Assembly (NCBI RefSeq): GCF_000967425.1
Contig: NZ_FO082820.1
Location: forward strand, 2,790,001 to 2,854,000
Direction of reading: 5' to 3'
Source of the DNA: Pseudorhizobium banfieldiae
GTDB taxonomy: Bacteria; Pseudomonadota; Alphaproteobacteria; Rhizobiales; Rhizobiaceae
DNA length: 64,000 nt
Shown: positions 1-64,000 of the stretch, piece after piece
How the letters are laid out: each line of letters begins with the position of its first letter
Numbering within the stretch: position 1 is the stretch's first letter
Notes under the pieces: generated by a model
Databases searched by the model: none
What the model was told of the DNA's origin: nothing
The model's input: only the letters and a program-made list of their open reading frames with translations
Position numbers and translations under genes: made by a program

Positions 1-1415
1 CCAGGCATTGCGCCAGGCCAGCGTCTTGTTGGTGCCCTCATCCGAATTGTCCGCATTGTAGGTGAAGGTCTCGGCATTGGAGTTCGGATCGAAGTAGTCC
101 GAACCCCACTGACCGATATAGATGTCGTGCTGGCGCGCGCGGTACTTGGTCAGCGTCTGCTTGCCGTCGCCGGGGATGATCTCCAGCTTGATGCCAGCCT
201 GGGCCAGCGTCTGCTGCACGTTTTCGGCAATGCCGGTCACCGGCTGCGTATTGCGCACGTCCATGGTCACCGAAAAGCCGTCGGCAAGTCCTGCCTTGGC
301 AAGCAGTTCCTTGGCCTTCTCGACGTTCAGGCTGTACGGCGTGTCGTTCGACGCTCCGAGCTGGCCGGCGGGAAGGAATGTCTGGTGGATCGTGCCGATC
401 CCCTTGATCAGGGTCTCACCGATCGCGTCATAGTCGACGAGATACTTGAAAGCCTCCACCACCTCGGGCTTCGCCAGGTTCTCGTTCTTCTGGTTCAGGC
501 TGAAATAGTAGATCGTGCCCTTCGGCGCAGATGTGGTGTCGAGACCTTCCTTGTCCGAGATCGCCTGGATGTCGCCGGGCTCGAGGTTCCGGGCCACATC
601 AATATCGCCGTTCTCGAGCGCAAGGCGCTGGCCTGCACTCTCCTTCATGTGGCGGTAGATGACCCGTGCCAGAGGGGCCTTTTCGCCGAAATAGCTGTCG
701 TTCCGCTCCAGCACGACGACCTCGTTCGCACGCCATTCGCGCAGCTTGAACGGGCCCGAACCGGCATAGCCGGTCTTCAGGAAGGCATTGCCGAAATCGC
801 TGTCGTACTTGTAGTCCTCGCTCGGAGTGACTGGCTGAGCGTTCTCCATGACCAGCTTCTTGTCGACGACCGACGCCACAGTCGAGGTCAGCACGTTAAG
901 GACGAAGCTCGGTGCATAGGGCTTGTCGACGGTGAGTACGAACGTGCTTTCGTCGGCGGCCTTCGCCTTCTCTGTGACGTTGTCGCCGGTGAGCCCGAAC
1001 TGGGTCAGCAGGAAGGCGGGGGACTTGTCGAGCTTGACGGCACGCTCGAACGAGAAGGCAACATCGTCCGCGGTGATCGGGTTGCCCGAAGCGAAGGTGA
1101 GGCCAGGCTTCAGCTTGAACGTGTAGGTCAGTCCATCATCGGAGACGGTCCAGCTGTCGGCAAGCTCTCCCACGACCTTCGACGTGTCGTTGAGGTCAAG
1201 CCCGACGAGCTTGTTGTAGGTGTTGGCGGTCACTTCGGCCGTCGAGATCTCGAAGGCTTCCGCGGGATCGAGCGTGATGATGTCGTCGAAGGCCCAGCCC
1301 TGCACCAACGTGTCGGCCGGCGTTGCCGCAAATGCCTGCGGCGCACCGGCCAGAAGCAGCGCCACTGCGGCACTCGTTGCCATCAGGCGCACGCGTTTGT
1401 TCAGCAAGTCGATCA
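1..1415 (-). CDS. ABC transporter substrate-binding protein, family 5 (peptide type), partial
   Basis: Periplasmic solute-binding protein of the dipeptide/oligopeptide (SBP_bac_5) family, which delivers peptides or similar solutes to an ABC permease. The reading frame is open from the ATG at 1415 to the left edge, giving about 471 residues without the C-terminus. It starts with a basic N-region and a hydrophobic signal peptide ending around AFA. It then has the family pattern: an ADSWTVSDDGLTYTFKL stretch and an ITADDVAFSFERAV stretch. AGGGG lies about ten bases before the ATG. A dipeptidase gene ends 48 bases upstream on the same strand, which favours a peptide substrate, but the exact ligand cannot be read. 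Confidence 0.9.
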
Positions 1416-1463
1416 TTGTTCTTGTTCCCCTGTTGATCAGTTGCTTTTCCGGCAGTCGGCCCG

Positions 1464-2513
1464 CTATTCGCGCCAGGCCGACGCCAGGATCCTGAGCCAG
1501 TTCTCCCGGCAAATCTTCTTCAAATCGTCGTCACCGTATCCCGCGCCCCGGAGGGCCGCAACCAGATTTTGAGTGCCTCCGGCATCCCCTATGGCCGCTG
1601 GAATCGTGGCCCCGTCGAAGTCAGATCCGAGGGTGACATGCTCGATTCCCATGCGCTCCACCAGGTAGTCCACATGACGGACTATGTCCGAAATCGGGGT
1701 ATCGGCACTGTCGCGTGCATCGGGCCGCAACATGGTAACGGCGTAGTTCAACCCCACGATACCCTTCGTCTCCCGGATGGCATCGAGCTGCCGGTCGGTC
1801 AGGTTGCGGGCGACGGGTGTCAGGGCATGCGCATTCGAATGGCTGGCGACCAGCGGCTGGTCAGTGGTCTTTGCGACGTCCCAGAAGCCCTGTTCGGTTA
1901 TGTGCGCAAGGTCAACGAGAATGCCCATCCGGTTACAGGCGCGCACCAGCTCGAAGCCCGCCTCGGTGAGCCCCGGCCCCGCGTCCGGCGACCTCGGGTA
2001 GGAGAACGGAACACCGTGGCCGAAGATATTGTTGCGGCTCCAGACCGGTCCCAGCGACCGCAGCCCCGCCGCATAGAAGACCTCCAAATTGTCGAGATCG
2101 GCATCGATCGGCTCGCAACCCTCCATGTGAAGAACGGATGCAAACACCCCGTCTGCCATCGCCTGGCGGATGTCCGCCGTAGAGCGACAGATGCGCCACG
2201 CCCCTGCCCTTTCCAGCCGTAGCGCTATTGCCGTCTTTTCGAGAGCGATCTCGAGCGAGGGTTCGAGCACTAGCGGCGCGGCCAGCGGCGTGTCGTAGTG
2301 GCCGGATGCGTCCGGCTCCTTGAGGATCAGGTCGCCGGACGGGATGTAGATGGCGCAGAAGCCACCTGCGAGCCCACCCGCTCTGGCGCGCGGGGAATCG
2401 ATATGTCCGTTCGTCACCCCGCCGATATACTCGGCAATCGGATCACCGCCCGCCTTCATCGTTCGCCAGAGCCGCAAGAGCACGTCGTTGTGGCCGTCGA
2501 ACACGAGTTCCAT
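1464..2513 (-). CDS. Membrane dipeptidase (peptidase family M19)
   Basis: Zinc-dependent dipeptidase of the renal dipeptidase family, hydrolysing dipeptides. The 349-residue protein has the family metal-site pattern: DGHNDVLLRLW near the N-terminus (H-x-D), HMEGCEPI (bridging Glu), a VASHSNAHAL histidine and LGSDFDG near the C-terminus. I chose the ATG at 2513, where AGGA sits about eight bases upstream and the conserved DGHND follows at once. An extension of 17 residues to 2564 lacks family similarity. It reads into the peptide-binding ABC protein gene 48 bases downstream, so the pair probably forms a uptake-and-cleavage unit for dipeptides. Confidence 0.92.
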   Translation of the reverse strand: MELVFDGHNDVLLRLWRTMKAGGDPIAEYIGGVTNGHIDSPRARAGGLAGGFCAIYIPSGDLILKEPDASGHYDTPLAAPLVLEPSLEIALEKTAIALRLERAGAWRICRSTADIRQAMADGVFASVLHMEGCEPIDADLDNLEVFYAAGLRSLGPVWSRNNIFGHGVPFSYPRSPDAGPGLTEAGFELVRACNRMGILVDLAHITEQGFWDVAKTTDQPLVASHSNAHALTPVARNLTDRQLDAIRETKGIVGLNYAVTMLRPDARDSADTPISDIVRHVDYLVERMGIEHVTLGSDFDGATIPAAIGDAGGTQNLVAALRGAGYGDDDLKKICRENWLRILASAWRE

Positions 2514-2625
2514 GGAATGTCCTGAGAAGCTTGAAAGGGGAGTCGGATGCGGATGTCTCGCCAATCCTATCCAGCACGCCTATGGCCGCAAGCCCAATTT
2601 CGTGATCCTGAACAGCTGAGCAATG

Positions 2626-3546
2626 CTACCAGGCGATCACCTCGCCACCGCGATAGCGTTCCACCTCTTCCAGAAGCCAGGAGCGGAAGGCGACCACGGG
2701 ACGGAAGTCCGTCTTGGTGAGGGGCGCAACTGCGTAATAGGCGCTCGGGCTGCGTACCTGATGCGGATAGGCCTGCACCAGTTGGCCTGTTGCAAGTTCG
2801 GAATCGATCAGGAAGAGCGGCATCAGAGCGACGCCCAGTCCGGCCGCACAGGCCTGCGCGACGCTGCCAAACTGTTCGAACCGCATGCCTTGGGCAGGTC
2901 CGCCGGCAATGCCCATGCTCTGGAACCAGTGAGCCCAGGCACCGGGCCGAGAAGCCATGTGCAACAGCGGCAGGCTCAGGATATCTTCCGGACGCGTGAT
3001 CGGATGCTCCGCAAGGAAGGCGGGGCTGCAGATCGGCGCAACCATTTCCTCCATCAGAAAGGTACAGTCGGCGCCCGGCCAGTCGGGCTGGCCGATATGG
3101 ATCGCCATGTCGATGCCGTCCCGATCGAAGTCGAAGACACCGATGCGGGTGGCGAAGTTCAGCGTGATCTCCGGATGGCGGGCGACGAAGCCTGGAATGC
3201 GGGGCATCAGCCATCGTGTGCCGAAGGTCGGGAGGATCGCGAGGTTCAGGGTGTCGCTATGCCGTTTTGTCATGGCCTGCAGCGAGGCAGACCGTATCTG
3301 CGACAAGGCGGCACCGACCGATTTCGCGTATTCCGCCCCCGCCGATGTCAGCACGACGCCGCGGCTCGTTCGCTCGAAGAGAAGGATTCCCAGCAGGTCT
3401 TCGAGCCCGGAAACCTGCCGGCTGATCGCCCCCTGCGTCAGCGCGAGCTCCTCCGCGGCCGCCGAAAAGCTGCGCAGGCGCGCAACGGATTCGAATGCCG
3501 CAAGCGCAGCAGTGGAGGGAAGCAGTCGTCGACTGAGGCTGGTCAT
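2626..3546 (-). CDS. LysR-family transcriptional regulator (GcvA-like)
   Basis: DNA-binding regulator of 306 residues. The N-terminal winged helix-turn-helix (about residues 10-70) contains FSAAAEELALTQGAISRQV and LLFERTSRGVVLT, typical of the GcvA/AmpR branch. The rest is the LysR substrate-binding domain. It is divergent from the glutaryl-CoA dehydrogenase gene, with 99 bases between the starts, so it probably controls that gene and itself in response to a lysine/tryptophan catabolite. That role is inferred from position only. The dipeptidase gene lies downstream on the same strand with a gap of about 110 bases. Confidence 0.9.
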   Translation of the reverse strand: MTSLSRRLLPSTAALAAFESVARLRSFSAAAEELALTQGAISRQVSGLEDLLGILLFERTSRGVVLTSAGAEYAKSVGAALSQIRSASLQAMTKRHSDTLNLAILPTFGTRWLMPRIPGFVARHPEITLNFATRIGVFDFDRDGIDMAIHIGQPDWPGADCTFLMEEMVAPICSPAFLAEHPITRPEDILSLPLLHMASRPGAWAHWFQSMGIAGGPAQGMRFEQFGSVAQACAAGLGVALMPLFLIDSELATGQLVQAYPHQVRSPSAYYAVAPLTKTDFRPVVAFRSWLLEEVERYRGGEVIAW

Positions 3547-3645
3547 GTTCCGGTATTACTATCAGTCATGGGAGAATGAGTAAACGCGCCTTGCCGTGTC
3601 TAAGGCGCTGACCGATAATCCGGCAACAACAATTGGAGGTTCACC

Positions 3646-4833
3646 GTGAGCGGACGCGCAGCATTTTCCTGGGAAGACCCCTTCCTTCTCGACGACCAGT
3701 TGACCGATGAAGAGCGCATGATCCGCGACGCGGCCGCCGCCTTCGGCAAGTCGGAGCTTCTGCCTCGCATCCAGGACGCCTATCTCAATGAAACGACCGA
3801 GCCGGAACTCTTCCGCCTGATGGGCCAGGCCGGACTTCTGGGTGTGACGCTTCCGGAGAAATATGGCGCGGCCGATGCAAGCTACGTCGCCTACGGGCTG
3901 GTTGCGCGCGAAGTCGAGCGTATCGACAGCGGCTACCGTTCGATGATGAGCGTCCAGTCCTCGCTGGTGATCTATCCGATTTACGCCTATGGCTCCGAGG
4001 AGCAGAAGGACAAGTACCTGCCCGGGCTGGTCTCCGGCGAACTGATCGGCTGCTTCGGACTGACGGAGCCGGATGCTGGCTCCGATCCCGGCGGCATGAA
4101 GACCCGCGCCGAGAAGATCAACGGCGGCTATCGCCTGCGCGGCTCCAAGATGTGGATCTCAAACGCGCCGATCGCGGATGTCTTCGTCGTCTGGGCAAAA
4201 TCGGAAGCTCATAACAATGAGATCCGCGGCTTCGTGCTCGAAAAGGGCATGAAGGGCCTGTCGGCGCCGAAGATCGGCGGCAAGCTGTCGCTGCGTGCCT
4301 CGATCACCGGCGAGATCGTCATGGAGGGCGTGGAAGTTGGTGAAGATGCACTGCTTCCCAATGTCTCCGGACTTAAAGGGCCTTTTGGCTGCCTCAACCG
4401 CGCCCGCTACGGCATCTCCTGGGGCGTCATGGGTGCGGCGGAAGACTGCTGGTTCCGCGCCCGCCAGTATGGCCTCGACCGCAAGCAGTTCGGCAAGCCG
4501 CTCGCCGGCACCCAGCTCTACCAGAAGAAGCTAGCCGACATGCAGACCGAGATCGCCCTCGGCCTGCAGGCATCGCTCCGCGTCGGCCGCCTGATGGACG
4601 AGAAGAAGATGGCGCCGGAAATGATCTCGATCGTCAAGCGCAACAATTGCGGCAAGGCGCTCGACATCGCCCGCCAGGCGCGCGACATGCATGGCGGCAA
4701 TGGCATCCAGATCGAGTATCACGTCATGCGCCACGCGCAGAACCTCGAGACGGTTAACACCTATGAGGGCACGCATGACGTCCATGCCCTGATCCTCGGC
4801 CGTGCCCAGACCGGCATCCAGGCATTCTTCTGA
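3646..4833 (+). CDS. gcdH: Glutaryl-CoA dehydrogenase
   Basis: Cytoplasmic FAD enzyme of the acyl-CoA dehydrogenase family that oxidises and decarboxylates glutaryl-CoA to crotonyl-CoA in lysine, hydroxylysine and tryptophan degradation. The 395-residue length is normal. Visible landmarks are [17 protein letters not shown] (FAD/substrate loop), [18 protein letters not shown], the Arg-rich [17 protein letters not shown] stretch and the C-terminal [16 protein letters not shown] with the catalytic Glu. It starts with GTG at 3646 preceded by GGAGG eight bases upstream. The gene is divergent from a LysR regulator and followed by an aldehyde dehydrogenase. Confidence 0.96.
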
Positions 4834-4842
4834 TACACTGAA

Positions 4843-4875
4843 CCTATGCCGGCGGCCGCTTTCCGCCGGCATAGG
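4843..4875. terminator. Strong hairpin after gcdH
   Basis: A perfect 13-base-pair inverted repeat (CCTATGCCGGCGG and its complement) with a seven-base loop starts nine bases after the gcdH stop. There is no T-run, so it may protect the 3' end or terminate weakly rather than act as a classic intrinsic terminator. Confidence 0.6.
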
Positions 4876-5065
4876 CCGCCGGTGTCGTCGGGGGCCTTGG
4901 ATCGATCTGCAGGAAGGCCTATGTGAGGGAAGCGGAAAGAGCGATCTTGCCGCTATTCACGCCATTTCCCGGGGCTCCTCCGGCGTCCAGCCAGCAGGTT
5001 CTGCCGCCGGCATGTCCGTTCCGGCACCACCGGCTCCGGTCTTCCAGATCACGAAGGTTTACGCG

Positions 5066-6502
5066 ATGCACTCCTATCCCGACGTTCAGCTCTTTATCGA
5101 TGGCACCTGGCGCGACGCCGCCGGCGGCGAGACCATTCCTGTTTCGGATCCGGCTACGGAAGAGGTGATCGGCAAGATTGCACATGCCCGTCAGGCAGAT
5201 CTCGACCTGGCGCTTGACGCAGCTGAACGCGGCTTCAAGACCTGGCGGGAAACCTCTCCTCTCGAGCGTTCGAAGATCATGCGCAAGGCCGCCCAGTTGC
5301 TGCGCGAACGCGTCGGCTACGTCTCCTGGCTGATGACCCGCGAACAGGGCAAGCCGCTGGCACAGTCCAAGGCCGAGATCCTCGGCGCGGCCGACACGAT
5401 CGACTGGTTCGCCGAAGAGGGCCGTCGCACCTACGGGCAGGTCATCCCGTCGCGCTTCAGCGGCGTATCGCAGATGACGGTGAAGCTCCCCGTCGGCCCC
5501 GTTGCCGCCTTCACGCCTTGGAACTTCCCGATCAACCAGATCGTCCGCAAGCTCTCCGCAGCGCTGTGCACGGGCTGCTCCATCATCGTCAAGGCGCCCG
5601 AGGAAACTCCCGCCTCTCCGGCGGAACTGATCCGCGTCTTCGTTGACGCCGGTGTGCCGGCGGGCGTCGTGAACCTGGTCTATGGCATTCCGTCCGAAAT
5701 CTCTGAGTACCTGATCCCGCATCCGGTCATCCGCAAGATTTCCTTCACCGGTTCCACTCCGGTGGGTAAGCACCTGGCAGCCCTGGCCGGCAAGCACATG
5801 AAGCGCGCCACGATGGAACTCGGCGGCCATGCCCCGGCGATCATCTTCGACGATGCCGATCTGGAAAAGGCAATTGAGGTGACCGCGGCCGCGAAGTACC
5901 GCAATGCAGGCCAGGTCTGCGTCGCACCCACCCGCTTCCTGGTGCAGGACGGTATCGCCGATCGCTTCCTCGAAGGTTTCGTGAAGGCGTCCCAGGCGAT
6001 CAAGGTGGGCAACGGGCTGCAAGAAGGCGTGACCATGGGGCCGCTTGCGAACGAGCGCCGCATCCCCGCGATGGAGGAGATGATTCACGACGCCATTTCC
6101 CACGGAGCGGAGTTGAAGAGCGGCGGCAAGCGCATCGGCAACAAGGGACATTTCTTCGAGCCGACCGTGCTCGCAGACGTGCCGACTTCGGCCAAGATGA
6201 TGAACGACGAGCCGTTCGGTCCGCTCGCCATCATCAACCGCTTCTCGTCGGTTGAGGACGCGCTCGAGGAAGCGAACCGCCTGCCCTTCGGGCTCGCCTC
6301 CTACGCCTTCACGGGTTCCGTGAAGACGGCGCACGCGCTGAGCCGCAACATGGAGGCCGGTATGCTGACCATCAACCACAACGGACTGTCGATCCCGGAA
6401 GTGCCCTTCGGCGGCATCAAGGATTCCGGATACGGCACGGAAGGCGGCTCCGAAGCAGTCGAGGCCTACCTGGAGACCCGTTTCGTCACCCAGATGAACT
6501 GA
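5066..6502 (+). CDS. NAD(P)-dependent succinate-semialdehyde dehydrogenase-like aldehyde dehydrogenase
   Basis: Cytoplasmic aldehyde dehydrogenase that oxidises an aldehyde to the acid. It is most like the GabD/succinate-semialdehyde or glutarate-semialdehyde branch. The 478-residue protein has the catalytic Cys285 in [11 protein letters not shown] and the general base Glu251 in MELGGHAP, 34 residues apart as usual, and a [11 protein letters not shown] coenzyme motif. The reading frame continues upstream to 4802, but that part is not aldehyde-dehydrogenase-like. The ATG at 5066 has GAAGG about eight bases before it. Lying 232 bases after gcdH, it may act on glutarate semialdehyde in lysine breakdown; the substrate is inferred. 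Confidence 0.9.
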
Positions 6503-6520
6503 GGCGTCCTCGCGCTATGT

Positions 6521-6555
6521 AAAAAAGCCGGCGGATCGATCCGCCGGCCTTTTTA
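6521..6555. terminator. Bidirectional intrinsic terminator
   Basis: A perfect 22-base palindrome (GCCGGCGGATC and its complement, 6527-6548) is flanked by AAAAAA on the left and a T-run on the right. It therefore works on both strands. It lies between the convergent aldehyde dehydrogenase and cysA genes. Confidence 0.95.
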
Positions 6556-6565
6556 CGTATCTCGC

Positions 6566-7588
6566 CTACTCGGCAGCAAACACCTGTGCCCGCCGCAGCG
6601 TCACGAAACCCTGCTCGCCCGCTCGGATCGCCAGTTCCGGCTCCACGTCGAACTCCATATGTTCACCGTCCACCGTGATCGCCATGACGCGACGTCCGCC
6701 GGGCCGATCGAGGACACGCGTGATGGTCGCAGCGATACCGGGCCCCGTAGGTGACCAATCGAGATCACCGGGACGCGCATAGACCTCTGCCGCGCCATCT
6801 TCCACGCCACGAGCAGGCACCGAAGCGCCTCCCGAATAGGCGACGCCGCCGCGCACCTCCGCCGAAAACCGGTTGGCGTCACCGAGGAAGCGGGTCACAA
6901 AGGCAGACTTCGGATCGCGGCAAACGGTCTCCGGTGTTCCCTCCTGCACGATCGTCCCCTCGTTCAGGATCACCACCCGGTCCGCAAGGTCGAGCGCCTC
7001 TTCCTGATCGTGGGTCACGAAGAGCGTGGTAATCCCGAGTTCGTCGTGGATCTCTCGCAGCCAGCGCCGCAGATCGCGGCGAACGGCGGCATCGAGTGCG
7101 CCGAAGGGTTCATCGAGCAGCAGCACTTTCGGATCAACGGCAAGGGCCCGGGCCAGGGCGACACGCTGACGCTGCCCGCCGGAAATCTGTGCCGGGAACC
7201 GTTCCCCCAGACCCTCCAGCCGCACGAGCCGCAACAGATCCTCGACGCGCTGGGCGATCACCGCCTTCTCGCGCTTGACCTTCGAGACCTTCATCCCGAA
7301 GGCGATGTTCTCCGCCACGGTCATGTGCGGGAAGAGCGCATAGTGCTGGAAGACGAAACCGACGCCGCGCTCGCGCACCGGAATGTCCGTCGCGTCCTGC
7401 TCCCCGAAATAGATGTGCCCGCCATCGGCGTATTCGAGCCCGGCGACCATGCGCAGGATCGTCGTCTTGCCGGAACCCGAGGGTCCGAGCAGGGCGACCA
7501 GTTCACCGCTCTCAATGTCCAGCGAGACGTCCCGGACGGCGCGGAAGGTATCAAAAGTTTTGACGACGTGCTCGAGGCGGATCTTCAT
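6566..7588 (-). CDS. cysA: Sulfate/thiosulfate ABC transporter ATP-binding protein
   Basis: ATPase of the sulfate/thiosulfate importer, 340 residues. It has Walker A GPSGSGKTT (about residues 35-43), the signature ISGGQRQRVALARAL, Walker B VLLLDEPFGALDA and the switch His in FVTHDQEEALDLADRV. A short C-terminal TOBE-like regulatory part follows, as in CysA. The gene overlaps cysW by four bases and is the last of the binding-protein-cysT-cysW-cysA set. A bidirectional terminator lies just beyond it. The substrate is deduced from the whole operon. Confidence 0.95.
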   Translation of the reverse strand: MKIRLEHVVKTFDTFRAVRDVSLDIESGELVALLGPSGSGKTTILRMVAGLEYADGGHIYFGEQDATDIPVRERGVGFVFQHYALFPHMTVAENIAFGMKVSKVKREKAVIAQRVEDLLRLVRLEGLGERFPAQISGGQRQRVALARALAVDPKVLLLDEPFGALDAAVRRDLRRWLREIHDELGITTLFVTHDQEEALDLADRVVILNEGTIVQEGTPETVCRDPKSAFVTRFLGDANRFSAEVRGGVAYSGGASVPARGVEDGAAEVYARPGDLDWSPTGPGIAATITRVLDRPGGRRVMAITVDGEHMEFDVEPELAIRAGEQGFVTLRRAQVFAAE

Positions 7589-8481
7589 GGCTTTGGCTCC
7601 ACGGCAGGCACAACCGGCGCAGACAAGGCGGGACGACGAACACGTCCCGCACCCTGCCGCTCCAGCGCGACCTTGGCGATGATGGTGAATACGGCGATGA
7701 CCGCCAGTATGGAGGCCGAGGCGAAGGCGCCGGCCGCCTGGTAGTCATGGTAGAGCAGCTCGATGTGCAGCGGCAGGGTGTTCGTCTGGCCGCGGATATT
7801 TCCGGACACGACGGACACGGCGCCGAACTCACCCATCACGCGGGCATTGCAGAGCACCACCCCGTAGAGCAGGGCCCACTTGATGTTCGGAAGCGTGACG
7901 GAAAAGAAGGTTCGCCAGCCCGATGCCCCGAGCGAGGTCGCAGCTTCCTCGAGGTCCCGCCCCTGCGCCTGCATCAGCGGGATAAGTTCACGCGCCACGA
8001 AGGGTGCGGTGACGAACATGGAGGCAAGCACGATGCCAGGCAGCGCGAACAGCACCTTCACATCGTAGGCGTCGAACAGTGGCCCGAGATAACCCTGCAA
8101 ACCGTAGACGAAAAGATAGGCGACACCGGCGACGATCGGCGAAATCGAGAATGGGATTTCGATCACCACCAGCAGGAAACGGCGACCAGGGAAATCGAAC
8201 TTGGTGATCGCCCAGGCTGCGGCCACCCCGAAGATCGTATTGATCGGGACGGCGATCAACGCGGTTACCACCGTCAGGAAAATGGCGTGGCGTGTGTCGG
8301 GATGAACGAGGGTCGAGGCATAGACGCGCCAGCCTTCCGAGAAGGCCTCGAACCCGATGACGATGAGCGGGGCCAGGATCAGTAGCGCGCCGATGATCAG
8401 TACGAGTGCGATCAGGGACCGGCGGAATAGTGGCTGGTCGCCGACGCGCGGCGGCTTGCGGCCGGGATGGGCGGCAGACAT
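7585..8481 (-). CDS. cysW: Sulfate ABC transporter permease CysW
   Basis: Inner-membrane permease of the sulfate importer, 298 residues, with about six hydrophobic helices. The coupling-loop region EEAATSLGASGWRTFFSVTLP precedes the usual NARVMGEFGAVSVVSG motif of CysW proteins. I start at the ATG at 8481 because the reading frame upstream (to 8877) is only the shadow of cysT. The start is two bases after the cysT stop and the end overlaps cysA by four bases, so the three are translationally coupled. Confidence 0.94.
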   Translation of the reverse strand: MSAAHPGRKPPRVGDQPLFRRSLIALVLIIGALLILAPLIVIGFEAFSEGWRVYASTLVHPDTRHAIFLTVVTALIAVPINTIFGVAAAWAITKFDFPGRRFLLVVIEIPFSISPIVAGVAYLFVYGLQGYLGPLFDAYDVKVLFALPGIVLASMFVTAPFVARELIPLMQAQGRDLEEAATSLGASGWRTFFSVTLPNIKWALLYGVVLCNARVMGEFGAVSVVSGNIRGQTNTLPLHIELLYHDYQAAGAFASASILAVIAVFTIIAKVALERQGAGRVRRPALSAPVVPAVEPKP

Positions 8482-8483
8482 CT

Positions 8484-9305
8484 TCAGTTCCTCACGGTGT
8501 AGCGCAAGGCCCGCGCCTGCAGCAGGTTGGTAATCGCCAGCATTGCAAAGGCCGTGAAGAGCAGGACGGAGGCGATGGCGGCGGCGGCCTGGTAGTCGTA
8601 TTCCTCCAGGCGGATGAAGACGAGAAGAGCCGTGATCTCCGTCGACATGGGCTGGTTGCCGGCGATGAAGATGATGGCACCGAACTCGCCCAGCGAGCGC
8701 GCGAAGGAGAGCGACAGCCCGGCCAGGAGTGCCGGCTTCAGCAGGGGAAAGATCACCTTGCAGAAGATCGTCCAGTCCGAGCCGCCCAGTGATTGCCCTG
8801 CCTCTTCCAGCGCCGGATCGAGATCCTCCAGCACCGGCTGCACCGTCCGCACGATGAAGGGCAGCGACGTGAAGCACATGGCGATCATGATGCCGAGCGG
8901 CGTATAGGCGACTTTGATTCCCAGGTCGGAAAGGAACGAGCCGAACCAGCCGTTACTGGCAAACAGCGCGGTCAGCGAAATTCCCGCAACGGCGGTGGGC
9001 AAGGCGAAAGGGAGGTCGACCATGGCATCGACGAGCCGCCAGCCGGGGAAGCGGTAGCGGGTCAGGACCCAGGCCAACGCCAGACCGAAGACCAGGTTGA
9101 ACGCCGTCGCGCCCAGTGCAGTGAGCACCGTCACGCGGTAGCTTGCCACCGCCCGCGGCGACGAGATGATCGACCAGTAATCGGCAGGACCAAGGCTGGC
9201 CGCCTTGAAGATCAGTGCCGTGAGGGGCAGCACCACGATCAGGCCGACATAGAAGAGCGTGACGCCGAGCGAAAGTGACAGTCCCGGCAGGACATTGCGT
9301 CTCAA
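8484..9305 (-). CDS. cysT: Sulfate ABC transporter permease CysT
   Basis: Second inner-membrane permease of the sulfate importer, 273 residues with about six transmembrane helices. The EEAGQSLGGSDWTIFCKVIFP coupling loop and the SFARSLGEFGAIIFIAGN motif are those of CysT/CysU. It lies 74 bases downstream of the binding-protein gene and directly upstream of cysW on the same strand, so it belongs to one transcription unit. Confidence 0.94.
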   Translation of the reverse strand: MRRNVLPGLSLSLGVTLFYVGLIVVLPLTALIFKAASLGPADYWSIISSPRAVASYRVTVLTALGATAFNLVFGLALAWVLTRYRFPGWRLVDAMVDLPFALPTAVAGISLTALFASNGWFGSFLSDLGIKVAYTPLGIMIAMCFTSLPFIVRTVQPVLEDLDPALEEAGQSLGGSDWTIFCKVIFPLLKPALLAGLSLSFARSLGEFGAIIFIAGNQPMSTEITALLVFIRLEEYDYQAAAAIASVLLFTAFAMLAITNLLQARALRYTVRN

Positions 9306-9379
9306 GCGTATTCCCCTGTTCTTGGAATGCGAAACCCGACGGTCTCTCGACCGCCGGGAGGGTCGTCCTGGGAGACGGA

Positions 9380-10366
9380 TCAGCGGCTGCCGTACAGCGT
9401 GTCGAGCGTGGCGCCGGAGGCGAAGTGCTCCTCCTGAATCTTGCTCCAGCCACCGAAGACATCATCGACGTTGACGAGACGGATATCCGGGAACTGGTCC
9501 TTGAATTCGGCGGAAACCGTTTCGTTGTGGACACGGTGACCGAATTCGGCGGCAATCCGCTGCCCTTCTTCCGTATAGAGGAAGTCGAGATAGCTCTTTG
9601 CGAGATTGCGGGAGCCACGCTTGTCCACCACCTTGTCGACAATCGCCACCGGGAACTCCGCAAGCAGGCTGACGGACGGCACGACCGCGTCGAACTTGTC
9701 TTCGCCATACTGCTTGGCGATAGCGCGGGTCTCGGCCTCGAACGTGATGATCACATCGCCGATCTCGCGCTCGACGAATGTGGTCGTTGCGGCGCGGCCG
9801 CCAGTGTCGAAGACCGGGACGTTGTCGAAAATTTTGCTGATGAACTCTTCGACCTTCTCCTCGTCTCCACCGAAGGCTTCCTTCGCGTAAGCGGTTGCCG
9901 CGAGATAGGTGTAGCGGGCATTGCCCGAGGTCTTCGGGTTCGGGAAGATCACCTGCACGTCGTCGCGCGCCAGGTCGTTCCAGTCCTTGATGTTCTTCGG
10001 GTTGCCCTCGCGCACCAGGAAGGACGGGAAGGAGTAGAAGGGAGAGGCGCTATTTGGGAAATCCTGCTGCCAGTCATCCGAAACGAAGCCCTGCTTCACC
10101 AGGAAGTCGATGTCCGTGACCTGGTTGAAGGTGACGACATCCGCTTCCAGGCCCTCGACGATTGCACGCGCCTGCTTCGACGTACCGGCATGCGACTGGT
10201 CGATGGTGACGCCGGGATTTTGCTTCACAAAGGCTTCGTTCTCCGCCGCAAAAATTTCGCGGGCAATATCATAGGACGCATTGAGGAGGGTGTTCGGCGA
10301 CTGCGCAAAGGCCGGCGCGGCAAACAGGGCGGCGAGAGCAGTGCCAAGGACGAGGAGGCGGTTCAT
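9380..10366 (-). CDS. Sulfate/thiosulfate-binding periplasmic protein
   Basis: Periplasmic sulfate-binding component (Sbp/CysP family), 328 residues. It has a clear signal peptide ending APAFAQ and then the family pattern: NASYDIAREIFAAEN, the ligand-loop region SHAGTSKQARAIVEGLEADV and FPNPKTSGNARYTYLAA. I chose the ATG at 10366, which gives the signal peptide; the reading frame extends to 10501 with no family similarity. It is the first gene of the sulfate transport operon. Sulfur control through a CysB-type regulator is expected, but I could not identify a site. Confidence 0.93.
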   Translation of the reverse strand: MNRLLVLGTALAALFAAPAFAQSPNTLLNASYDIAREIFAAENEAFVKQNPGVTIDQSHAGTSKQARAIVEGLEADVVTFNQVTDIDFLVKQGFVSDDWQQDFPNSASPFYSFPSFLVREGNPKNIKDWNDLARDDVQVIFPNPKTSGNARYTYLAATAYAKEAFGGDEEKVEEFISKIFDNVPVFDTGGRAATTTFVEREIGDVIITFEAETRAIAKQYGEDKFDAVVPSVSLLAEFPVAIVDKVVDKRGSRNLAKSYLDFLYTEEGQRIAAEFGHRVHNETVSAEFKDQFPDIRLVNVDDVFGGWSKIQEEHFASGATLDTLYGSR

Positions 10367-10530
10367 GGAGGTCTCCGGAATTCGTTGATGCCCGGAAGGT
10401 ACCGATTGATCCTTGCGACTGCGAGGAACCGGCGCCCCACGCCGCAGCGCGCATGGGAATTCTGTTCCTTTTATCGGTAGCCGCACGACAGATTCTCCCA
10501 CCGCCAGGAGAGAAGCCCACTTTGGGGTAC

Positions 10531-11592
10531 TCAGAGGCGATGGTCGGGAAACAGGCTGCCGTGCTTGCCGCCGAGATAGGCGTCGATGCTCTCCGCCTGC
10601 ACCTCATCGAGGCTTGCAGGCGACCACTGCGGGTTGCGGTCCTTGTCGATGATTGCCGCACGCACCCCTTCATAGAAGTCGTGATTGCGCAGAATCTCCA
10701 CGCCCGCGCTGAACTCCCGTTCGAGACATTCCACGAGCCCCGAGCTCTGCCGCCCCGCGCGCAGCAGGCGCAATGTCAGCATTAGGCTGGTCGGAGAACG
10801 CTTGAGCATGGTGTCGCGGGTGGTGGCGGCGAACTCCCCACCCTCATCGGCGAGTGCTTCAAGGATGTCTTCGACACGGTCGAAGCCAAAGCAGCGATCG
10901 ATCACAGACCGGTTCTTCTCGAGTGCGCTCTCCCCCGGAGGGAGTGTGAAGCGAGCGATCGTCGCTTCGACATTTCCGTCCTCTGCCTCTCCAGCCAACG
11001 CCCCGATCGCTTCCACAAGCGCATCCAGTTGATCGGACGGTACAAGCACGTCGGCAAGTCCCGCGTAGATCGCACCGGCTGCGTCGACTTCGATGCCGGT
11101 GAGCCCCATCCAGGTTCCCACTTCACCGGGAGCCTGCGGCAGGAGCCAGGTGGCACCCACATCCGGGAAATAGCCGATGCCGGTCTCGGGCATGGCGAGC
11201 CGCGTCCGCTCGGTCACGATGCGATGACGGCCATGCGCCGAAAGCCCGACACCGCCCCCCATTGTGATGCCGTCCATCAGAACGACATACGGTTTGGGAT
11301 AGTGCGAAATGGCATAATTGAGCGGAAATTCCTCCCGCCAGAATCGGGTCGCCTCCGGATCTCTCGCCTTTCCCATGTCGTAGAGCACGCGAATGTCGCC
11401 GCCGGCACAGAGACCTCGCTCGCCTTCTCCCGTCAGGATGACCGCCTTGATGGACGCATCGTCCAGATACTGCTCCATCGCCTCGCGGATCGCGCGAACC
11501 ATTGGCAGGTTGAGGCTGTTCAGCGCCTTCGGCCGATTGAGCCGGATCACCGCCGCCGATCCCACCCTGTCGAGAATGACTTCGTCGCTCAT
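10531..11592 (-). CDS. 3-hydroxyisobutyryl-CoA hydrolase (enoyl-CoA hydratase family)
   Basis: Crotonase-fold enzyme of 353 residues that most resembles 3-hydroxyisobutyryl-CoA hydrolase of valine breakdown. The oxyanion-hole segments are GEGERGLCAGGDIRVLYD and DGITMGGGVGLSAHG. The MPETGIGYFPDVGATW motif, with its Glu and Asp, separates this branch from ordinary hydratases, and the length also fits. It lies 16 bases after a GMC oxidoreductase gene and downstream of a branched-chain amino acid ABC transporter on the same strand, which agrees with branched-chain catabolism. Confidence 0.9.
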   Translation of the reverse strand: MSDEVILDRVGSAAVIRLNRPKALNSLNLPMVRAIREAMEQYLDDASIKAVILTGEGERGLCAGGDIRVLYDMGKARDPEATRFWREEFPLNYAISHYPKPYVVLMDGITMGGGVGLSAHGRHRIVTERTRLAMPETGIGYFPDVGATWLLPQAPGEVGTWMGLTGIEVDAAGAIYAGLADVLVPSDQLDALVEAIGALAGEAEDGNVEATIARFTLPPGESALEKNRSVIDRCFGFDRVEDILEALADEGGEFAATTRDTMLKRSPTSLMLTLRLLRAGRQSSGLVECLEREFSAGVEILRNHDFYEGVRAAIIDKDRNPQWSPASLDEVQAESIDAYLGGKHGSLFPDHRL

Positions 11593-11608
11593 CGCCCTGC
11601 CTCCCTGT

Positions 11609-13204
11609 TCATTGATTGTCGGCCAGAATCATCTCCGCCGCCTTCTCGGCGATCATGATAGTCGGGGAATTGGTGTTGCCGGAAACGATATTCGGCATGA
11701 TCGACGCATCCGCTACGCGCAGCCGTCCGAGCACTCGCAGCCTCAGGCGCGGATCGACAACGCTGTCGGGATCGGCTCCCATGCGCACGGTGCCGACCGG
11801 GTGAAAGATGGTTGTTCCGATATCGCCCGCCGCCTTTTCAAGATCGGCGTCGCTGTCGTAGCTGGGCCCCGGCTTGTACTCCTCCGGATGGTACCGCGCG
11901 AAGGATGGCATCCGGACGATCTCGCGCGTGAGCCGGATCGCCTTGACGGCGACCTCGCGGTCGGCCGCTGACGACAGGTAGTTTGGCCTGATCGCCGGCG
12001 TTGCAGCAAAATCGCTGCTCTTCACGTGAACCGAGCCACGGCTTTCCGGCCTGAGGTTGCACACGCTCGCAGTCATGGCCGGGAACCCATGCACAGGGTC
12101 GCCGAACTTGTCGAGCGAGACCGGCTGGATGTGGTACTGCAGGTCGGGCATCTCCTTGTCCGGGCCTGACCGCGTGAATATCCCAAGCTGGCTCGGCGCC
12201 ATGGACATCGGCCCTGAGCGGCGGAAGGCGTATTCGAGACCGATCGCCGCCTTGCCGATAAGGCGGGATGCCTTTTCGTTGAGCGTCGGGACGCCTGTCA
12301 CCTTGTAGACCATGCGCAGCTGCAGGTGATCCTGCAGGTTCTCGCCAACACCCTTCACCTCCTTGACGACTTCGACGCCCGCCTGCTGCAGCACGTCGCC
12401 GCGGCCGATGCCGGAGAGTTCGAGGATCTGCGGCGAGCCGATGGAACCGGCACTCAGGATGGTTTCGCGGGAGGCGAAGGCTCGCTTTGCAACTCCGCCA
12501 TGCTGGAATTCGATGCCCTTCACCTCGCCGCCCTCGACGATCAGGCGCCGTGCATGGGCCTTGGTCAGGACAGTCAGGTTGCGCCTTCCCTTGGCCGGGC
12601 GAAGGAAGGCCTTGGAGGTGTTCCAGCGTATCCCCGACCGCTGATTCACGTCGAAATATCCGGAACCTTCGTTGGAGCCGCGGTTGAAGTCTTCGGTGAT
12701 CGGGATGCCGGCCTCCTCGGCCGCCTTCTGGAACGCATCGAGCACCGCCCAGCGCACCCGCGACTTCTCCACCCGCCATTCACCGCCAGCGCCGTGGAGG
12801 TCGTCGGCGCCACGGTAATGGTCCTCCGATTTCTTGAAATAGGGCAGCACATCGTCCCACCCCCAGCCTTCGCAACCCAGCTGACGCCAGAGGTCATAAT
12901 CTCGCGCCTGACCGCGCATGTAGATCATGCCGTTGATGGATGAGCAGCCGCCCAGCAGCTTGCCGCGCGGATAGGAGAGCGAGCGGCCGTTCAGCCCCTC
13001 TTCCTTCTCGGTGGTGAAGCACCAGTCGGTGCGCGGGTTGTTGATGCAGTAAAGATAGCCGACCGGAATATGAACCCAGTGATAATTGTCGGTGCCCCCT
13101 GCTTCCAAGAGCAGCACACGGTTGCGGCTGTCAGCCGACAGCCGATTGGCGAGCACGCATCCGGCGCTTCCTGCCCCCACGACGATGTAGTCGTACTGTT
13201 CCAT
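11609..13204 (-). CDS. GMC-family FAD oxidoreductase (choline/alcohol dehydrogenase-like)
   Basis: Flavoprotein of the glucose-methanol-choline family, 531 residues, oxidising an alcohol group. The N-terminus has the dinucleotide fold [18 protein letters not shown], followed by [20 protein letters not shown]. The C-terminal part has [22 protein letters not shown] and [28 protein letters not shown], with the catalytic His region. I start at the ATG at 13204, where the dinucleotide fold begins. It lies between livM and the hydrolase gene, so it may act on the alcohol produced from whatever the transporter imports. It is not clearly BetA by context, since no betB or betaine gene is near. Confidence 0.9.
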
Positions 13205-13303
13205 GCCACGTCTCCAAAGGCTCGCCGTCACCACAGGCGGAGCCTGCAGTCCAGTGGCCTCGATTTTGTGCGATGGACGCGCGCCCAGGCGCGTCCGGTC
13301 CGC

Positions 13304-14302
13304 CTACTGCCTGTGTTCGAACCCGAGCCTGCGACCGAGCCGCGAGGCGTAGAACTCGCCGATGATGCCGCGACGGAAGACGAGCACGCAGACCATGAAG
13401 ACGACGCCGGTGATGATCGTGACCGGGAAATCGGAGGTAGCCAGATAGTTCTGTAGCGTCACCACCAGACCAGCACCGAAGATCGGTCCGATCAGGGTGC
13501 CGATCCCCCCAAGCAGAGTCATCAGGATCACCTCGCCCGACATCTGCCAGGTCACGTCCGTCAGCGTCGCGAACTGGAAGACGAGCGACTTCACACCGCC
13601 GGCGAGGCCGGCGAGCGCTGCCGACATGACGAAGGCGCCGAGCTTGTAGTGTGCGACGGAGTAGCCGAGCGACGTCGCCCGTGCCTCGTTCTCGCGGATC
13701 GACTTCAGGATCATGCCGAAGGGCGAGTTGACGAAGCGCCATATGACGGCGAGGCCGATGACGAAGACGGCCAGCACGAAGTAGTACATGTTCGTCGCCA
13801 CATTGAGATCAATGAAGCCGAAGAGATGTCCGCGCGGCACCTGCTGGATGCCGTCCTCGCCGCGTGTGAACTCTGCCTGAAGGCAGAAGAAGAAGAACAT
13901 CTGCGACAAGGCCAGCGTGATCATCGCGAAATAGATGCCCTGGCGGCGGATGGCGACGAAGCCCATGACGAGGCCGAGCACGGCCGCGCCCGCCACGCCG
14001 AGCAGTACGCCAAGCTCCGGCGTCCAGCCCCATTCCTTCACCGCATGCGCGGTGAAATAGGCTGCACCCCCGAAAAAGGTGGCATGCCCGAAGGACAGAA
14101 GCCCCGTATAGCCGAGCAGCAGATTGAAGGCGCAGGCAAAGAGGGCGAAGCAGAGGAGCTTCATCAGGAAGATCGGATAGAAGAACATCGGCGCGACCAG
14201 CAGGAAGGCAAGTCCCGCCAGAAGGAACGCCGCGTATGTGAACGATACCGTCGGGGCCTTTTCGCTCCGGATGCCGGTTGTTGTGTCGGTGGTATGGCTC
14301 AT
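13304..14302 (-). CDS. livM: Branched-chain amino acid ABC transporter permease LivM
   Basis: Inner-membrane permease of a hydrophobic amino acid importer, 332 residues with about nine hydrophobic helices. The LLGYTGLLSFGHATFFGGAAYF motif and the RENEARATSLGYSVAHYKL coupling loop are typical of LivM. I prefer the ATG at 14302, with GGACGGG about ten bases upstream; a start at 14311 would overlap livH and have poor spacing. The gene is fifth in the livKGFHM order, all leftward. Confidence 0.93.
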   Translation of the reverse strand: MSHTTDTTTGIRSEKAPTVSFTYAAFLLAGLAFLLVAPMFFYPIFLMKLLCFALFACAFNLLLGYTGLLSFGHATFFGGAAYFTAHAVKEWGWTPELGVLLGVAGAAVLGLVMGFVAIRRQGIYFAMITLALSQMFFFFCLQAEFTRGEDGIQQVPRGHLFGFIDLNVATNMYYFVLAVFVIGLAVIWRFVNSPFGMILKSIRENEARATSLGYSVAHYKLGAFVMSAALAGLAGGVKSLVFQFATLTDVTWQMSGEVILMTLLGGIGTLIGPIFGAGLVVTLQNYLATSDFPVTIITGVVFMVCVLVFRRGIIGEFYASRLGRRLGFEHRQ

Positions 14303-14303
14303 G

Positions 14304-15191
14304 TCACGCATCCCGTCCGAAGAGGCCTGCCGGCCTGATGAGCAGCACGATCGCCATGATGACGAAGATGACGATGTTGGAGGCTTCGGGATAGAAGACC
14401 TTGGTCAGTCCCTCTGCAATGCCGAGCATATAGCCCGTGATGATGGCGCCCATGATCGAGCCCATGCCACCGACGACGACGACGGCGAAGACGACGATGA
14501 TGATGTTCGTACCCATCAGCGGCGAGACCTGGTAGATCGGAGCCGCAAGCACGCCGGCAAAGGCCGCCAGTGCCGCTCCGAGCCCATAGGTGAAGGTCAG
14601 GAGCAAGGGCACGTTAACGCCGAAGGCCTGCACGAGCACCGGATTTTCGGTTGCAGCCCGGAGATAGGAACCGAGCTTGGTCTTCTCGATCAGCAGCCAT
14701 GTGGCGATGCAGGCGACAAGAGAGATGACCACGACCCAGCCGCGATAGATCGGCAGGAACATGAAGCCGAGATTGGTGCCGCCGGCCAAGGCTGCGGGAA
14801 CCGAATAGGGTTGTCCGGCCGCGCCGTAAAGGTAGCGGAAGGTTCCCTCGATCGTAAGCGCCAGTCCGAAGGTGAAGAGCAGGCCGTAGAGATGGTCTAG
14901 CTTGTAGAGCCGGCTCAGCATTGTCCGCTCGATGGCGGCACCCACAACTCCTACGATGACAGGCGCAACGAAGAGAGCGATCCAGTAGTTGATGCCGAAA
15001 TACTGCAGGAGGAGCAGCGCCACGAAGGCACCCAGCATGTACTGCGCCCCGTGAGCGAAATTGATCACCCGCAATAGGCCGAAGATCACCGCCAGCCCGA
15101 GGCTGAGAAGGGCATAGAAGGAGCCGTTGATCAGTCCGATGAGCAACTGCCCGAGAAATGCCTGGATCGGGATCCCGAAGATCATCGTCAT
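14304..15191 (-). CDS. livH: Branched-chain amino acid ABC transporter permease LivH
   Basis: Inner-membrane permease partner of LivM, 295 residues with about eight hydrophobic helices. The N-terminal LLIGLINGSFYALLSLGLAVIFGLLRVINFAHG stretch at residues 16-48 is the LivH signature, and the coupling loop reads ATENPVLVQAFGVNV. It starts two bases after livF and its stop is one base upstream of the chosen livM start. The tight packing shows one transcription unit. Confidence 0.94.
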   Translation of the reverse strand: MTMIFGIPIQAFLGQLLIGLINGSFYALLSLGLAVIFGLLRVINFAHGAQYMLGAFVALLLLQYFGINYWIALFVAPVIVGVVGAAIERTMLSRLYKLDHLYGLLFTFGLALTIEGTFRYLYGAAGQPYSVPAALAGGTNLGFMFLPIYRGWVVVISLVACIATWLLIEKTKLGSYLRAATENPVLVQAFGVNVPLLLTFTYGLGAALAAFAGVLAAPIYQVSPLMGTNIIIVVFAVVVVGGMGSIMGAIITGYMLGIAEGLTKVFYPEASNIVIFVIMAIVLLIRPAGLFGRDA

Positions 15192-15193
15192 GG

Positions 15194-15895
15194 TTAAACC
15201 CCCAGAACCTTGTGAAGCATGTCCATCCGCTCGGGCAGTTCGCCGACGGGGAAGTCGGCCACCATCTGGCCATGCTCCATGAGATAGAAACGATCGGCGA
15301 CGCGGCTGGCAAAGCGGAAGTTCTGCTCCACCAGAAGCACGGTCATGCCCCGTTCCTTGAGTTTCTTCAGAACCTCGCCGATCCTCTGGACGATGACGGG
15401 CGCGAGGCCCTCCGTCGGCTCGTCAAGGACCAGCAACCGGACACCGGTGCGAAGAATGCGGGCGATCGCCAACATCTGCTGTTCACCGCCGGAAAGCTTC
15501 GTGCCCGGGCTCGTCCGCCGCTCGAGGAGGTTGGGGAAGAGTTCGTAGATCTCGTCGAGCCCCATGCCGGTACCGGCGACGACCGGCGGCAGCATGAGGT
15601 TCTCCTCGACCGTCAGCGTCGCGAATATTCCCCGCTCCTCCGGCACGAAGCCAATCCCCGCATGAGCCGTGCGATGGAGCGGCACCTCCATCATGTCCCG
15701 GCCGTCGAAAAGGATCTGGCCCTTGCGCTCGCGAACGATGCCCATGATCGTCCTCAGTGTCGTCGTCTTGCCGACGCCGTTGCGGCCGAGAATGGTGACC
15801 ATCTCACCTTCGCCGACCGTCATGTCGACGCCGTGCAGGACATGGCTCTCTCCGTACCAGGCATTGAGGCCGGAAACCTGAAGCAGCGGTTTCAT
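15194..15895 (-). CDS. livF: Branched-chain amino acid ABC transporter ATP-binding protein LivF
   Basis: ATPase subunit of the importer, 233 residues, the usual LivF length. It has Walker A LGRNGVGKTTTLRTIMGI, the LivF-type FVPEERGIFATLTVEENL, the signature LSGGEQQMLAIARIL and Walker B LLVLDEPTEGLAPVI. The ATG at 15895 opens with MKPLLQVSGLNAWYGES, normal for this family; the upstream extension to 15973 is a shadow of livG. It lies one base after the livG stop. Confidence 0.95.
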   Translation of the reverse strand: MKPLLQVSGLNAWYGESHVLHGVDMTVGEGEMVTILGRNGVGKTTTLRTIMGIVRERKGQILFDGRDMMEVPLHRTAHAGIGFVPEERGIFATLTVEENLMLPPVVAGTGMGLDEIYELFPNLLERRTSPGTKLSGGEQQMLAIARILRTGVRLLVLDEPTEGLAPVIVQRIGEVLKKLKERGMTVLLVEQNFRFASRVADRFYLMEHGQMVADFPVGELPERMDMLHKVLGV

Positions 15896-15896
15896 G

Positions 15897-16679
15897 TCAG
15901 GCCTCCTCGGTGCCCATGTAGGCGGTGCGAACCCGCGGGTCCTGGCTGACGGTCGCATAATCGCCTTCGGCAAGGATCTCGCCGCGCTGCAGGACGGTCA
16001 CGTGATGGCAGATATCGGCGACGACTGAAAGATTGTGTTCGACCATCAGCACGGCGCGCTCCTTGGCGACGTTGCGGATAATGCTGGAAACGGTGCCGAT
16101 GTCCTCCTGCCCCATGCCGGCCATGGGCTCGTCGAGCAGCAGGACCTTGGGATCGAGCGCCAATGTGGTGGCGATTTCGAGCACGCGCTTGCGGCCATAG
16201 GATAGATCTGCCGCGACCGTGTTGCGGGCGTCAGCCAGCCCAACCGCCGCAAGGAGCTCCTCGGCGCGCTGGTTCAGGCGATCGAGCGACGACATCGGCA
16301 GCCAGAATTGCGTTGCCAGATTGTTGGGCCGCTGCAGCGCCACCCGCACGTTATCCAGCACCGTCAGGTGCGGAAAGACCGCCGAAATCTGGAACGAGCG
16401 CACCAGCCCCATGCGCGCCACCTTGTCAGGCGCGGTGTTGGTAATGTCCGTTCCCAGCAGGTTGATCGTGCCGGCCGAAGGCTGGAGGAATTTGGTGAGA
16501 AGGTTGAAGACCGTGGTCTTGCCGGCACCGTTCGGCCCGATCAGCGCGTGCACGCGAGCGTGATGGACATCGAGATCGACATCCTTCACCGCCGCGAAAG
16601 CCCCGAACACCTTGGTGAGGCCGCGGGCGGAAAGCACCACCCGCGGCTCCTCATGCGTCTGAACCGCATTAATTGCCAT
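15897..16679 (-). CDS. livG: Branched-chain amino acid ABC transporter ATP-binding protein LivG
   Basis: Second ATPase subunit, 260 residues. It has Walker A IGPNGAGKTTVFNLLT, the LivG-type LVRSFQISAVFPHLTVLDNVRVAL, a signature helix LSYGRKRVLEIATTLAL in place of LSGGQ (normal for LivG), Walker B VLLLDEPMAGMGQED and MVEHNLSVV. It starts six bases after the binding-protein gene and is followed by livF after one base. Confidence 0.95.
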   Translation of the reverse strand: MAINAVQTHEEPRVVLSARGLTKVFGAFAAVKDVDLDVHHARVHALIGPNGAGKTTVFNLLTKFLQPSAGTINLLGTDITNTAPDKVARMGLVRSFQISAVFPHLTVLDNVRVALQRPNNLATQFWLPMSSLDRLNQRAEELLAAVGLADARNTVAADLSYGRKRVLEIATTLALDPKVLLLDEPMAGMGQEDIGTVSSIIRNVAKERAVLMVEHNLSVVADICHHVTVLQRGEILAEGDYATVSQDPRVRTAYMGTEEA

Positions 16680-16685
16680 GACGGC

Positions 16686-17891
16686 TTACTTCACCAGTTC
16701 GCAGCCGCTCTTGGCGGGGTCGATATAGGCTTCGTCGCCCGGGATCGTCGACAGAACACTGAAGTAGTCCCACGGCTCGTCGCTTTCGCCCGGCTTCTTG
16801 ACCTGGAGCAGATACATGTCATGGATCATACGGCCATTGGCTCCGACCTTGCCGTTACGAGCGAAGAAGTCATCGACCGGCATCTCGTGAAGAGCCTTGG
16901 CAACCGCTTCAGTCTCATCCGTTCCAGCCTTCTCGATGGCCTTCAGATACTGCATCACGGAGGAATAGGTGCCTGCATGGACCATGTTCGGCATCTTGCC
17001 TGTCCGCTCGAAGAAGCGCTTGCCGAACTCGCGGCTCTGGTCATCGAGGTTCCAGTAATAGCCTTCCGTCAGCGTCAGCCCCTGCGCTGCCTCGACGCCG
17101 AGACCATGAACTTCCGCCAACGTAAACAACAGGGCCGCGAGGTTCTGACCACCCGCAGTGATGCCGAACTCGGCAGCCTGCTTGATCGCGTTGGCGGTAT
17201 CGAGACCGGCATTGGCGAGGCCGATGACCTTGGCACCGGAGGACTGCGCCTGCAGCAGGAATGACGAGAAGTCATTCGTGGCGAGCGGATGACGAACGGC
17301 ACCGACCACGTTTCCGCCAGCCGACTTCACGAAAGTACCCGTCTGCTCTTCAAGCGAGTAGCCGAAGGCATAGTCCGCCGTCAGGAAGAACCAGCTGTCG
17401 CCGCCCTGCTTCACGAGCGCGCCACCGGTGCCGACGGCGAGTGCGTGCGTGTCATAGGCCCAATGGAAGCCGTACGGGCTGCACTGCTTTCCGGTCAGGT
17501 CCGTCGTCGCGGCACCCGTGACCATGTTGATCTTCTTCTTTTCCTTGCTCAGCGCCTGTACTGCGAGCGCAACCGACGATGTCGTCAGCTCCATGATCGC
17601 ATCGACCTGCTCCGTGTCATACCACTGGCGAGCAATGTTGGACGCGATGTCGGGCTTGTTCTGGTGGTCGGCATCGACCAGCTCGACCGGAACGTCCAGC
17701 ACCTTCCCACCGAAATCCTCGATTGCCATCTTCGCGGCTTCGACAGACGACTTGCCGCCGAAGTCGGCATAGACGCCGGACTGGTCGTTCAGGATGCCGA
17801 TCTTGACCTTGCCGTCCGAGGCGCTTTGCGCCAGTGCGGCGGTGCTACCCGCCAGCAGGATTGCGAGCGACGTGACGATGTTCTTCCGCAT
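16686..17891 (-). CDS. Branched-chain amino acid (or amide) ABC transporter substrate-binding protein
   Basis: Periplasmic binding protein of the Leu/Ile/Val type (Peripla_BP_6), 401 residues, with a signal peptide ending ALAQS. The KIGILNDQSGVYADFGGKSSVEAAKMA opening at residues 31-57 and an internal MELTTSSVALAVQALS stretch are family features. It heads the leftward livKGFHM unit and is divergent from a LysR gene. Proteins of this type bind branched-chain amino acids, aromatic acids or short amides. The GMC oxidoreductase and hydrolase downstream hint at a catabolic substrate that I cannot name. Confidence 0.9.
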   Translation of the reverse strand: MRKNIVTSLAILLAGSTAALAQSASDGKVKIGILNDQSGVYADFGGKSSVEAAKMAIEDFGGKVLDVPVELVDADHQNKPDIASNIARQWYDTEQVDAIMELTTSSVALAVQALSKEKKKINMVTGAATTDLTGKQCSPYGFHWAYDTHALAVGTGGALVKQGGDSWFFLTADYAFGYSLEEQTGTFVKSAGGNVVGAVRHPLATNDFSSFLLQAQSSGAKVIGLANAGLDTANAIKQAAEFGITAGGQNLAALLFTLAEVHGLGVEAAQGLTLTEGYYWNLDDQSREFGKRFFERTGKMPNMVHAGTYSSVMQYLKAIEKAGTDETEAVAKALHEMPVDDFFARNGKVGANGRMIHDMYLLQVKKPGESDEPWDYFSVLSTIPGDEAYIDPAKSGCELVK

Positions 17892-18063
17892 GATGTTCTC
17901 CTCCCAGAGAAAGCCAGATTGTGAATCTGTTCAATTTTGGAAGATCGCCCTCCTCAAGGCGACCCTTACCGCGACGCATCGTTCCGGAATTCGGTGATTG
18001 ACGCAAGGCGATATGAGCATCTAATTGCAAACAAGGTCTGTGCATTTTTGAACAGAAGAGACA

Positions 18064-19014
18064 ATGTCAGCCAATCCGAGCTTTACCTGGGACGACTTGC
18101 AGTACTTCCTGGCGGTTGCCAGGACAGGCCAGCTATCCACCGCTGCCCGTCACCTGCGAACGAGCCACGCGACCGTTTCACGACGGATCGACAGGCTGGA
18201 ATTCGTGCTGAAGGTGAAGCTCTTCGAGCGCAATCCGCGCGGCTATGTGCTGACGACCGTCGGCCAGCGCTTCGTCGAAACCGCAGAGAAGATCGAGGCC
18301 GAGACCGATCGGCTTCAGGCGGATGTCGCCGCCGGCGCGATGATCCAGCGCGGCGTCATCCGGTTGAGCGCGCCGGAAGGCTTTGCCAACTTCTTCTTTT
18401 CGCAGCAGATGGGAGCCTTCTTCGAACACCATCCGAATATCTCGCTGGAACTGGTGACAATCCAGCAGATCATGTCGCTCTCCCGCAAGGAGGCAGACAT
18501 CGCCGTTACGCTCGACCCGCCAAAGGCCGGCCCCTATCGCACCGAGAAGATCACCGACTACACGCTGAACGTCTATGCCTCGCGCGACTATCTCGCCCAG
18601 GCGGCCCCGATTCGCGAACGTGACGATCTCCTGGCGCATCCGTTCATCGGCTATATCCAGGACATGATCTTTGCGCCGGGCCTGGATTACCTCGGCGACG
18701 TCCATCCGGGAATCAGGCCGCAGTTCCAGAGCTCCAGCATCTTCGCACAGCTCACTGCAACGAAGAACGGCCTCGGCCTTTGCGTGCTGCCCCATTTCAT
18801 CGCCCGTCGGCAGCCGGATCTCCAGATCGTCCTGCCGCAGGAGATCACGCTCACTCGCAACTACTGGCTCGCCTGCCACCGCGACCTCAGCAACGTGCCG
18901 AGAGTGCGGTCCGTGTCGGACTTCATCTACGCTGCGGTGCGGGCAAGCCAGGATGCTTTCCTGCGTCCCCCATCAGGAGCGGGCAGTCGGACCTTCCAAC
19001 AGGAGCTCAATTAG
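18064..19014 (+). CDS. LysR-family transcriptional regulator
   Basis: DNA-binding regulator of 316 residues. The N-terminal helix-turn-helix (residues 8-68) includes LQYFLAVARTGQLSTAARHL and SHATVSRRIDRLE, and the rest is the LysR effector domain. The gene is divergent from the liv binding-protein gene with 172 bases between the starts, so it is the likely regulator of the liv-GMC-hydrolase unit. That role is inferred from position. It is followed by a stress-type promoter and a histidine kinase, where the general-stress island begins. Confidence 0.9.
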   Translation: MSANPSFTWDDLQYFLAVARTGQLSTAARHLRTSHATVSRRIDRLEFVLKVKLFERNPRGYVLTTVGQRFVETAEKIEAETDRLQADVAAGAMIQRGVIRLSAPEGFANFFFSQQMGAFFEHHPNISLELVTIQQIMSLSRKEADIAVTLDPPKAGPYRTEKITDYTLNVYASRDYLAQAAPIRERDDLLAHPFIGYIQDMIFAPGLDYLGDVHPGIRPQFQSSSIFAQLTATKNGLGLCVLPHFIARRQPDLQIVLPQEITLTRNYWLACHRDLSNVPRVRSVSDFIYAAVRASQDAFLRPPSGAGSRTFQQELN

Positions 19015-19065
19015 ACGCAACGCGACCTGAAACAGGCGCCTGTGCAGACTGTCCGTCTTCGAACT

Positions 19066-19090
19066 GGAACCGCAGCCAGCACTTGACGTT
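19066..19090 (+). promoter_or_regulatory. EcfG-type general-stress promoter, upstream of hybrid kinase
   Basis: GGAAC, 16 bases, CGTT: an exact match to the alphaproteobacterial general-stress consensus. The -10 element is about 50 bases before the kinase ATG at 19141. It overlaps the earlier in-frame start at 19090, which argues against that start. Confidence 0.8.
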
Positions 19091-19140
19091 TGTCATTCCT
19101 GATCGATTTAAGGCCGAATCTGAGGGGGAAACAGATTTCA

Positions 19141-21075
19141 ATGCCACATGAGTTACCCGTGACCGCGATTCAGGACGAGCGTTATCGCCTCCTCGTCGAC
19201 GCGATCACTGACTACGCCATCTACATGCTGGACCCCGAGGGGCGGATAAGCAGCTGGAACCCCGGGGCGGAACGATTTAAGGGCTATCGTGAACCGGAGG
19301 TCCTCGGGCATCACTTTTCGCGGTTCTACACGCCGGAGGACAGGGCGCGCGGTCTTCCGGCGACAGCATTGCATCGTGCGCAGACGGAAGGCCGCTTCGA
19401 GAACGAAGGATGGCGGGTAAGGAAAGACGGAAGCCGTTTCTGGGCACACGTCATCATCGACCCCATCTGGAGTCCCTCAGGCAGCCTCCTCGGCTTTGCG
19501 AAGATCACTCGGGACCTGACGGAGCGGCGACAGGCGGAACTGGAGCTGAAATCCAGCGAGCAGAAGTTTCAGCTGCTGGTGCAGGCCGTCAGTGACTATG
19601 CGATCTACATGCTCGATCCGACGGGCCACATCACCAACTGGAACTCCGGCGCGCAACGCATAAAGGGCTACAGCGCCGACGAAATTATCGGCTCCCACTT
19701 CTCACGCTTCTATACCGACGAAGACCGGGCTTCCGGCTTGCCTGAATTCGGCCTGGAAACGGCGCGGCGGGAGGGCCGGTTCGAGAAGGAAGGAACCCGG
19801 GTTCGCAAGGACGGCTCGCGGTTTCTCGCCCACGTGACCATCGACGCCATCCGCGACGAAACGGGGGAACTGCTCGGCTTTGCGAAAGTCACCCACGACA
19901 TCACCGAGAAGGTCGAGGCCCAGAACGCGCTGAACAGAGCGCGGGAGGAGCTGTTCCAGGCCCAGAAGATGGAGGCGATCGGACAACTGACCGGCGGCAT
20001 CGCCCATGACTTCAACAACCTGCTCATGGCAATCCTCGGCAGCCTCGAGATCCTCAAGAAACGGCTTCCAGACGACCCGTCGATGATGCCTCTCCTCGAC
20101 AATGCGATTCAGGGCGCCGACCGGGGCGTCGCGCTGATCCAGCGCATGCTCGCCTATTCGAGAAGACAGGATCTGGATCTGGCGGCGGTGGACATCCCTT
20201 CGGTCGTGGCCGGCATGATGGAGTTCGTGCAGCGATCCGTCGGCGCGGCAATCCAGATCCAGACGGATTTCGAAGAAGGACTTCCCGCCGTCCTGACTGA
20301 CGCGGTCCAGCTGGAAACCGCTCTCCTGAACCTTATCGTCAACGCCCGCGATGCCACGCCAAATGGTGGCACCATCACGATAGGCGCTACTCGAATGCAG
20401 GCTCAAGCGGATCTCTCCGAGCCCCGAACCCCCGGACTTCTTCGCCTCTCCGTCAGCGATACCGGCGAGGGCATGGACGAGGAGACGCTGGAGCGGGCGG
20501 CCACGCCCTTCTTCACGACAAAGGGCGTCGGCAAGGGGACCGGCCTTGGCCTCTCCATGGTTCAGGGGCTTGTCGAGCAGTCCGGGGGCAAGCTGCTTAT
20601 CGAGAGCCGCAAGGGCGAAGGAACGACTATCTCGCTCCTCCTCCCGCTGGCGCACCCGACCGCATCCTCCCAGCCTTCTCTGGAAGCAACACCCAGGCAG
20701 GCATTGCCTGAGTTGCCGGCCTCTCTGAAGATACTTGCTGTCGATGACGATGCTCTGGTCCTCATGAACACGACGCTGATGCTGGAGGATCTCGGGCATC
20801 AGGTCGTCGAGGCGTTCAACGGCGCTCAGGCTCTCGAGGTTCTGGAAAAGGGCGAGAGGTTCGATCTCGTGCTCACCGATCACTCCATGCCCAAGATGAC
20901 GGGTGCTGAGCTGGCGGGCCGCATCCATGAGCGCTGGCCGAGCCTTCCGGTCGTTCTCGCGACCGGCTATGCTGAACTCCCCTCGGGAGAAGGCGGAAAG
21001 CTCCCCAAACTCTCCAAGCCGTTTTCCCAGAGCCAGTTGGCCGAGATACTCGCCTTGGCACTGCCGGGGCGCTGA
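19141..21075 (+). CDS. PAS-PAS hybrid sensor histidine kinase with receiver domain
   Basis: Soluble hybrid histidine kinase of 644 residues, with no membrane segment. Two near-identical PAS domains (about residues 15-125 and 140-250) share the pattern YAIYMLDP-G-I-WN-GA-R-KGY and HFSRFYT-ED. They are followed by a HisKA domain with the phosphoacceptor His289 in GGIAHDFNNLLMA, an ATPase domain (DTGEGMDEE, TGLGLSMVQG), and a C-terminal receiver with phospho-Asp580 in VLTDHSMPKMTG. The ATG at 19141 has GAGGGGG about ten bases upstream. The paired PAS domains look like a duplication; their ligand cannot be read. The EcfG-type promoter suggests induction by general stress. Confidence 0.93.
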   Translation: MPHELPVTAIQDERYRLLVDAITDYAIYMLDPEGRISSWNPGAERFKGYREPEVLGHHFSRFYTPEDRARGLPATALHRAQTEGRFENEGWRVRKDGSRFWAHVIIDPIWSPSGSLLGFAKITRDLTERRQAELELKSSEQKFQLLVQAVSDYAIYMLDPTGHITNWNSGAQRIKGYSADEIIGSHFSRFYTDEDRASGLPEFGLETARREGRFEKEGTRVRKDGSRFLAHVTIDAIRDETGELLGFAKVTHDITEKVEAQNALNRAREELFQAQKMEAIGQLTGGIAHDFNNLLMAILGSLEILKKRLPDDPSMMPLLDNAIQGADRGVALIQRMLAYSRRQDLDLAAVDIPSVVAGMMEFVQRSVGAAIQIQTDFEEGLPAVLTDAVQLETALLNLIVNARDATPNGGTITIGATRMQAQADLSEPRTPGLLRLSVSDTGEGMDEETLERAATPFFTTKGVGKGTGLGLSMVQGLVEQSGGKLLIESRKGEGTTISLLLPLAHPTASSQPSLEATPRQALPELPASLKILAVDDDALVLMNTTLMLEDLGHQVVEAFNGAQALEVLEKGERFDLVLTDHSMPKMTGAELAGRIHERWPSLPVVLATGYAELPSGEGGKLPKLSKPFSQSQLAEILALALPGR

Positions 21076-21098
21076 ACAAAACGGTATAGCCATGCGTT
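21073..21098 (+). promoter_or_regulatory. Possible EcfG-type promoter (one mismatch) upstream of BON gene
   Basis: TGAAC, 17 bases, CGTT, ending 32 bases before the BON-domain ATG. The first base of the -35 element departs from GGAAC and it overlaps the end of the kinase gene, so this is weaker than the other sites. Confidence 0.4.
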
Positions 21099-21130
21099 GA
21101 TCCGGGGTTTCAATCCGGAGAAAAACGATC

Positions 21131-21406
21131 ATGGTCTTCAAGCATCAAAGCTTCCACGAACATCCACCAACGGTAGAGAACGAGTTTCCTCCGGCAGCTG
21201 CCTTGGAAAGTGCCGTCTCCGATGCGCTCGCCGCGGCTGGCGGCATCGACGCGACCGGCGTGCACGTTGTCGCGGAAGGTTCCACGATCATGTTGACAGG
21301 ATCAGTCATGTCCGAGGCCGAAGTCGCCCGCGCAGAGCAGATCGCCCGAAGCGTCGCTGGCGTCAGCAATGTGCGCAATGACATCAAGTCCGGCAGGATT
21401 GCCTGA
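21131..21406 (+). CDS. Small BON-domain protein
   Basis: A 91-residue protein that is almost entirely one BON domain. The core reads VHVVAEGSTIMLTGSVMSEAEVARAEQIA followed by GVSNVRNDI, the usual beta-alpha-beta ending of the family. BON domains bind membranes or phospholipids and recur in stress-induced proteins of rhizobia. There is no signal peptide, so it is probably cytoplasmic. It follows the hybrid kinase by 55 bases and may have its own stress promoter. A second BON protein lies at 32247. Confidence 0.85.
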   Translation: MVFKHQSFHEHPPTVENEFPPAAALESAVSDALAAAGGIDATGVHVVAEGSTIMLTGSVMSEAEVARAEQIARSVAGVSNVRNDIKSGRIA

Positions 21407-21420
21407 TCGAGCAACGGTGT

Positions 21421-21443
21421 GGCGGAGGTTGCCAACCACCGCC
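21421..21443. terminator. Possible hairpin between convergent BON and gcd genes
   Basis: GGCGGAGGTT, a three-base loop and AACCACCGCC form a ten-base stem with one mismatch in the 50-base gap between the two convergent genes. There is no clear T-run, so its role as terminator is uncertain. Confidence 0.4.
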
Positions 21444-21456
21444 TCTGCCTGCCGAG

Positions 21457-23802
21457 TTAATCCCTCGGCAGAGCGTATGCGATAACATAGTCGCCGGGCT
21501 TCGTTCCGACCGAACCGTGACCACCCGCGACCATGACCACGAACTGCCGCCCGTCCTCAACGGCATAGGTCATCGGCGTTGCCTGACCTCCAGCCGGCAG
21601 GCGCGCACGCCAGATTTCCTCACCGGTGGTGAGGTTATAGGCGCGGAGATAATTGTCGACGGCCGCACCCAGGAAAGCGACGCCGCCCTTCGTGATCATC
21701 GGACCGCCGATACCCGGCACCCCGACCTTGAACGGCAGCGGCAACGGCGTCATGTCGTAGACGGTACCATTGCGGTGCTTGTAGGCGATCTCGCCGGTCC
21801 TGAGGTCGGCGCCGGCGACATAACCCCACGGCGGCGCCTGGCACGGGATCTGCAGCGGCCCGAGGAAGGGCCCCATGTAGACGCCATAAGGCGCGCCTTC
21901 ATTGCGGTTCAGCCCCTGCTCGCTCGCCTTCTCGTCGGCACCCTTCGGGGGAATCTCTTCCCGCGGCACGAGACGTACCGTGAAGCCCAGGTAGGTCGGC
22001 ATGCCGAACATCACCTGACGCTCGGGATCGATGGCAACACTACCCCAGTTGAACGTGCCAAAATTGCCGGGGTAGACCAGCGTACCGTTGATCGACGGCG
22101 GCGTGTATCGACCCTCATAGTTCAACTCGTGGAACCGGATGCGGCAGACCATCTGGTCGAACATCGAAATGCCCCACATGTCCTTTTCCTCCAGCGGCTC
22201 GGGCTTGAAGGTCAGGGCCGAGGTGGGCTGGGTCGGGGCGGTGAAGTCTTCCGGTATGGCACCCCCAGGTGCCGGCTCTGCCGTCACGTCGAGGAGCGGC
22301 TCACCGGTTTGGCGATTGAGCACGTAGATGTCGCCCTGCTTGGTGGGCCCAACCAGTGCCGGCACAACCGTCCCGTCATCCTGGGTAAGATCGAGGAGAA
22401 CCGGCTGTGCCGGCACATCCATGTCCCACAGGTCGTGATGGACGGTCTGGAAGACCCACCGATCGGCGCCGGTATTGATATCAAGCGCGACGATAGAGGA
22501 GGAGTACTTCTCCACGGACTCGCTACGCCCCATGCCGAGCTGATCGGGAACCTGGTTTCCAAGCGGAATATAGACGAGCCCTAACTCCTCATCGACGCTG
22601 AATATGGACCAGCTGTTGGGGGAATTGGCGGTATAGGTCTGCCCCGGCGGCAGTGGCTCCGTTTGCTCGGGGTTTCCCGAATCCCAGTTCCAGACAAGTT
22701 CGCCACTGTTGACGTCGAAGGCGCGGATGACACCGGACTGGGATTGCGTGGAGTAGTTGTCATTGACGGCGCCGCCGATGATGATTTTGCCGGCCGCAAT
22801 TACAGGCGGAGAGGTGGAATAATAGTAACCCGCCGGATTGTAGGGCATCCCGGTTTCGAGGCGTAGAACCCCCTGATCTGCAAATGACGTGCAGACTTCA
22901 CCACTCGCAGCATCGAGCGCGATCAGCCGCGCGTCGGACGTCGGAAGGTAGACCCGCTCCGCGCAAGGCGCATCCGCCTGCGCTTGCGGATCCGCGTAAT
23001 AGGTGACGCCGCGGCAGGTCTGGTGCTGTCGATCGGGATTGAGTCCTGCATTGGGGTCGTACTTCCACTTTTCCTCACCCGTCGTCGCGTCGATCGCAAT
23101 GGCCCAGTTGTGAGGCGTGCAGATGAAAAGGCTGTTGCCCACCTTCAACGGCGTGACCTGATAGGTCGTCTCCGTGACATCTTCCGGGAGCTTTACGTCG
23201 CCGGTCTGATAGCGCCAAACCTCCTCCAGCTCGTCGACATTCTCGACATTGATCTGATCGAGCGGCGAATAGCGCTGGCCGTAGTTCGTGCGACCATACT
23301 GGTGCCACTCACCCGGAGGAACAGGATTGCCCATGGTCGGGGCCGCCGCCACAGCGTCCTCTGGAAGTTCCCCCTCGACGTCGTAGGGATCCGTGAACAT
23401 GGAGATGACGGCGATCAGGATCGCCAGCGCAACAGACGCGGCAAGCGGTGCCGCACCAACGGGATAACGTGCGCCCGTGGGGCTCTGGAAGCCGAGCGGC
23501 TTGCGCATCCAAGGCGTCAGCAACCAGATTCCGAGCAGGATGATGACCCCGCCCCTCGGACCAAGCTGCCACCAGTCGAAGCCGACTTCCCAGATCGCCC
23601 AGCCGAGCGACCCCAGCACGATAAGGGCATAAAGCGTCAGGGCCGTTGACCGGCGCAGGTAAAGCAGCACAGCCGTCACGATAAATGCGATGCCGGTGAT
23701 CAGATAGTAGATACTGCCATCGAGCGCGAGCAACTGCCCTCCACCTACGGCGAGCGCAAGCCCCACCAGGCCGAACAAGATTGTCGTGATCAAAATAGCC
23801 AT
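21457..23802 (-). CDS. gcd: Membrane-bound PQQ-dependent glucose/quinate/shikimate-type dehydrogenase
   Basis: Quinoprotein of 781 residues that oxidises glucose (or a polyol/quinate) in the periplasm and passes electrons to ubiquinone. The first about 140 residues contain four or five transmembrane helices. The rest is an eight-bladed PQQ propeller with tryptophan-docking repeats such as ATTGEEKWKYDP and ITKGGVAFLGAAVDNYLRAY, and a VHHDLWDMDVPAQPVL segment typical of this family. No PQQ synthesis genes are in the window. The start lies about 64 bases after an EcfG-type promoter. Glucose is the best guess for the substrate, as in Gcd, but quinate or shikimate cannot be excluded. Confidence 0.88.
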   Translation of the reverse strand: MAILITTILFGLVGLALAVGGGQLLALDGSIYYLITGIAFIVTAVLLYLRRSTALTLYALIVLGSLGWAIWEVGFDWWQLGPRGGVIILLGIWLLTPWMRKPLGFQSPTGARYPVGAAPLAASVALAILIAVISMFTDPYDVEGELPEDAVAAAPTMGNPVPPGEWHQYGRTNYGQRYSPLDQINVENVDELEEVWRYQTGDVKLPEDVTETTYQVTPLKVGNSLFICTPHNWAIAIDATTGEEKWKYDPNAGLNPDRQHQTCRGVTYYADPQAQADAPCAERVYLPTSDARLIALDAASGEVCTSFADQGVLRLETGMPYNPAGYYYSTSPPVIAAGKIIIGGAVNDNYSTQSQSGVIRAFDVNSGELVWNWDSGNPEQTEPLPPGQTYTANSPNSWSIFSVDEELGLVYIPLGNQVPDQLGMGRSESVEKYSSSIVALDINTGADRWVFQTVHHDLWDMDVPAQPVLLDLTQDDGTVVPALVGPTKQGDIYVLNRQTGEPLLDVTAEPAPGGAIPEDFTAPTQPTSALTFKPEPLEEKDMWGISMFDQMVCRIRFHELNYEGRYTPPSINGTLVYPGNFGTFNWGSVAIDPERQVMFGMPTYLGFTVRLVPREEIPPKGADEKASEQGLNRNEGAPYGVYMGPFLGPLQIPCQAPPWGYVAGADLRTGEIAYKHRNGTVYDMTPLPLPFKVGVPGIGGPMITKGGVAFLGAAVDNYLRAYNLTTGEEIWRARLPAGGQATPMTYAVEDGRQFVVMVAGGHGSVGTKPGDYVIAYALPRD

Positions 23803-23866
23803 GCTGTTGGTCCTGTCCCGATTACGTCATCGGGCTGCGGCTCGGCACCGCAACCCCCCGGGCCTC

Positions 23867-23891
23867 AACACATCGCCTTTGCGAAAGTTCC
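23867..23891 (-). promoter_or_regulatory. EcfG-type promoter reading into gcd
   Basis: On the minus strand: GGAAC, 17 bases, GTT. It lies about 65 bases before the dehydrogenase ATG. It is divergent from a similar site for the uracil-DNA glycosylase gene. Confidence 0.6.
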
Positions 23892-23908
23892 CTTCGGGAA
23901 CAGATGCG

Positions 23909-23933
23909 GGAACCAATCCGGCCAGATACGGTT
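23909..23933 (+). promoter_or_regulatory. EcfG-type promoter for the UdgX gene
   Basis: GGAAC, 17 bases, GTT, ending 18 bases before the ATG at 23952. It overlaps the earlier in-frame ATG at 23904, which is why I prefer the later start. Confidence 0.6.
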
Positions 23934-23951
23934 GCGGGGCTGGAGGCAGCG

Positions 23952-24578
23952 ATGGCGGCAACAGGTCGGGCATTCGGGTCAGGTGGGGAGCCAGGGAAGA
24001 ATCTGGGCGCGATCAGGAGTGCCGCCGAAAACTGTACCCGTTGCGACCTCTACAGGACAGCGACACATCTTGTTTTTGGTGAAGGCGCCGCTGACGCCAA
24101 CGTCGTTCTTGTCGGAGAGCAGCCGGGCGACAAGGAGGATCTCGCCGGTAGACCCTTCATTGGTCCCGCGGGCCGCTTCCTTGACGATTGCCTTGAGGAG
24201 GCAAACATTGACCGCACGCGCTGCTATGTCACCAATGCAGTCAAGCATTTCAAGTTCACGGTGCGGGGCAAGCGACGCATCCACTCCAAACCAAACCTGG
24301 GTGAGATTAGAGCATGCGCATGGTGGCTGTCGGCCGAGCTTCGCATGATCCAGCCGTCACTCGTGGTAGCACTCGGGGCCACCGCCCTTCATGCGCTTCT
24401 CGGAAAGGATGCGAAAGTTACCCGAGACAGGGGGCGCATCCTCTCGGCGCAGGACCTGCCACCGGTTCTTGTCACCATCCACCCCTCGGCATTGCTGAGG
24501 GCGCGGGGCCGACCCGACGCAGCACAGGAGCGCCAGCGGTTCGTGAACGAGTTGCGCCAGATCGAGGATTATCTTTGA
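23952..24578 (+). CDS. UdgX-type uracil-DNA glycosylase
   Basis: Uracil-DNA glycosylase superfamily protein of 208 residues. It has motif A GEQPGDKEDLAGRPFIGPAG, motif B HPSALLR and, decisively, a KRRIH loop with His at residue 111. In Mycobacterium UdgX the KRRIH histidine forms a covalent bond with the uracil site, making an irreversible protein-DNA complex, so the same is expected here. The N-terminal CTRCDLYRTATHLVFG resembles the iron-sulfur glycosylases (families 4/5). I prefer the ATG at 23952 with GGAGG five bases upstream; an upstream ATG at 23904 would add 16 residues. The gene lies next to sodC, sigma factor and ku-ligD and has an EcfG-type promoter, so it is a stress-repair gene. 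Confidence 0.9.
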   Translation: MAATGRAFGSGGEPGKNLGAIRSAAENCTRCDLYRTATHLVFGEGAADANVVLVGEQPGDKEDLAGRPFIGPAGRFLDDCLEEANIDRTRCYVTNAVKHFKFTVRGKRRIHSKPNLGEIRACAWWLSAELRMIQPSLVVALGATALHALLGKDAKVTRDRGRILSAQDLPPVLVTIHPSALLRARGRPDAAQERQRFVNELRQIEDYL

Positions 24579-24593
24579 CCCTTGGAGATTCTG

Positions 24594-25315
24594 ATGACCT
24601 ACGAACTCTACTACTGGGACGGCATTCCCGGCCGCGGCGAATTCGTCCGACTGGCGCTGGAGGATGCCGGGGCAGACTATCGTGACGTGGCGCGAGAGCC
24701 CGGCAGGATGCGGGAAATGATGGCGTTCCTGAACGGCGAACGCGGCCCGCATGTCCCATTCGCGCCGCCATTCCTGAAGGATGACGATCTCGTCATCTCC
24801 CATGTTGCCAACATTCTTCGATATCTCGGCCCGAAGCTCGGACTCGTACCGGCCGATGAGGCATCCCGGACTTTTGCCCACCGGCTGCAACTGACGTTGA
24901 CGGATTTCCTCACCGAGATCCACGATACTCATCATCCGCTTGGCGTGGATGCCTACTACGAGGATCAGAAGGTGGAGGCGCAAGGCCGCACAGCCCGCTT
25001 CCTCTCCTCGAGGCTTCCAAAGTTCCTCACTACTTCGAGACCGTGCTGTCGGCGAACCACGGAAACGAGGGAAATCTGATCGGAGGGCAGATCGGCTATA
25101 TCGATCTATCGCTTTTCCAGGTGATGGAGGGGCTGCATTATGCATTTCCCCGCGCCATGCGGGACAGCGGCAATCGCTGGCCCGGGATCACCACACTTCA
25201 GGCGAGAGTGAAGGCGCGCCCCCGCCTTCGCGACTACCTGTCCTCACAGCGGCGGCTGCCGTTTAACGAATCCGGCATCTTCCGCCACTATCCGGAACTG
25301 GACGTCGAGGCCTAG
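24594..25315 (+). pseudogene. Glutathione S-transferase, frameshifted
   Basis: Glutathione S-transferase family coding sequence split between two frames. The first part (24594 to about 25028) has the N-terminal thioredoxin-like domain starting MTYELYYWDGIPGRGEFVRL and most of the helical domain. The second part continues in another frame as HYFETVLSANHGNEGNLIGG and ends RHYPELDVEA at 25315. One missing base near 25026-25031 explains it: adding a C restores KFLHYFETVL, a normal GST sequence. The whole would be about 240 residues, full length. Both halves look otherwise intact, so the change is recent or a sequencing error. GGAG lies seven bases before the ATG. Confidence 0.85.
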
Positions 25316-25330
25316 GCTAGCACCCGCCTC

Positions 25331-25840
25331 TTACTCCACGACAGCGCAGGCCAGTCGCTCTCCGGCCTTGCCCGAGGGCTGGCTCTCGTAGTCGTCGGCG
25401 CCGCCGTGGACCATCAGGGCCCTGCCCTTTACGGATTTCTCTCCATCGTCCAGGGAGACAAAGGTGTTGAGCACCTGTGCCCGCAGGGTTCCATCGGAGC
25501 CAACGTATTGGTTCGGCATGTCGCCGGCATGTGGCCCGTTGGCAGCGTTGAATCCATGCTCCTTCCCACCCGGGTTGAAGTGTCCACCGGCGCTTTCATG
25601 ACCGCCCGTATGGTCGCATTGCCCGGTCTCATGGAAGTGGAAGCCTACCCATTGCCCGCCCGGCAGGCCGGACACCTCGACGTCGATTAGGACGCCGGCG
25701 GGCGTCGAAGTCAAAGTCGCAGCACCCGCTTCTGCACCGTCGGCGCCGACGAACGACGCATTTGCCGTGGCTTCCTGCGCTCCGGCATTCGCCGAAAGTG
25801 TCGCGAATACGAAAGCTGCTGTGCAAAGTCGCGCTACCAT
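25331..25840 (-). CDS. sodC: Cu/Zn superoxide dismutase, periplasmic
   Basis: Copper/zinc superoxide dismutase of 169 residues that removes superoxide in the periplasm. The signal peptide ends ANAGAQ. Metal ligands appear in GFHFHETGQCDH (two copper His), the ESAGGHFNPGGKEHGFN zinc loop, and RALMVHGGADDY (last copper His). The disulfide cysteines are in GQCDH and ERLACAVVE. I start at the ATG at 25840, preceded by AGGGAGGAA; the frame extends to 25885 into the sigma gene. It lies 19 bases after the sigma-factor stop on the same strand, so it is probably co-transcribed with the sigma gene. Confidence 0.95.
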   Translation of the reverse strand: MVARLCTAAFVFATLSANAGAQEATANASFVGADGAEAGAATLTSTPAGVLIDVEVSGLPGGQWVGFHFHETGQCDHTGGHESAGGHFNPGGKEHGFNAANGPHAGDMPNQYVGSDGTLRAQVLNTFVSLDDGEKSVKGRALMVHGGADDYESQPSGKAGERLACAVVE

Positions 25841-25859
25841 AGGTTCCTCCCTTTGTTTC

Positions 25860-26366
25860 TCAGGCCGGCTCTTCGCCGAGTTCAAGCAGTATCTGATGCC
25901 TTGCGCGGTTGAGCCGGCTCTTTACTGTTCCCACTGCGCAGTCACAGATCTCTGCGGTCGCCTCATAGCTCTCGCCGAGAATCGCGACGAGGGTCAGTAC
26001 CTCCCGGTAGTGCGGCGGCAGCTTCTGCAGCGCGCGCTGCACTTCCTTTGCTCGGGCGCTCACCTCTTGTGTGGCCGGCATCGGTGTATCACCGGATACG
26101 GGCTCGTCCAGCCCAGGCGCCTCACGTCCCAACACCTTCGACCGTGTATAGAAGGTGTTGCGCATGATGGTGAATAGCCACGATTTAAGCTTCGTGCCGG
26201 GCTCGAACTTGTCCAGGTTCGCCAGCGCCTTCATCAACGTCTCCTGAACGAGATCATCCGCATCCGTCGGATTGCGGCAGAAGGTGCGGGCGAACGCGCG
26301 GAGAGCGGGGATGAGTTTTACAATATCTGCGCGTGCAGGATCACGTTTCAACTGTGATTCAGACAC
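25860..26366 (-). CDS. EcfG-type RNA polymerase sigma factor (ECF15-like)
   Basis: ECF sigma factor of 168 residues in the group that directs the alphaproteobacterial general stress response. Region 2 (about residues 20-85) includes NPTDADDLVQETLMKALAN and SWLFTIMRNTFYT. Region 4 (about 110-160) includes LPPHYREVLTLVAILGESY and CAVGTVKSRLNRAR, close to EcfG/RpoE2 proteins. The start is GTG at 26366. No phyR lies beside it, so it may be a secondary EcfG paralogue. An EcfG-type promoter at 26413-26437 points to autoregulation. sodC follows on the same strand, and ku-ligD is divergent. Confidence 0.9.
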   Translation of the reverse strand: MSESQLKRDPARADIVKLIPALRAFARTFCRNPTDADDLVQETLMKALANLDKFEPGTKLKSWLFTIMRNTFYTRSKVLGREAPGLDEPVSGDTPMPATQEVSARAKEVQRALQKLPPHYREVLTLVAILGESYEATAEICDCAVGTVKSRLNRARHQILLELGEEPA

Positions 26367-26412
26367 CGGGGCCTACCTCTCCGTCGTATCACTGGGCGGG
26401 ATGATGGTGGCA

Positions 26413-26437
26413 AACGCACCGTTATGGCTTTGGTTCC
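26413..26437 (-). promoter_or_regulatory. EcfG-type promoter of the sigma-factor gene
   Basis: On the minus strand: GGAAC, 16 bases, CGTT, an exact consensus match about 47 bases before the sigma start. It implies that the gene is transcribed by its own or a related EcfG sigma factor. A divergent site for ku lies 50 bases away. Confidence 0.78.
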
Positions 26438-26487
26438 GCAATGGGATCGGGCTTGGTTGTTGCTTTCTCGCGGGAAACCTGACGAAC

Positions 26488-26512
26488 GGAACAAAGTTCC
26501 ACCGCCCCTGTT
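26488..26512 (+). promoter_or_regulatory. EcfG-type promoter of ku-ligD
   Basis: GGAAC, 17 bases, GTT, ending 26 bases before the GTG start of the first ku gene. Confidence 0.7.
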
Positions 26513-26538
26513 GATAGGGTTTTCGGGGAGTTTGAGTC

Positions 26539-27396
26539 GTGGCGCCGCGTGCAAACTGGAAGGGTTACTTGAAGGTCGGGGAGTTAAGCTGCCAGGTCGC
26601 GCTTTATACGGCGGCGTCGACTGCAGACCGCGTCAGCTTTAACATCATAAACCGCGAGACCGGCCACCGCGTCCACCGTCAGCTGGTCGATGCCGATACC
26701 GGCAAGGAAGTCGACAATGACGACATCGTCAAGGGCTATGAGGTGGCGAGCGGAGAATACGTCATACTCGAACCCGACGAGATAAAGGATGCCGTGCCGA
26801 ACAGCGACAAGACGCTGGAACTGGAAACGTTCATCCCTTGCGGAGAAGTGGACACCATCTTCCTGGATCGACCCTATTACCTTGCCCCTGCCGACAAGGC
26901 CGCAGCGGATGTCTATGCGCTGATCAGGAAGGGGCTGGAAGAGAAGAACGTCGCCGCCCTCGCCCGCACCGTCCTGTTCCGCCGGCTGCGGACGCTGCTG
27001 ATCTGTCCGAGCGACGAGGGCCTCATAGCCAGCACGCTCAATTACGACTATGAGGTTCGCGCCGCTGAGGAGATCTTCTCCGATATCCCGGAGTTCAAGA
27101 TCGAAGGCGAGATGCTCGACCTCGCCCGCCACATCATCTCCACCAAGAAAGGCGAATTCAATCCGACCGAGTTCGACGATCGTTACGAGGCGGCGCTTAC
27201 TGAGCTCATCCAGGCGAAGATAGAAGGCCGCAAGCTGCCGAAGAAGCCGAAGCCCGAACCCAAGAAGGTCTCCAGCCTGCTTGACGCGCTGCGTCAGAGC
27301 GCCGGCTCCGGCTCAGGCACAAAGAAGAAAACGACAGCGGAGAGCAAGTCTGCCCGCAAGCCGAAGACGCGCGCCCCGCAGAGGAAAGCGAGCTGA
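26539..27396 (+). CDS. ku: Ku protein (non-homologous end joining), copy 1
   Basis: Bacterial Ku homologue of 285 residues, binding DNA double-strand ends and recruiting LigD. The N-terminus NWKGYLKVGELSCQVALYTA and the internal VKGYEVASGEYVILEPDEIKDA and DRPYYLAPADKAAADVYALI motifs are the Ku core. The last about 45 residues are a Lys-rich, disordered tail (PKKPKPEPKK) typical of Ku proteins that contact DNA and LigD. It begins with GTG at 26539, with GGGGAG ten bases upstream. ligD starts two bases after its stop. A second, convergent ku at 29943 shares the same core but has a different tail. Confidence 0.95.
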   Translation: MAPRANWKGYLKVGELSCQVALYTAASTADRVSFNIINRETGHRVHRQLVDADTGKEVDNDDIVKGYEVASGEYVILEPDEIKDAVPNSDKTLELETFIPCGEVDTIFLDRPYYLAPADKAAADVYALIRKGLEEKNVAALARTVLFRRLRTLLICPSDEGLIASTLNYDYEVRAAEEIFSDIPEFKIEGEMLDLARHIISTKKGEFNPTEFDDRYEAALTELIQAKIEGRKLPKKPKPEPKKVSSLLDALRQSAGSGSGTKKKTTAESKSARKPKTRAPQRKAS

Positions 27397-27398
27397 CC

Positions 27399-29939
27399 AT
27401 GGCACTCGAGGCCTATAACGAGAAACGCGATTTCAAGGCGTCGCCCGAGCCGAAGGGGAGAAAAGTCAAGTCCGGGGGAAACAGCTTCGTCATCCAGAAG
27501 CATGCAGCGCGCCGGCTTCACTACGACTTCCGGCTGGAAATGGATGGCGTGCTGAAGAGCTGGGCGGTCACGCGTGGCCCCAGCCTTGTGCCAGGTGAGA
27601 AGAGGCTCGCCGTCCATGTCGAAGATCACCCGCTCGACTACGGCGATTTCGAAGGAACGATCCCGCAAGGAAACTACGGAGCAGGCTCGGTCCTCCTCTG
27701 GGATCGCGGCACCTGGCATCCGATCGGAGATCAGAAACGCGGCTACAGCAAGGGACACATGGAGTTCGAGCTCAAGGGGGAGAAGCTCGAGGGCCGATGG
27801 CATCTCGTGCGCATGGCCAACCGCCGTGGTGAAAAGCGGGAGAACTGGCTCCTCATCAAGGGGGAAGATGAATTCGCGCGGGCCGAAGGCGATGCCGACA
27901 TCCTGGAGGAGCTTCCCAAGTCCGTGAAGACCGGACGGCTTCTCGAGGAACTGCAAGGCGGCACGAAGGCGAAGGCCAAGCGAAAAACGCCGCCGAAGAC
28001 ATCCGACCCTTCTCCTTCGGACGAGGCGCTGAATGGACCCGTCAAGAATAACAGCTTACCGAAGCTGAAGGGAGCGAAGAAGGCAGAGCTGCCTGACTTC
28101 GTGACACCTCAGCTTGCGACGCTCGTGAAGAGTGCGCCTTCCGGGAAGCGATGGATCCACGAAATCAAGCTGGATGGATACCGTGTCCAGGCACGTATCG
28201 ACGGCGGCGACGTCAAGCTCCTGACCCGGACCGGCCTCGACTGGACCCACAAATTCGGCGATGCGATCGTGGATGCACTCAAGCGCCTGCCGGTGCAGCA
28301 GGCCGTGCTGGACGGCGAAGTGGTGGTCAACGGCGGATCGGGCGCAAGCGAATTCTCGCTTCTCCAGCAGGATCTGAGCGAGGGGCGAACGGATCGGCTG
28401 GTCTTCTTCGCCTTCGATCTCCTCCATCTCGATGGGTTCGATCTGACTCCCTCCAAGCTTGTGGATCGCAAGCAGACGCTGGAAGGCATCCTGTCCGGCA
28501 GCAGCGACATCGTTCGTTACAGCGAGCATTTCGATGACGAAGGAGGGCTTGTGCTGAAGCACGCCTGCCGCCTCAGCCTCGAGGGGATCATCTCCAAGAT
28601 CGGAGATGCCCCCTACCGCGGCGGGCGGGGAAAAGACTGGGTGAAGTCGAAATGCTCGGCGCGGCAGGAGTTCGTTGTCGCCGGCTATGTCCCCTCCTCC
28701 GTCTCCAGCAGCGCCATTGGCTCGCTGGTGATGGGCTATTACCAGGACGGCAAGCTGATGCATGCTGGCCGGGTGGGCACCGGTTACAGCAACAAGGTCG
28801 CCCAGACGCTCTTCCGCCAGATGCAGGAGCTGAAGGTCACGAAGAGCCCGTTCGAGGAGAAACTGACGGCGGTCGAGCGGAAGGATGTCGTCTTCCTCAG
28901 ACCCGAACTGGTGGCGGAAGTCGAGTTCCGTGGCTGGACTGCTGATGCTCACATCAGACACGCCTCCTTTCGTGGTATGAGGGAGGACAAGCAGGCAAGG
29001 GATGTGGTGCAAGAGGCCGGTCCAGCCATGGCAAGCAGCGATGACCAAAAGGAACTGGGGAGCCGGACGGTAACGCTCACCCACCCGGACCGCATCTACT
29101 GGCCGGATGCCGGCGTGACCAAGGCTGGCCTTGCCGATTACTACGTCGAGGTTTGGCGGCACATGGCTCCGTTTGTGGTCAACCGCCCCCTTGCATTGGT
29201 GCGAGGTCCCGATGGCATCGGCAAACCTCTTTTCTTCCAGAAGCATGCCTGGAAGGGCATGAACAAGCATATCGGCACGGCGAAGGATCCCGCCGATCCT
29301 TCCGAAGAGGATATCATCATCCGGGACCTCGACGGCTTGCTCGGTCTCGTTCAGGGCGGGACGCTCGAAATCCATCCCTGGGGCTCGACCATCGACCAGT
29401 GGGAAAAGCCGGACATGGTCAATATCGACCTCGACCCCGGCGACGGAACGACCTGGGAGGACGTCATCGCAGCCGCCTATGAGGTTCGCGAACGCTTCGA
29501 GGCGATGGGGCTTTCCGGATTCGTCAAGACGTCCGGTGGCAAGGGGCTGCACGTCGTCGCACCGGTGAAACCCAAGGCGGAGTGGCCGGACGTCAAGGCG
29601 GCGATGAAGGCGCTCGCCGACAGCATGGCCGGCGATAGCCCCGACCGCTATGTCTCCACCATCACCAAGTCAAAGCGGAAGGGAAAGATCCTGATCGACT
29701 ACCTGCGCAATGGGCGAGGCGCCACGGCTGTGGCCCCCTATTCGACGCGGGCTCGCCCTGGAGCCCCGGTATCCATGCCCATCGCCTGGGAGGAGCTGGA
29801 GCAGGCAATCGGGCCGGCGTACTTCACGGTGAACAACGCAACGAGCCGCCACGAGCAGTTGGACAGGGATCCGTGGTCGGATTTCAGGGAAGCAGAGGCG
29901 GAGATCAAGACGTCTCGGACAAAGCGCCAGAAGCGCTAG
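27399..29939 (+). CDS. ligD: ATP-dependent DNA ligase D (end-joining)
   Basis: Multifunctional 846-residue end-joining enzyme. The order is phosphoesterase (about residues 25-170, with FVIQKHAARRLHYDFRLEMD and FEGTIPQGNYGAG), ligase (about 225-540, catalytic Lys257 in HEIKLDGYR, then VLDGEVVV and LEGIISK), and archaeo-eukaryotic-primase-like polymerase (about 555-846, with LTHPDRIYWPDAGVTK, VNIDLDPGDGTTWEDV and SGGKGLHVVAP). This PE-LIG-POL order matches Pseudomonas and rhizobial LigD. It is translated directly after ku. The stop lies three bases from the stop of the second ku, which reads the other way. Confidence 0.96.
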   Translation: MALEAYNEKRDFKASPEPKGRKVKSGGNSFVIQKHAARRLHYDFRLEMDGVLKSWAVTRGPSLVPGEKRLAVHVEDHPLDYGDFEGTIPQGNYGAGSVLLWDRGTWHPIGDQKRGYSKGHMEFELKGEKLEGRWHLVRMANRRGEKRENWLLIKGEDEFARAEGDADILEELPKSVKTGRLLEELQGGTKAKAKRKTPPKTSDPSPSDEALNGPVKNNSLPKLKGAKKAELPDFVTPQLATLVKSAPSGKRWIHEIKLDGYRVQARIDGGDVKLLTRTGLDWTHKFGDAIVDALKRLPVQQAVLDGEVVVNGGSGASEFSLLQQDLSEGRTDRLVFFAFDLLHLDGFDLTPSKLVDRKQTLEGILSGSSDIVRYSEHFDDEGGLVLKHACRLSLEGIISKIGDAPYRGGRGKDWVKSKCSARQEFVVAGYVPSSVSSSAIGSLVMGYYQDGKLMHAGRVGTGYSNKVAQTLFRQMQELKVTKSPFEEKLTAVERKDVVFLRPELVAEVEFRGWTADAHIRHASFRGMREDKQARDVVQEAGPAMASSDDQKELGSRTVTLTHPDRIYWPDAGVTKAGLADYYVEVWRHMAPFVVNRPLALVRGPDGIGKPLFFQKHAWKGMNKHIGTAKDPADPSEEDIIIRDLDGLLGLVQGGTLEIHPWGSTIDQWEKPDMVNIDLDPGDGTTWEDVIAAAYEVRERFEAMGLSGFVKTSGGKGLHVVAPVKPKAEWPDVKAAMKALADSMAGDSPDRYVSTITKSKRKGKILIDYLRNGRGATAVAPYSTRARPGAPVSMPIAWEELEQAIGPAYFTVNNATSRHEQLDRDPWSDFREAEAEIKTSRTKRQKR

Positions 29940-29942
29940 TCT

Positions 29943-31052
<1,110 letters not shown>

Positions 31053-31073
31053 AGCACGGCGATCTGCTTCTCG

Positions 31074-31103
31074 AGGCGATTCACTCCCGTGGATCGCCTT
31101 TTT
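31074..31103 (+). terminator. Intrinsic terminator after the 65-residue protein gene
   Basis: AGGCGAT, a twelve-base loop and ATCGCCT followed by a run of five T, 22 bases after the stop codon. Confidence 0.8.
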
Positions 31104-31196
31104 GCATTTTGTCACCTGTGACATTTTCGGGATTTCCGAAGATTGGAATATTGCTGTAAGGAGGACTGAGATAAGCTCTAGTGCAGAAGGTGGACG

Positions 31197-31397
31197 ATGA
31201 CCGTCACAGCATCGTCCGAGGTCGGAATGGCGAAAAAGATCGATCCCAGTACAGAGGCGGAAATTCGACTAGGGCGGCGCGTCAGCCGCGAAGTATCGGT
31301 TCTCCTGCACGAGATCGAGAAGGAGCCTGTTCCCGATCGTCTTCTGGAACTCGCTCAGCAGCTTCAAAAGGCGCTCGGCGAGAAATACGAGCAGTAG
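31197..31397 (+). CDS. NepR-like small protein, candidate anti-sigma factor
   Basis: A 66-residue helical protein. The segment LGRRVSREVSVLLHEIEKEP followed by VPDRLLELAQQLQKAL resembles the NepR core (IGR-LR--- then EPVPDRFL-LL--L), the anti-sigma factor that sequesters EcfG. The match is by eye and partial. NepR usually sits beside ecfG and phyR; here it lies about 5 kb from the sigma gene. The ATG at 31197 follows AAGGTGG; an internal ATG at 31227 would remove ten residues. It has no clear EcfG promoter of its own. It may bind the local sigma factor or another one. Confidence 0.65.
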   Translation: MTVTASSEVGMAKKIDPSTEAEIRLGRRVSREVSVLLHEIEKEPVPDRLLELAQQLQKALGEKYEQ

Positions 31398-31491
31398 CTG
31401 ACCTTTATCGGCCTGGTCGCGTGGCAAGCGATCTCTCATTCCACGACGTTCGGCTTTGCAGCCTCACACCGGCTCGTCCTTTGACGCGGCA

Positions 31492-31529
<38 letters not shown>

Positions 31530-31549
31530 AGTGACCGCCCTAGCCGCTC

Positions 31550-31574
31550 GGAACCTTGACCCGTCCGCTTCGTT
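31550..31574 (+). promoter_or_regulatory. EcfG-type promoter of the cysteine hydrolase gene
   Basis: GGAAC, 16 bases, CGTT, an exact match ending 26 bases before the ATG at 31601. It excludes the earlier in-frame start at 31556. Confidence 0.8.
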
Positions 31575-31600
31575 GGAGCCAGTCCGATCCGGAGGAGAGA

Positions 31601-32185
31601 ATGGAAGATCCGAGACGTTGCCGCCATCTTTGCGTCGACATGCAGAGGCTGTTTGCCGAAGATACCCCTTGGAACGTCCCATGGATGCAGAAGGTCCGCG
31701 ACCCGGTCACCATACTATCCTCGGCCCACGCGGCTGAGACCATTTTCACTCGCTTCATACCGCCCGTTCATCCCGCCGATGTCACCGGGACCTGGCGCGA
31801 ATACTACCAGAAATGGCCGATGATGACCCGCGAGGTCCTTGGCGACGAGATGGTCGACATACTGCCGGAACTGCGGGAGCTTGTTCCTCCCGCGACAGTC
31901 TTCGACAAGCCCATCTATTCCCCATGGCTGGAGGGCCGCCTGCATCGATATCTTCGCGGGCAGGATGTCACCACCCTCGTCATCTCCGGTGGAGAGACAG
32001 ATGTCTGCGTCCTCGCTGCCGTGATGGGTGCGGTCGACCTGGGATATTCGATCATCCTCCTGAAGGATGCAATCTGCAGCACCTCGGACGCCACGCATGA
32101 TGCGACCCTCGGCGTCTACGCATCGCGGTTTTCGACCCAGCTGCGCCTCTCTAGCGTCCCGGAAGTCCTCGACTGGTGGGCATGA
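31601..32185 (+). CDS. Cysteine hydrolase (isochorismatase family)
   Basis: Isochorismatase-fold hydrolase of 194 residues. The catalytic Asp is in LCVDMQRLFAEDTPW and the nucleophile Cys in LVISGGETDVCVLAAVMGAVDLGY, with the following LLKDAICSTSDATHDATL being typical. The family hydrolyses amides or vinyl ethers (nicotinamidase, peroxyureidoacrylate, isochorismate); the substrate here cannot be read. The ATG at 31601 has GGAGGAGAG right upstream. It has an exact EcfG promoter, and a CT microsatellite lies just above that promoter. Confidence 0.87.
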   Translation: MEDPRRCRHLCVDMQRLFAEDTPWNVPWMQKVRDPVTILSSAHAAETIFTRFIPPVHPADVTGTWREYYQKWPMMTREVLGDEMVDILPELRELVPPATVFDKPIYSPWLEGRLHRYLRGQDVTTLVISGGETDVCVLAAVMGAVDLGYSIILLKDAICSTSDATHDATLGVYASRFSTQLRLSSVPEVLDWWA

Positions 32186-32186
32186 A

Positions 32187-32212
32187 GGAACCTTCGCGAG
32201 GGGAATCCGGTT
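32187..32212 (+). promoter_or_regulatory. EcfG-like promoter of the second BON gene
   Basis: GGAAC, 18 bases, GTT, ending 34 bases before the ATG at 32247 and starting one base after the hydrolase stop. The spacing is one base longer than the consensus. Confidence 0.5.
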
Positions 32213-32246
32213 GTCTCGGCATGGACCTTGCGAAGGAGAAACTCCG

Positions 32247-32639
32247 ATGAAGAACGAACAGCCAAAATCCGGACGACCCGGCGAAACCTCGCAGTGGCCG
32301 CGCTGGGAGGGACCCGCTGAAAATCGCCCCAGCGGATACCTGCAGGGAGAAGCGAATATCTTTGCGGAGGGCAGCGGCCAGGAGAAGAAACGCTGCCTCG
32401 CTCCGGACGGATACGAACGCTCCGACAGTGATCTGCAAACCGCCGTCAATGAAGCTCTCACGCAGGACGCATTTCTGGATCCCCGAGGCATCACAGTCTC
32501 CGTAAATGACGGCATCGCTTCCTTGGAAGGCACGGTGGCAAGCGCTGATGATGTCCGCCGCGCAGAGGACTGCTGTCGCTCGGTCGATGGGCTGAAGGGA
32601 TGCACCAACAACCTGCACATAGCTGGCGAACACCACTGA
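32247..32639 (+). CDS. BON-domain protein
   Basis: A 130-residue protein. The first about 60 residues are hydrophilic and Pro/Gly-rich. The rest is a BON domain: SDSDLQTAVNEALTQDAFLD, then ITVSVNDGIASLEGTVASADDVRRAE and GLKGCTNNLHI. There is no signal peptide. The ATG at 32247 has AAGGAG about ten bases upstream. It follows the cysteine hydrolase and precedes a tiny membrane protein, and may be expressed from both the hydrolase promoter and its own EcfG-like promoter. Confidence 0.85.
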   Translation: MKNEQPKSGRPGETSQWPRWEGPAENRPSGYLQGEANIFAEGSGQEKKRCLAPDGYERSDSDLQTAVNEALTQDAFLDPRGITVSVNDGIASLEGTVASADDVRRAEDCCRSVDGLKGCTNNLHIAGEHH

Positions 32640-32660
32640 GGATCAACCGGGAGAAAGAAC

Positions 32661-32846
32661 ATGGCCGACAAACTATGGTTCATGATCGTCGCGATAGGCC
32701 CTGTCCTGCTGGGCCTCGTCATCGCTTTTGGCTTGATGCGTAAGAGACGCATCGGGACGGTCGAGAAAGCTCGGCAGGAAGAGGCCGTTGAGCGCTTGTA
32801 CGACAAGCCCGAGGGTGGTCGCGAACCCAGCTACAGGCAGAACTGA
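32661..32846 (+). CDS. Small single-pass membrane protein
   Basis: A 61-residue protein with one hydrophobic helix (about residues 5-26, WFMIVAIGPVLLGLVIAFGL) and a charged cytoplasmic tail beginning MRKRRIG. It starts 21 bases after the BON gene, with GGGAG upstream, and so probably shares its transcript. No function is recognised; such proteins are common in stress operons of rhizobia. Confidence 0.8.
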   Translation: MADKLWFMIVAIGPVLLGLVIAFGLMRKRRIGTVEKARQEEAVERLYDKPEGGREPSYRQN

Positions 32847-32851
32847 GACGC

Positions 32852-32876
32852 GGAACTTTTAACAGGTCGCTTCGTT
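32852..32876 (+). promoter_or_regulatory. EcfG-type promoter of the DUF892 gene
   Basis: GGAAC, 16 bases, CGTT, an exact match ending 51 bases before the ATG at 32928. Confidence 0.8.
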
Positions 32877-32927
32877 ATCTGCAGCGGAAAGATCAACCCT
32901 GAACCTTCACCCAGGAGACTTGCAATC

Positions 32928-33425
32928 ATGGCAACGAAAACCCTCGACGACCTTTTCTACGAGACGCTCAAGGATATCTACTACGCCGAGCGTCAGATCC
33001 TGAAGGCGCTGCCGAAGATGGCGCGCGCTGCCCAGGACGAGAAGCTCAAGACCGCCTTCCAGGACCACAAGGAAGAGACCGAGGGCCAGATCGAGCGCCT
33101 GAAGCAGGTTTTCGAAATTATCGGCAAGCGAGCTCGCGGCAAGACCTGTGACGCCATCGAGGGGATCATCTCCGAGGGCGAAGAAATCATGGAAGAATTC
33201 AAGGATACGCCCGCCCTCGACGCCGGCCTTCTTGCCGCCGCCCAGGCTGTCGAGCACTATGAAATCAGCCGCTATGGCACGCTGCGCTCCTGGGCCCAGC
33301 AGCTTGGCCTGAAGGATGCGGTGAAGCTTCTGGAGGAGACGCTTGCAGAGGAAAGCAAGACCGACGAGAAGCTGACGGGCCTTGCCAAGACGGCGGTCAA
33401 CTCCGCTGCCCGGAAGGCTGCCTGA
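32928..33425 (+). CDS. DUF892/YciE-type ferritin-like stress protein
   Basis: Ferritin-like four-helix protein of 165 residues of the YciE/DUF892 family. The N-terminal TLDDLFYETLKDIYYAERQI and the later FQDHKEETEGQIERLKQVF and AQAVEHYEISRYGTLRSWA carry the acidic/His residues expected for a di-iron site. YciE-like proteins are induced by osmotic and general stress; their reaction is not established. An exact EcfG promoter precedes it and a strong intrinsic terminator follows. Confidence 0.92.
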   Translation: MATKTLDDLFYETLKDIYYAERQILKALPKMARAAQDEKLKTAFQDHKEETEGQIERLKQVFEIIGKRARGKTCDAIEGIISEGEEIMEEFKDTPALDAGLLAAAQAVEHYEISRYGTLRSWAQQLGLKDAVKLLEETLAEESKTDEKLTGLAKTAVNSAARKAA

Positions 33426-33436
33426 TCCTCGCTATG

Positions 33437-33467
33437 AAAAGGCCCGGTTCGCTGAACCGGGCCTTTT
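33437..33467 (+). terminator. Intrinsic terminator after the DUF892 gene
   Basis: AAAAGGCCCGGTTC, loop GCT and GAACCGGGCCTTTT, a perfect 14-base stem. The A-run on one side and T-run on the other make it bidirectional, also serving the convergent gene at 33488. Confidence 0.95.
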
Positions 33468-33487
33468 GCTTGGGCGTTGCAGAGCCG

Positions 33488-33706
33488 TCAGGCATTCAGG
33501 CCGGAACCCGGCTGTGGCTGGACTGGCAGCATATCCCCGTTAAGCTCCATACGCCGGAAAACGCGGCTGTGCTTGCGCTTCGCCATCTCCACCCTCGCAG
33601 CTGCGACGGCAAGCTCATAGGTGTGAAATGAGCAACGGGACTCGATCCCGTTCATGACGTAGGTCCATCCGTCAGGGTGAGGTATGATATCGCAGAAGTT
33701 GTTCAT
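33488..33706 (-). CDS. Small DUF2188-like protein
   Basis: A 72-residue protein with HPDGWTYVMNGIESRCSFHT followed by ELAVAAARVEMAKRK, resembling the DUF2188 pattern (a compact domain with a conserved W and an A-rich helix). Function unknown. It is convergent with the DUF892 gene and has an EcfG-type promoter 24 bases before its ATG. Confidence 0.75.
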   Translation of the reverse strand: MNNFCDIIPHPDGWTYVMNGIESRCSFHTYELAVAAARVEMAKRKHSRVFRRMELNGDMLPVQPQPGSGLNA

Positions 33707-33729
33707 GGCGGCTCCCTTCAGCGGCCCTA

Positions 33730-33754
33730 AACTCCCGACCTCCCATAAGGTTCC
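33730..33754 (-). promoter_or_regulatory. EcfG-type promoter of the DUF2188-like gene
   Basis: On the minus strand: GGAAC, 17 bases, GTT. It is divergent from the DUF2934 promoter at 33795. Confidence 0.65.
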
Positions 33755-33794
33755 GCCTTCGTAAGCCGAGACCTCGAATTATTCGTCGCCAGCA

Positions 33795-33819
33795 GGAACT
33801 TTCGGTTTTCTTGATCGTT
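33795..33819 (+). promoter_or_regulatory. EcfG-type promoter of the DUF2934 gene
   Basis: GGAAC, 16 bases, CGTT, an exact match ending 27 bases before the ATG at 33847, which sets that start over the earlier one at 33811. Confidence 0.8.
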
Positions 33820-33846
33820 CTTCGTCCACGAAAAGTGGAGACCTTG

Positions 33847-34140
33847 ATGGCGGATCACGAGGACGACTGGGTACGCAAGCGCGCCTATTCACTTTGGGAA
33901 GAGGAGGGATATCCGGCAGGAAAGGATCTGGAGCACTGGGAGCGGGCGAAACGAGAGTTGGATAGCTTTAAGCCGGGTCGCATGAAACGTGCGACGTCGC
34001 GGCCCGCCGCGGCTAGTGCGAAGCCAGCGAGCATAAAGCCGGAAGGAGCGAGCATAAAGCCGGAAGGCAAGGGTTCAGAGGCGCTGCCTCCTCCTCCAAA
34101 GAAGAAGGCTGCGCGGACGAAAAAGACGACCAGCAGCTGA
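33847..34140 (+). CDS. DUF2934-type small protein with repeat tail
   Basis: A 97-residue basic protein. The first about 40 residues, DDWVRKRAYSLWEEEGYPAG and EHWERAKREL, match the DUF2934 family of small rhizobial proteins of unknown function. The tail is Ala/Pro/Lys-rich, contains a perfect tandem repeat encoding SIKPEGA twice and ends KKKAARTKKTTSS, resembling nucleic-acid-binding tails. The exact EcfG promoter makes it a stress gene. Confidence 0.8.
   Translation: MADHEDDWVRKRAYSLWEEEGYPAGKDLEHWERAKRELDSFKPGRMKRATSRPAAASAKPASIKPEGASIKPEGKGSEALPPPPKKKAARTKKTTSS
34026..34067 (+). repeat. Two perfect 21-base tandem repeats in the DUF2934 gene
   Basis: The unit beginning AGCGAGCATAAAG is present twice without change and in frame, duplicating seven residues of the tail. 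It indicates a recent duplication. Confidence 0.9.
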
Positions 34141-34240
34141 CATCCTGACATGCGGCTGCGGCAGACCTGCCGCCGCAATCTCTGCTCTACCTGCTGCGTG
34201 GGTGCCGTGCGCTACAAGACTTTCTTTCTCTCATTTCGTT

Positions 34241-34266
34241 GGAACGCTTGCGGCCCTCCGCGCGTT
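34241..34266 (+). promoter_or_regulatory. EcfG-type promoter of glgA
   Basis: GGAAC, 17 bases, CGTT, ending 35 bases before the ATG at 34302. It overlaps the earlier in-frame start at 34239. Confidence 0.7.
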
Positions 34267-34301
34267 CGGCAGGACCGGCCGAGTGCACGGTGGAGGCTGG
34301 C

Positions 34302-35873
34302 ATGACGGACGCTTTCTTCTCTTTCGAGGATCCTGGCTCGGTCAGTACGGCGGAAACATCCGGCACCGTGAAGCGACGAGGTGCCTCTGGCGCCATCAAG
34401 GTACTTTCCGTCACCTCCGAAATCTTCCCCCTTATCAAGACAGGCGGCCTCGCCGACGTCACCGGCTCCCTGCCGAAGGCGCTGGAACGACTTGGGATCG
34501 AGACACTCTCACTGGTCCCGGGTTATCCGTCGGTAATGGGGCAGCTCAGGACGGCGCCGCCGCTGCTCGTTTTCGACGAACTGCTGGGCGAACGGGCCTC
34601 TCTGCTCTACGCGCAGATCGAAGGCCTCAGCCTGCTGGTTCTTGACTGCCCTGCCCTCTATGCACGCGACGGTGGCCCCTACGTTGACGCTGCGGGGGTT
34701 GATTATGCCGACAACTGGAAACGCTTCGCAGCGCTGAGCCTTGCAGCCGCCGAAGTGGCGGGCGGAGCGCTCCCCGGCTGGATACCGGACATCGTTCATC
34801 CCCACGACTGGCAAACGGCCCTGACATCAGTTTACATGCGGGAACTGGAGGTACCCACTCCAGTTGTGCTCACGGTGCACAATCTCGCCTTCCAGGGACA
34901 ATTCTCTGCCTCACTTCTGCCGGCACTGGGGCTGCGGCCCGAACTCTACGCGACCGACTGCCTCGAATACTTCCGGGACATCAGTTACCTGAAAGGCGGT
35001 CTGCAGACGGCTGATGCCATCACCACGGTCAGTCCGACATATGCCAGGGAAATCCTGACGCCTCGCTTTGGCATGGGCATGGATGGCATTCTGAACCAAC
35101 GGCTCGACGTCCTTCGCGGTATCGTCAACGGGATCGACCTAGAGGTCTGGGACCCGGCCGCCGATCCCTACCTACCCGTGAACTACGACGCTGCCAGCCT
35201 TCGCAAGAAGCGCCAGAACCGTCGACATCTGCTGGAGGCGTTCGGCCTGGACACAGACGGCGCAGGGCCTGTTTTCGCCGCGGTCAGCCGCCTGACATGG
35301 CAGAAGGGCATGGACATGCTGGCAGAGACTGCAGACGAGATCATCAACAGCGGTGGCAAGCTGATCGTCTGCGGACAAGGGGACCGGGAGATCGAGCGCC
35401 AGCTCCTGGAGACTGCGGCGCGGCATCCTGGCCAGATGACCGTCCATATCGGCTATGCCGAGGCGATCGCGCATCTCATGCACGCCGGAGCGGACGCGAT
35501 CATCCAGCCGTCCCGCTTCGAGCCTTGCGGCCTGACCCAGCTCTACGCGCTTCGGTACGGCTGCGTGCCGGTGGTCTCCCGGACGGGCGGCCTTTCTGAA
35601 ACGATTATCGACGCCAATGACGCAGCAATGTCTGCACGCGTGGCCACCGGGTTCCAGTTTCATCCGGTCACAACCGACGGCCTGCGGACGGCGCTGAGGC
35701 GGGCGGTCGAAGCTTATGCGGACCCGAAGCAATGGGCGAGACTGCAGAACCAGGGCATGAAGGCCAGGTTCTCCTGGGACCGTAGTGCCCAGCAATATGC
35801 CGCGGTCTACGCCTCGCTCATGAATCGATCGAAAACATCGCCTTCGCGGCCTCTGCCCAAAGCCGTCTCCTGA
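34302..35873 (+). CDS. glgA: Glycogen synthase (ADP-glucose type)
   Basis: GT5 glycosyltransferase of 523 residues that builds the glycogen chain from ADP-glucose. The [16 protein letters not shown] motif with the ADP-glucose-binding Lys lies near residues 48-62. It is followed by [35 protein letters not shown] and the C-terminal [23 protein letters not shown] with the catalytic Glu. I start at 34302, where GGAGG lies five bases upstream. The first about 30 residues before [13 protein letters not shown] are an unusual extension. glgX is convergent; no glgB, glgC or glgP is in the window, so this may be a second, stress-regulated copy. Confidence 0.95.
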
Positions 35874-35888
35874 AGAAGGCAACCGTCC

Positions 35889-35932
35889 GAGAGCGGCTGA
35901 CTTGCTTCAGCTGCTTGAACAGTCAGGCTCTC
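35889..35932. terminator. Inverted repeat between convergent glgA and glgX
   Basis: GAGAGC and CTGACT pair with AGTCAG and GCTCTC to form a 12-base stem with a two-base bulge and an 18-base loop. It spans the gap and the end of glgX. There is no T-run, so termination is plausible but not certain. Confidence 0.45.
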
Positions 35933-38001
35933 CGAAGGACAACCAGAGTACGGCCCTCAAGCTCGAACTCCTGATCCTGCTCTACTTCCACGCCTCGCAG
36001 CGACGGATCCGCCGTCGTGAGTTCGAGGATCCAGCGCCCCTCAACCATTGGCGGAATGTAAAAGGGGACGTTGCCTTCGAACGGGTTGAAAAGCACCAGC
36101 ACGTTAGACCAGAGACCCTCCTCACGCTCGAGATCGACGCGACGGAGGTTGAGACCAAGGGTCGTGCCTTCCTGCCAATGCTCGGGAAGCTGCTCACCCC
36201 CACCCGCGTTGAACCAGCGAACCTCCATGCCGTCGCGCCAGTTTTCACGGCGGAAGATGGGCTGCTCCTTCCGCAAGGCGATGATGTGACGGGTGAACTC
36301 CCGCAACTGCTCGTTCGTCTCGGGAAGCCCCTCCCAGCGGACCCAGGAAATCTCGCTGTCCTGGCAATAGCCGTTGTTGTTTCCCATCTGGCTGCGGCCG
36401 AATTCATCGCCGCCGAGGAGCATCGGTGTTCCGTGAGAAAGGAAGAGGGTCGCCAGGAAGTTGCGCTTCTGGCGCTCGCGAACCCCATTGATGGCCTCAT
36501 CCTCTGTGGGGCCCTCAGCGCCATAGTTATAGCTGCGGTTGTCGTTATGGCCGTCGTTGTTGTCCTCGCCATTCGCCTCGTTGTGCTTTTCGTTGTAGGA
36601 GACGAGATCATTCAGCGTGAACCCGTCATGGGCGGCGATGAAGTTGACACTTGCCCAGGGCCGGCGACCGCGCAGGTCGTAGATATCGCCGGACCCCAGC
36701 AGACGAGCCGCAAAGTCGGGTGCGACGTTATCGCCCTTCCAGTAGTCCCGGATGGTGTCGCGATACTTGTCGTTCCATTCTGCCCAGCCTGGCGGGAAGC
36801 CGCCAACCTGATATCCGCCGGGCCCGATGTCCCATGGCTCGCCGATCAGCTTCACCTTCGACAGGACAGTATCCTGCGTCACCGCATCGAAGAAGCCGCC
36901 ACGCTGGTCGAAGCCCTCCGGTTCGCGGCCCAGAATTGTTCCGAGGTCGAAGCGGAAGCCGTCGACATGCATGTGCTGCACCCAATAGCGTAGCGAATCC
37001 ATGATCAGCTGCAATACCCGCGGATGGGACGTGTTGACGGTGTTTCCGGTCCCGGTGTCGTTGATGTAGTAGCGGTGCTGGTCCGGCATGGTCCGGTAGT
37101 AAGAGAAGTTGTCAATACCCTTGAAAGAGAGTGTCGGCCCCAGCTCGTTACCTTCAGCCGTGTGGTTGTAGACGACGTCAAGTATCACCTCGATGCCGGC
37201 ATCATGGTAATTTCTGACCATCTCCCGGAAGCCTTCCAGCCCCCGCGGGCCGTAGTAGCGGGATGCGGGTGCGAAGAAGCCGAGAGTGTTATAGCCCCAG
37301 AAATTATGGAGCCCCTTGTCGAGGAGGTGCTGGTCGTCCGGGAAGTAGTGAACCGGCATCAGTTCCACCGACGTGATCCCGAGGCTTCTGATGTAGTCCA
37401 CCGAGGCAGCGTGACCCATGCCGTCGAACGTACCGCGCAGTTCCTGAGGAACCGCGGGATTGAGTTGCGTGAAGCCCTTCACATGTGTTTCGTAGACAAC
37501 GGCTGAGGACCACGGGATGTTGGGCCGGTTCGCATCATGCCAATCGAATCCGTTCGGATCAACGACGCGGCATTTGGGCATGAATGGAGCGCTGTCCCGA
37601 TCGTCGAATGTCAGATCCCTGTCATCGTGAAGAAGGTCGTAGGCAAAGTGGGCATCGTTCCAATCCACGTCTCCCACAAGCTCTCGTGCATACGGATCGA
37701 CAAGAAGCTTGTTCGGATTGAAGCGATGTCCGTTATCGGGATCATAAGGGCCGTAGACGCGATAGCCGTAAAGGGCTCCGGGTTTCAACCCGGGGACGTA
37801 GCCGTGCCAGATCTCGTTCGTATATTCGGGCAGCTCAAGCCGCGCGATCTCAGCCCTGCCGCTGCTGTCGAAAAGGCAGAGCTCGACCCTTTCGGCGTGG
37901 GCGGAGAAAAGAGCGAAGTTGGTGCCTTCGCCGTCATAGATCGCACCGAGCTCAGTCCAGCTGCCCGGCAGGATGTTGAAAATCGCGTTGTCGCTTTTCA
38001 T
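35923..38001 (-). CDS. glgX: Glycogen debranching enzyme GlgX
   Basis: GH13 isoamylase-type enzyme of 692 residues that removes alpha-1,6 branches from glycogen. It has an N-terminal CBM48 domain (GTNFALFSAHAERVELCLFD), the catalytic barrel with VYETHVKGFTQLNP, DVVYNHTAEGNELGP, VDGFRFDLGTILGRE (nucleophile Asp), KLIGEPWD (acid Glu) and NFIAAHDGFTLNDLVSYNEKHN, and a C-terminal beta domain. I start at the ATG at 38001. A 13-base-pair hairpin ends right before this ATG and contains the ribosome-binding site. Starts further upstream at 38013 or 38031 are possible. Confidence 0.94.
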   Translation of the reverse strand: MKSDNAIFNILPGSWTELGAIYDGEGTNFALFSAHAERVELCLFDSSGRAEIARLELPEYTNEIWHGYVPGLKPGALYGYRVYGPYDPDNGHRFNPNKLLVDPYARELVGDVDWNDAHFAYDLLHDDRDLTFDDRDSAPFMPKCRVVDPNGFDWHDANRPNIPWSSAVVYETHVKGFTQLNPAVPQELRGTFDGMGHAASVDYIRSLGITSVELMPVHYFPDDQHLLDKGLHNFWGYNTLGFFAPASRYYGPRGLEGFREMVRNYHDAGIEVILDVVYNHTAEGNELGPTLSFKGIDNFSYYRTMPDQHRYYINDTGTGNTVNTSHPRVLQLIMDSLRYWVQHMHVDGFRFDLGTILGREPEGFDQRGGFFDAVTQDTVLSKVKLIGEPWDIGPGGYQVGGFPPGWAEWNDKYRDTIRDYWKGDNVAPDFAARLLGSGDIYDLRGRRPWASVNFIAAHDGFTLNDLVSYNEKHNEANGEDNNDGHNDNRSYNYGAEGPTEDEAINGVRERQKRNFLATLFLSHGTPMLLGGDEFGRSQMGNNNGYCQDSEISWVRWEGLPETNEQLREFTRHIIALRKEQPIFRRENWRDGMEVRWFNAGGGEQLPEHWQEGTTLGLNLRRVDLEREEGLWSNVLVLFNPFEGNVPFYIPPMVEGRWILELTTADPSLRGVEVEQDQEFELEGRTLVVLRRA

Positions 38002-38002
38002 A

Positions 38003-38041
38003 CGTCGCCCCATTGAAGAACCATCTAACAATGGGGCGACG
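38003..38041 (-). promoter_or_regulatory. Hairpin covering the glgX ribosome-binding site
   Basis: CGTCGCCCCATTG and its perfect complement, separated by 13 bases. In the glgX mRNA the 3' arm holds the GGGGCGA ribosome-binding sequence and ends one base before the ATG, so folding would block translation. Confidence 0.6.
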
Positions 38042-38070
38042 CAGCATTCGTTCCCGCAGAAGCAGCCGAT

Positions 38071-38274
38071 TTAGCGCTTTACGGTGCCGGTGGAACTGTC
38101 GACTGGGCTTTGGCCGCCGGTTCCGCTCTGGGGGGTCGGGTCGGCGTCTGTCGGAGCAGAAGCAGCAGGGCCACCCGGCGGCGTATTATCGACGGTGTCG
38201 GACTGGTTGTTGCCGCCATCGCTGCAGGCACTGAGGAGCAGGCCAGCAGCCAGGGCAATTGTGAGCTTCTTCAT
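38071..38274 (-). CDS. Small lipoprotein, unknown function
   Basis: A 67-residue lipoprotein precursor: KKLTIALAAGLLLSAC gives a signal peptide with lipobox LSAC (Cys17). The mature part of about 50 residues is Pro/Thr/Ser/Gly-rich and disordered. AGGAAGGA precedes the ATG at 38274. It lies 30 bases upstream of the glgX 5' hairpin on the same strand and could be co-transcribed with glgX. The upstream part of the same frame (to 38592) is not coding. Confidence 0.8.
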   Translation of the reverse strand: MKKLTIALAAGLLLSACSDGGNNQSDTVDNTPPGGPAASAPTDADPTPQSGTGGQSPVDSSTGTVKR

Positions 38275-38443
38275 TGGTTTTCCTTCCTCATGTCTGTCGA
38301 TCCGGCATGCCCTGAAGGTTTGCCTCGCGGTATCGCGGCAGACACCATTCCGCGTCTTCGTTCCCGCGGATAACTTTGAGGCCCCCTCACGGGTTCCCTT
38401 TCGAGCAAAGCGCCTATTTCTCCCGCTACGGAGGAATGAAGAC

Positions 38444-38710
38444 ATGAGCACGTTGACACCCGAGGAACTGGAAGGTCGGCTCAATGCCCACCGGGAACTG
38501 CTGATCGACATGCTCGCCGCCATGATCGGCGGTGAAATGCAGATCACCCGGTTTATCCAGAGGCTTCGCGACGACGCGACCTTCAAGGACAACGAAGAGG
38601 ATCCCGGCGTACTCCCCGAGGGTGGCTTCGCGATCGAGAATGCCGCCGCCCGGGAGCTGCGAACGGTTCTTCAGGCGGCGCAAGCACGTGCTGCTGCAGA
38701 CGCCTCCTAG
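38444..38710 (+). CDS. Small hypothetical protein
   Basis: An 88-residue soluble protein. The N-terminal half LTPEELEGRLNAHRELLIDM predicts a helix, followed by QITRFIQRLRDDATFKDNEE and an Ala-rich C-terminal helix. No family is recognised with certainty, though similar small proteins occur in rhizobia. The ATG at 38444 follows CGGAGGAATGAAGAC, with GGAGG ten bases upstream. I see no EcfG promoter. Confidence 0.7.
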   Translation: MSTLTPEELEGRLNAHRELLIDMLAAMIGGEMQITRFIQRLRDDATFKDNEEDPGVLPEGGFAIENAAARELRTVLQAAQARAAADAS

Positions 38711-38820
38711 GCGCCATAATCGTGACAGGCTCGACACATTCGCGTCTCATATGTGGAACATGATGGCCACCACGCTCGTTCACTCACCATATCGCCAAAC
38801 GCGTATGGAGGGAGGCACAG

Positions 38821-38898
38821 ATGGTCAAGGATTGGGTCGAAGCCGCCGGACTCGTGATGGTCGTCGCCGCCTGTTACATGATGGTGGTTCCGATCTGA
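38821..38898 (+). CDS. Tiny hydrophobic peptide, 25 residues
   Basis: A 25-residue open frame beginning MVKDWVEAAGLVMVVAACYM, with one predicted membrane helix. It is preceded by an excellent ribosome-binding site, GGAGGGAGG, five bases before the ATG. It resembles other tiny membrane peptides in its size and helix. No database support could be checked. Confidence 0.5.
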   Translation: MVKDWVEAAGLVMVVAACYMMVVPI

Positions 38899-38908
38899 CA
38901 GGTCTGGG

Positions 38909-39964
38909 TCATTCCGATCGTTGTGAGAAATAGGCCGCCGCGGCCGCGACATCTTCGGGCTCGAGATTTTTCGCCACCTCATTCATCAGGTGGCTATACT
39001 TGGTTCCGCCCCGTACACCGTCGACGAACAGCTGAAGCTGGCGAGTGAGATAAGGGCGGCTCAGCCCGGAAAGCCTCGGATAGGCTGGATTTCCATCGGG
39101 CTTCTCGTGACAGGACAGGCAGGCCGGGATCTTGTCGGCAGCGCGTCCCTGTTGTGCCAGTATTCGGCCCTGCTCGACCAGTCCGGCATCGACGTCCGCA
39201 GGATTGCGCACTGACCGCTCCTGTCCGGCATAGTACCGTGCGAGGTCCCCGAACGCTTCCTCGGGAAGCGAACTGACCGCCAGTTGCATGATACCGCTTG
39301 CACGCCTGCCGTCAGCATAAGCACGTAGGCTTTCGACCAGATAGGTCTCCGACTGTCCCGCAAGGCTCGGCACGAGGCTCTCCGCATTAAGCCTCCGCTC
39401 CGCATGGCAGCTTTCGCAGCTGAGAGGCAGATTATCCACCTCTCCTTCCATGGGTGGCGGGTAGAGCCCCGACAGCTCCCGGTAGCGTTCGGCCTCCATG
39501 CTGGGTAGGTGGCGCAGGAAGGCGACTATGGACCATACTTCGTCAGGACGCTTCTGGGTCGGCCAGGCCGGCATGCCGGTGAACCTCACCCCGTGCTGGA
39601 CGATCTCGAACAACTGCTCGTCCGTCCAGCTCGAAATCACGGGCACCAGATCCGGCGGCTCCGGAAGCATCTGCTTCACCGTCTCCGATCTCGGCCGCGC
39701 CGGTGAGCCGTGGCACATGGCGCAGCCGATTTCGTAGTGGCCTGCTGCAGGAGGAAGCAAGGCTGGATGGTCCAGCGGCGGAGCTTCATGCGAAAGCGCG
39801 GCGGTGCGGACGGAATTCCGCATGACCCAGTGAAGAAACCAGTCGGTAACTGCCCAGTGCCCGGTACTCGCCCTGACGCCGATCAGGCCCGACCAACCCA
39901 CCAGAAGTCCGACGACCGGGAGCAGGACAGCCGCTGCGATGATGTACTTGCGCCGGACGATCAC
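38909..39964 (-). CDS. Three-heme cytochrome c
   Basis: Membrane-anchored c-type cytochrome of 351 residues. The N-terminal YIIAAAVLLPVVGLLVGW is a signal anchor. Three CxxCH heme sites are seen: CAMCH (about residue 90), CESCH (about 185) and CLSCH (about 290), with HGVRFTGMPAWP and LAGQSETYLVESLRAYADG as typical heme-pocket sequences. The last two domains resemble cytochrome c4. The start is GTG at 39964 with GGGAGGG upstream, overlapping the preceding gene by four bases. It is the last gene of the cytochrome oxidase operon and probably donates electrons to it. Confidence 0.88.
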   Translation of the reverse strand: MIVRRKYIIAAAVLLPVVGLLVGWSGLIGVRASTGHWAVTDWFLHWVMRNSVRTAALSHEAPPLDHPALLPPAAGHYEIGCAMCHGSPARPRSETVKQMLPEPPDLVPVISSWTDEQLFEIVQHGVRFTGMPAWPTQKRPDEVWSIVAFLRHLPSMEAERYRELSGLYPPPMEGEVDNLPLSCESCHAERRLNAESLVPSLAGQSETYLVESLRAYADGRRASGIMQLAVSSLPEEAFGDLARYYAGQERSVRNPADVDAGLVEQGRILAQQGRAADKIPACLSCHEKPDGNPAYPRLSGLSRPYLTRQLQLFVDGVRGGTKYSHLMNEVAKNLEPEDVAAAAAYFSQRSE

Positions 39965-40596
39965 AGACGCCCTCCCGAATGTTCGCGTGGCCCCAAGGCC
40001 GAGGACAGCAGCAGGACGCCGCCGAGGAGATAGACGACCGCTCCGACGAGCAACATCACGACGCCGCCGGCCTGCTGGTCGACGGCAGCCCCCAGCGTGA
40101 CGCCGAAGCATGTGACGTTTTCGGTGCCGTAGAGCGGTCGCGGTGACAGCGAAAGCAGGGCACCGAGCAAGGTCATGTGCATGGACGTGAACAGCAGGCC
40201 GAAGGTGCCGGCAAGCTGACGAGCCTCCCGCCCCTCCTGGGCGCCGCCAAGGCAGGAAAGCCAGAGCAGCAGTCCGGCCGCGAGAAACGTCGCCTGCTCC
40301 AGCGCCGTGATGATCCAGAACGCCTCAGCCATCACCCGCGCAGCCGGAAGATGCCATCCCCATACTGCCAGGAGTTCAACGAGGGAGGCGATGACCGGTG
40401 TGAACCACGGCCAGCGCACAGTAAGGTCATGACGGGAGCCGGACAGCCCGACTGCAAGCAGCGGAGCAGCGCCTGCCACCACCGACATGTGGACGATCAT
40501 GTGTATAGTGAAGGATTCCCGTCCGCCGAAGGGCAGTACGATGATCCATGCCACCGCCAAGAGAAGCAGACCCGTCGCGAGAGACGCCCTCCTCAT
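39961..40596 (-). CDS. Cytochrome c oxidase assembly protein, CtaG (caa3) family
   Basis: Integral membrane protein of 211 residues with about six helices. HMIVHMSVVAGAAPLLAVGL and TSMHMTLLGALLSL, with conserved His/Met pairs, are marks of the caa3_CtaG family, which helps insert copper into some oxidases. The ATG at 40596 overlaps the upstream stop by four bases; a GTG at 40605 is an alternative. It lies inside the oxidase operon, consistent with its role. Confidence 0.85.
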   Translation of the reverse strand: MRRASLATGLLLLAVAWIIVLPFGGRESFTIHMIVHMSVVAGAAPLLAVGLSGSRHDLTVRWPWFTPVIASLVELLAVWGWHLPAARVMAEAFWIITALEQATFLAAGLLLWLSCLGGAQEGREARQLAGTFGLLFTSMHMTLLGALLSLSPRPLYGTENVTCFGVTLGAAVDQQAGGVVMLLVGAVVYLLGGVLLLSSALGPREHSGGRL

Positions 40597-40976
40597 TGGT
40601 AACACCCGTCGATGAGGATCAGCGGGATGGCGACATAGATTACGGCGACGAAGCTCAGCCCCGACAGAAGCAGCGTGGCAAAACCCTGGAAGCGGCGGCG
40701 GTCCAGGGCCGTCGGTTGGTCATGCGGCGGATCGCCCGAGCCGAACCCCCACTGACGCCAGGCGAGATAGGCCGACAGGACAATCATTGCCAATGCAAGC
40801 AGCGTGACCGCGCCAAGCGCAACCCTGATCTTGCCGAACTCGATGCCCCAAAGGGCAGCCTTCTCGCAATAGATCGCGACTACGACGTAGCAGACCATAA
40901 AGTGCAGCGCCCAGACGACCGGCGCCGTGAACAGCGTCCACAGGGTTTCGACTTCGCGGGGCAGGATGTGTCGCAT
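40593..40976 (-). CDS. Membrane protein of the oxidase operon, unknown function
   Basis: A 127-residue protein with about three transmembrane helices (around residues 18-37, 52-72 and 98-120), starting MRHILPREVETLWTLFTAPV. It lies between the fused subunit I/III gene (three-base gap) and the CtaG-type assembly gene (four-base overlap), a position in which small membrane proteins of oxidase operons are often found. It could be a subunit IV-like or assembly protein. That is inference from position only. Confidence 0.8.
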   Translation of the reverse strand: MRHILPREVETLWTLFTAPVVWALHFMVCYVVVAIYCEKAALWGIEFGKIRVALGAVTLLALAMIVLSAYLAWRQWGFGSGDPPHDQPTALDRRRFQGFATLLLSGLSFVAVIYVAIPLILIDGCYQ

Positions 40977-40979
40977 GGC

Positions 40980-43490
40980 CTACCTCATCAACGGAAAGAG
41001 GCCAAGCACGCCAAAGGATGCCACGGCGGTTACGGTCAGGAAGTGCCAGTAAAGGGTGACGTTGACGATGTCCTGGTCATAGCGCGCGGTCATCCTGCCG
41101 GTGAGGCTTCGAGCGAGGCAATATCCCTGCATGATGCAGCCAGCCCCCGCATGGACCACGGTCCAGATCGCAATGATCCAGACCGTAGCCGGATAGACGT
41201 GGATGGTCGGCTGCATGTCGTGGGTATAGGGGCCGAGCAGCCCGGCCACTGCGGCGGCGACCGTGACGATCAGGGACAGGCCGATTGCGGCCCGGGCTCC
41301 ACCTGCCCTGTCCTTTCGGTTGAGGTGTCGCGCAGCCAGCATGAGGCCCCATGAAATGAGAAACAGCACGAGTGCCGTCATCGGCCAGAGGATGCCGGGC
41401 CCGCCGAGACCCGCAGTGAAGTCGCCATGGATGGTCCAGTAGAAGAAGTAGCCGAACATCAGGCTGGCAAAGGCTGTGCCGTCACCCACCATGGTGATGA
41501 ACATCGCCCACCACCCGACGGAAGCCGGGCCTGACCGGTAGATCGGCAGGCGCTTGCCCAGGCCGACATCCATGTCCGGGGCCTCCGGTATCTCTGCCGT
41601 GCCCGTCCATAGCCAGTAGAGGATGGCAAGGAGGGTGATAATGGCGCAGACGATCGTCACCGCCCACCAATGGAATGTCAGCGCGATGAAGACGCCACCT
41701 AGTGCCATGGCGGCGATGATTGTGACATGGGACGTGCCTCCCACGCGCAGGCACTGGATAGGCTCCGCGTCCAGCACTGAGGTGACGAGCGTTTCGCGTC
41801 GACCCGACTTGGCATCCGGAAGGTAATAGCGTCCTTCGTCGATATTCTTCTGGAGGTCTGGCTGGTCCCAGAGTGGATAGCGGCTCTCGATGATCGGAAC
41901 CGATCGCATGCCCCAGTTCTCATCGGGATCGTTCGTCCATTCAAGCGTCCCGGATCGCCAGGGATTGAGGTCCCCAATCTTCGGCTTGGGCCTGAAGATG
42001 TCCACGACGATGGTGAGGACGCCGCTGGCGAAGATGAAGGCGCCGATGGTGGAGACCAGGTTGAACCAGTCCCAGCCGATATCCTCGGGATATGTGAAGA
42101 CCCGGCGCGGCATGCCGCGAAGCCCCGACAAATGCATCGGGAAGAACCCGACATTGAAGCCGATGAACATCAGCCAGAAGGCCACCTTGCCCCAAGCATC
42201 GCTCAGCTTCTTGCCGGTGACGAACGGGAAGTAATAGTAGATGCCGGCAACCACCGGGAACAGCATCCCGCCGATCAGCACGTAGTGCAGGTGGGCCACG
42301 ATGAAATAGGTATCGTGCGCCTGCCAGTCGAACGGCACCAGCGCCACCATGACGCCCGTCAACCCGCCGATCACGAAGGTGATCAGGCCGCCAGCACCGA
42401 ACAGCATGGGCACCGAGAATATCACCCGGCCGGCAAGCATCGTCGCGATGAAGACGAATATCTGCACGCCTGTCGGAATGACAACTGCCTCCGACGCCGC
42501 AGAAAAGAAGGCAAGCGATATCTGCGGCAGGCCGGTGGTGAACATGTGGTGGACCCACAGGCCAAAACTCAGGAATCCGGTTCCCACCGCCGCAAGCACG
42601 ATCCAAGAATAGCCCACGATCGGCCGCTGGGAAAAAGTCGGCACGATCATCGCCATCAGCGCGATGGCCGGCAGGAAGATGATGTAGACCTCCGGATGCC
42701 CGAATATCCAGAACAGATGCTGCCAGAGGAGCGGGTCCCCGCCGCGCTCTGCGTCGAAGAACGGCCAGTCGAACATCCGCTCCATTTCGAAGAGGAGGTC
42801 GCCAGCAATCAGCGGCGGGAACGCGAACAGGATCATACCCGCCACGATCAGCAGATACCATGCAAACATCGGCATCATGTTGATCCGCATGCCGGGCGCG
42901 CGGCATTTCATGATCCCGACGATGATCTCGACGGCGGCAGCGATGGATGCGACCTCGATAAAGGAGAGGCCCAGCAACCATATGTCAGCGCCGATCCCCG
43001 AGAATTCCTTGTTCGTCGCCAGGGGCGGATACATGAACCAGCCGGTGCTCGGCGCCGAATTGAAGAAGATCGAGCCGCAGACGAAGATGCCACCGAGGAG
43101 AAAGCTCCAGAAGCCGAAGGCGGAGAGGCGCGGAAACGGCAGTTCCCGGGCGCCCAGCATGGAGGGAAGGAGGAAGATCGCGATCGCCTCGAAGATCGGT
43201 ACGGCAAACAGGAACATCATCACTGTGCCGTGCAGGGTGAAGGCCTGGTTGAAGAAATCGGCCGTCAGCAGATCATTGTCCGGCACCGCGAGTTGCAGCC
43301 GCATCAGCAATGCAAGCACGCCAGCAAACAGCATGAAGCCGAATGAGGCGACGCCGTACCAGAGGCCGATTTCGCTGTTGTTGACGGAGGTCCAGTAACG
43401 CCAGCCGCCCGGCGTCTTCCAGACCTTCCGCAGTCGCTCCTCCTGCGCAGCCCGCTCCTCGGGAGAGAAATCGCCGAGTACCTCTGTCAT
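40980..43490 (-). CDS. ctaD: Cytochrome c oxidase subunits I and III, fused
   Basis: Heme-copper oxidase polypeptide of 836 residues. Residues about 25-560 are subunit I with twelve helices, including QAFTLHGTVMMFLFAVPI (low-spin heme His), WLFWIFGHPEVYIIFLP-type HPEVY (CuB His-Tyr) and HDTYFIVAHLHYVLIGG (heme a3 His). From about residue 630 the chain continues as subunit III with helices and the HAGAGCIMQG and YDQDIVNVTLYWHFLTVT region. Fusion of I and III is known in caa3-type oxidases. The start at 43490 overlaps the ctaC stop by four bases. Confidence 0.94.
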   Translation of the reverse strand: MTEVLGDFSPEERAAQEERLRKVWKTPGGWRYWTSVNNSEIGLWYGVASFGFMLFAGVLALLMRLQLAVPDNDLLTADFFNQAFTLHGTVMMFLFAVPIFEAIAIFLLPSMLGARELPFPRLSAFGFWSFLLGGIFVCGSIFFNSAPSTGWFMYPPLATNKEFSGIGADIWLLGLSFIEVASIAAAVEIIVGIMKCRAPGMRINMMPMFAWYLLIVAGMILFAFPPLIAGDLLFEMERMFDWPFFDAERGGDPLLWQHLFWIFGHPEVYIIFLPAIALMAMIVPTFSQRPIVGYSWIVLAAVGTGFLSFGLWVHHMFTTGLPQISLAFFSAASEAVVIPTGVQIFVFIATMLAGRVIFSVPMLFGAGGLITFVIGGLTGVMVALVPFDWQAHDTYFIVAHLHYVLIGGMLFPVVAGIYYYFPFVTGKKLSDAWGKVAFWLMFIGFNVGFFPMHLSGLRGMPRRVFTYPEDIGWDWFNLVSTIGAFIFASGVLTIVVDIFRPKPKIGDLNPWRSGTLEWTNDPDENWGMRSVPIIESRYPLWDQPDLQKNIDEGRYYLPDAKSGRRETLVTSVLDAEPIQCLRVGGTSHVTIIAAMALGGVFIALTFHWWAVTIVCAIITLLAILYWLWTGTAEIPEAPDMDVGLGKRLPIYRSGPASVGWWAMFITMVGDGTAFASLMFGYFFYWTIHGDFTAGLGGPGILWPMTALVLFLISWGLMLAARHLNRKDRAGGARAAIGLSLIVTVAAAVAGLLGPYTHDMQPTIHVYPATVWIIAIWTVVHAGAGCIMQGYCLARSLTGRMTARYDQDIVNVTLYWHFLTVTAVASFGVLGLFPLMR

Positions 43491-44551
43491 TTCAGCCCCG
43501 CAAGGTAAGTGGCGATACGTTCGGCATCTCCGTCTGGAAGCATCCCGAAGGACGGCATCCGTGATCCTGGCTTGATCTCGGAGGGGTGACGAATGAAGCG
43601 GGCGACATTTTCCGGCGTGTTTGGCATGGTTCCGGCGCCGACGCTGCCGCGCGCGCCGAAGGCGGTGAGGTTCGGACCGATCCTCCCCTGCGCCTCCGTT
43701 CCGTCGATCGCATGGCAGGCTCCACAGCCGTGTCGCAGAAAAAGGGCATGCCCCTCGCTGGCTCCATCGGTCTCGGCTGTTCCGCTCCCCGCAAGCCACG
43801 CCTCGAAATCCGAGGGCTCGAGTGCCTCCACGAAGAAAGCCATCAGCGCATGCGACGGACCGCAGAACTCGGCACAAACACCGCGATAGATGCCGGGCTT
43901 GGACGCCTCCAGCATGATGTGATTGGTTCGGCCCGGAATCATGTCCATCTTGCCCCCGAGGGAGGGAACCCAGAAGGAGTGGATGACGTCCGGAGACTTG
44001 ACGAGGAAGACCACACGCTGGCCGACCGGCATCTTTATCTCGTTCGCACGTTCCAGAAGGACCTCGCCTTGCTCATCCAGATAGCGCACCCGCCACCAAA
44101 ACTGTTCTCCGGTAACCTCGATCTTGCGAACGCCCTCTGCAATGGCCGAAGACCAGGGTCGCAGGTTTGGGATCAGCCAGACGGCGTAGGAAAGGAGCAT
44201 CGTCAGCACGATCACCGGACCGATCGCCCCGCACCAGAGAATGACGCGACCGGCCACCCGTTCAGAATGCGGCTCGCGCGCCTTGCGTGCGGCATAGAAC
44301 AGCACCAGCACCACGGCGGCCCAAATCAGGCCACCTCCGATCAGCATGACGTAGAAAAGGCGGGCCACGTCAGAAGCCTCGGGACCGGCCGGATCCAGGG
44401 CAGACTGAATACCGCTGCAGGAGGTCAGCAGGGGAACGGCGATTACCCAAGGGGTGTGCCTAAATAGTCTCTGCCTCCGCTCGACAAGGCGGGCAGTGAG
44501 GTGCCTTGGCTCGTCTCTTCCAACGCTCAGGCAAGCTGTATGTCGCGTCAA
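43487..44551 (-). CDS. ctaC: Cytochrome c oxidase subunit II with fused cytochrome c domain (caa3 type)
   Basis: Subunit II lipoprotein. It has a signal segment WVIAVPLLTSC with lipobox LTSC, two transmembrane helices, the CuA domain with HSFWVPSLGGKMDMIPG and CAEFCGPSHALM, and a C-terminal cytochrome c domain with CGACH and a distal Met in SRMPSFGM. The start is uncertain: no ATG lies near the signal peptide. The TTG at 44551 (after GGGGGGTGAA) and the GTG at 44581 are the nearest standard starts, giving 34 or 44 residues before RLFRHTPWV. An EcfG-type promoter lies at 44600-44624. It begins the oxidase operon (ctaC, fused ctaDE, membrane protein, CtaG type, cytochrome c). Confidence 0.9.
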   Translation of the reverse strand: MTRHTACLSVGRDEPRHLTARLVERRQRLFRHTPWVIAVPLLTSCSGIQSALDPAGPEASDVARLFYVMLIGGGLIWAAVVLVLFYAARKAREPHSERVAGRVILWCGAIGPVIVLTMLLSYAVWLIPNLRPWSSAIAEGVRKIEVTGEQFWWRVRYLDEQGEVLLERANEIKMPVGQRVVFLVKSPDVIHSFWVPSLGGKMDMIPGRTNHIMLEASKPGIYRGVCAEFCGPSHALMAFFVEALEPSDFEAWLAGSGTAETDGASEGHALFLRHGCGACHAIDGTEAQGRIGPNLTAFGARGSVGAGTMPNTPENVARFIRHPSEIKPGSRMPSFGMLPDGDAERIATYLAGLK

Positions 44552-44599
44552 TTCACCCCCCGGTATTCCCGTCCGCGTCACCCTAAGGCCTCGTGGCGT

Positions 44600-44624
44600 A
44601 ACCGATCCAAAGAAGATTTGTTCC
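44600..44624 (-). promoter_or_regulatory. EcfG-type promoter of the cytochrome oxidase operon
   Basis: On the minus strand: GGAAC, 17 bases, GTT, ending 18 bases before the GTG and 48 bases before the TTG candidates for ctaC. It is divergent from the site at 44664. Confidence 0.6.
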
Positions 44625-44663
44625 CGGAAGGGGTTCAAGTTAAATTTCAAGGGGAAAGAAAGT

Positions 44664-44688
44664 GGAACCCAGGACGGTCTCGCGGGTT
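44664..44688 (+). promoter_or_regulatory. EcfG-type promoter of the 64-residue protein gene
   Basis: GGAAC, 17 bases, GTT, ending 37 bases before the ATG at 44726. Confidence 0.65.
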
Positions 44689-44725
44689 TGCTCCTCGGAG
44701 AGGCCTTCAAGAAGGAAGATCGACG

Positions 44726-44920
44726 ATGTTCAATTTTCTCCAGCGCTTGTTTGGCCGGACCAGAACCTCCAATCCGGATCTGCACACAGAGCACGCATCC
44801 GAAGAAGTGCAGGTCCTGGTACCTGAAGCCGTGGAACTGCCCCTGCCCAAGGGGCCCCAGGAGGAAATCAGCGTACCGGCGTCGATCAACGGGCGGGACC
44901 TCTCCAGCGGCAGGCTTTAA
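44726..44920 (+). CDS. Small hypothetical protein, possibly stress-induced
   Basis: A 64-residue protein starting MFNFLQRLFGRTRTSNPDLH and continuing with an acidic, Pro-rich tail. The short amphipathic N-terminal helix could touch the membrane. No family is recognised. GAAGGAAG precedes the ATG, and an EcfG-type promoter lies just upstream. The DJ-1-type gene follows after 36 bases and probably shares the transcript. Confidence 0.7.
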   Translation: MFNFLQRLFGRTRTSNPDLHTEHASEEVQVLVPEAVELPLPKGPQEEISVPASINGRDLSSGRL

Positions 44921-44956
44921 GCCTCGCCCACGTAACAAACTCAACAGGAGCAAACA

Positions 44957-45517
44957 ATGGCTGACTTCAAGTCTGCGTCCATTCTTATTCTCGCGACCGA
45001 TGGTTATGAACGGTCGGAACTTCGCGTCCCCCTCGAGGAACTCAGAAAACAGGGTGCTGAGGTGCGGATCGCCTCGATCAAGCCGGGACAGATCAAGAGC
45101 TGGGACGAGACGGACTGGGGCGATAGCGTCCACGTCGACCTCGTCATCTCGGAGGTGAACGTCGAGGAGTTCGACGCCATTGTGCTTCCCGGCGGGCAAA
45201 TCAACCCCGATGTCCTCCGCACCGACGAAGGTGCGGTAGAGCTTGTCCGGAGCTTCGTGAAGAGCGGCAAACCCGTGGCCGCCATCTGCCATGGGCCATG
45301 GCTTCTGGTAGAAGCCGACGCGCTGCGCGGCCGCAAGGCAACGTCCTACTCATCGATCAAGACCGACCTACGTAACGCTGGCGCGCAGTGGGTGGATGAG
45401 GCCGTGGTTGTCGACAACGGCATCATCACTTCGCGCTCGCCGAAGGACCTGCAGCCCTTCGTCGCCAAGATTGTCGAGGAAGTCAAGGAAGGTCGCCACG
45501 CCCGTCGCGCGGCCTGA
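44957..45517 (+). CDS. DJ-1/PfpI family protein (type 1 glutamine amidotransferase-like)
   Basis: Cysteine-centred protein of 186 residues of the PfpI/YhbO/DJ-1 superfamily, acting as a glyoxalase/deglycase, protease-like enzyme or stress chaperone. The nucleophile is the Cys in VAAICHGPWLLVEAD, with the acid Glu in DGYERSELRVPLEELRKQ and the AIVLPGGQINPD strand. It follows a small stress gene and is convergent and back-to-back (no gap) with topoisomerase IB. Oxidative or carbonyl stress is the likely context. Confidence 0.92.
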   Translation: MADFKSASILILATDGYERSELRVPLEELRKQGAEVRIASIKPGQIKSWDETDWGDSVHVDLVISEVNVEEFDAIVLPGGQINPDVLRTDEGAVELVRSFVKSGKPVAAICHGPWLLVEADALRGRKATSYSSIKTDLRNAGAQWVDEAVVVDNGIITSRSPKDLQPFVAKIVEEVKEGRHARRAA

Positions 45518-46627
45518 TCATGCCTCTGCGGCTGCGGCCCTCCACCGCTGGAGGGGGTCCGCAGCCGCACCCGTTTGCGTCTGAAGGCTTGAGCTCTTCA
45601 GTACTGCCAGCAGACGCCGCTCATCGGCGCGCAAGCCACGCAGCTGCGGAAGCTCAAGCTCGTTCTTGAGCAGCCGTTCCACCGGCGATGCGTCATCCAC
45701 GAGGGCCAGCACGGCCGGATGGATATAGCTGGAGCGGCAGACGGCGGGGGTATTGTGGAGCCGCTCGGATGCGGCCTTGCAGATCAGCTTCACACGGGGC
45801 TGAGAGCCTTCCTTGCAGGCCTGCCAGACGGCGGCAAAGCCGGCAAGGCTCCCACCCCAGGTCCTAAACGTTTTCGCCGAGACCGGAAAACCCGCGACGT
45901 CGGCGAGATAGGCATTGAGCCGGCCGGAATCGACGGGATGGGCGGTACCACCATCATCGGGCCAGGAAAAGAGTTGACGCCCTGGCAGATCGGCTATCTC
46001 CTCGAATATCCGCTGGAGCCGTGGGTGCTTGATCGTGTGACTGACCCGTTTTCCTCCCTTTGCCGTGAAGCGAAGGACCACGGCCTCTTCCGTCAACGTC
46101 ATGTGTCGCTTCAACAGGGTCGTCGCCCCGTAGGTCCTGTTTTCCTTTGCATAAGCTTGATTGCCGACGCGCAGATGCGCGGTATCCATCAACGCGATGA
46201 TCGCGGCGAGGACCGCCTCGGGGGTGTCCAGTCCTAAAGCCAGATCCCGCTCGATCCGCCGCCGGATTCGCGGCAGCACCTCCCCAAAACGGGCAAGTTG
46301 ATCGAACTTCAGCTCGCTCCGAAGACTCTGCCATTCCGGATGATACCGATACTGCTTGCGCCCGCGGGCATCATACCCGGTCGCCTGCAGGTGTCCTCGG
46401 CGATCCATGCATATCCAGACATTTTCATAGGCCGGGGGCAGTCCAAGAGCCACAATCCGGCGCTTCTCCTCCGGGTCACTCAGGACGCTCCCATCGGGTA
46501 AACGATAGCAGAAACCCTTGCCCCTCCTTTCACGGCGTATTCCGGGTTCGACGTCGCTCACATAGGTGAGACCTGCAGCCTTGAGGGACTGTTCATCGAA
46601 GGTGGGGAGATCTGTGATGGCATCCAT
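45518..46627 (-). CDS. DNA topoisomerase IB
   Basis: Poxvirus/bacterial type IB topoisomerase of 369 residues that relaxes DNA supercoils through a 3'-phosphotyrosine. The N-terminal domain includes GIRRERRGKGFCYRLPDG. The catalytic domain has RVGNQAYAKENRTYGATTLLK (active Arg region), HTIKHPRLQRIFEEI, FRTWGGSLAGFAAVW and the nucleophile Tyr in NTPAVCRSSYIHPAV. The ATG at 46627 is only nine bases after the -10 element of an exact EcfG promoter, so the mRNA may be leaderless. An HWE kinase gene lies upstream on the same strand, with the promoter in between. Confidence 0.92.
   Translation of the reverse strand: MDAITDLPTFDEQSLKAAGLTYVSDVEPGIRRERRGKGFCYRLPDGSVLSDPEEKRRIVALGLPPAYENVWICMDRRGHLQATGYDARGRKQYRYHPEWQSLRSELKFDQLARFGEVLPRIRRRIERDLALGLDTPEAVLAAIIALMDTAHLRVGNQAYAKENRTYGATTLLKRHMTLTEEAVVLRFTAKGGKRVSHTIKHPRLQRIFEEIADLPGRQLFSWPDDGGTAHPVDSGRLNAYLADVAGFPVSAKTFRTWGGSLAGFAAVWQACKEGSQPRVKLICKAASERLHNTPAVCRSSYIHPAVLALVDDASPVERLLKNELELPQLRGLRADERRLLAVLKSSSLQTQTGAAADPLQRWRAAAAEA
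45527..45569. terminator. Strong hairpin at the convergent DJ-1 / topoisomerase ends
   Basis: TGCGGCTGCGG pairs perfectly with CCGCAGCCGCA and encloses a smaller CCTCCA/TGGAGG stem. It lies nine bases after the DJ-1 stop, inside the last codons of the topoisomerase gene. There is no T-run. Confidence 0.5.
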
Positions 46628-46636
46628 GGGCCTAAC

Positions 46637-46661
46637 AACGGCGGCCCCTGACCTTCGTTCC
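46637..46661 (-). promoter_or_regulatory. EcfG-type promoter of the topoisomerase IB gene
   Basis: On the minus strand: GGAAC, 16 bases, CGTT, an exact match. Only nine bases separate the -10 element from the ATG. Confidence 0.72.
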
Positions 46662-46673
46662 GCTGCGGCGAAA

Positions 46674-48383
46674 TCACAGAAGGAATTCCTGCGCCGCCTC
46701 CCCCGGGCCCCGCTCAAAGGCGTCCCTCGGCGCAACAAGGGTCCAGACGAGCCCGGTGGCGAGATAGCTGATCTCGACCTGTCCGCCAAAGGCCGCAGCA
46801 GCGTGACGCCTGATGATGGTCGTGCCGAAGCCGGTCGTCTGCGGTTCGACGGCAGGGGGACCGCCGATCTCCTCCCATGACAGGTGGAGCAGGGACTTCG
46901 GGTCAGACGGATCTTCCTGTCGCCACGACATGCGAACCCGGCCATCAGGAACCGAAAGTGCACCGTACTTTATGGAGTTGGTGGCAAGTTCATGCAGGAC
47001 CAAACCGAGATTCTGGACCGCCTCGGCGCGCAGGAGGAAATCGTCGCCCTGCAGTTCCACGCGGTCCGCGACGTTTGCGAAGGTATCAAGTTGCACAGTG
47101 ACGAGGCGCCGCAACGGCACCCCGGTCCACTGTTCGATCGCGAGGGCCTCGATAGACTTCCCCAAACCCTGGATTCTGTCGGAGATCGCCTTCTGGAACT
47201 CATCCATGTCCTTTGACTGGCGAGCCAGCTGTCGCATCATGGCCTGGACCAGGGTGAGGATGTTCTTGGTTCGATGGACGAGTTCCTGGAGGATAAGGTG
47301 CATCCGGTCTTCCGCCTGGCTGCGGTCGAAGGATGCGTTGGAGAGAGCCACGGAGATCTGGCTGGCTTCGCGGATTCGCGTCTCCACGGGCGAAACGATT
47401 TCTCCCTTGCCGATACGCTCCGCCATCTGGGCAATCTGCCGGATGGGTATCCGCAACTGGCGGGCAATCAGGTAGCCGCAAAGCATGCCTATACCAAGAA
47501 AGAGCAGGCTGCCGATTATCAGGCTCCGGGAGGCTTCGACGATTTCACTCTGAGCAGCCTCGATCGGCCCCCAGATCACCGCCCTCCAGGTCGATCCCAC
47601 AACCTGTCCATATCCGTAGATCTGCCGTGGCTTGCCATCCACATCTTCGATCGTCCCGTTGATGCCCGTCATCAATTTCAGTGTCTCTTGTGGAAAGGCA
47701 CTGATCGGCGAAGCGTTACTGGCTCCCATGGAGGTGATTATCGTGCCTGCGCCGTCCACGATTGCCACCGACCAGCCAGGGGGCAGGTTGTCCGTGCTGA
47801 TCACTCTGGCGAGATCGGCCGCGTTCTGCGTCATGATCAAAGCGACAGCGTCAGAGGAGCGAGTCATCCTCTCTGGAAGGGGCATTGTGACGTTAAAGAC
47901 GAACTGCTCGCTCGTTGCGCCGAAGAAGACGTCGGAGACATGCGTGACGCCCGTCTCGAGCGCAGTAGCGAGGGCAGATGGATTCGACACTTTCCTGAGC
48001 GGCGTGCCGTAGGGCAGGCGCGTGTTCAAAAGCTGCTGTCCCTCGGCGTCCACCGCCAGAACATAGAGCGAATTGGAGCGAAGGCTATTTTGCGTGCGAT
48101 TGTGGAAGGCTCGAAGATCGCCCTGCTCCAGTTCGGGCGAAGTGGAGAGAATCCGCAGAGTCGTCGTCATATCCTGCAGCGTCCGCTCAACCGAACGCGC
48201 CACAACTTGCGCGTCCTCTGCAGTATTGGCAGCAAGAATCTCGCGGTCGCGGCGCTCCAGCTCCATCATCAGGAGCAGCACGAACACCACGAGCGGCAGG
48301 GCCACGACCGCTGAAAGGGCCATCAGATAGACGCTGATCGGTGCAGTGGGGAAGGTCGGTGAAAACCGAAACAGCTTCCGCAC
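46674..48383 (-). CDS. HWE/HisKA_2-family membrane sensor histidine kinase
   Basis: Sensor kinase of 569 residues. Two membrane helices (about residues 16-40 and 280-302) flank a periplasmic sensing domain of the Cache type. A HAMP segment (IRQIAQMAERIGKGEIVSPV) and the kinase core follow: phosphoacceptor His in LILQELVHRTKNIL, then VLHELATNSIKYGALSVPDG and LSWEEIGGP, marks of the HWE family. Kinases of this family (PhyK-like) feed the PhyR-NepR-EcfG switch. It lies inside the EcfG-promoter cluster but no cognate response regulator is adjacent. The promoter of the gene is not visible in the 246 bases upstream, which otherwise hold nothing I recognise. Confidence 0.9.
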   Translation of the reverse strand: MRKLFRFSPTFPTAPISVYLMALSAVVALPLVVFVLLLMMELERRDREILAANTAEDAQVVARSVERTLQDMTTTLRILSTSPELEQGDLRAFHNRTQNSLRSNSLYVLAVDAEGQQLLNTRLPYGTPLRKVSNPSALATALETGVTHVSDVFFGATSEQFVFNVTMPLPERMTRSSDAVALIMTQNAADLARVISTDNLPPGWSVAIVDGAGTIITSMGASNASPISAFPQETLKLMTGINGTIEDVDGKPRQIYGYGQVVGSTWRAVIWGPIEAAQSEIVEASRSLIIGSLLFLGIGMLCGYLIARQLRIPIRQIAQMAERIGKGEIVSPVETRIREASQISVALSNASFDRSQAEDRMHLILQELVHRTKNILTLVQAMMRQLARQSKDMDEFQKAISDRIQGLGKSIEALAIEQWTGVPLRRLVTVQLDTFANVADRVELQGDDFLLRAEAVQNLGLVLHELATNSIKYGALSVPDGRVRMSWRQEDPSDPKSLLHLSWEEIGGPPAVEPQTTGFGTTIIRRHAAAAFGGQVEISYLATGLVWTLVAPRDAFERGPGEAAQEFLL

Positions 48384-48629
48384 TACATCTTACCTCCCGC
48401 GGCGTCTGAAACGGCCGCATCCGCAGAAAGCCTCATATGTCCGCCCTCACGTGATATGCACGAGGACGTAATTTAGCGACTTTTCAAAGGGGGCCAATCT
48501 TTTGATCGTCCGCGATGAAAATTTGCGTGCCGGGGTAAAGGCTGCCTGCGCGCAACGGCCTCGGCCGACATGCGGAGTCACAGATCGAAGCAATGTTGCG
48601 CCGCTTCGAAACATGTGGCCGAGCACGCC

Positions 48630-48860
48630 CTATCGATCCGCAGGATGCTCCCCAACGTCGAAGTTCGAATCCCACTCATTCGCGGGCTCATCCTTGCCTG
48701 GCGGAACCTTATGTGCAGTGGCGTCTTCCGACCCGGTAATCACGGTGGGTTTTGCGCTAGCGACCCCAGAACTGTGCCCGCCCGCCTTCACGTTCGCGAA
48801 CTGACCCGTCGCGTCACGCTCGACTGTCTTCGCATCGGCCGGTTTTTTAGAGGAAGTCAT
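48630..48860 (-). CDS. Small hydrophilic protein, unknown function
   Basis: A 76-residue disordered, polar protein (SKKPADAKTVERDATGQFAN, later GKDEPANEWDSNFDVGEHPA). No helix-rich or membrane part is seen. It lies 38 bases after the 89-residue protein gene on the same strand and probably shares its EcfG-type promoter at 49205. Its composition resembles desiccation/hydrophilin-like stress proteins, which is inference. Confidence 0.7.
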   Translation of the reverse strand: MTSSKKPADAKTVERDATGQFANVKAGGHSSGVASAKPTVITGSEDATAHKVPPGKDEPANEWDSNFDVGEHPADR

Positions 48861-48898
48861 CGTCTACTCCTGTCTGTGCCAGTATACGACAGCCGGAG

Positions 48899-49168
48899 TC
48901 ACTCCGGCTCGCGCTTCGTCTCTCGGCCTTCAACGCGCTTCGACCCGAATTCGTTGCGGCTGCCGGTGCCGGCACGCTGGTAATCGGCGCGATAAGACTC
49001 GCGTGCCCACGCCTTTGACATCTCGTTTCGGCCATAGGAATCTTCGGCAGTTGCCGCGGAGGGGCTTTCCCGATTGTCGGCGGAAGGGGGTCGATCGCTT
49101 GGGACGTCGCGCTCGTCCCGCAATCCGTCTTTGCGGTAGCCGTCAGACAGTGTCTGATCCTTGCTCAT
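48899..49168 (-). CDS. Small hydrophilic protein, unknown function
   Basis: An 89-residue, charged and Ser/Arg-rich protein (SKDQTLSDGYRKDGLRDERD, later RESYRADYQRAGTGSRNEFG), probably unstructured. AGAGAGGC lies upstream of the ATG. An EcfG-type promoter (49205-49229) is 37 bases before it. A perfect inverted repeat (AGCCGGAGT / ACTCCGGCT, 48891-48909) overlaps its stop codon. Confidence 0.75.
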   Translation of the reverse strand: MSKDQTLSDGYRKDGLRDERDVPSDRPPSADNRESPSAATAEDSYGRNEMSKAWARESYRADYQRAGTGSRNEFGSKRVEGRETKREPE

Positions 49169-49204
49169 GATAACGCCTCTCTTCGGTAATTTCGGTCACC
49201 TTCC

Positions 49205-49229
49205 AACAGACGCGGGAAATGATTGTTCC
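49205..49229 (-). promoter_or_regulatory. EcfG-type promoter of the 89-residue protein gene
   Basis: On the minus strand: GGAAC, 17 bases, GTT, the rightmost such site I found. It also marks the right boundary of the stress island. Confidence 0.65.
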
Positions 49230-49240
49230 GTGGGGACGGC

Positions 49241-50344
49241 TCAGGCGAGACGCTGCGTGGTCGAGGGATCGAACACCACGGCCTTGTCGAGATTGAACAC
49301 AAACGTGAAGCGTTGTTTCGGAGCGATGGCGACATCCGCACGCACACGTCCGGTGAACGTTTCACCTGCGAGGCGGGCAGTCACGAAGGTGTCCGAGCCA
49401 GTCGGCTCCACAAGGCTCACATCGGCCTCAACCATTGCGATCGCATGGGCGGTGGGGTCGACCATTCCTTCGTCGGTGATGCCTTCGGGCCGCAGGCCGA
49501 GAATGACCTCCCTGCCGTCCGGAACGTCTGTCGTCACGGACGAAGGCATGGCCACATTCACCTTGCCACCAAAGAGCGCAATCTGCCGGACGCCGTTGCT
49601 TGTCAAGGTACGCCCCTTCAGCATGTTCATGGCGGGCGACCCCATGAAGTCAGCCACGAAGAGGTTGGCGGGACGGTTGTAGATCTCCGAGGGCGTGCCG
49701 ACCTGCTGGATACCGCCATCCTTGAGGACGACGATCTTCGTTGCCAGGGTCATCGCCTCGATCTGGTCGTGGGTGACGTAGATGATGGTCGCATCGGTAT
49801 TATGGTGCAGCGACTTGATCTCGGCCCGCATCTCCACGCGCAGCTTCGCATCCAGATTGGAGAGCGGCTCGTCGAACAGGAAGACGCGCGGTTGCCGGAC
49901 CAGTGCCCGACCCATTGCCACGCGCTGGCGCTGCCCGCCCGAAAGCTGACTCGGCCGCCGATTCAGCAGATGCTCGATCTGCAGCGTTCCGGCGACATTC
50001 TTGACGGCCTCGGCGCGTTCCGCCTTGCCCACCCCGCGCATCTCGAGCGCGAATCCAATGTTCTCCTCCACCGTCATGTTTGGATAGAGCGCATAGCTCT
50101 GGAACACCATGGCGATGTCCCGCTTGGAAGGATGCAGGTCGTTGATCACCTGGCCGTCGAGGACAATCTCGCCGGAGGTCGGCGGCATCAGCCCCGCAAT
50201 CGCATTGAGCAGGGTGGACTTGCCGCAGCCCGACGGTCCAACCAGGACAAGAAAGTCGCCCTTCTCCATCTCGACGTTGATATCCTTCAGAACCTCGTTG
50301 TTGCCGATCTTCTTGTAGAGGTTGCTGATCCGAAGAAAGCTCAT
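49241..50344 (-). CDS. Sugar ABC transporter ATP-binding protein (MalK/UgpC type)
   Basis: ATPase of a carbohydrate importer, 367 residues. Walker A GPSGCGKSTLLNAIAGL, signature LSGGQRQRVAMGRALVRQP, Walker B FLFDEPLSNLDAKLR and YVTHDQIEAMTLA are all present. A C-terminal TOBE/MalK regulatory domain follows (about residues 240-367). It is the last gene of the leftward binding-protein-permease-permease-ATPase unit, five bases after the second permease. Confidence 0.94.
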   Translation of the reverse strand: MSFLRISNLYKKIGNNEVLKDINVEMEKGDFLVLVGPSGCGKSTLLNAIAGLMPPTSGEIVLDGQVINDLHPSKRDIAMVFQSYALYPNMTVEENIGFALEMRGVGKAERAEAVKNVAGTLQIEHLLNRRPSQLSGGQRQRVAMGRALVRQPRVFLFDEPLSNLDAKLRVEMRAEIKSLHHNTDATIIYVTHDQIEAMTLATKIVVLKDGGIQQVGTPSEIYNRPANLFVADFMGSPAMNMLKGRTLTSNGVRQIALFGGKVNVAMPSSVTTDVPDGREVILGLRPEGITDEGMVDPTAHAIAMVEADVSLVEPTGSDTFVTARLAGETFTGRVRADVAIAPKQRFTFVFNLDKAVVFDPSTTQRLA

Positions 50345-50349
50345 TGCGG

Positions 50350-51231
50350 TTATCCCTTGACTGCGCCGGCCATCAGGCCTCGCACGAAATAGCGTCCGGC
50401 GACGATGTAGACGAAGAGCGTCGGCAGGGCGGCGAAGACGGCCGCCGCCATGTCGACGTTGTATTCTTTGACGCCGGTGGATGAGGAAACGAGGTTGTTG
50501 AGTGCGACGGTCATCGGCGATTCCGAGCCGGAGGAGAAGGACACGCCGAACAGGAAGTCGTTCCAGATATTGGTGAACTGGTAGATCACGGTGACGACGA
50601 TGATCGGGCCCGAACTCGGCAGCAGTATCCGCCAGAATATCTTGAAGAAGCCGGCGCCGTCGATCATTGCCGCCTTGATCAGCTCATCCGGAAAGGCTTC
50701 GTAATAGTTGCGAAAGAACAGGGTGGTGAAGCCGAGACCGTACACGACATGGACGAAGACGAGCCCGGACGTCGAATTGGCAAGGCCGAAGATACCGAGC
50801 ACCCGCGCCATGGGAATGAGAACCGCCTGGAAGGGAATGAAGCAGGCGAACAGCATGAGGCCAAAGACGATCTTGTGGCCGGGAAAGCGCCACTTGGTCA
50901 GCACATAACCGTTGAGCGCACCCAGCACCGTGGAGATCGCCACCGCCGGCACCACCATCTTGATGGAGTTCCAGAAGTATCCCTTGATGCCTTCGCAGGT
51001 CACGCCGATGCATGCGTCTCCCCAGGCTTTCGTCCAGGCGGCCCAGGAAGGATCGCGCGGCAGGGCCAACATGTCGCCGCCGCGAATCTCGGCGAGCGAC
51101 TTGAAGGAGGTCGTCAGCATCACGTAGAGCGGCAGGAGGTAGACTGCTGCCAGAGCGATCAGAAGCGTGTAGATGACGATGCGAGCGGTTCTCGCCGAAC
51201 CTGCACTGACGGAATCGCTGGCGGCGCTCAT
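50350..51231 (-). CDS. Sugar ABC transporter permease (MalG/GtsC type)
   Basis: Inner-membrane permease of 293 residues with six helices, whose coupling loop reads DELIKAAMIDGAGFFKIFWR. It resembles the GtsC subunit of glucose/mannose importers, including the CIGVTCEGIKGYFWNSIKM segment before the second helix. I start at the ATG at 51231, which overlaps the stop of the preceding permease gene by four bases; the longer frame to 51735 is a shadow. Confidence 0.92.
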   Translation of the reverse strand: MSAASDSVSAGSARTARIVIYTLLIALAAVYLLPLYVMLTTSFKSLAEIRGGDMLALPRDPSWAAWTKAWGDACIGVTCEGIKGYFWNSIKMVVPAVAISTVLGALNGYVLTKWRFPGHKIVFGLMLFACFIPFQAVLIPMARVLGIFGLANSTSGLVFVHVVYGLGFTTLFFRNYYEAFPDELIKAAMIDGAGFFKIFWRILLPSSGPIIVVTVIYQFTNIWNDFLFGVSFSSGSESPMTVALNNLVSSSTGVKEYNVDMAAAVFAALPTLFVYIVAGRYFVRGLMAGAVKG

Positions 51232-52154
51232 GTGCGCTTCTCCCGAAGCTCGGAATAGAGATAGGGAACGATGATCGCCGTGATGCCCATCAGCATCATC
51301 ACCGCACTTGCAGAACCGACAGCCATTTGGCTGCGCGTGAATGTGTAGGAATACATGAAGGTCGACGGCAGTTCGGTCGCGTTGCCGGGGCCGCCCCCCG
51401 TCAAGGCAATCACAAGGTCGTAGGACTTGATCGCCATGTGCGCGAGCACGATGACGGCCGACAGGAAGACCGGCCGGAGCATGGGGATGATGATCCGGCG
51501 GTAAATGGCAAGGGTCGGTGCGCCATCGATCTGCGCCGCCTTGATGATTTCCCCGTCGATGCCGCGCAGGCCTGCAAGGAACATCGCCATGATGAAACCG
51601 GACGCTTGCCAGACGCCTGCAATGACAATGGTATAGATCGCCATGTCGGTGTTGATCAGCCAGTCGAACTTGAAGCTCTCCCAGCCGAGGTTGTGCATGG
51701 TCTTCTCCAGCCCGAGCCCCGGGTTGAGAAACCATTTCCAGGCAGTGCCGGTAACGACGAACGAAAGCGCCATCGGATAAAGGAAGATCGGCCGCAGCAC
51801 GCCTTCCGCGCGAATGCGCTGGTCCATCAGGATCGCGATGAACAGGCCGATGGCGATGCAGAGGCTGATATAGAGAACGCCGAAGATCGCGAGGTTCTTG
51901 ATCGCCATGTACCAGTTCGGCTGCGACCAGAGGCGGTAGTAGGCATCAAAGCCGACAAGGTCGTAGATCGGCAGGATTCGGGAGCGCGTGAAGGACAGGT
52001 AGACGGTCCACAGGATGAATCCGTAAACGAAGATCAGGCTGATCGCAAAGGAGGGTGCCAGCACGATCTTGGGCAACGCGGCGCCGAGACGCGCCGCAAG
52101 CCTGCGCCGTGGTCGCTCGGGCGTGACGTAGGGAACGGGCTCAATGGTTGTCAT
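51228..52154 (-). CDS. Sugar ABC transporter permease (MalF/GtsB type)
   Basis: Inner-membrane permease of 308 residues with six helices (first one around residues 30-52). The coupling loop reads GEIIKAAQIDGAPTLAIYRR. It is the first permease of the glucose/mannose-type importer. It is separated from the binding-protein gene by 100 bases holding a hairpin, and it overlaps the second permease by four bases. Confidence 0.92.
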   Translation of the reverse strand: MTTIEPVPYVTPERPRRRLAARLGAALPKIVLAPSFAISLIFVYGFILWTVYLSFTRSRILPIYDLVGFDAYYRLWSQPNWYMAIKNLAIFGVLYISLCIAIGLFIAILMDQRIRAEGVLRPIFLYPMALSFVVTGTAWKWFLNPGLGLEKTMHNLGWESFKFDWLINTDMAIYTIVIAGVWQASGFIMAMFLAGLRGIDGEIIKAAQIDGAPTLAIYRRIIIPMLRPVFLSAVIVLAHMAIKSYDLVIALTGGGPGNATELPSTFMYSYTFTRSQMAVGSASAVMMLMGITAIIVPYLYSELREKRT

Positions 52155-52200
52155 GCACCACCTCCGGCAGATCCCGGCTCAACTCGCGTGGACTGGGTGA

Positions 52201-52230
52201 GAAAATGGCCGGGAATTCCCGGCCATTTTC
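52201..52230 (-). terminator. Hairpin between binding-protein and permease genes
   Basis: A perfect 30-base palindrome (GAAAATGGCCGGGAA and its complement) with a terminal TTTT on each strand. It lies between the binding-protein stop and the permease start, and would lower downstream expression or stabilise the upstream mRNA. Confidence 0.85.
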
Positions 52231-52254
52231 AGAGATGTCTTCAAGGCCCCAGCT

Positions 52255-53511
52255 TTACTGAGCCGCTGCAACGGCCTGCGGCAGGCGCTCGAGCGCCTGA
52301 TCGGTCGTGATCTGGCCGTTGAGATGCTGGGTCACGACGTCGAACACGGCTTCCTTAACCGACGACGGCTGGGCGTGGCCGTGGGCGAGCGACCCGGCGA
52401 GGTTACCGCTTGCAGCAGCCTCGGCAAGGTCCTTCATGCCCTTCTTGCCGCAATCGTCGAATTCCGTGTCCGGAACGTCTGTCCGGGCCGGGACCGAACC
52501 CTTGACCGTGTTGAAGGCGATCTGGAAGGCAGGATCCTCGACGGCTGCAGCCATTTTGAGCTGCGCATTGCGTTTGTCCTCACCAACGTCGAACATCACG
52601 AACTGGTCGGAATTGAAGAGCACCGAGCCCTGCGTCCCGGGGAAGCGGATGCAGACGAAGTCCTCGCCCGGCTTCTTCTCCGCGCGCAGCCACTCACCCT
52701 TCGACCAGTCACCCATCTGCTGGGCGCCCGCCTGTCCTTCGATGACGAGCGCAGTTGAGAGGTTCCAGTCGCGCCCGGAGAAGTTCGCGTCGAAGTACTC
52801 GCGCAGTTTCGACATGTTGTCGAAGACCTGGCGCATCGTATCGCTGGAAAGCGCTTCGGCATCTGCCTCGATCACGGCTTTCTTGTAGAAGTCCATGCCG
52901 CCCACGGAGAGAACGACCGACTCCCAGAGCGTGCCGTCCTGCCAGGGCTGGCCACCGTGTGCGAGCGGCGTGATGCCCTGCTCCTTGAACTTGTCGAGCA
53001 GCGCAAACAGTTCGTCCATGTTCTTCGGCGGCTCGCCGCCGGCCTTGTCGAGCGCCGCCTTGTTCAGCCACAGCCAGTTCGTGGAGTGTACGTTGACGGG
53101 CGCTGCGATCCAGTCGCCGTCGAACTTGGAGAATTCCTGAAGGGCTGCGGGGATGACCTTGTCCCAACCCTGCTCCGTTGCGAGGTCGTTGAGGTTGCCC
53201 ACCACGCCCATTTCCGCCCAGTCCTTGATATCGAAACCGAGCATCTGTACCGCGGTCGGCGGATCACCGGAGGTGACACGTGCGCGAAGCGCCGTCATCG
53301 CCTGCACGCCAGAGCCACCGGCAACCGGCATGTCCTGCCAGCCGATGCCCTGCTTCTGCAGGTTTTCTTTCAGGACGTTCAGCGCGGCAGCCTCGCCGCC
53401 AGACGTCCACCAATGCAGGACTTCGACGCTTTCCTGGGCCTTCGCTGCCCCGGCCGTCAGCGCAATCATGGCAGCGCCGGCGGCCAGCTTTGAAAATATT
53501 CCGATCTTCAT
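52255..53511 (-). CDS. Glucose/mannose-type ABC transporter substrate-binding protein
   Basis: Periplasmic sugar-binding protein (family 1), 418 residues, with a signal peptide ending [43 protein letters not shown] and [22 protein letters not shown] resemble the glucose/mannose-binding GtsA of Pseudomonas and Thermus. The gene is divergent from a LacI regulator. Glucose or mannose is the inferred ligand, but related sugars are possible. Confidence 0.9.
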
Positions 53512-53550
53512 GGGAATCTCCTCTTGATCCGGGCTCCTCTCCGGATAATC

Positions 53551-53564
53551 AATTTATAACGATA
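53551..53564. promoter_or_regulatory. Operator-like repeat, copy 1
   Basis: AATTTATAACGATA, a 14-base direct repeat identical to positions 53685-53698. It lies 40 bases upstream of the sugar-binding-protein ATG. It is probably a half-site or operator of the divergent LacI regulator. Confidence 0.55.
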
Positions 53565-53684
53565 CAAACACGGGAGCTGTCAACCCGAGCCACATGGACT
53601 AAAGCGTCTCGCGCCATCGATTCATCCGTCTGTTATCATTTGTCATTTTTTATTCCGCTGCCGGGACAGGTCGATTGCCCCTCA

Positions 53685-53708
53685 AATTTATAACGATATA
53701 GTTATCGT
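53685..53708. promoter_or_regulatory. Operator-like repeat, copy 2, with palindrome
   Basis: The same 14 bases as copy 1 run into a perfect dyad, ACGATA-TAGT-TATCGT (53693-53708). It lies 40 bases before the LacI gene start. A LacI dimer binding both copies could loop or cover the divergent promoters. Confidence 0.6.
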
Positions 53709-53747
53709 GGGAGCTGGGATCTGTCCGGTGGAGGAAATGCTACGCCG

Positions 53748-54797
53748 ATGAGCAATCGGAAGAAGAGAGGCGCTGCGTCAACCTTGATGCCGCAGACCCG
53801 ACCCTACGGTACGGAAGACGTAAAGCCGACCCTGAAGACCCTCGCCGAATTGACGGGCCTAGCGGTCACAACCGTATCGCGCGCCTTGGCCGACGCGCCG
53901 CAGATTGCGCTCGAAACCCGCCAGCGTGTGCGGCGGGTGGCAGAGGAGATCGGCTATTTTCCCGACCGCGCGGCGCAGCGGCTTCGCACCGGCCGCACCA
54001 ATGTGATCAGTCTGGTGCTCGATCCACACGAGGAAATTCTCGGCTACGCGACGTCGATGATCAACGGCCTTACCGAGGCATTGCGCGGCACGCCATATCA
54101 TCTGGTCATCACCCCACATTTCTCAGACACGCCACCGTTGGACCCGGTCCGCTACATCATGCGCAACCGGATGGCCGATGGCATCATCTTCACCCGCACC
54201 GAACCCTCAGATGAACGGGTGAAACTGCTGCTGGAACGGAATTTTCCCTTCATCTGTCACGGCAGGACGGAACTCGCGACGCAGCATCCCTATGTGGATT
54301 TCGACAACCATGTCTTCGCCTACGAGGCTGCCCGCAAGCTGATCTCCGCGGGCGCAAGGAAACTGTGCATCATCCTTCCACCAGACAGGTTCACCTTCGC
54401 CCACCACATGCGGCATGGCTTCATGACGGCCGTCCGAGAAGCCGGCGTTCCCTTCGAGATCGCGGGGGACGTCACGCTCGACAGCAAGTCGGAGGAGATA
54501 AGGCTGGCAATGTTTCGCCTGCTGAGCGAGACGTCGCCTCCCGACGGCTTCATCTGCGGCGGCGAGGTTTCCGCACTCGCCACCATGGCCGCAGCCTATG
54601 ACAAGGGCCTGCATCTCGGCAGCGACATCCGCCTCGTTGCAAAGCAGACATCCGGCCTGTTTGACCAGATCAGGCCACGCATCGAAACAATCTACGAGGA
54701 TCTTGCTGCCGCGGGGGCGACTATGGGCCGCCTGCTGCTGCGGCGGATCGCGGAGCAGCCGCAGGTTTCGGAACTGCAGGTGCTCCATTCGATCTGA
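53748..54797 (+). CDS. LacI-family transcriptional regulator
   Basis: Repressor-type regulator of 349 residues. The helix-turn-helix (about residues 26-50) reads LKTLAELTGLAVTTVSRALA, with RVRRVAEEIGYFPDRAAQRL as hinge. A sugar-binding periplasmic-protein-like domain follows. GGAGGAAATG lies upstream of the ATG at 53748; a start at the MPQTRPYG Met is possible. It is divergent from the glucose/mannose-type importer and very likely controls it and itself through the repeats at 53551 and 53685. Confidence 0.93.
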   Translation: MSNRKKRGAASTLMPQTRPYGTEDVKPTLKTLAELTGLAVTTVSRALADAPQIALETRQRVRRVAEEIGYFPDRAAQRLRTGRTNVISLVLDPHEEILGYATSMINGLTEALRGTPYHLVITPHFSDTPPLDPVRYIMRNRMADGIIFTRTEPSDERVKLLLERNFPFICHGRTELATQHPYVDFDNHVFAYEAARKLISAGARKLCIILPPDRFTFAHHMRHGFMTAVREAGVPFEIAGDVTLDSKSEEIRLAMFRLLSETSPPDGFICGGEVSALATMAAAYDKGLHLGSDIRLVAKQTSGLFDQIRPRIETIYEDLAAAGATMGRLLLRRIAEQPQVSELQVLHSI

Positions 54798-54811
54798 GCA
54801 CCTGCAGTTTT
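54772..54811 (+). terminator. Intrinsic terminator overlapping the LacI stop
   Basis: AACTGCAGGTGCT and its perfect complement (13-base stem, 12-base loop) followed by TTTT. The stop codon of the LacI gene is in the hairpin. It also lies before the end of the convergent tctA gene. Confidence 0.85.
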
Positions 54812-54814
54812 CCA

Positions 54815-56320
54815 TTAGTCCTCTTCCTGGAAGACCTCGTCACGCTTCTTCCTGACGCTCGGCAGCAGCACGACGACGAGGACCGCAAGCGCAATGATGA
54901 GGAGCGTCGCGCTGATCGGCCGCGTGAAGAACGTGGTCGGGTCGCCGCGCGACAGGATCATCGCACGCCGGAGGTTCTCCTCCAGCAACGGGCCAAGCAC
55001 GAAGCCAAGCAGCAGGGGTGCCGGCTCGCACCGCAGTTTTGCCAGCACGTAGCCGATGAACCCAAAGAAGGCTACGGCATAGAGGTCGTAGACGTTGGAG
55101 TTGACGCTGTAGACCCCGATCGAGCAGAACGCCATGATGATGGGGAACAGCACGTAGTAAGGCACGGTCAGGAGCTTCACCCAGAGCCCCACCAGGGGCA
55201 GGTTCAGGACGACGAGCATCAGGTTGCCGATCCACATCGAGGCAATGATGCCCCAGAACAGCGCCGGCTGCTCGGTGGCCACGTTCGGACCCGGCACGAT
55301 GCCTTGGATGATCATGGCGCCGATCATCAGGGCCATCACGGGGTTCGCAGGGATGCCAAGCGTCAGGAGCGGAATGAACGAGGTCTGCGCGCCGGCATTG
55401 TTCGCGGATTCAGGTCCAGCCACGCCTGCGATTGCCCCCTGGCCGAACTCCTCAGGGTTTTTCGACACCCTCTTTTCCACCGTATAGGAGGCGAAGGCTG
55501 CAAGGATTGCACCGCCACCTGGCAATATGCCGAGCGCCGAACCGATTGCCGTGCCCCGCAGCACCGGCGCAACCATCTGCTTGAAGTCGTCCTTGGTCGG
55601 GAAAAGATTGGTGACCTTGGCCATCAGCAGCGAACGGGTCTTTTCGCTTTCCAGATTGCGAAGGATTTCGGCAATGCCGAAAACGCCTACCGCCACTGCC
55701 ACGAAATTAAGGCCGTCGGCATATTCGCGAATACCCAACGTGAAGCGCGGGGTGCCCGTATAGATGTCCGTACCGACCAGCCCCAGCAGGAGGCCGAGCG
55801 TGACCATGGCAAGCGCCTTGATGATCGAGCCATGGGCGAGCGCCACGGAGGAGACGAGACCCACGACCATCAGGGAAAAGTACTCGGCGGAACCGAACTG
55901 CAGGGCGATTGCCGTGAGTGGCGGCGCAAAGATTGCCACGAGGAAGGTTGAGACGCTGCCTGCGAAGAACGATCCGAGTGCAGCGATTGCGAGCGCGACG
56001 CCCGCCCTGCCCTTTCGTGCCATCTGGTAGCCGTCGATCGCCGTCACAGCCGATGATGACTCACCCGGCAGGTTGATGAGGATCGCCGTCGTCGAGCCGC
56101 CATACTGCGCACCGTAGTAAATCCCCGCCAGCATGATCAGCGAGGAGACCGGCTCCAGCTGGAACGTGATCGGCAGCAGCATGGCAATGGTCGCCGTTGG
56201 TCCGATCCCAGGAAGGACGCCGATAAGGGTTCCGAGAAGGACACCGATAAGGCAGAAGAACAGGTTGTTGAACGAAGTTGCCGTCGCGAACCCCAGTTCG
56301 AGATTGCTGATGAAATCCAT
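54815..56320 (-). CDS. tctA: Tripartite tricarboxylate transporter large permease TctA
   Basis: Large membrane subunit of a TctABC transporter, 501 residues with about eleven helices. PGIGPTATIAMLLPITFQL, GAQYGGSTTAILINLPGESS and the GPESANNAGAQTSFIPLLTLGIP motif are marks of TctA. It imports tri- or dicarboxylates (citrate-like) or related organic acids. It ends near the convergent LacI gene and follows tctB after 13 bases. Confidence 0.95.
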   Translation of the reverse strand: MDFISNLELGFATATSFNNLFFCLIGVLLGTLIGVLPGIGPTATIAMLLPITFQLEPVSSLIMLAGIYYGAQYGGSTTAILINLPGESSSAVTAIDGYQMARKGRAGVALAIAALGSFFAGSVSTFLVAIFAPPLTAIALQFGSAEYFSLMVVGLVSSVALAHGSIIKALAMVTLGLLLGLVGTDIYTGTPRFTLGIREYADGLNFVAVAVGVFGIAEILRNLESEKTRSLLMAKVTNLFPTKDDFKQMVAPVLRGTAIGSALGILPGGGAILAAFASYTVEKRVSKNPEEFGQGAIAGVAGPESANNAGAQTSFIPLLTLGIPANPVMALMIGAMIIQGIVPGPNVATEQPALFWGIIASMWIGNLMLVVLNLPLVGLWVKLLTVPYYVLFPIIMAFCSIGVYSVNSNVYDLYAVAFFGFIGYVLAKLRCEPAPLLLGFVLGPLLEENLRRAMILSRGDPTTFFTRPISATLLIIALAVLVVVLLPSVRKKRDEVFQEED

Positions 56321-56333
56321 GGCGCGTCCTCCC

Positions 56334-56795
56334 TTAATAGCCGAGCCAGGGGCCGACCGACCGGAACGGCAGATTGAGCCCGTAGCTGAACACGAGGAAG
56401 CAGAAGATCGTCAGGCCAGCGGAAAGCAGTACGGCAGTGACCGGCTTCATACGGCTTGAAGCAAAGCACGCAATCAGCGCTGTCAGGAACAGCGCCGGCA
56501 CGAAACCAAGGCCGCGGACGGTGAAGCCGAAGAAGATCGGTGCCGGCAGGATGAACAGCATGCCTCGCCAGGCGATATGTCCGATTGCCTCGCCCTCGAC
56601 GCGAACTGATTGAATGATGAGAATTAATCCGAATAGCGCAAGGCAGCAGGCAAGCACGAAGGGAAAGTAGCCCGGCCCCATGCGGAAGGCCGTTCCCAGG
56701 TCCAAATCATAGGACTGCATGCCGAAGAAGAGGGCGAGAGCAATAAACAGGAGTCCGCAAATGACATTGGGGACGTCAAATCTGAAGGATTTCAT
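56334..56795 (-). CDS. tctB: Tripartite tricarboxylate transporter small subunit TctB
   Basis: Small membrane subunit of the Tct transporter, 153 residues with four helices. The N-terminus MKSFRFDVPNVICGLLFIAL precedes GMQSYDLDLGTAFRMGPGYFP, typical of TctB. I start at the ATG at 56795; the frame continues to 56924 without TctB similarity. It lies between tctC (100-base gap) and tctA. Confidence 0.9.
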   Translation of the reverse strand: MKSFRFDVPNVICGLLFIALALFFGMQSYDLDLGTAFRMGPGYFPFVLACCLALFGLILIIQSVRVEGEAIGHIAWRGMLFILPAPIFFGFTVRGLGFVPALFLTALIACFASSRMKPVTAVLLSAGLTIFCFLVFSYGLNLPFRSVGPWLGY

Positions 56796-56895
56796 GGTCG
56801 CTCCGTTAAGAGGAGGCGGCGCCGGCGAGACGGCGCCGCAAAGCCGACCCTCGCCCACTGAAGGGAGAGAATCGGCGTCAGCATTTTGACGGAAC

Positions 56896-57879
56896 TCAGT
56901 CCGCGTACTGACCGGCAGCCTCAATTACCGGCTTCCAGCGCGCAATCTCGCTTTCGAGCTTCGCCTTCAGTGCGTCAGGCGTGCCATCCGCTTCCGGAGA
57001 AGGCTCGGTGCCGAGTTCTGCGAAGCGGGCCGCGACGTTCTCGTCCTTCAGCGCAACTTGGAGAGACTTGGAAAGGCGCTCCACGGCCTCGGCGGGCGTG
57101 CCCTTCGGCGCGTAGATGCCGTGCCAGATGCCGACCTGGAAGTCCGCGAGACCCGCTTCGGCGGTCGTCGGGACATCCTTCAGCACGTCGAGGCGTTCCG
57201 GCGAGGTCACGGCATAGGCCTTAATCGTGCCCGCCTGAATCTGCTTCGTCGTATTGGTCGTCTGGTCGCACATGATGTCGACCTGTCCACCAAGAAGATC
57301 AGTCATGGCAGGGCCGGTGCCCTTGTAGGGTACCGTTACGAGCGGCGTTTCGAGGGCGCTCATGAACAGCATGCCACACAGGTGCGATGCAGCGCCGATA
57401 CCGGCGTTAGCAACGGTCACGGTATCCTTGTTGGCCTTTGCGTATTCGATGAGGCCGGCCATGTCCGTAGGCTCGAGGTCCTTGCGGGCCACGATCGTCA
57501 TCGGCACTTCCGTCACGAGACCAACGTACTCGAAGGCATTGAGAGGCTCATAGGGAAGCTTCCGGTAGAGCGTCGCGCTGGTCGCCATGCCGATGTGGTG
57601 CAGCAGCACGGTGTAGCCGTCAGCCTCGGCATTGGCGACCCGGGCCGCTCCGAGCGTGCCACCGGCACCGCCGACGTTCTCGACGATCACCTGCTGGCCA
57701 AGATCCTTGGACATCGATTCCGCTACGAGACGGGCAACCGTGTCGGTTGGTCCGCCTGCGGAAAACGGCACGACCATGGTGATCGTACGATCGGGATAGG
57801 TCTGTGCGCCGGCAGTGGCTGAAAACAGCGAAACGGCGGCGACAGCCGTCGCGCCGAGAATGGCGTTCAGTATCTTCAT
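56896..57879 (-). CDS. tctC: Tripartite tricarboxylate transporter substrate-binding protein TctC
   Basis: Periplasmic binding protein of the Bug/TctC family, 327 residues. The signal peptide ends TAGAQT. YPDRTITMVVPFSAGGPTDT, ANADGYT-like AEADGYTVLLHHIG and VTVPYKGTGPAMTDLLGGQVD are family features. I start at the ATG at 57879, with GGAGGAA upstream. It heads the leftward tctCBA unit. The 210 bases upstream contain a hairpin but no promoter I could read with confidence; I found no sigma-54 site in them. Confidence 0.92.
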   Translation of the reverse strand: MKILNAILGATAVAAVSLFSATAGAQTYPDRTITMVVPFSAGGPTDTVARLVAESMSKDLGQQVIVENVGGAGGTLGAARVANAEADGYTVLLHHIGMATSATLYRKLPYEPLNAFEYVGLVTEVPMTIVARKDLEPTDMAGLIEYAKANKDTVTVANAGIGAASHLCGMLFMSALETPLVTVPYKGTGPAMTDLLGGQVDIMCDQTTNTTKQIQAGTIKAYAVTSPERLDVLKDVPTTAEAGLADFQVGIWHGIYAPKGTPAEAVERLSKSLQVALKDENVAARFAELGTEPSPEADGTPDALKAKLESEIARWKPVIEAAGQYAD

Positions 57880-58050
57880 GAGATTCCTCCACAGTACAGT
57901 AATCAGCCAGCGCAAGTTCCTCCGTCGCCAGCCGTGATGCACCTTGTTGCCGCAATTTAGCACGAGGCAATTGTTCAAGATTGTTTAACGGGCGATAGAG
58001 CCTTCTCTGATCAGAACGATGGGTGGAAAAGGAAACAAGCCCCGAGAATA

Positions 58051-58070
58051 GTGGGTGGAAATCCACCCAC
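58051..58070 (-). terminator. Hairpin after the dctD-type gene
   Basis: GTGGGTGGA, loop AA and TCCACCCAC, a perfect nine-base stem 20 bases after the stop of the regulator gene on its strand. The T-run that follows is poor, so it may be a weak terminator separating the regulators from tctCBA. Confidence 0.55.
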
Positions 58071-58089
58071 TAGACAAATCGATGAGGCG

Positions 58090-59460
58090 TCAGCCCTCGC
58101 GGTCTTCCGAGCCCGCGTGCTCTGGACTGAGCATTTTCTTGTCCAATCCGTATTTCTGCATCTTCTCGTAAAGAGTCTTCCGCGAGATCCCGAGCATCTC
58201 ATAGACTGGTCGCAGGGCTCCGCCATGCGCAGCAATGGCGCTGGCAATAACGCTGCGCTCAAAGGCTGCCACCTTGTCGGAAAGCCTCTCGCTTCCCTCG
58301 CGGATAATCAAGGGGTCACCCGGACCTGCGTCCAAGCCCAGAACGAAGCGATCCGCGGCATTCCTTAGTTCCCGAACGTTGCCGGGCCACTCCCTCTGTG
58401 CAACGGCGGATATCACATCCGGCGGCACCTCGGCATCTTCCCGGCCGTAGCGGGCCGCTGCTTCACGGACCAGTTGCAGGAACAGGAGTGGAATGTCGGC
58501 ACGGCGCTGTTCCAGCGACGGGACATGAATTGTCGCCACGTTGAGACGGTAGAGAAGGTCGGCACGGAAGCGCCCGGCACCCACTTCTGCCTCCAGGTCG
58601 ACCTTGCTGGTGGCAATGAACCGTACGTCGAGCGGAACGACCTCATTCGATCCAAGGCGGGTAATGACACGTTCCTGCAGGACACGCAGGAACTTCGCCT
58701 GCAAGTCGAAGGGAAGCGACCCGATCTCGTCCAGCAGGATCGTGCCGCCTCGCCCGTGCTCGAACTTGCCAAAGCGAGCCCGGATGGCACCGGGAAAGGC
58801 CCCGGCCTCATGACCGAACAACTCGCTTTCGATCAGGTTCTCCGGCAAGGCCGCACAGTTGATCGCGATGAAGGGACGGTTTGCCCTTGGGCTGATATCG
58901 TGCAGCGCACGGGCGACTACCTCCTTGCCGGCCCCCGTGTCGCCGATGATCAGCGTGTCGGCATCCGTCGCGCCGATGGCACGGATCCGGTATCGCAGAT
59001 CCACCATGACCTGGGTTCGGCCGGGCAAGCGCGCCTCAAGGTCGTCCCGCTTGCCGGCAACCGCCCTCAACCGCCTGTTTTCGAGGACCAGGCCTCGTCT
59101 GTCCATCGCCCTGCGGATCACGCCAGCGAGGTGCTGGGGGGTGAAGGGCTTTTCCAGGAAGTCGTAGGCCCCCTCCCGCATCGCCTTCACCGCCAGTTGC
59201 ACATCGCCATGACCAGTGACCAGGATGACGGGGATTTCGCTGTCGAGGTCGCGAATCCGATGCAGCAGCGTCATCCCGTCCGTTCCGGGCATCCGGATAT
59301 CCGTGACTACAACGCCGTCGAAGCCGTAGCCCATGAGCTCCAGCACATGGTCGGCGTTGGAAAAGGTGACGACCGGCAGACCGAAGAGTTCCAGCGCCTG
59401 CGCTGTTGAACGGCGCAACTCCTCCTCGTCGTCGACCAGAAAGACGCGCTGCTCGCTCAT
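58090..59460 (-). CDS. Sigma-54-type response regulator (DctD-like)
   Basis: Response regulator of 456 residues: receiver (residues 1-120, phospho-Asp in VVVTDIRMPGTDG), AAA+ domain (about 145-375, Walker A IGDTGAGKE, Walker B GGTILLDEIGS), and a Fis-type helix-turn-helix (VYEMLGISRKTLYEKMQ). Normally these activate sigma-54 promoters for C4-dicarboxylate uptake. The sigma-54-contacting loop reads GAFPGA instead of the common GAFTGA. The start at 59460 is set by a four-base overlap with the sensor gene. It probably controls the tctCBA genes that follow on the same strand. Confidence 0.92.
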   Translation of the reverse strand: MSEQRVFLVDDEEELRRSTAQALELFGLPVVTFSNADHVLELMGYGFDGVVVTDIRMPGTDGMTLLHRIRDLDSEIPVILVTGHGDVQLAVKAMREGAYDFLEKPFTPQHLAGVIRRAMDRRGLVLENRRLRAVAGKRDDLEARLPGRTQVMVDLRYRIRAIGATDADTLIIGDTGAGKEVVARALHDISPRANRPFIAINCAALPENLIESELFGHEAGAFPGAIRARFGKFEHGRGGTILLDEIGSLPFDLQAKFLRVLQERVITRLGSNEVVPLDVRFIATSKVDLEAEVGAGRFRADLLYRLNVATIHVPSLEQRRADIPLLFLQLVREAAARYGREDAEVPPDVISAVAQREWPGNVRELRNAADRFVLGLDAGPGDPLIIREGSERLSDKVAAFERSVIASAIAAHGGALRPVYEMLGISRKTLYEKMQKYGLDKKMLSPEHAGSEDREG

Positions 59461-61301
59461 TCCGCCGCCTTCAGGGCTTCGGAAGCGGCATGGAGCTCGA
59501 CGCGGAAGACCGCGCCGCCGTCGGGATGATCCGACACGGTCAGGCTGCCACCGAAATCCTTGATGATGTTGTAGGAGATCGAGAGCCCAAGCCCGAGCCC
59601 CTTGCCGACACCTTTGGTGGTGAAGAAGGGATCGAATATTCGCTCCCGTATCGCTGCCGCAACTCCCGTCCCCTGGTCCCGGACAAGTATCACGACCTTG
59701 CCCGCCTGATGATGCGCGGAGAGCTCGATCACCCTGTGCTCCTGCCCCTCCACCACGTCGGCGGCGTTGGTGATGATGTTGACGAGAACCTGTTGCAGAC
59801 GAACAGCCCCTGCCCTGACCTGTGGCAGATCCGGCGGCAGGTCGATCCTGAGTTCCGCCTTGGCGATCTTCAGGCGTGCATCGACGATCTCGCACGTATC
59901 CTTCACCACCTCGCTGACGGTTATCGCACCCAGTTTCTCGTTCGGCTTGCGAGCGAAGTTGCGCAAATGCCTGCTGATCGATGCCATCCGATCGATCAGT
60001 GCCGAGATACGCCGTACATTGTCACGAGCCTCGTCGACACGCCCCAGTTCGATGAGGACGTCCGCGCTTTCGGCATAGGTCTTCGCTGCCGCAAGCGGCT
60101 GGTTGAACTCGTGCGAAAGGGCAGCCGACATCTGCCCGAGCCCGGCGAGCTTGCCCGCCTGGATCAGATCGGCCTGCGTCTGCCGAAGGCGCTGCTCCGT
60201 CAGTCGCCGCTCGGCGATCTCCTTTTCGATGCGACTGTTGACGCGGGCAAGATCGGCCGTCCGCTCCGCGACCCGCCTCTCCAGTTCATGCTTTGCCTCC
60301 GCCTGCATCTGCATCCGCTCGTTCAGCCGCGCCCGGCGCTGCATGATGATTGCCATGAAGAGTGCGGCGAGGCAGATGAACAGGAGGATCGCCACGACGG
60401 TGGTCTTGGTCTGAGCACGGACGGTGCCGGTATCCATGAGCACGTTGACCGTCCATCCTGCCTCCTGCATCAGGGTCGATACCACCAGATATTCCCGCTC
60501 ACCGGCCGTATCGGAAATCGCGATGCTTTCGTGTCCGGCATAGCTACCGCGACGGATCGGCAACTCCCTCAGCCAGGCATCGGCATACCGCCGAGACGCT
60601 TCCGTGCGGGCGAGACGCTCCGGGGTCAGTGGCTCGATCGCCGAGTAAAGCCATTCGGGCGAGCCGGTCATGAAGATGATGCCTTCCGGATCCGACACGA
60701 AGATACGGCTGTCACCGCCGGTCCAGGAACGTTCGATGCCATCGATATCGACCTTGAAGACGATGACGCCGAGCACCGCACCGCCCACCTTGATCGGCGA
60801 ACCGAAATAATAGCCCCTCTTCAGCGAAGTCGTACCCAAAGCATAGAAGCGAGACTGCTTGCCGTTCGCGGCGTCCTGGAAATAGGGCCGGTAGCTGAAA
60901 TTCTCGCCGACGAAGCTCAGCGGACCGTCATAATTGCTCGCCGCGATCGTATCGCCGTCCGGCGTCATCACATAGATGTCGGAGGACGTGAGAAGGGTGT
61001 TGATCTCCTTCAGGTACCGGCTGGTCCGTTCCCGCAGTTGCTCGTCATGCGGCTTCTGCACCAGTTCCTCGACCAGTGCCTGATCGGCGATGAGCGCAGG
61101 CAGCGCTTCGTAACGTTTCAAGTGACCTTCAAGTGCCGAGACCGCCAGACGAAGCGTCGTGCCGGCCTGGGCAGCCGTTTCGTCCATGTACCGGCGCGCG
61201 ACGATCTCGCCACCGCCGAATATCACGCCGAGACTGAGTGCAACAAAAACTAGGGACAGGATGACGGTACGGCGACGCAAGACAGCAGTTCCCACGGACA
61301 A
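59457..61301 (-). CDS. Sensor histidine kinase (DctB-like)
   Basis: Membrane sensor kinase of 614 residues, partner of the downstream DctD-type regulator. Two helices (about residues 10-35 and 300-322) enclose a periplasmic double-Cache domain as in DctB. A coiled-coil follows, then the HisKA motif in MSAALSHEFNQPLAAAKTYA (phospho-His) and an ATPase domain with LVNIITNAADVVEGQEHRVI and FDPFFTTKGVGKGLGLGLSISY. In rhizobia DctB senses C4-dicarboxylates; here the likely signal is the organic acid imported by TctCBA, by position. The start codon is at 61301. Confidence 0.92.
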   Translation of the reverse strand: MSVGTAVLRRRTVILSLVFVALSLGVIFGGGEIVARRYMDETAAQAGTTLRLAVSALEGHLKRYEALPALIADQALVEELVQKPHDEQLRERTSRYLKEINTLLTSSDIYVMTPDGDTIAASNYDGPLSFVGENFSYRPYFQDAANGKQSRFYALGTTSLKRGYYFGSPIKVGGAVLGVIVFKVDIDGIERSWTGGDSRIFVSDPEGIIFMTGSPEWLYSAIEPLTPERLARTEASRRYADAWLRELPIRRGSYAGHESIAISDTAGEREYLVVSTLMQEAGWTVNVLMDTGTVRAQTKTTVVAILLFICLAALFMAIIMQRRARLNERMQMQAEAKHELERRVAERTADLARVNSRIEKEIAERRLTEQRLRQTQADLIQAGKLAGLGQMSAALSHEFNQPLAAAKTYAESADVLIELGRVDEARDNVRRISALIDRMASISRHLRNFARKPNEKLGAITVSEVVKDTCEIVDARLKIAKAELRIDLPPDLPQVRAGAVRLQQVLVNIITNAADVVEGQEHRVIELSAHHQAGKVVILVRDQGTGVAAAIRERIFDPFFTTKGVGKGLGLGLSISYNIIKDFGGSLTVSDHPDGGAVFRVELHAASEALKAAE

Positions 61302-61481
61302 CGACTTGTCATCATAGAGAATACCGCGCCGGTTTCCATATGCTTCGGCAGTGTCAACAGGCCATCCGCTCGGGACCGAGGATTGCGGCGGCGCTTTCCG
61401 CTTGACTAATCCTGTGGTCGTGCTTGCATCGCATGACTGTCTCGATGAGCATTAGAGACATCGCCCACAGAAAGGCGCCCA

Positions 61482-61958
61482 ATGATTTATCTGCTTGCAT
61501 TATTGATGGGCGTGATCGCCGGATTGCGCGCCATGACCGCGCCTGCGGCGGTAAGCTGGGGAGCCTATTTCGGTTTCATAGGATTGACGGGCACCTGGAT
61601 GGCCTTCCTGGGCTCGATCTGGGCTGCCCTGATCCTGACGATGCTGGCCGTCGCCGAACTGGTGACAGATCAGCTTCCCGCCACGCCCAGCCGAACCGTT
61701 CCAGTTCAGTTCGCAACCAGGGTGATCATGGGAGCCGTCGCCGGCGCGGCGATCGGCGCAGGTTTTGGGCAATGGACGAGCGGCCTTGCAGCCGGAGCTA
61801 TAGGTGCTGTGGCGGGAACATTTGGTGGCGCGGCTTTCCGGTCCGTAATGGCCAAGGCGTTCCGGCGCGATGCACCCGCGGCATTCATCGAGGACGCGAT
61901 TGCGATCGTCGGCGCTTGGTTGATCATCAACGCACTCACCGTGTTTGCCGTCTCATGA
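61482..61958 (+). CDS. DUF4126-family membrane protein
   Basis: Membrane protein of 158 residues with about four helices. LLALLMGVIAGLRAMTAPAA and GAVAGAAIGAGFGQWTSGLAAG are Gly-rich segments of the DUF4126 family. Function unknown. AGAAAGG lies seven bases before the ATG. The stop overlaps the following oxidoreductase ATG by four bases, so the two are translated together, an association that may hint at a shared role. Confidence 0.85.
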   Translation: MIYLLALLMGVIAGLRAMTAPAAVSWGAYFGFIGLTGTWMAFLGSIWAALILTMLAVAELVTDQLPATPSRTVPVQFATRVIMGAVAGAAIGAGFGQWTSGLAAGAIGAVAGTFGGAAFRSVMAKAFRRDAPAAFIEDAIAIVGAWLIINALTVFAVS

Positions 61959-63328
61959 AGGATTTCGATGCCATCATTGTCGGCACCGGACAGGCGGGCC
62001 CGCCGCTCGCCGGTCGATTGACGGCGGCGGGAATGTCCGTTGCGATCATCGAACGCAAGCATGTGGGTGGCACCTGCGTGAACACCGGCTGCATGCCGAC
62101 CAAGGCGCTCGTTGCCAGCGCCTATGCTGCCCACCTGACGCGCCGCGCGTCCGACTACGGCATTGAACTGGAAGGTGTGCCGACGGTGGACATGCCGAAG
62201 GTCATGGCGCGCTCTCACCAGGTGACGCTGAACGCGCGAAGGAACAATCGCGATTGGCTGCAGTCGATGGAGAAATGCAGCCTGATCGAAGGCCATGCAC
62301 GCTTCGAGTCCCGCCATGTCATACGGGTGGGCGAGGAGCTTCTGCGGGCTCCGCGGATATTTCTGAACGTCGGCGGCCGGGCCGCCATTCCCGATTTCCC
62401 CGGTGTCGATCAGGTGCCCTATCTGACCAACAGCAGCATTGTCCTGCTGGAGCGGGTGCCCCGCCACCTCGTCATTGTCGGCGGCAGCTATATTGGCCTG
62501 GAGTTTGCGCAGATGTACCGCCGGTTCGGCGCTGAGGTTACTGTGATCGAGAAAGGCGAGCGTCTCATCGGCCGGGAGGATCACGAAGTCTCCGACGCCA
62601 TACGCGAGATCCTGGAGGCGGAGGGCATCCAAGTACGGATCGGGGCCGAATGCATTCGCCTGGAGCCTCATCCGGATGGCGTTGCCGTCGGCGTGGATTG
62701 CAGTGAAGGCGCACCGACCATCATCGGATCGGACGTGCTTATGGCGACGGGCCGGCGACCCAACACCGATGACCTCGGCCTCGACACGGCAGGGGTGGAA
62801 GTCGACGACCACGGCTATATCAAGGTTGGCGACGACCTCGCAACGACGGCCGAAGGCATCTGGGCTCTGGGCGACTGCAACGGCAAAGGCGCCTTCACCC
62901 ACACCGCCTACAACGACTTCGAAATCGTCGCCGCCAATCTCCTCGATGGGGAGGACCGACGCGTCTCCGACCGTATTCTGGGTTATGCACTTTATATCGA
63001 CCCGCCCCTGGGGCGCGTGGGGATGACCGAAGCTCAAGCATTGAAGGCGGGAAAGAAGGTCCTGGTTGGCAGGCGTCCTATGAGCCGCGTGGGGCGAGCG
63101 ATCGAGAAGGGAGAGACGCAGGGCTTCATGAAGATCGTCGCTGACGCCGACACCAGACAAATCCTTGGAGCCGCCATCCTCGGAACCGGCGGGGACGAGG
63201 CAATCCACGGCGTCCTGGACGTCATGAACGCAGGAGCGACCGTCGATTCGCTTCGCTGGGCCGTACCAATCCATCCGACGGTATCCGAGCTCTGGCCGAC
63301 GGTGATTTCGCAGATGTCACCGCCTTAA
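61955..63328 (+). CDS. FAD-dependent pyridine nucleotide-disulfide oxidoreductase (mercuric reductase-like)
   Basis: Flavoprotein of 457 residues of the dihydrolipoamide dehydrogenase/mercuric reductase family. The FAD fold is DAIIVGTGQAGPPLAGRL. The redox disulfide is in GGTCVNTGCMPTKALVASA, the NAD fold in HLVIVGGSYIGLEFAQMYRR, and the second FAD motif in GIWALGDCNGKGAFTH. The C-terminal dimer domain has AVPIHPTVSELWPTV (active His-Glu). There is no N-terminal heavy-metal domain and no C-terminal Cys pair, so mercury reduction is unlikely. It overlaps the DUF4126 gene by four bases. The exact substrate is unknown. Confidence 0.92.
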   Translation: MKDFDAIIVGTGQAGPPLAGRLTAAGMSVAIIERKHVGGTCVNTGCMPTKALVASAYAAHLTRRASDYGIELEGVPTVDMPKVMARSHQVTLNARRNNRDWLQSMEKCSLIEGHARFESRHVIRVGEELLRAPRIFLNVGGRAAIPDFPGVDQVPYLTNSSIVLLERVPRHLVIVGGSYIGLEFAQMYRRFGAEVTVIEKGERLIGREDHEVSDAIREILEAEGIQVRIGAECIRLEPHPDGVAVGVDCSEGAPTIIGSDVLMATGRRPNTDDLGLDTAGVEVDDHGYIKVGDDLATTAEGIWALGDCNGKGAFTHTAYNDFEIVAANLLDGEDRRVSDRILGYALYIDPPLGRVGMTEAQALKAGKKVLVGRRPMSRVGRAIEKGETQGFMKIVADADTRQILGAAILGTGGDEAIHGVLDVMNAGATVDSLRWAVPIHPTVSELWPTVISQMSPP

Positions 63329-63421
63329 GATTCCGTTCACCGTTTCTGCCTTTTGCCGATCATTCTTAACTCGGATTGCAGGCGTGTCCGCTAGGTTCTC
63401 GGCGCGAGAAGGTGGCCGGAT

Positions 63422-64000
63422 ATGTGCGGATTTGCAGGATTTCTGGGTGAAACAACTCATCCCGGCGGAAAAGAACGCCTCCTGAACGGAATGGCGGAGG
63501 CGATTGCCCATCGCGGGCCTGACGGACGCGGGACCTTCACCGCAGACGGCGTGGGTCTTGCCCATGTGCGCCTTTCGATCGTCGGCCTTTCCGACGGAAG
63601 GCAGCCGATGAGCAACTGCACCGGGGACATCGCCATTGCCTTCAACGGCGAGATCTTCAACTATGTCGAACTGCGGGACGAGTTGGTAGCGAAGGGTCAC
63701 CGTTTCCACACCCAAACCGATACCGAAGTTCTGCTGCAGCTCTACGAATCCATCGGCGAGCAATGCCTCCAGCACCTGAACGGCGATTTCGCTTTCGCCA
63801 TCTGGGACGGGCGACGTCGGCGTCTCCTTCTGGCCCGTGACAGGATGGGAGTCCGTCCCCTTTTCTACACTCGGTCCGGTGACACCCTCTACTTTGCCTC
63901 GGAGATCAAGGCGCTGCTGGAGGTCCCGGGCGTGGAGGCGGAACTCGATCCTTTCGCGCTGGACCAGATCTTCACGATGTGGGCGCCGATTGCGCCGCGC
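63422..64000 (+). CDS. Asparagine synthase (glutamine-hydrolysing), partial
   Basis: N-terminal glutaminase part of an AsnB-type amidotransferase, cut by the right edge after about 193 residues. MCGFAGFLGETTHPGG places the catalytic Cys2 right after the start. AEAIAHRGPDGRGTF, RLSIVGLSDGRQPM, AFNGEIFNYVELRDEL, TDTEVLLQLYE and FAIWDGRRRRLLLARDRMGV follow in order. GAAGGTGG lies seven bases before the ATG at 63422. The family includes true asparagine synthases and amidotransferases of secondary metabolism or polysaccharide synthesis; the missing half would decide. Confidence 0.93.
   Translation, partial: MCGFAGFLGETTHPGGKERLLNGMAEAIAHRGPDGRGTFTADGVGLAHVRLSIVGLSDGRQPMSNCTGDIAIAFNGEIFNYVELRDELVAKGHRFHTQTDTEVLLQLYESIGEQCLQHLNGDFAFAIWDGRRRRLLLARDRMGVRPLFYTRSGDTLYFASEIKALLEVPGVEAELDPFALDQIFTMWAPIAPR

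Follow-up and report, generated by a model that had tools for sequence, protein, structure and literature searches.

The locus analyzed here raises the question of whether the genes of a general stress response can be grouped physically around their own sigma factor. The window is a 64,000-nt stretch of Pseudorhizobium banfieldiae (GCF_000967425.1, NZ_FO082820.1, positions 2,790,001-2,854,000, forward strand). A preliminary description, based on a search by eye, placed all exact GGAAC-N16-18-GTT matches between 19.07 and 49.23 kb and estimated that about four would occur in the window by chance. The window contains 27 exact matches compared to 3.79 expected (100 shuffles; shuffle maximum 10), an expectation that agrees with that estimate. 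Twenty-four of the 27 fall at 19066-49229 (hereafter, the island), confirming the concentration overall, but three (2008+, 12662+, and 16902-) lie outside, all within called genes. With a spacer of 17 or 18, there are 22 exact sites in the island, 20 of them intergenic and ahead of a gene and two intragenic (19933- and 34841+), where 17 exact sites and one near-exact site had been reported; the near-exact site, at glgX, stands. One of the 20 sites lies 232 bp ahead of coxB, and another precedes a newly found gene of 25 codons. Sites with full CGTT number 10, not nine as first counted, compared to 0.84 expected (P 2e-8).

Three controls bear on whether this grouping is an artefact of scanning for a short motif in DNA of a given composition. 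When the motif was permuted, the true motif gave 24 matches in the island, while the 90 permutations (true motif included) averaged 3.3, with a runner-up of 13. Exact promoters precede 15/31 island genes and 10/599 genes in 30 stretches spread over the same genome, so that the density comparison proposed in the preliminary description does not refute its claim; none of 32 flank genes has an exact promoter within 150 bp, in line with that description, which saw none in the flanking transport regions. A scan statistic for seven strict sites in 30 kb gave P 0.00015. An origin by chance draws some plausibility from the way the region was chosen, by eye and after the hits had been seen, and from the small genome-wide excess of the strict motif (65 compared to 53 for a reversed control). 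Against it, none of the 100 shuffles reached 27, and 7-15 sites per 20 kb surround the sigma gene in 20/20 sampled genus members. Moreover, relatives keep the sites gene by gene although the spacer letters diverge, and on this ground we rejected chance or composition as the explanation, which we regard as exceedingly improbable.

Promoters and genes of the island

The island and its promoters are common to all 12 relatives compared. Further counts come from a second sample, consisting of the 16 of those 20 genus members that lie outside the first set. Gene-start sites in relatives have a spacer of 17 or 18 in 126/127 cases.

The left part carries the sigma factor and the end-joining repair genes. 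Membrane PQQ-dependent dehydrogenase of the glucose/quinate/shikimate type (gcd, 21457-23802, - strand; TIGR03074, 1164.8 bits, above cut-off) is preceded by an exact N17 site (23867-23891, -) in 12/12 relatives and 11/16 second-sample genomes. Divergently, a UdgX-family uracil-DNA binding protein (23952-24578, +; TIGR03914, 274.6 bits, above cut-off) has an exact N17 site (23909-23933, +) in 5/5 relatives with udgX and 5/5 of the second sample. The gene ecfG2 (25860-26366, -), encoding a non-canonical EcfG-type ECF sigma factor, is followed 3' on the same strand by sodC for Cu/Zn superoxide dismutase (25331-25840, -; PF00080). Its proximal promoter (26413-26437, -) is an exact N17-CGTT site, and an exact site stands at ecfG2 in 12/12 relatives and 16/16 further genomes. 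A second exact N17 match 110 bp 5' of ecfG2 (26476-26500, -) overlaps head-to-head with the exact N17 promoter of ku1-ligD (26488-26512, +; 11/12 relatives, 10/10 second sample). Then follow ku1 for end-joining Ku (26539-27396, +; PF02735), ligD for a phosphoesterase-ligase-polymerase (27399-29939, +; TIGR02776/2777/2778/2779 above cut-off), and ku2 (29943-30743, -; PF02735), which has its own exact N18 promoter (30767-30792, -; 12/12 and 9/9). A 65-aa protein with an EDTFPASDP motif (30855-31052, +), present in 12/12 relatives and unmatched in NCBIfam, has an exact N17 site (30797-30821, +; 12/12 and 11/15). Between it and nepR2 lies an intrinsic-terminator-like hairpin (31073-31100, +; 12 pairs, then a T-run), which is weak on its own because one such site (1.0) is expected in the region by chance.

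To the right, exact N17 sites precede genes for an isochorismatase-family protein (31601-32185; site 31550-31574, +; 8/8 relatives, 4/4 second sample), a DUF892 protein (32928-33425; 32852-32876, +; 11/12, 16/16), a 72-aa protein (33488-33706; 33730-33754, -; 8/9, 12/16), and a DUF2934 protein (33847-34140; 33795-33819, +; 12/12, 16/16). Exact N18 sites serve a BON-domain gene (BON2, 32247-32639) with a 61-aa gene (32661-32846; site 32187-32212, +; 9/10 relatives for BON2, 8/8) and glgA (34302-35873; 34241-34266, +; 11/12, 11/16). The glycogen debranching gene glgX (35923-38001, -; TIGR02100, 1052 bits) has the near-exact site GGAAC-N17-ATT (38030-38054, -; -10 ATT), and GGAAC-N17/18-ATT recurs 27-30 bp upstream of glgX in 12/12 relatives. 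A cytochrome c/CtaG/COX1/COX2 oxidase operon (38909-44368, -; PF13442, PF09678, PF00115, PF00116) has the distant exact N17 match ahead of coxB (44600-44624, -), a gene beyond the reach of the 12 relatives' loci. Another exact N17 site (44664-44688, +; 2/2 relatives in reach, 3/3 second sample) precedes a 64-aa gene (44726-44920) and a DJ-1/PfpI gene (44957-45517). DNA topoisomerase IB (45518-46627, -; PF01028, PF21338) has an exact N17-CGTT site (46637-46661, -) that appears at the gene start in 0/1 relatives and 1/3 of the second sample; in two relatives, as in the island, a strict site lies directly 3' of the HWE kinase gene. The last site (49205-49229, -; exact N17) belongs to an 89-aa gene (48899-49168) beyond reach in relatives.

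Conservation is not uniform. The exact N17 match (19066-19090, +) ahead of a hybrid PAS histidine kinase (19159-21075) recurs in 1/11 relatives with the gene and 2/13 of the second sample, and the exact N18 match (38372-38397, -) ahead of a 67-aa gene (38071-38274) in 1/8 relatives; since they are missing in relatives, both are probably local or accidental. In the second sample, an exact site is missing at gcd in 5/16 genomes, glgA in 5/16, the 65-aa gene in 4/15, and the 72-aa gene in 4/16. The ku-ligD-ku2 genes are present in only 9-10 of the 16 genomes, and thus the contents of the island vary. Exact sites are absent here ahead of BON1, the HWE kinase, an 88-aa gene, and nepR2. Overall, EcfG-type promoters stand ahead of stress genes, as in a general stress response regulon.

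One promoter (38755-38780, +; exact N18) follows no called gene and uncovers a hidden one. It recurs in the same place in 11/11 relatives with the upstream 88-aa gene and in 6/7 of the second sample, as does the frame behind it, which would encode a 25-aa hydrophobic, probably membrane, miniprotein (38821-38898, +). In 12 sequences, pN/pS is 0.18 in this frame, whereas the alternative frames give 1.45 and 1.79, and variable sites per codon position number 12/4/22. This gene, the NepR-like gene, and the HWE kinase were missing from the preliminary description.

A second EcfG and a NepR-like protein

The preliminary description included the sigma gene in the set. This sigma is a second, non-canonical EcfG; the canonical phyR-nepR-ecfG1 locus is found beyond the window, 30 kb to the left of the island. 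EcfG2 has sigma regions 2 and 4 and resembles the PhyR/EcfG sigma2, with PF04542, PF08281, and PF22029 above cut-off, and its best PDB match is the sigma of entry 5uxx, where chain B is NepR. In a tree, it groups with R. etli EcfG2 (FastTree support 0.943) in a clade of 16 tips that includes one protein twice, separate from the nine sigmas of ecfG1 loci in the tree. It was found in 54/56 genomes of the genus (E 1e-80). R. etli EcfG2 (PF00052) is likewise a second sigma beside a canonical EcfG1 (PMC3892343).

The nepR2 gene (31197-31397, +) encodes a short NepR-like anti-sigma candidate of 66 aa (56 aa from the alternative start at 31227). It scores 19.1-19.7 bits against PF18557, under the cut-off of 25.7, and we therefore file it as NepR-like, not as NepR. 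The same profile matches all 16 members scanned (NepR2 and 15 of 89 homologues) at E up to 0.1 (best 0.00018). The top two of 177,635 sequences in a PDB profile search are NepR chains, but at E of 0.027 and 0.042; for the NepR core helices, EIxxEPVPDRLLxLAxxLQKAL compares with IPDRFLDLLEKL. The gene is present in 12/12 relatives, with an exact EcfG-type promoter in 0/12 and in 1/15 of the second sample. It lies 5 kb from ecfG2, and NepR-like genes also occur near EcfG2 genes of several other genera. NepR2 probably binds EcfG2. An HWE-family sensor kinase (46674-48383, -; PF07536, 69.3 bits; sensor part dCache-like, under the Pfam cut-off) is found in 11/11 relatives with 63-82% identity, 12-18 kb from ligD. 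No PhyR was found in the island; a search of the genome put the best PhyR-type match elsewhere.

The island shares with the canonical alphaproteobacterial PhyR-NepR-EcfG locus an EcfG-family sigma whose gene carries such a promoter, a NepR-like protein, an HWE kinase, and GGAAC-N16-CGTT promoters. It differs in having no PhyR that we found, in a short NepR2 encoded 5 kb from ecfG2 without an exact promoter, and in about 20 sites within 30 kb. R. etli ecfG2 is described without a nearby anti-sigma gene (PMC3892343), whereas the gene here has a conserved NepR-like neighbor; a profile search around the CIAT 652 ecfG2 copy likewise found no NepR-like gene, and the annotation for 20 kb around that copy lists neither ku nor ligD. 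Extra NepR-like proteins per genome are also reported for S. meliloti (RsiA1/RsiA2) and M. extorquens, where three extra NepR homologues bound no EcfG in two-hybrid tests (PMC4814048). The NepR-like gene described here, by comparison, shows linkage to ecfG2-type genes across several genera.

We favor, with a probability of about 0.8, the reading that this is a conserved general stress response island of the Pseudorhizobium/Neorhizobium group, built around a non-canonical EcfG2 with a proposed partner switch. It comprises EcfG2, the short NepR-like protein, the HWE kinase, and about seventeen other units. An EcfG-type promoter of its own stands ahead of most units, which cover end-joining repair, UdgX, topoisomerase IB, PQQ dehydrogenase, the synthase and debranching enzyme of glycogen, cytochrome oxidase, BON, DUF892, DUF2934, and very small proteins. 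Under stress, one or more HWE kinases would phosphorylate PhyR, encoded 30 kb away; PhyR-P would titrate NepR and NepR2; and the freed EcfG1 and/or EcfG2 would transcribe the island. EcfG2 may also drive its own gene in positive feedback, whereas nepR2 here lacks an exact EcfG-type promoter. The sequence itself shows the sites and how well they are conserved, what the genes are, the clade of the sigma, and the synteny of the island; from it we infer the use of these sites, their dependence on EcfG1 and/or EcfG2, the binding of NepR2, the transfer from kinase to PhyR, and the feedback.

Which sigma reads the island bears on a further reading, in which the canonical PhyR-NepR-EcfG1 system drives it all, EcfG2 and NepR2 are passengers or read other promoters, and the island is no more than a place with many EcfG1 targets. 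The motif agrees with the R. etli EcfG1 consensus GGAAC-N16-CGTT (PMC3892343), and the canonical locus is 30 kb away. In addition, overexpressed R. etli EcfG2 did not induce the ecfG1 promoter and is reported to favor its own (PMC3892343), and a review leaves its pattern unsettled, so that EcfG2 may not read GGAAC-GTT. On the other hand, when tested in E. coli, R. etli EcfG2 activated the promoters of phyR and ReC64 (PMC3892343), and ecfG2 here sits within the largest site group found, with its own exact site kept in every relative. We consider sole control by EcfG1 a serious but minority possibility.

Clustering, origin, and meaning

The preliminary description took the island for a physically clustered stress regulon, set against known EcfG regulons that are mostly scattered. 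Clustered genes behind EcfG-type promoters are indeed present, but the island is not the only such cluster in this genome. A second cluster (C1:2507-2524 kb) holds six of the 65 strict sites of the genome in 16 kb, a higher density than the seven in 28 kb of the island, and smaller groups occur at 2869-2872 kb and at 3507-3519 kb. Elsewhere in the order, loci of the ecfG2 type and of the ecfG1 type both show about six-fold enrichment compared to other stretches of the same genomes; that ecfG1-type loci are equally enriched (53 sites in 200 kb versus 59 in 199 kb) also counts toward control by EcfG1. It is thus common for sites to cluster to some extent around ecfG genes.

Known regulons contain similar genes. 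In S. melonis, Ku, topoisomerase IB, and glycosyltransferase genes are EcfG-dependent and bear the motif, and GlgX is EcfG-dependent (PMC6599016), as is ku-ligD in Sphingopyxis granuli (PMC7083833). The S. melonis Ku (#1102), GlgX (#1276), and topoisomerase IB (#1831) genes have separate transcript numbers and thus do not form one block (PMC6599016); the portions of these reports available to us describe no island.

The grouping could instead reflect horizontal acquisition of a genomic island, the promoters being alike through common import and not through selection for clustering. Plasmid-borne EcfG2-type genes do lie amid similar cargo in Mesorhizobium (CsbD, ferritin-like, and isochorismatase genes), Martelella (topoisomerase IB, superoxide dismutase, oxidase), and Chelatococcus (UdgX and DUF892); the genes flanking the island vary from relative to relative; and a close EcfG2 ortholog (E 1e-80) occurs in 1/106 genera sampled in the family. 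However, the near-universal presence of the sigma in the genus argues against this account, as do the absence of tRNA genes from the window and of recombinase or transposase families from the 40 window reading frames scanned, a subset of its genes. We judge it rather unlikely as an explanation of the clustering; an ancient import is possible and would be compatible with the regulon reading.

Two or more EcfG sigmas occur in about half of completed alphaproteobacterial genomes, and the extra copies lack a satisfactory explanation (PMC3892343). As a tentative generalization, which we would sooner expect to fail than to hold, non-canonical EcfGs of Rhizobiales may be second, semi-independent partner switches, each with its own short, overlooked NepR-like inhibitor. 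Their targets, genes for 25-residue proteins included, would assemble around the sigma gene as regulon islands, chromosomal or plasmid-borne, which would allow a whole stress programme to move and evolve as one block together with its regulator. By bringing together EcfG2, a kinase, a NepR-like protein, and about twenty promoter sites, the island offers a compact, testable system for the question of extra EcfGs. One probable stress programme is seen to take in end-joining repair, UdgX, topoisomerase IB, glycogen, and respiration, and the locus suggests that the genes of an ECF regulon can be grouped physically and stay grouped across a genus.

EcfG-type sites in the island and the rest of the genome

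The EcfG-type motif GGAAC-N16-18-GTT has 27 matches in the window compared to 3.79 expected, and 27 matches were reached by 0 of 100 shuffles. The shuffles agree with the chance estimate of about four window matches made in the preliminary description. Of the 27 matches, 24 lie in the island (19,066-49,229), to which that description confined its exact intergenic hits, and the remaining 3 lie inside called genes; its sites with a full CGTT (GGAAC-N16-18-CGTT) are present but number 10 in the island instead of nine. Among 90 permutations of the two boxes, true motif included, island matches average 3.3 and the next best permutation has 13, compared to 24 for the true motif. Elsewhere in the genome, the true motif ranks low, with 33 matches in 31 pooled stretches compared to a permutation mean of 52. 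Chance or composition as the cause of the cluster is ruled out by the shuffles, the permuted motifs, and the relatives described below.

By our own gene calls, an exact site with a spacer of 17 or 18 lies within 150 bases of 15/31 island genes and 0/32 flank genes (Fisher P = 2e-6), so that the flanks indeed lack such promoters, as first reported. The count of 15/31 leaves out a 65-aa gene and a DUF2934 gene, which both have exact sites, and a 25-codon gene (38821-38898); the 65-aa and DUF2934 genes were missed by gene calling and were entered by hand for the gene-by-gene comparison. Such sites precede 35/813 control genes in 40 stretches, 10 of which were picked on purpose, and 10/599 genes in the 30 spread stretches that remain. 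Sites were scored as exact and one-mismatch matches instead of by the position-weight-matrix scan suggested earlier. Sites with a spacer of 16 are ruled out as promoters, since they make up only 1 of 127 gene-start sites. Mirror-symmetric GGAAC-N17-GTTCC sites were inspected by eye as a candidate enriched class; CC is not favored after GTT. GGAAC-N17/18-GTTCC sites occur between divergent genes at three loci (L055:16613, L056:18686, and L059:17725), where they could fire in both directions.

The 4.58-Mb genome, whose main contig (C1) has the window at 2790001-2854000, contains 127 GGAAC-N16-18-CGTT sites, 10 of them in the island compared to 0.84 expected, and 65 strict GGAAC-N16-CGTT sites, 7 of them in the island compared to 0.43 expected. 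Seven strict sites in 30 kb has a P value of 0.00015 in a simulation with the 63 sites on the main contig. The genome-wide strict total is barely in excess of the 53 matches of a reversed control, and many isolated strict matches are therefore probably background. A second cluster at 2,507-2,524 kb of the main contig contains 6 strict sites (P = 0.0026 with the island removed). Hence, the island is not the only such cluster in the genome, nor is it the densest, since the second cluster has 6 strict sites in 16.3 kb compared to 7 in 27.6 kb for the island. The second cluster (C1:2507334-2525000; L053 and L054) encodes an NADH dehydrogenase-2 type enzyme, a universal stress protein, a DUF3008 protein, and two alpha-amylase-domain (trehalose-type) proteins resembling a TreZ/TreY pair; a YetF gene lies nearby. 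In a smaller cluster at C1:2868-2873 kb (L059:14321-18825), DUF892, phospholipase D-type, and endonuclease/exonuclease/phosphatase genes lie behind exact sites, and one mirror-symmetric site lies between two divergent genes.

The canonical phyR-nepR-ecfG1 locus is at 2,778-2,779 kb, 30 kb to the left of the island. Two relatives' genomes (G120 and G122) have a phyR-promoter-like site on the same contig, ≈35-39 kb from ligD or ecfG2, compared to 37 kb in P. banfieldiae. A third EcfG-like sigma (C1:803335-803799; L066) is 55% identical to the island sigma, and the gene downstream of it resembles a potassium channel by eye.

Conservation of the island within the genus

Relatives of LigD from named genomes led to 45 loci, 12 of which (L008-L018 and L028) have the island gene order in common. 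These 12 relatives carry the names Pseudorhizobium, Neorhizobium, or Rhizobium, except for two isolates labeled only as Rhizobiales, and their loci contain 12-18 sites each compared to 1.4-1.8 expected. A Mesorhizobium metagenome-assembled genome (L019) has 11 sites and a different gene content, eight more distant alphaproteobacterial LigD loci (L020-L027) have 3-5 sites each, and the remaining 24 have 0-7. In the gene-by-gene comparison, the site is kept in 12/12 relatives before gcd, ecfG2, ku2, the 65-aa gene, and the DUF2934 gene, and in 11/12 before ku1, DUF892, and glgA. It is also kept before BON2 (9/10), a 72-aa gene (8/9), isochorismatase (8/8), udgX (5/5), and sm64 (2/2). Second genes of units, such as ligD, sodC, and a 61-aa gene, lack a site in the 12 relatives. 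No site was found before BON1, nepR2, an 88-aa gene, or the HWE kinase gene in this comparison, and the sites of a hybrid kinase (1/11) and a 67-aa gene (1/8) are not conserved.

In a second sample, drawn from the same genus (20 genomes, 4 used before and 16 new), each of the 20 stretches contains between 7 and 15 sites per 20 kb. In the new genomes, the site is present before ecfG2, DUF892, and DUF2934 (16/16 each), ku1 (10/10), ku2 (9/9), BON2 (8/8), udgX (5/5), and isochorismatase (4/4). It is less constant before the 72-aa gene (12/16), gcd and glgA (11/16 each), and the 65-aa gene (11/15). In all these counts, a gene truncated at a stretch end was scored as lacking a site. The island sigma itself is present at E 1e-80 in 54/56 genus members, 2 of which have an internal stop in the match, and in 4/199 family members, all 4 of which belong to the same genus.

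The exact site at 38755 is followed by no called gene. All 11 relatives that carry the 88-aa gene upstream also have a site in this position and, behind it, a frame of 25 codons. In 12 sequences, pN/pS is 0.18 in this frame compared to 1.45 and 1.79 for the two alternative frames, with 12, 4, and 22 variable sites at the three codon positions, a substitution pattern that agrees with coding. The 88-aa gene is present in 7/16 new stretches, 6 of which have the site and a recognizable 25-codon frame and 1 of which has neither. Some of these frames have diverged (e.g., MVREWFEVAGFALVIAACYMFVIPV), and a narrower pattern recovered only 2 of them.

Two other features of the island were observed. A glutathione S-transferase gene (24594-25315) is split over two overlapping frames; it is a single frame of 240-241 aa in 7/7 relatives checked, and the split is a frameshift or sequencing error. 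A CT dinucleotide run of ≈16 units (31495-31527) lies shortly upstream of the isochorismatase promoter.

Site clustering around ecfG genes beyond the genus

Ten ecfG2-type loci (20 kb) were taken from nine other genomes of the order, and ten ecfG1-type loci (20 kb) from these and one more genome. We compared both sets with 20 other stretches (400 kb) at round-number places in these genomes. The ecfG2-type loci contain 59 sites and the ecfG1-type loci 53, compared to 18 in the other stretches (P ≈ 3e-5 for each type). Clustering peculiar to ecfG2 rather than ecfG1 is unsupported (rank test P = 0.32), where type was assigned by similarity to the island sigma and not by neighbors. In a tree, the clade that unites the island sigma with R. 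etli EcfG2 takes in five of the ten ecfG2-type loci (L101-L104 and L106; 39 sites in 99 kb). The other five, with 20 sites in 100 kb between them, are L105, L107, L108, and L109, which fall outside this clade, and L110, which groups with an ecfG1-type sigma. The eight ecfG2 loci on plasmids all belong to the island-sigma clade and contain 101 merged sites in 298 kb. Probable regulon islands among them, each with a NepR-like gene, are L094 (Martelella mediterranea pMM593), with 22 EcfG-type matches in 40 kb (22 with mirror pairs merged), and L099 (Sinorhizobium sojae pSJ05684b), with 23 in 40 kb (19 merged).

Because ecfG1-type, ecfG2-type, and plasmid loci are all rich in sites, we conclude that site clustering near ecfG genes is common. 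The richest groups counted are the island, with 24 matches averaged over 30 kb, and the loci of its relatives, with 6.9 matches per 10 kb. Passages of the open-licence literature yielded no description of EcfG clustering or stress islands, which does not prove that none exists.

NepR2, the HWE kinase, and a putative partner switch

The candidate anti-sigma gene nepR2 (31197-31397, 66 aa) is present in 12/12 relatives and 15/16 genomes of the second sample. Its match to the NepR family PF18557 (19.7 bits) is under the cut-off, and PF18557 was matched by all 16 NepR2-type proteins scanned (our own and 15 of 89 homologues; E up to 0.1, best 0.00018). The top two PDB hits of a NepR2-family profile are the NepR chains 5uxx_B and 4qic_B, at E values of 0.027 and 0.042, and the best hit of the island sigma is 5uxx chain A. 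A profile built from our own NepR2 and the 12 relatives found NepR2-like proteins at 7/18 ecfG2-type loci, in 5 cases no more than 0.4 kb from the gene of the sigma factor; by clade, the positive loci are 7/13 inside the EcfG2 clade and 0/5 outside. The same profile found none at 10 ecfG1-type loci, 20 other stretches, 31 stretches of our own genome, or 9 distant ligD loci. Some database copies of NepR2 homologues already carry a NepR-domain name, and thus NepR2 as a single protein has been noticed before. NepR paralogues as such are known (PMC4814048); literature searches returned no description of the linkage of a NepR-like gene to EcfG2.

Copies of the HWE kinase (46674-48383) with 63-82% identity occur in 11/11 relatives searched (L009 left out), at 12.1-17.6 kb from ligD compared to 16.7 kb in P. 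banfieldiae. HWE kinases coordinate the general stress response, according to the abstract of PMC12148442. The sites, their conservation, and the gene identities are read from sequence. By analogy to the known partner switch, as outlined in passages of PMC4814048 and PMC6599016, EcfG1 or EcfG2 would use the island sites, NepR2 would restrain EcfG2, and the HWE kinase may feed PhyR. Work on R. etli (PMC3892343) cautions that a non-canonical EcfG may favor other promoters. In P. banfieldiae, ecfG2 has its own site, and nepR2 has none and lies behind a terminator-like hairpin. If this arrangement holds, the sigma factor would go up without its inhibitor, which would amount to a switch-like design.
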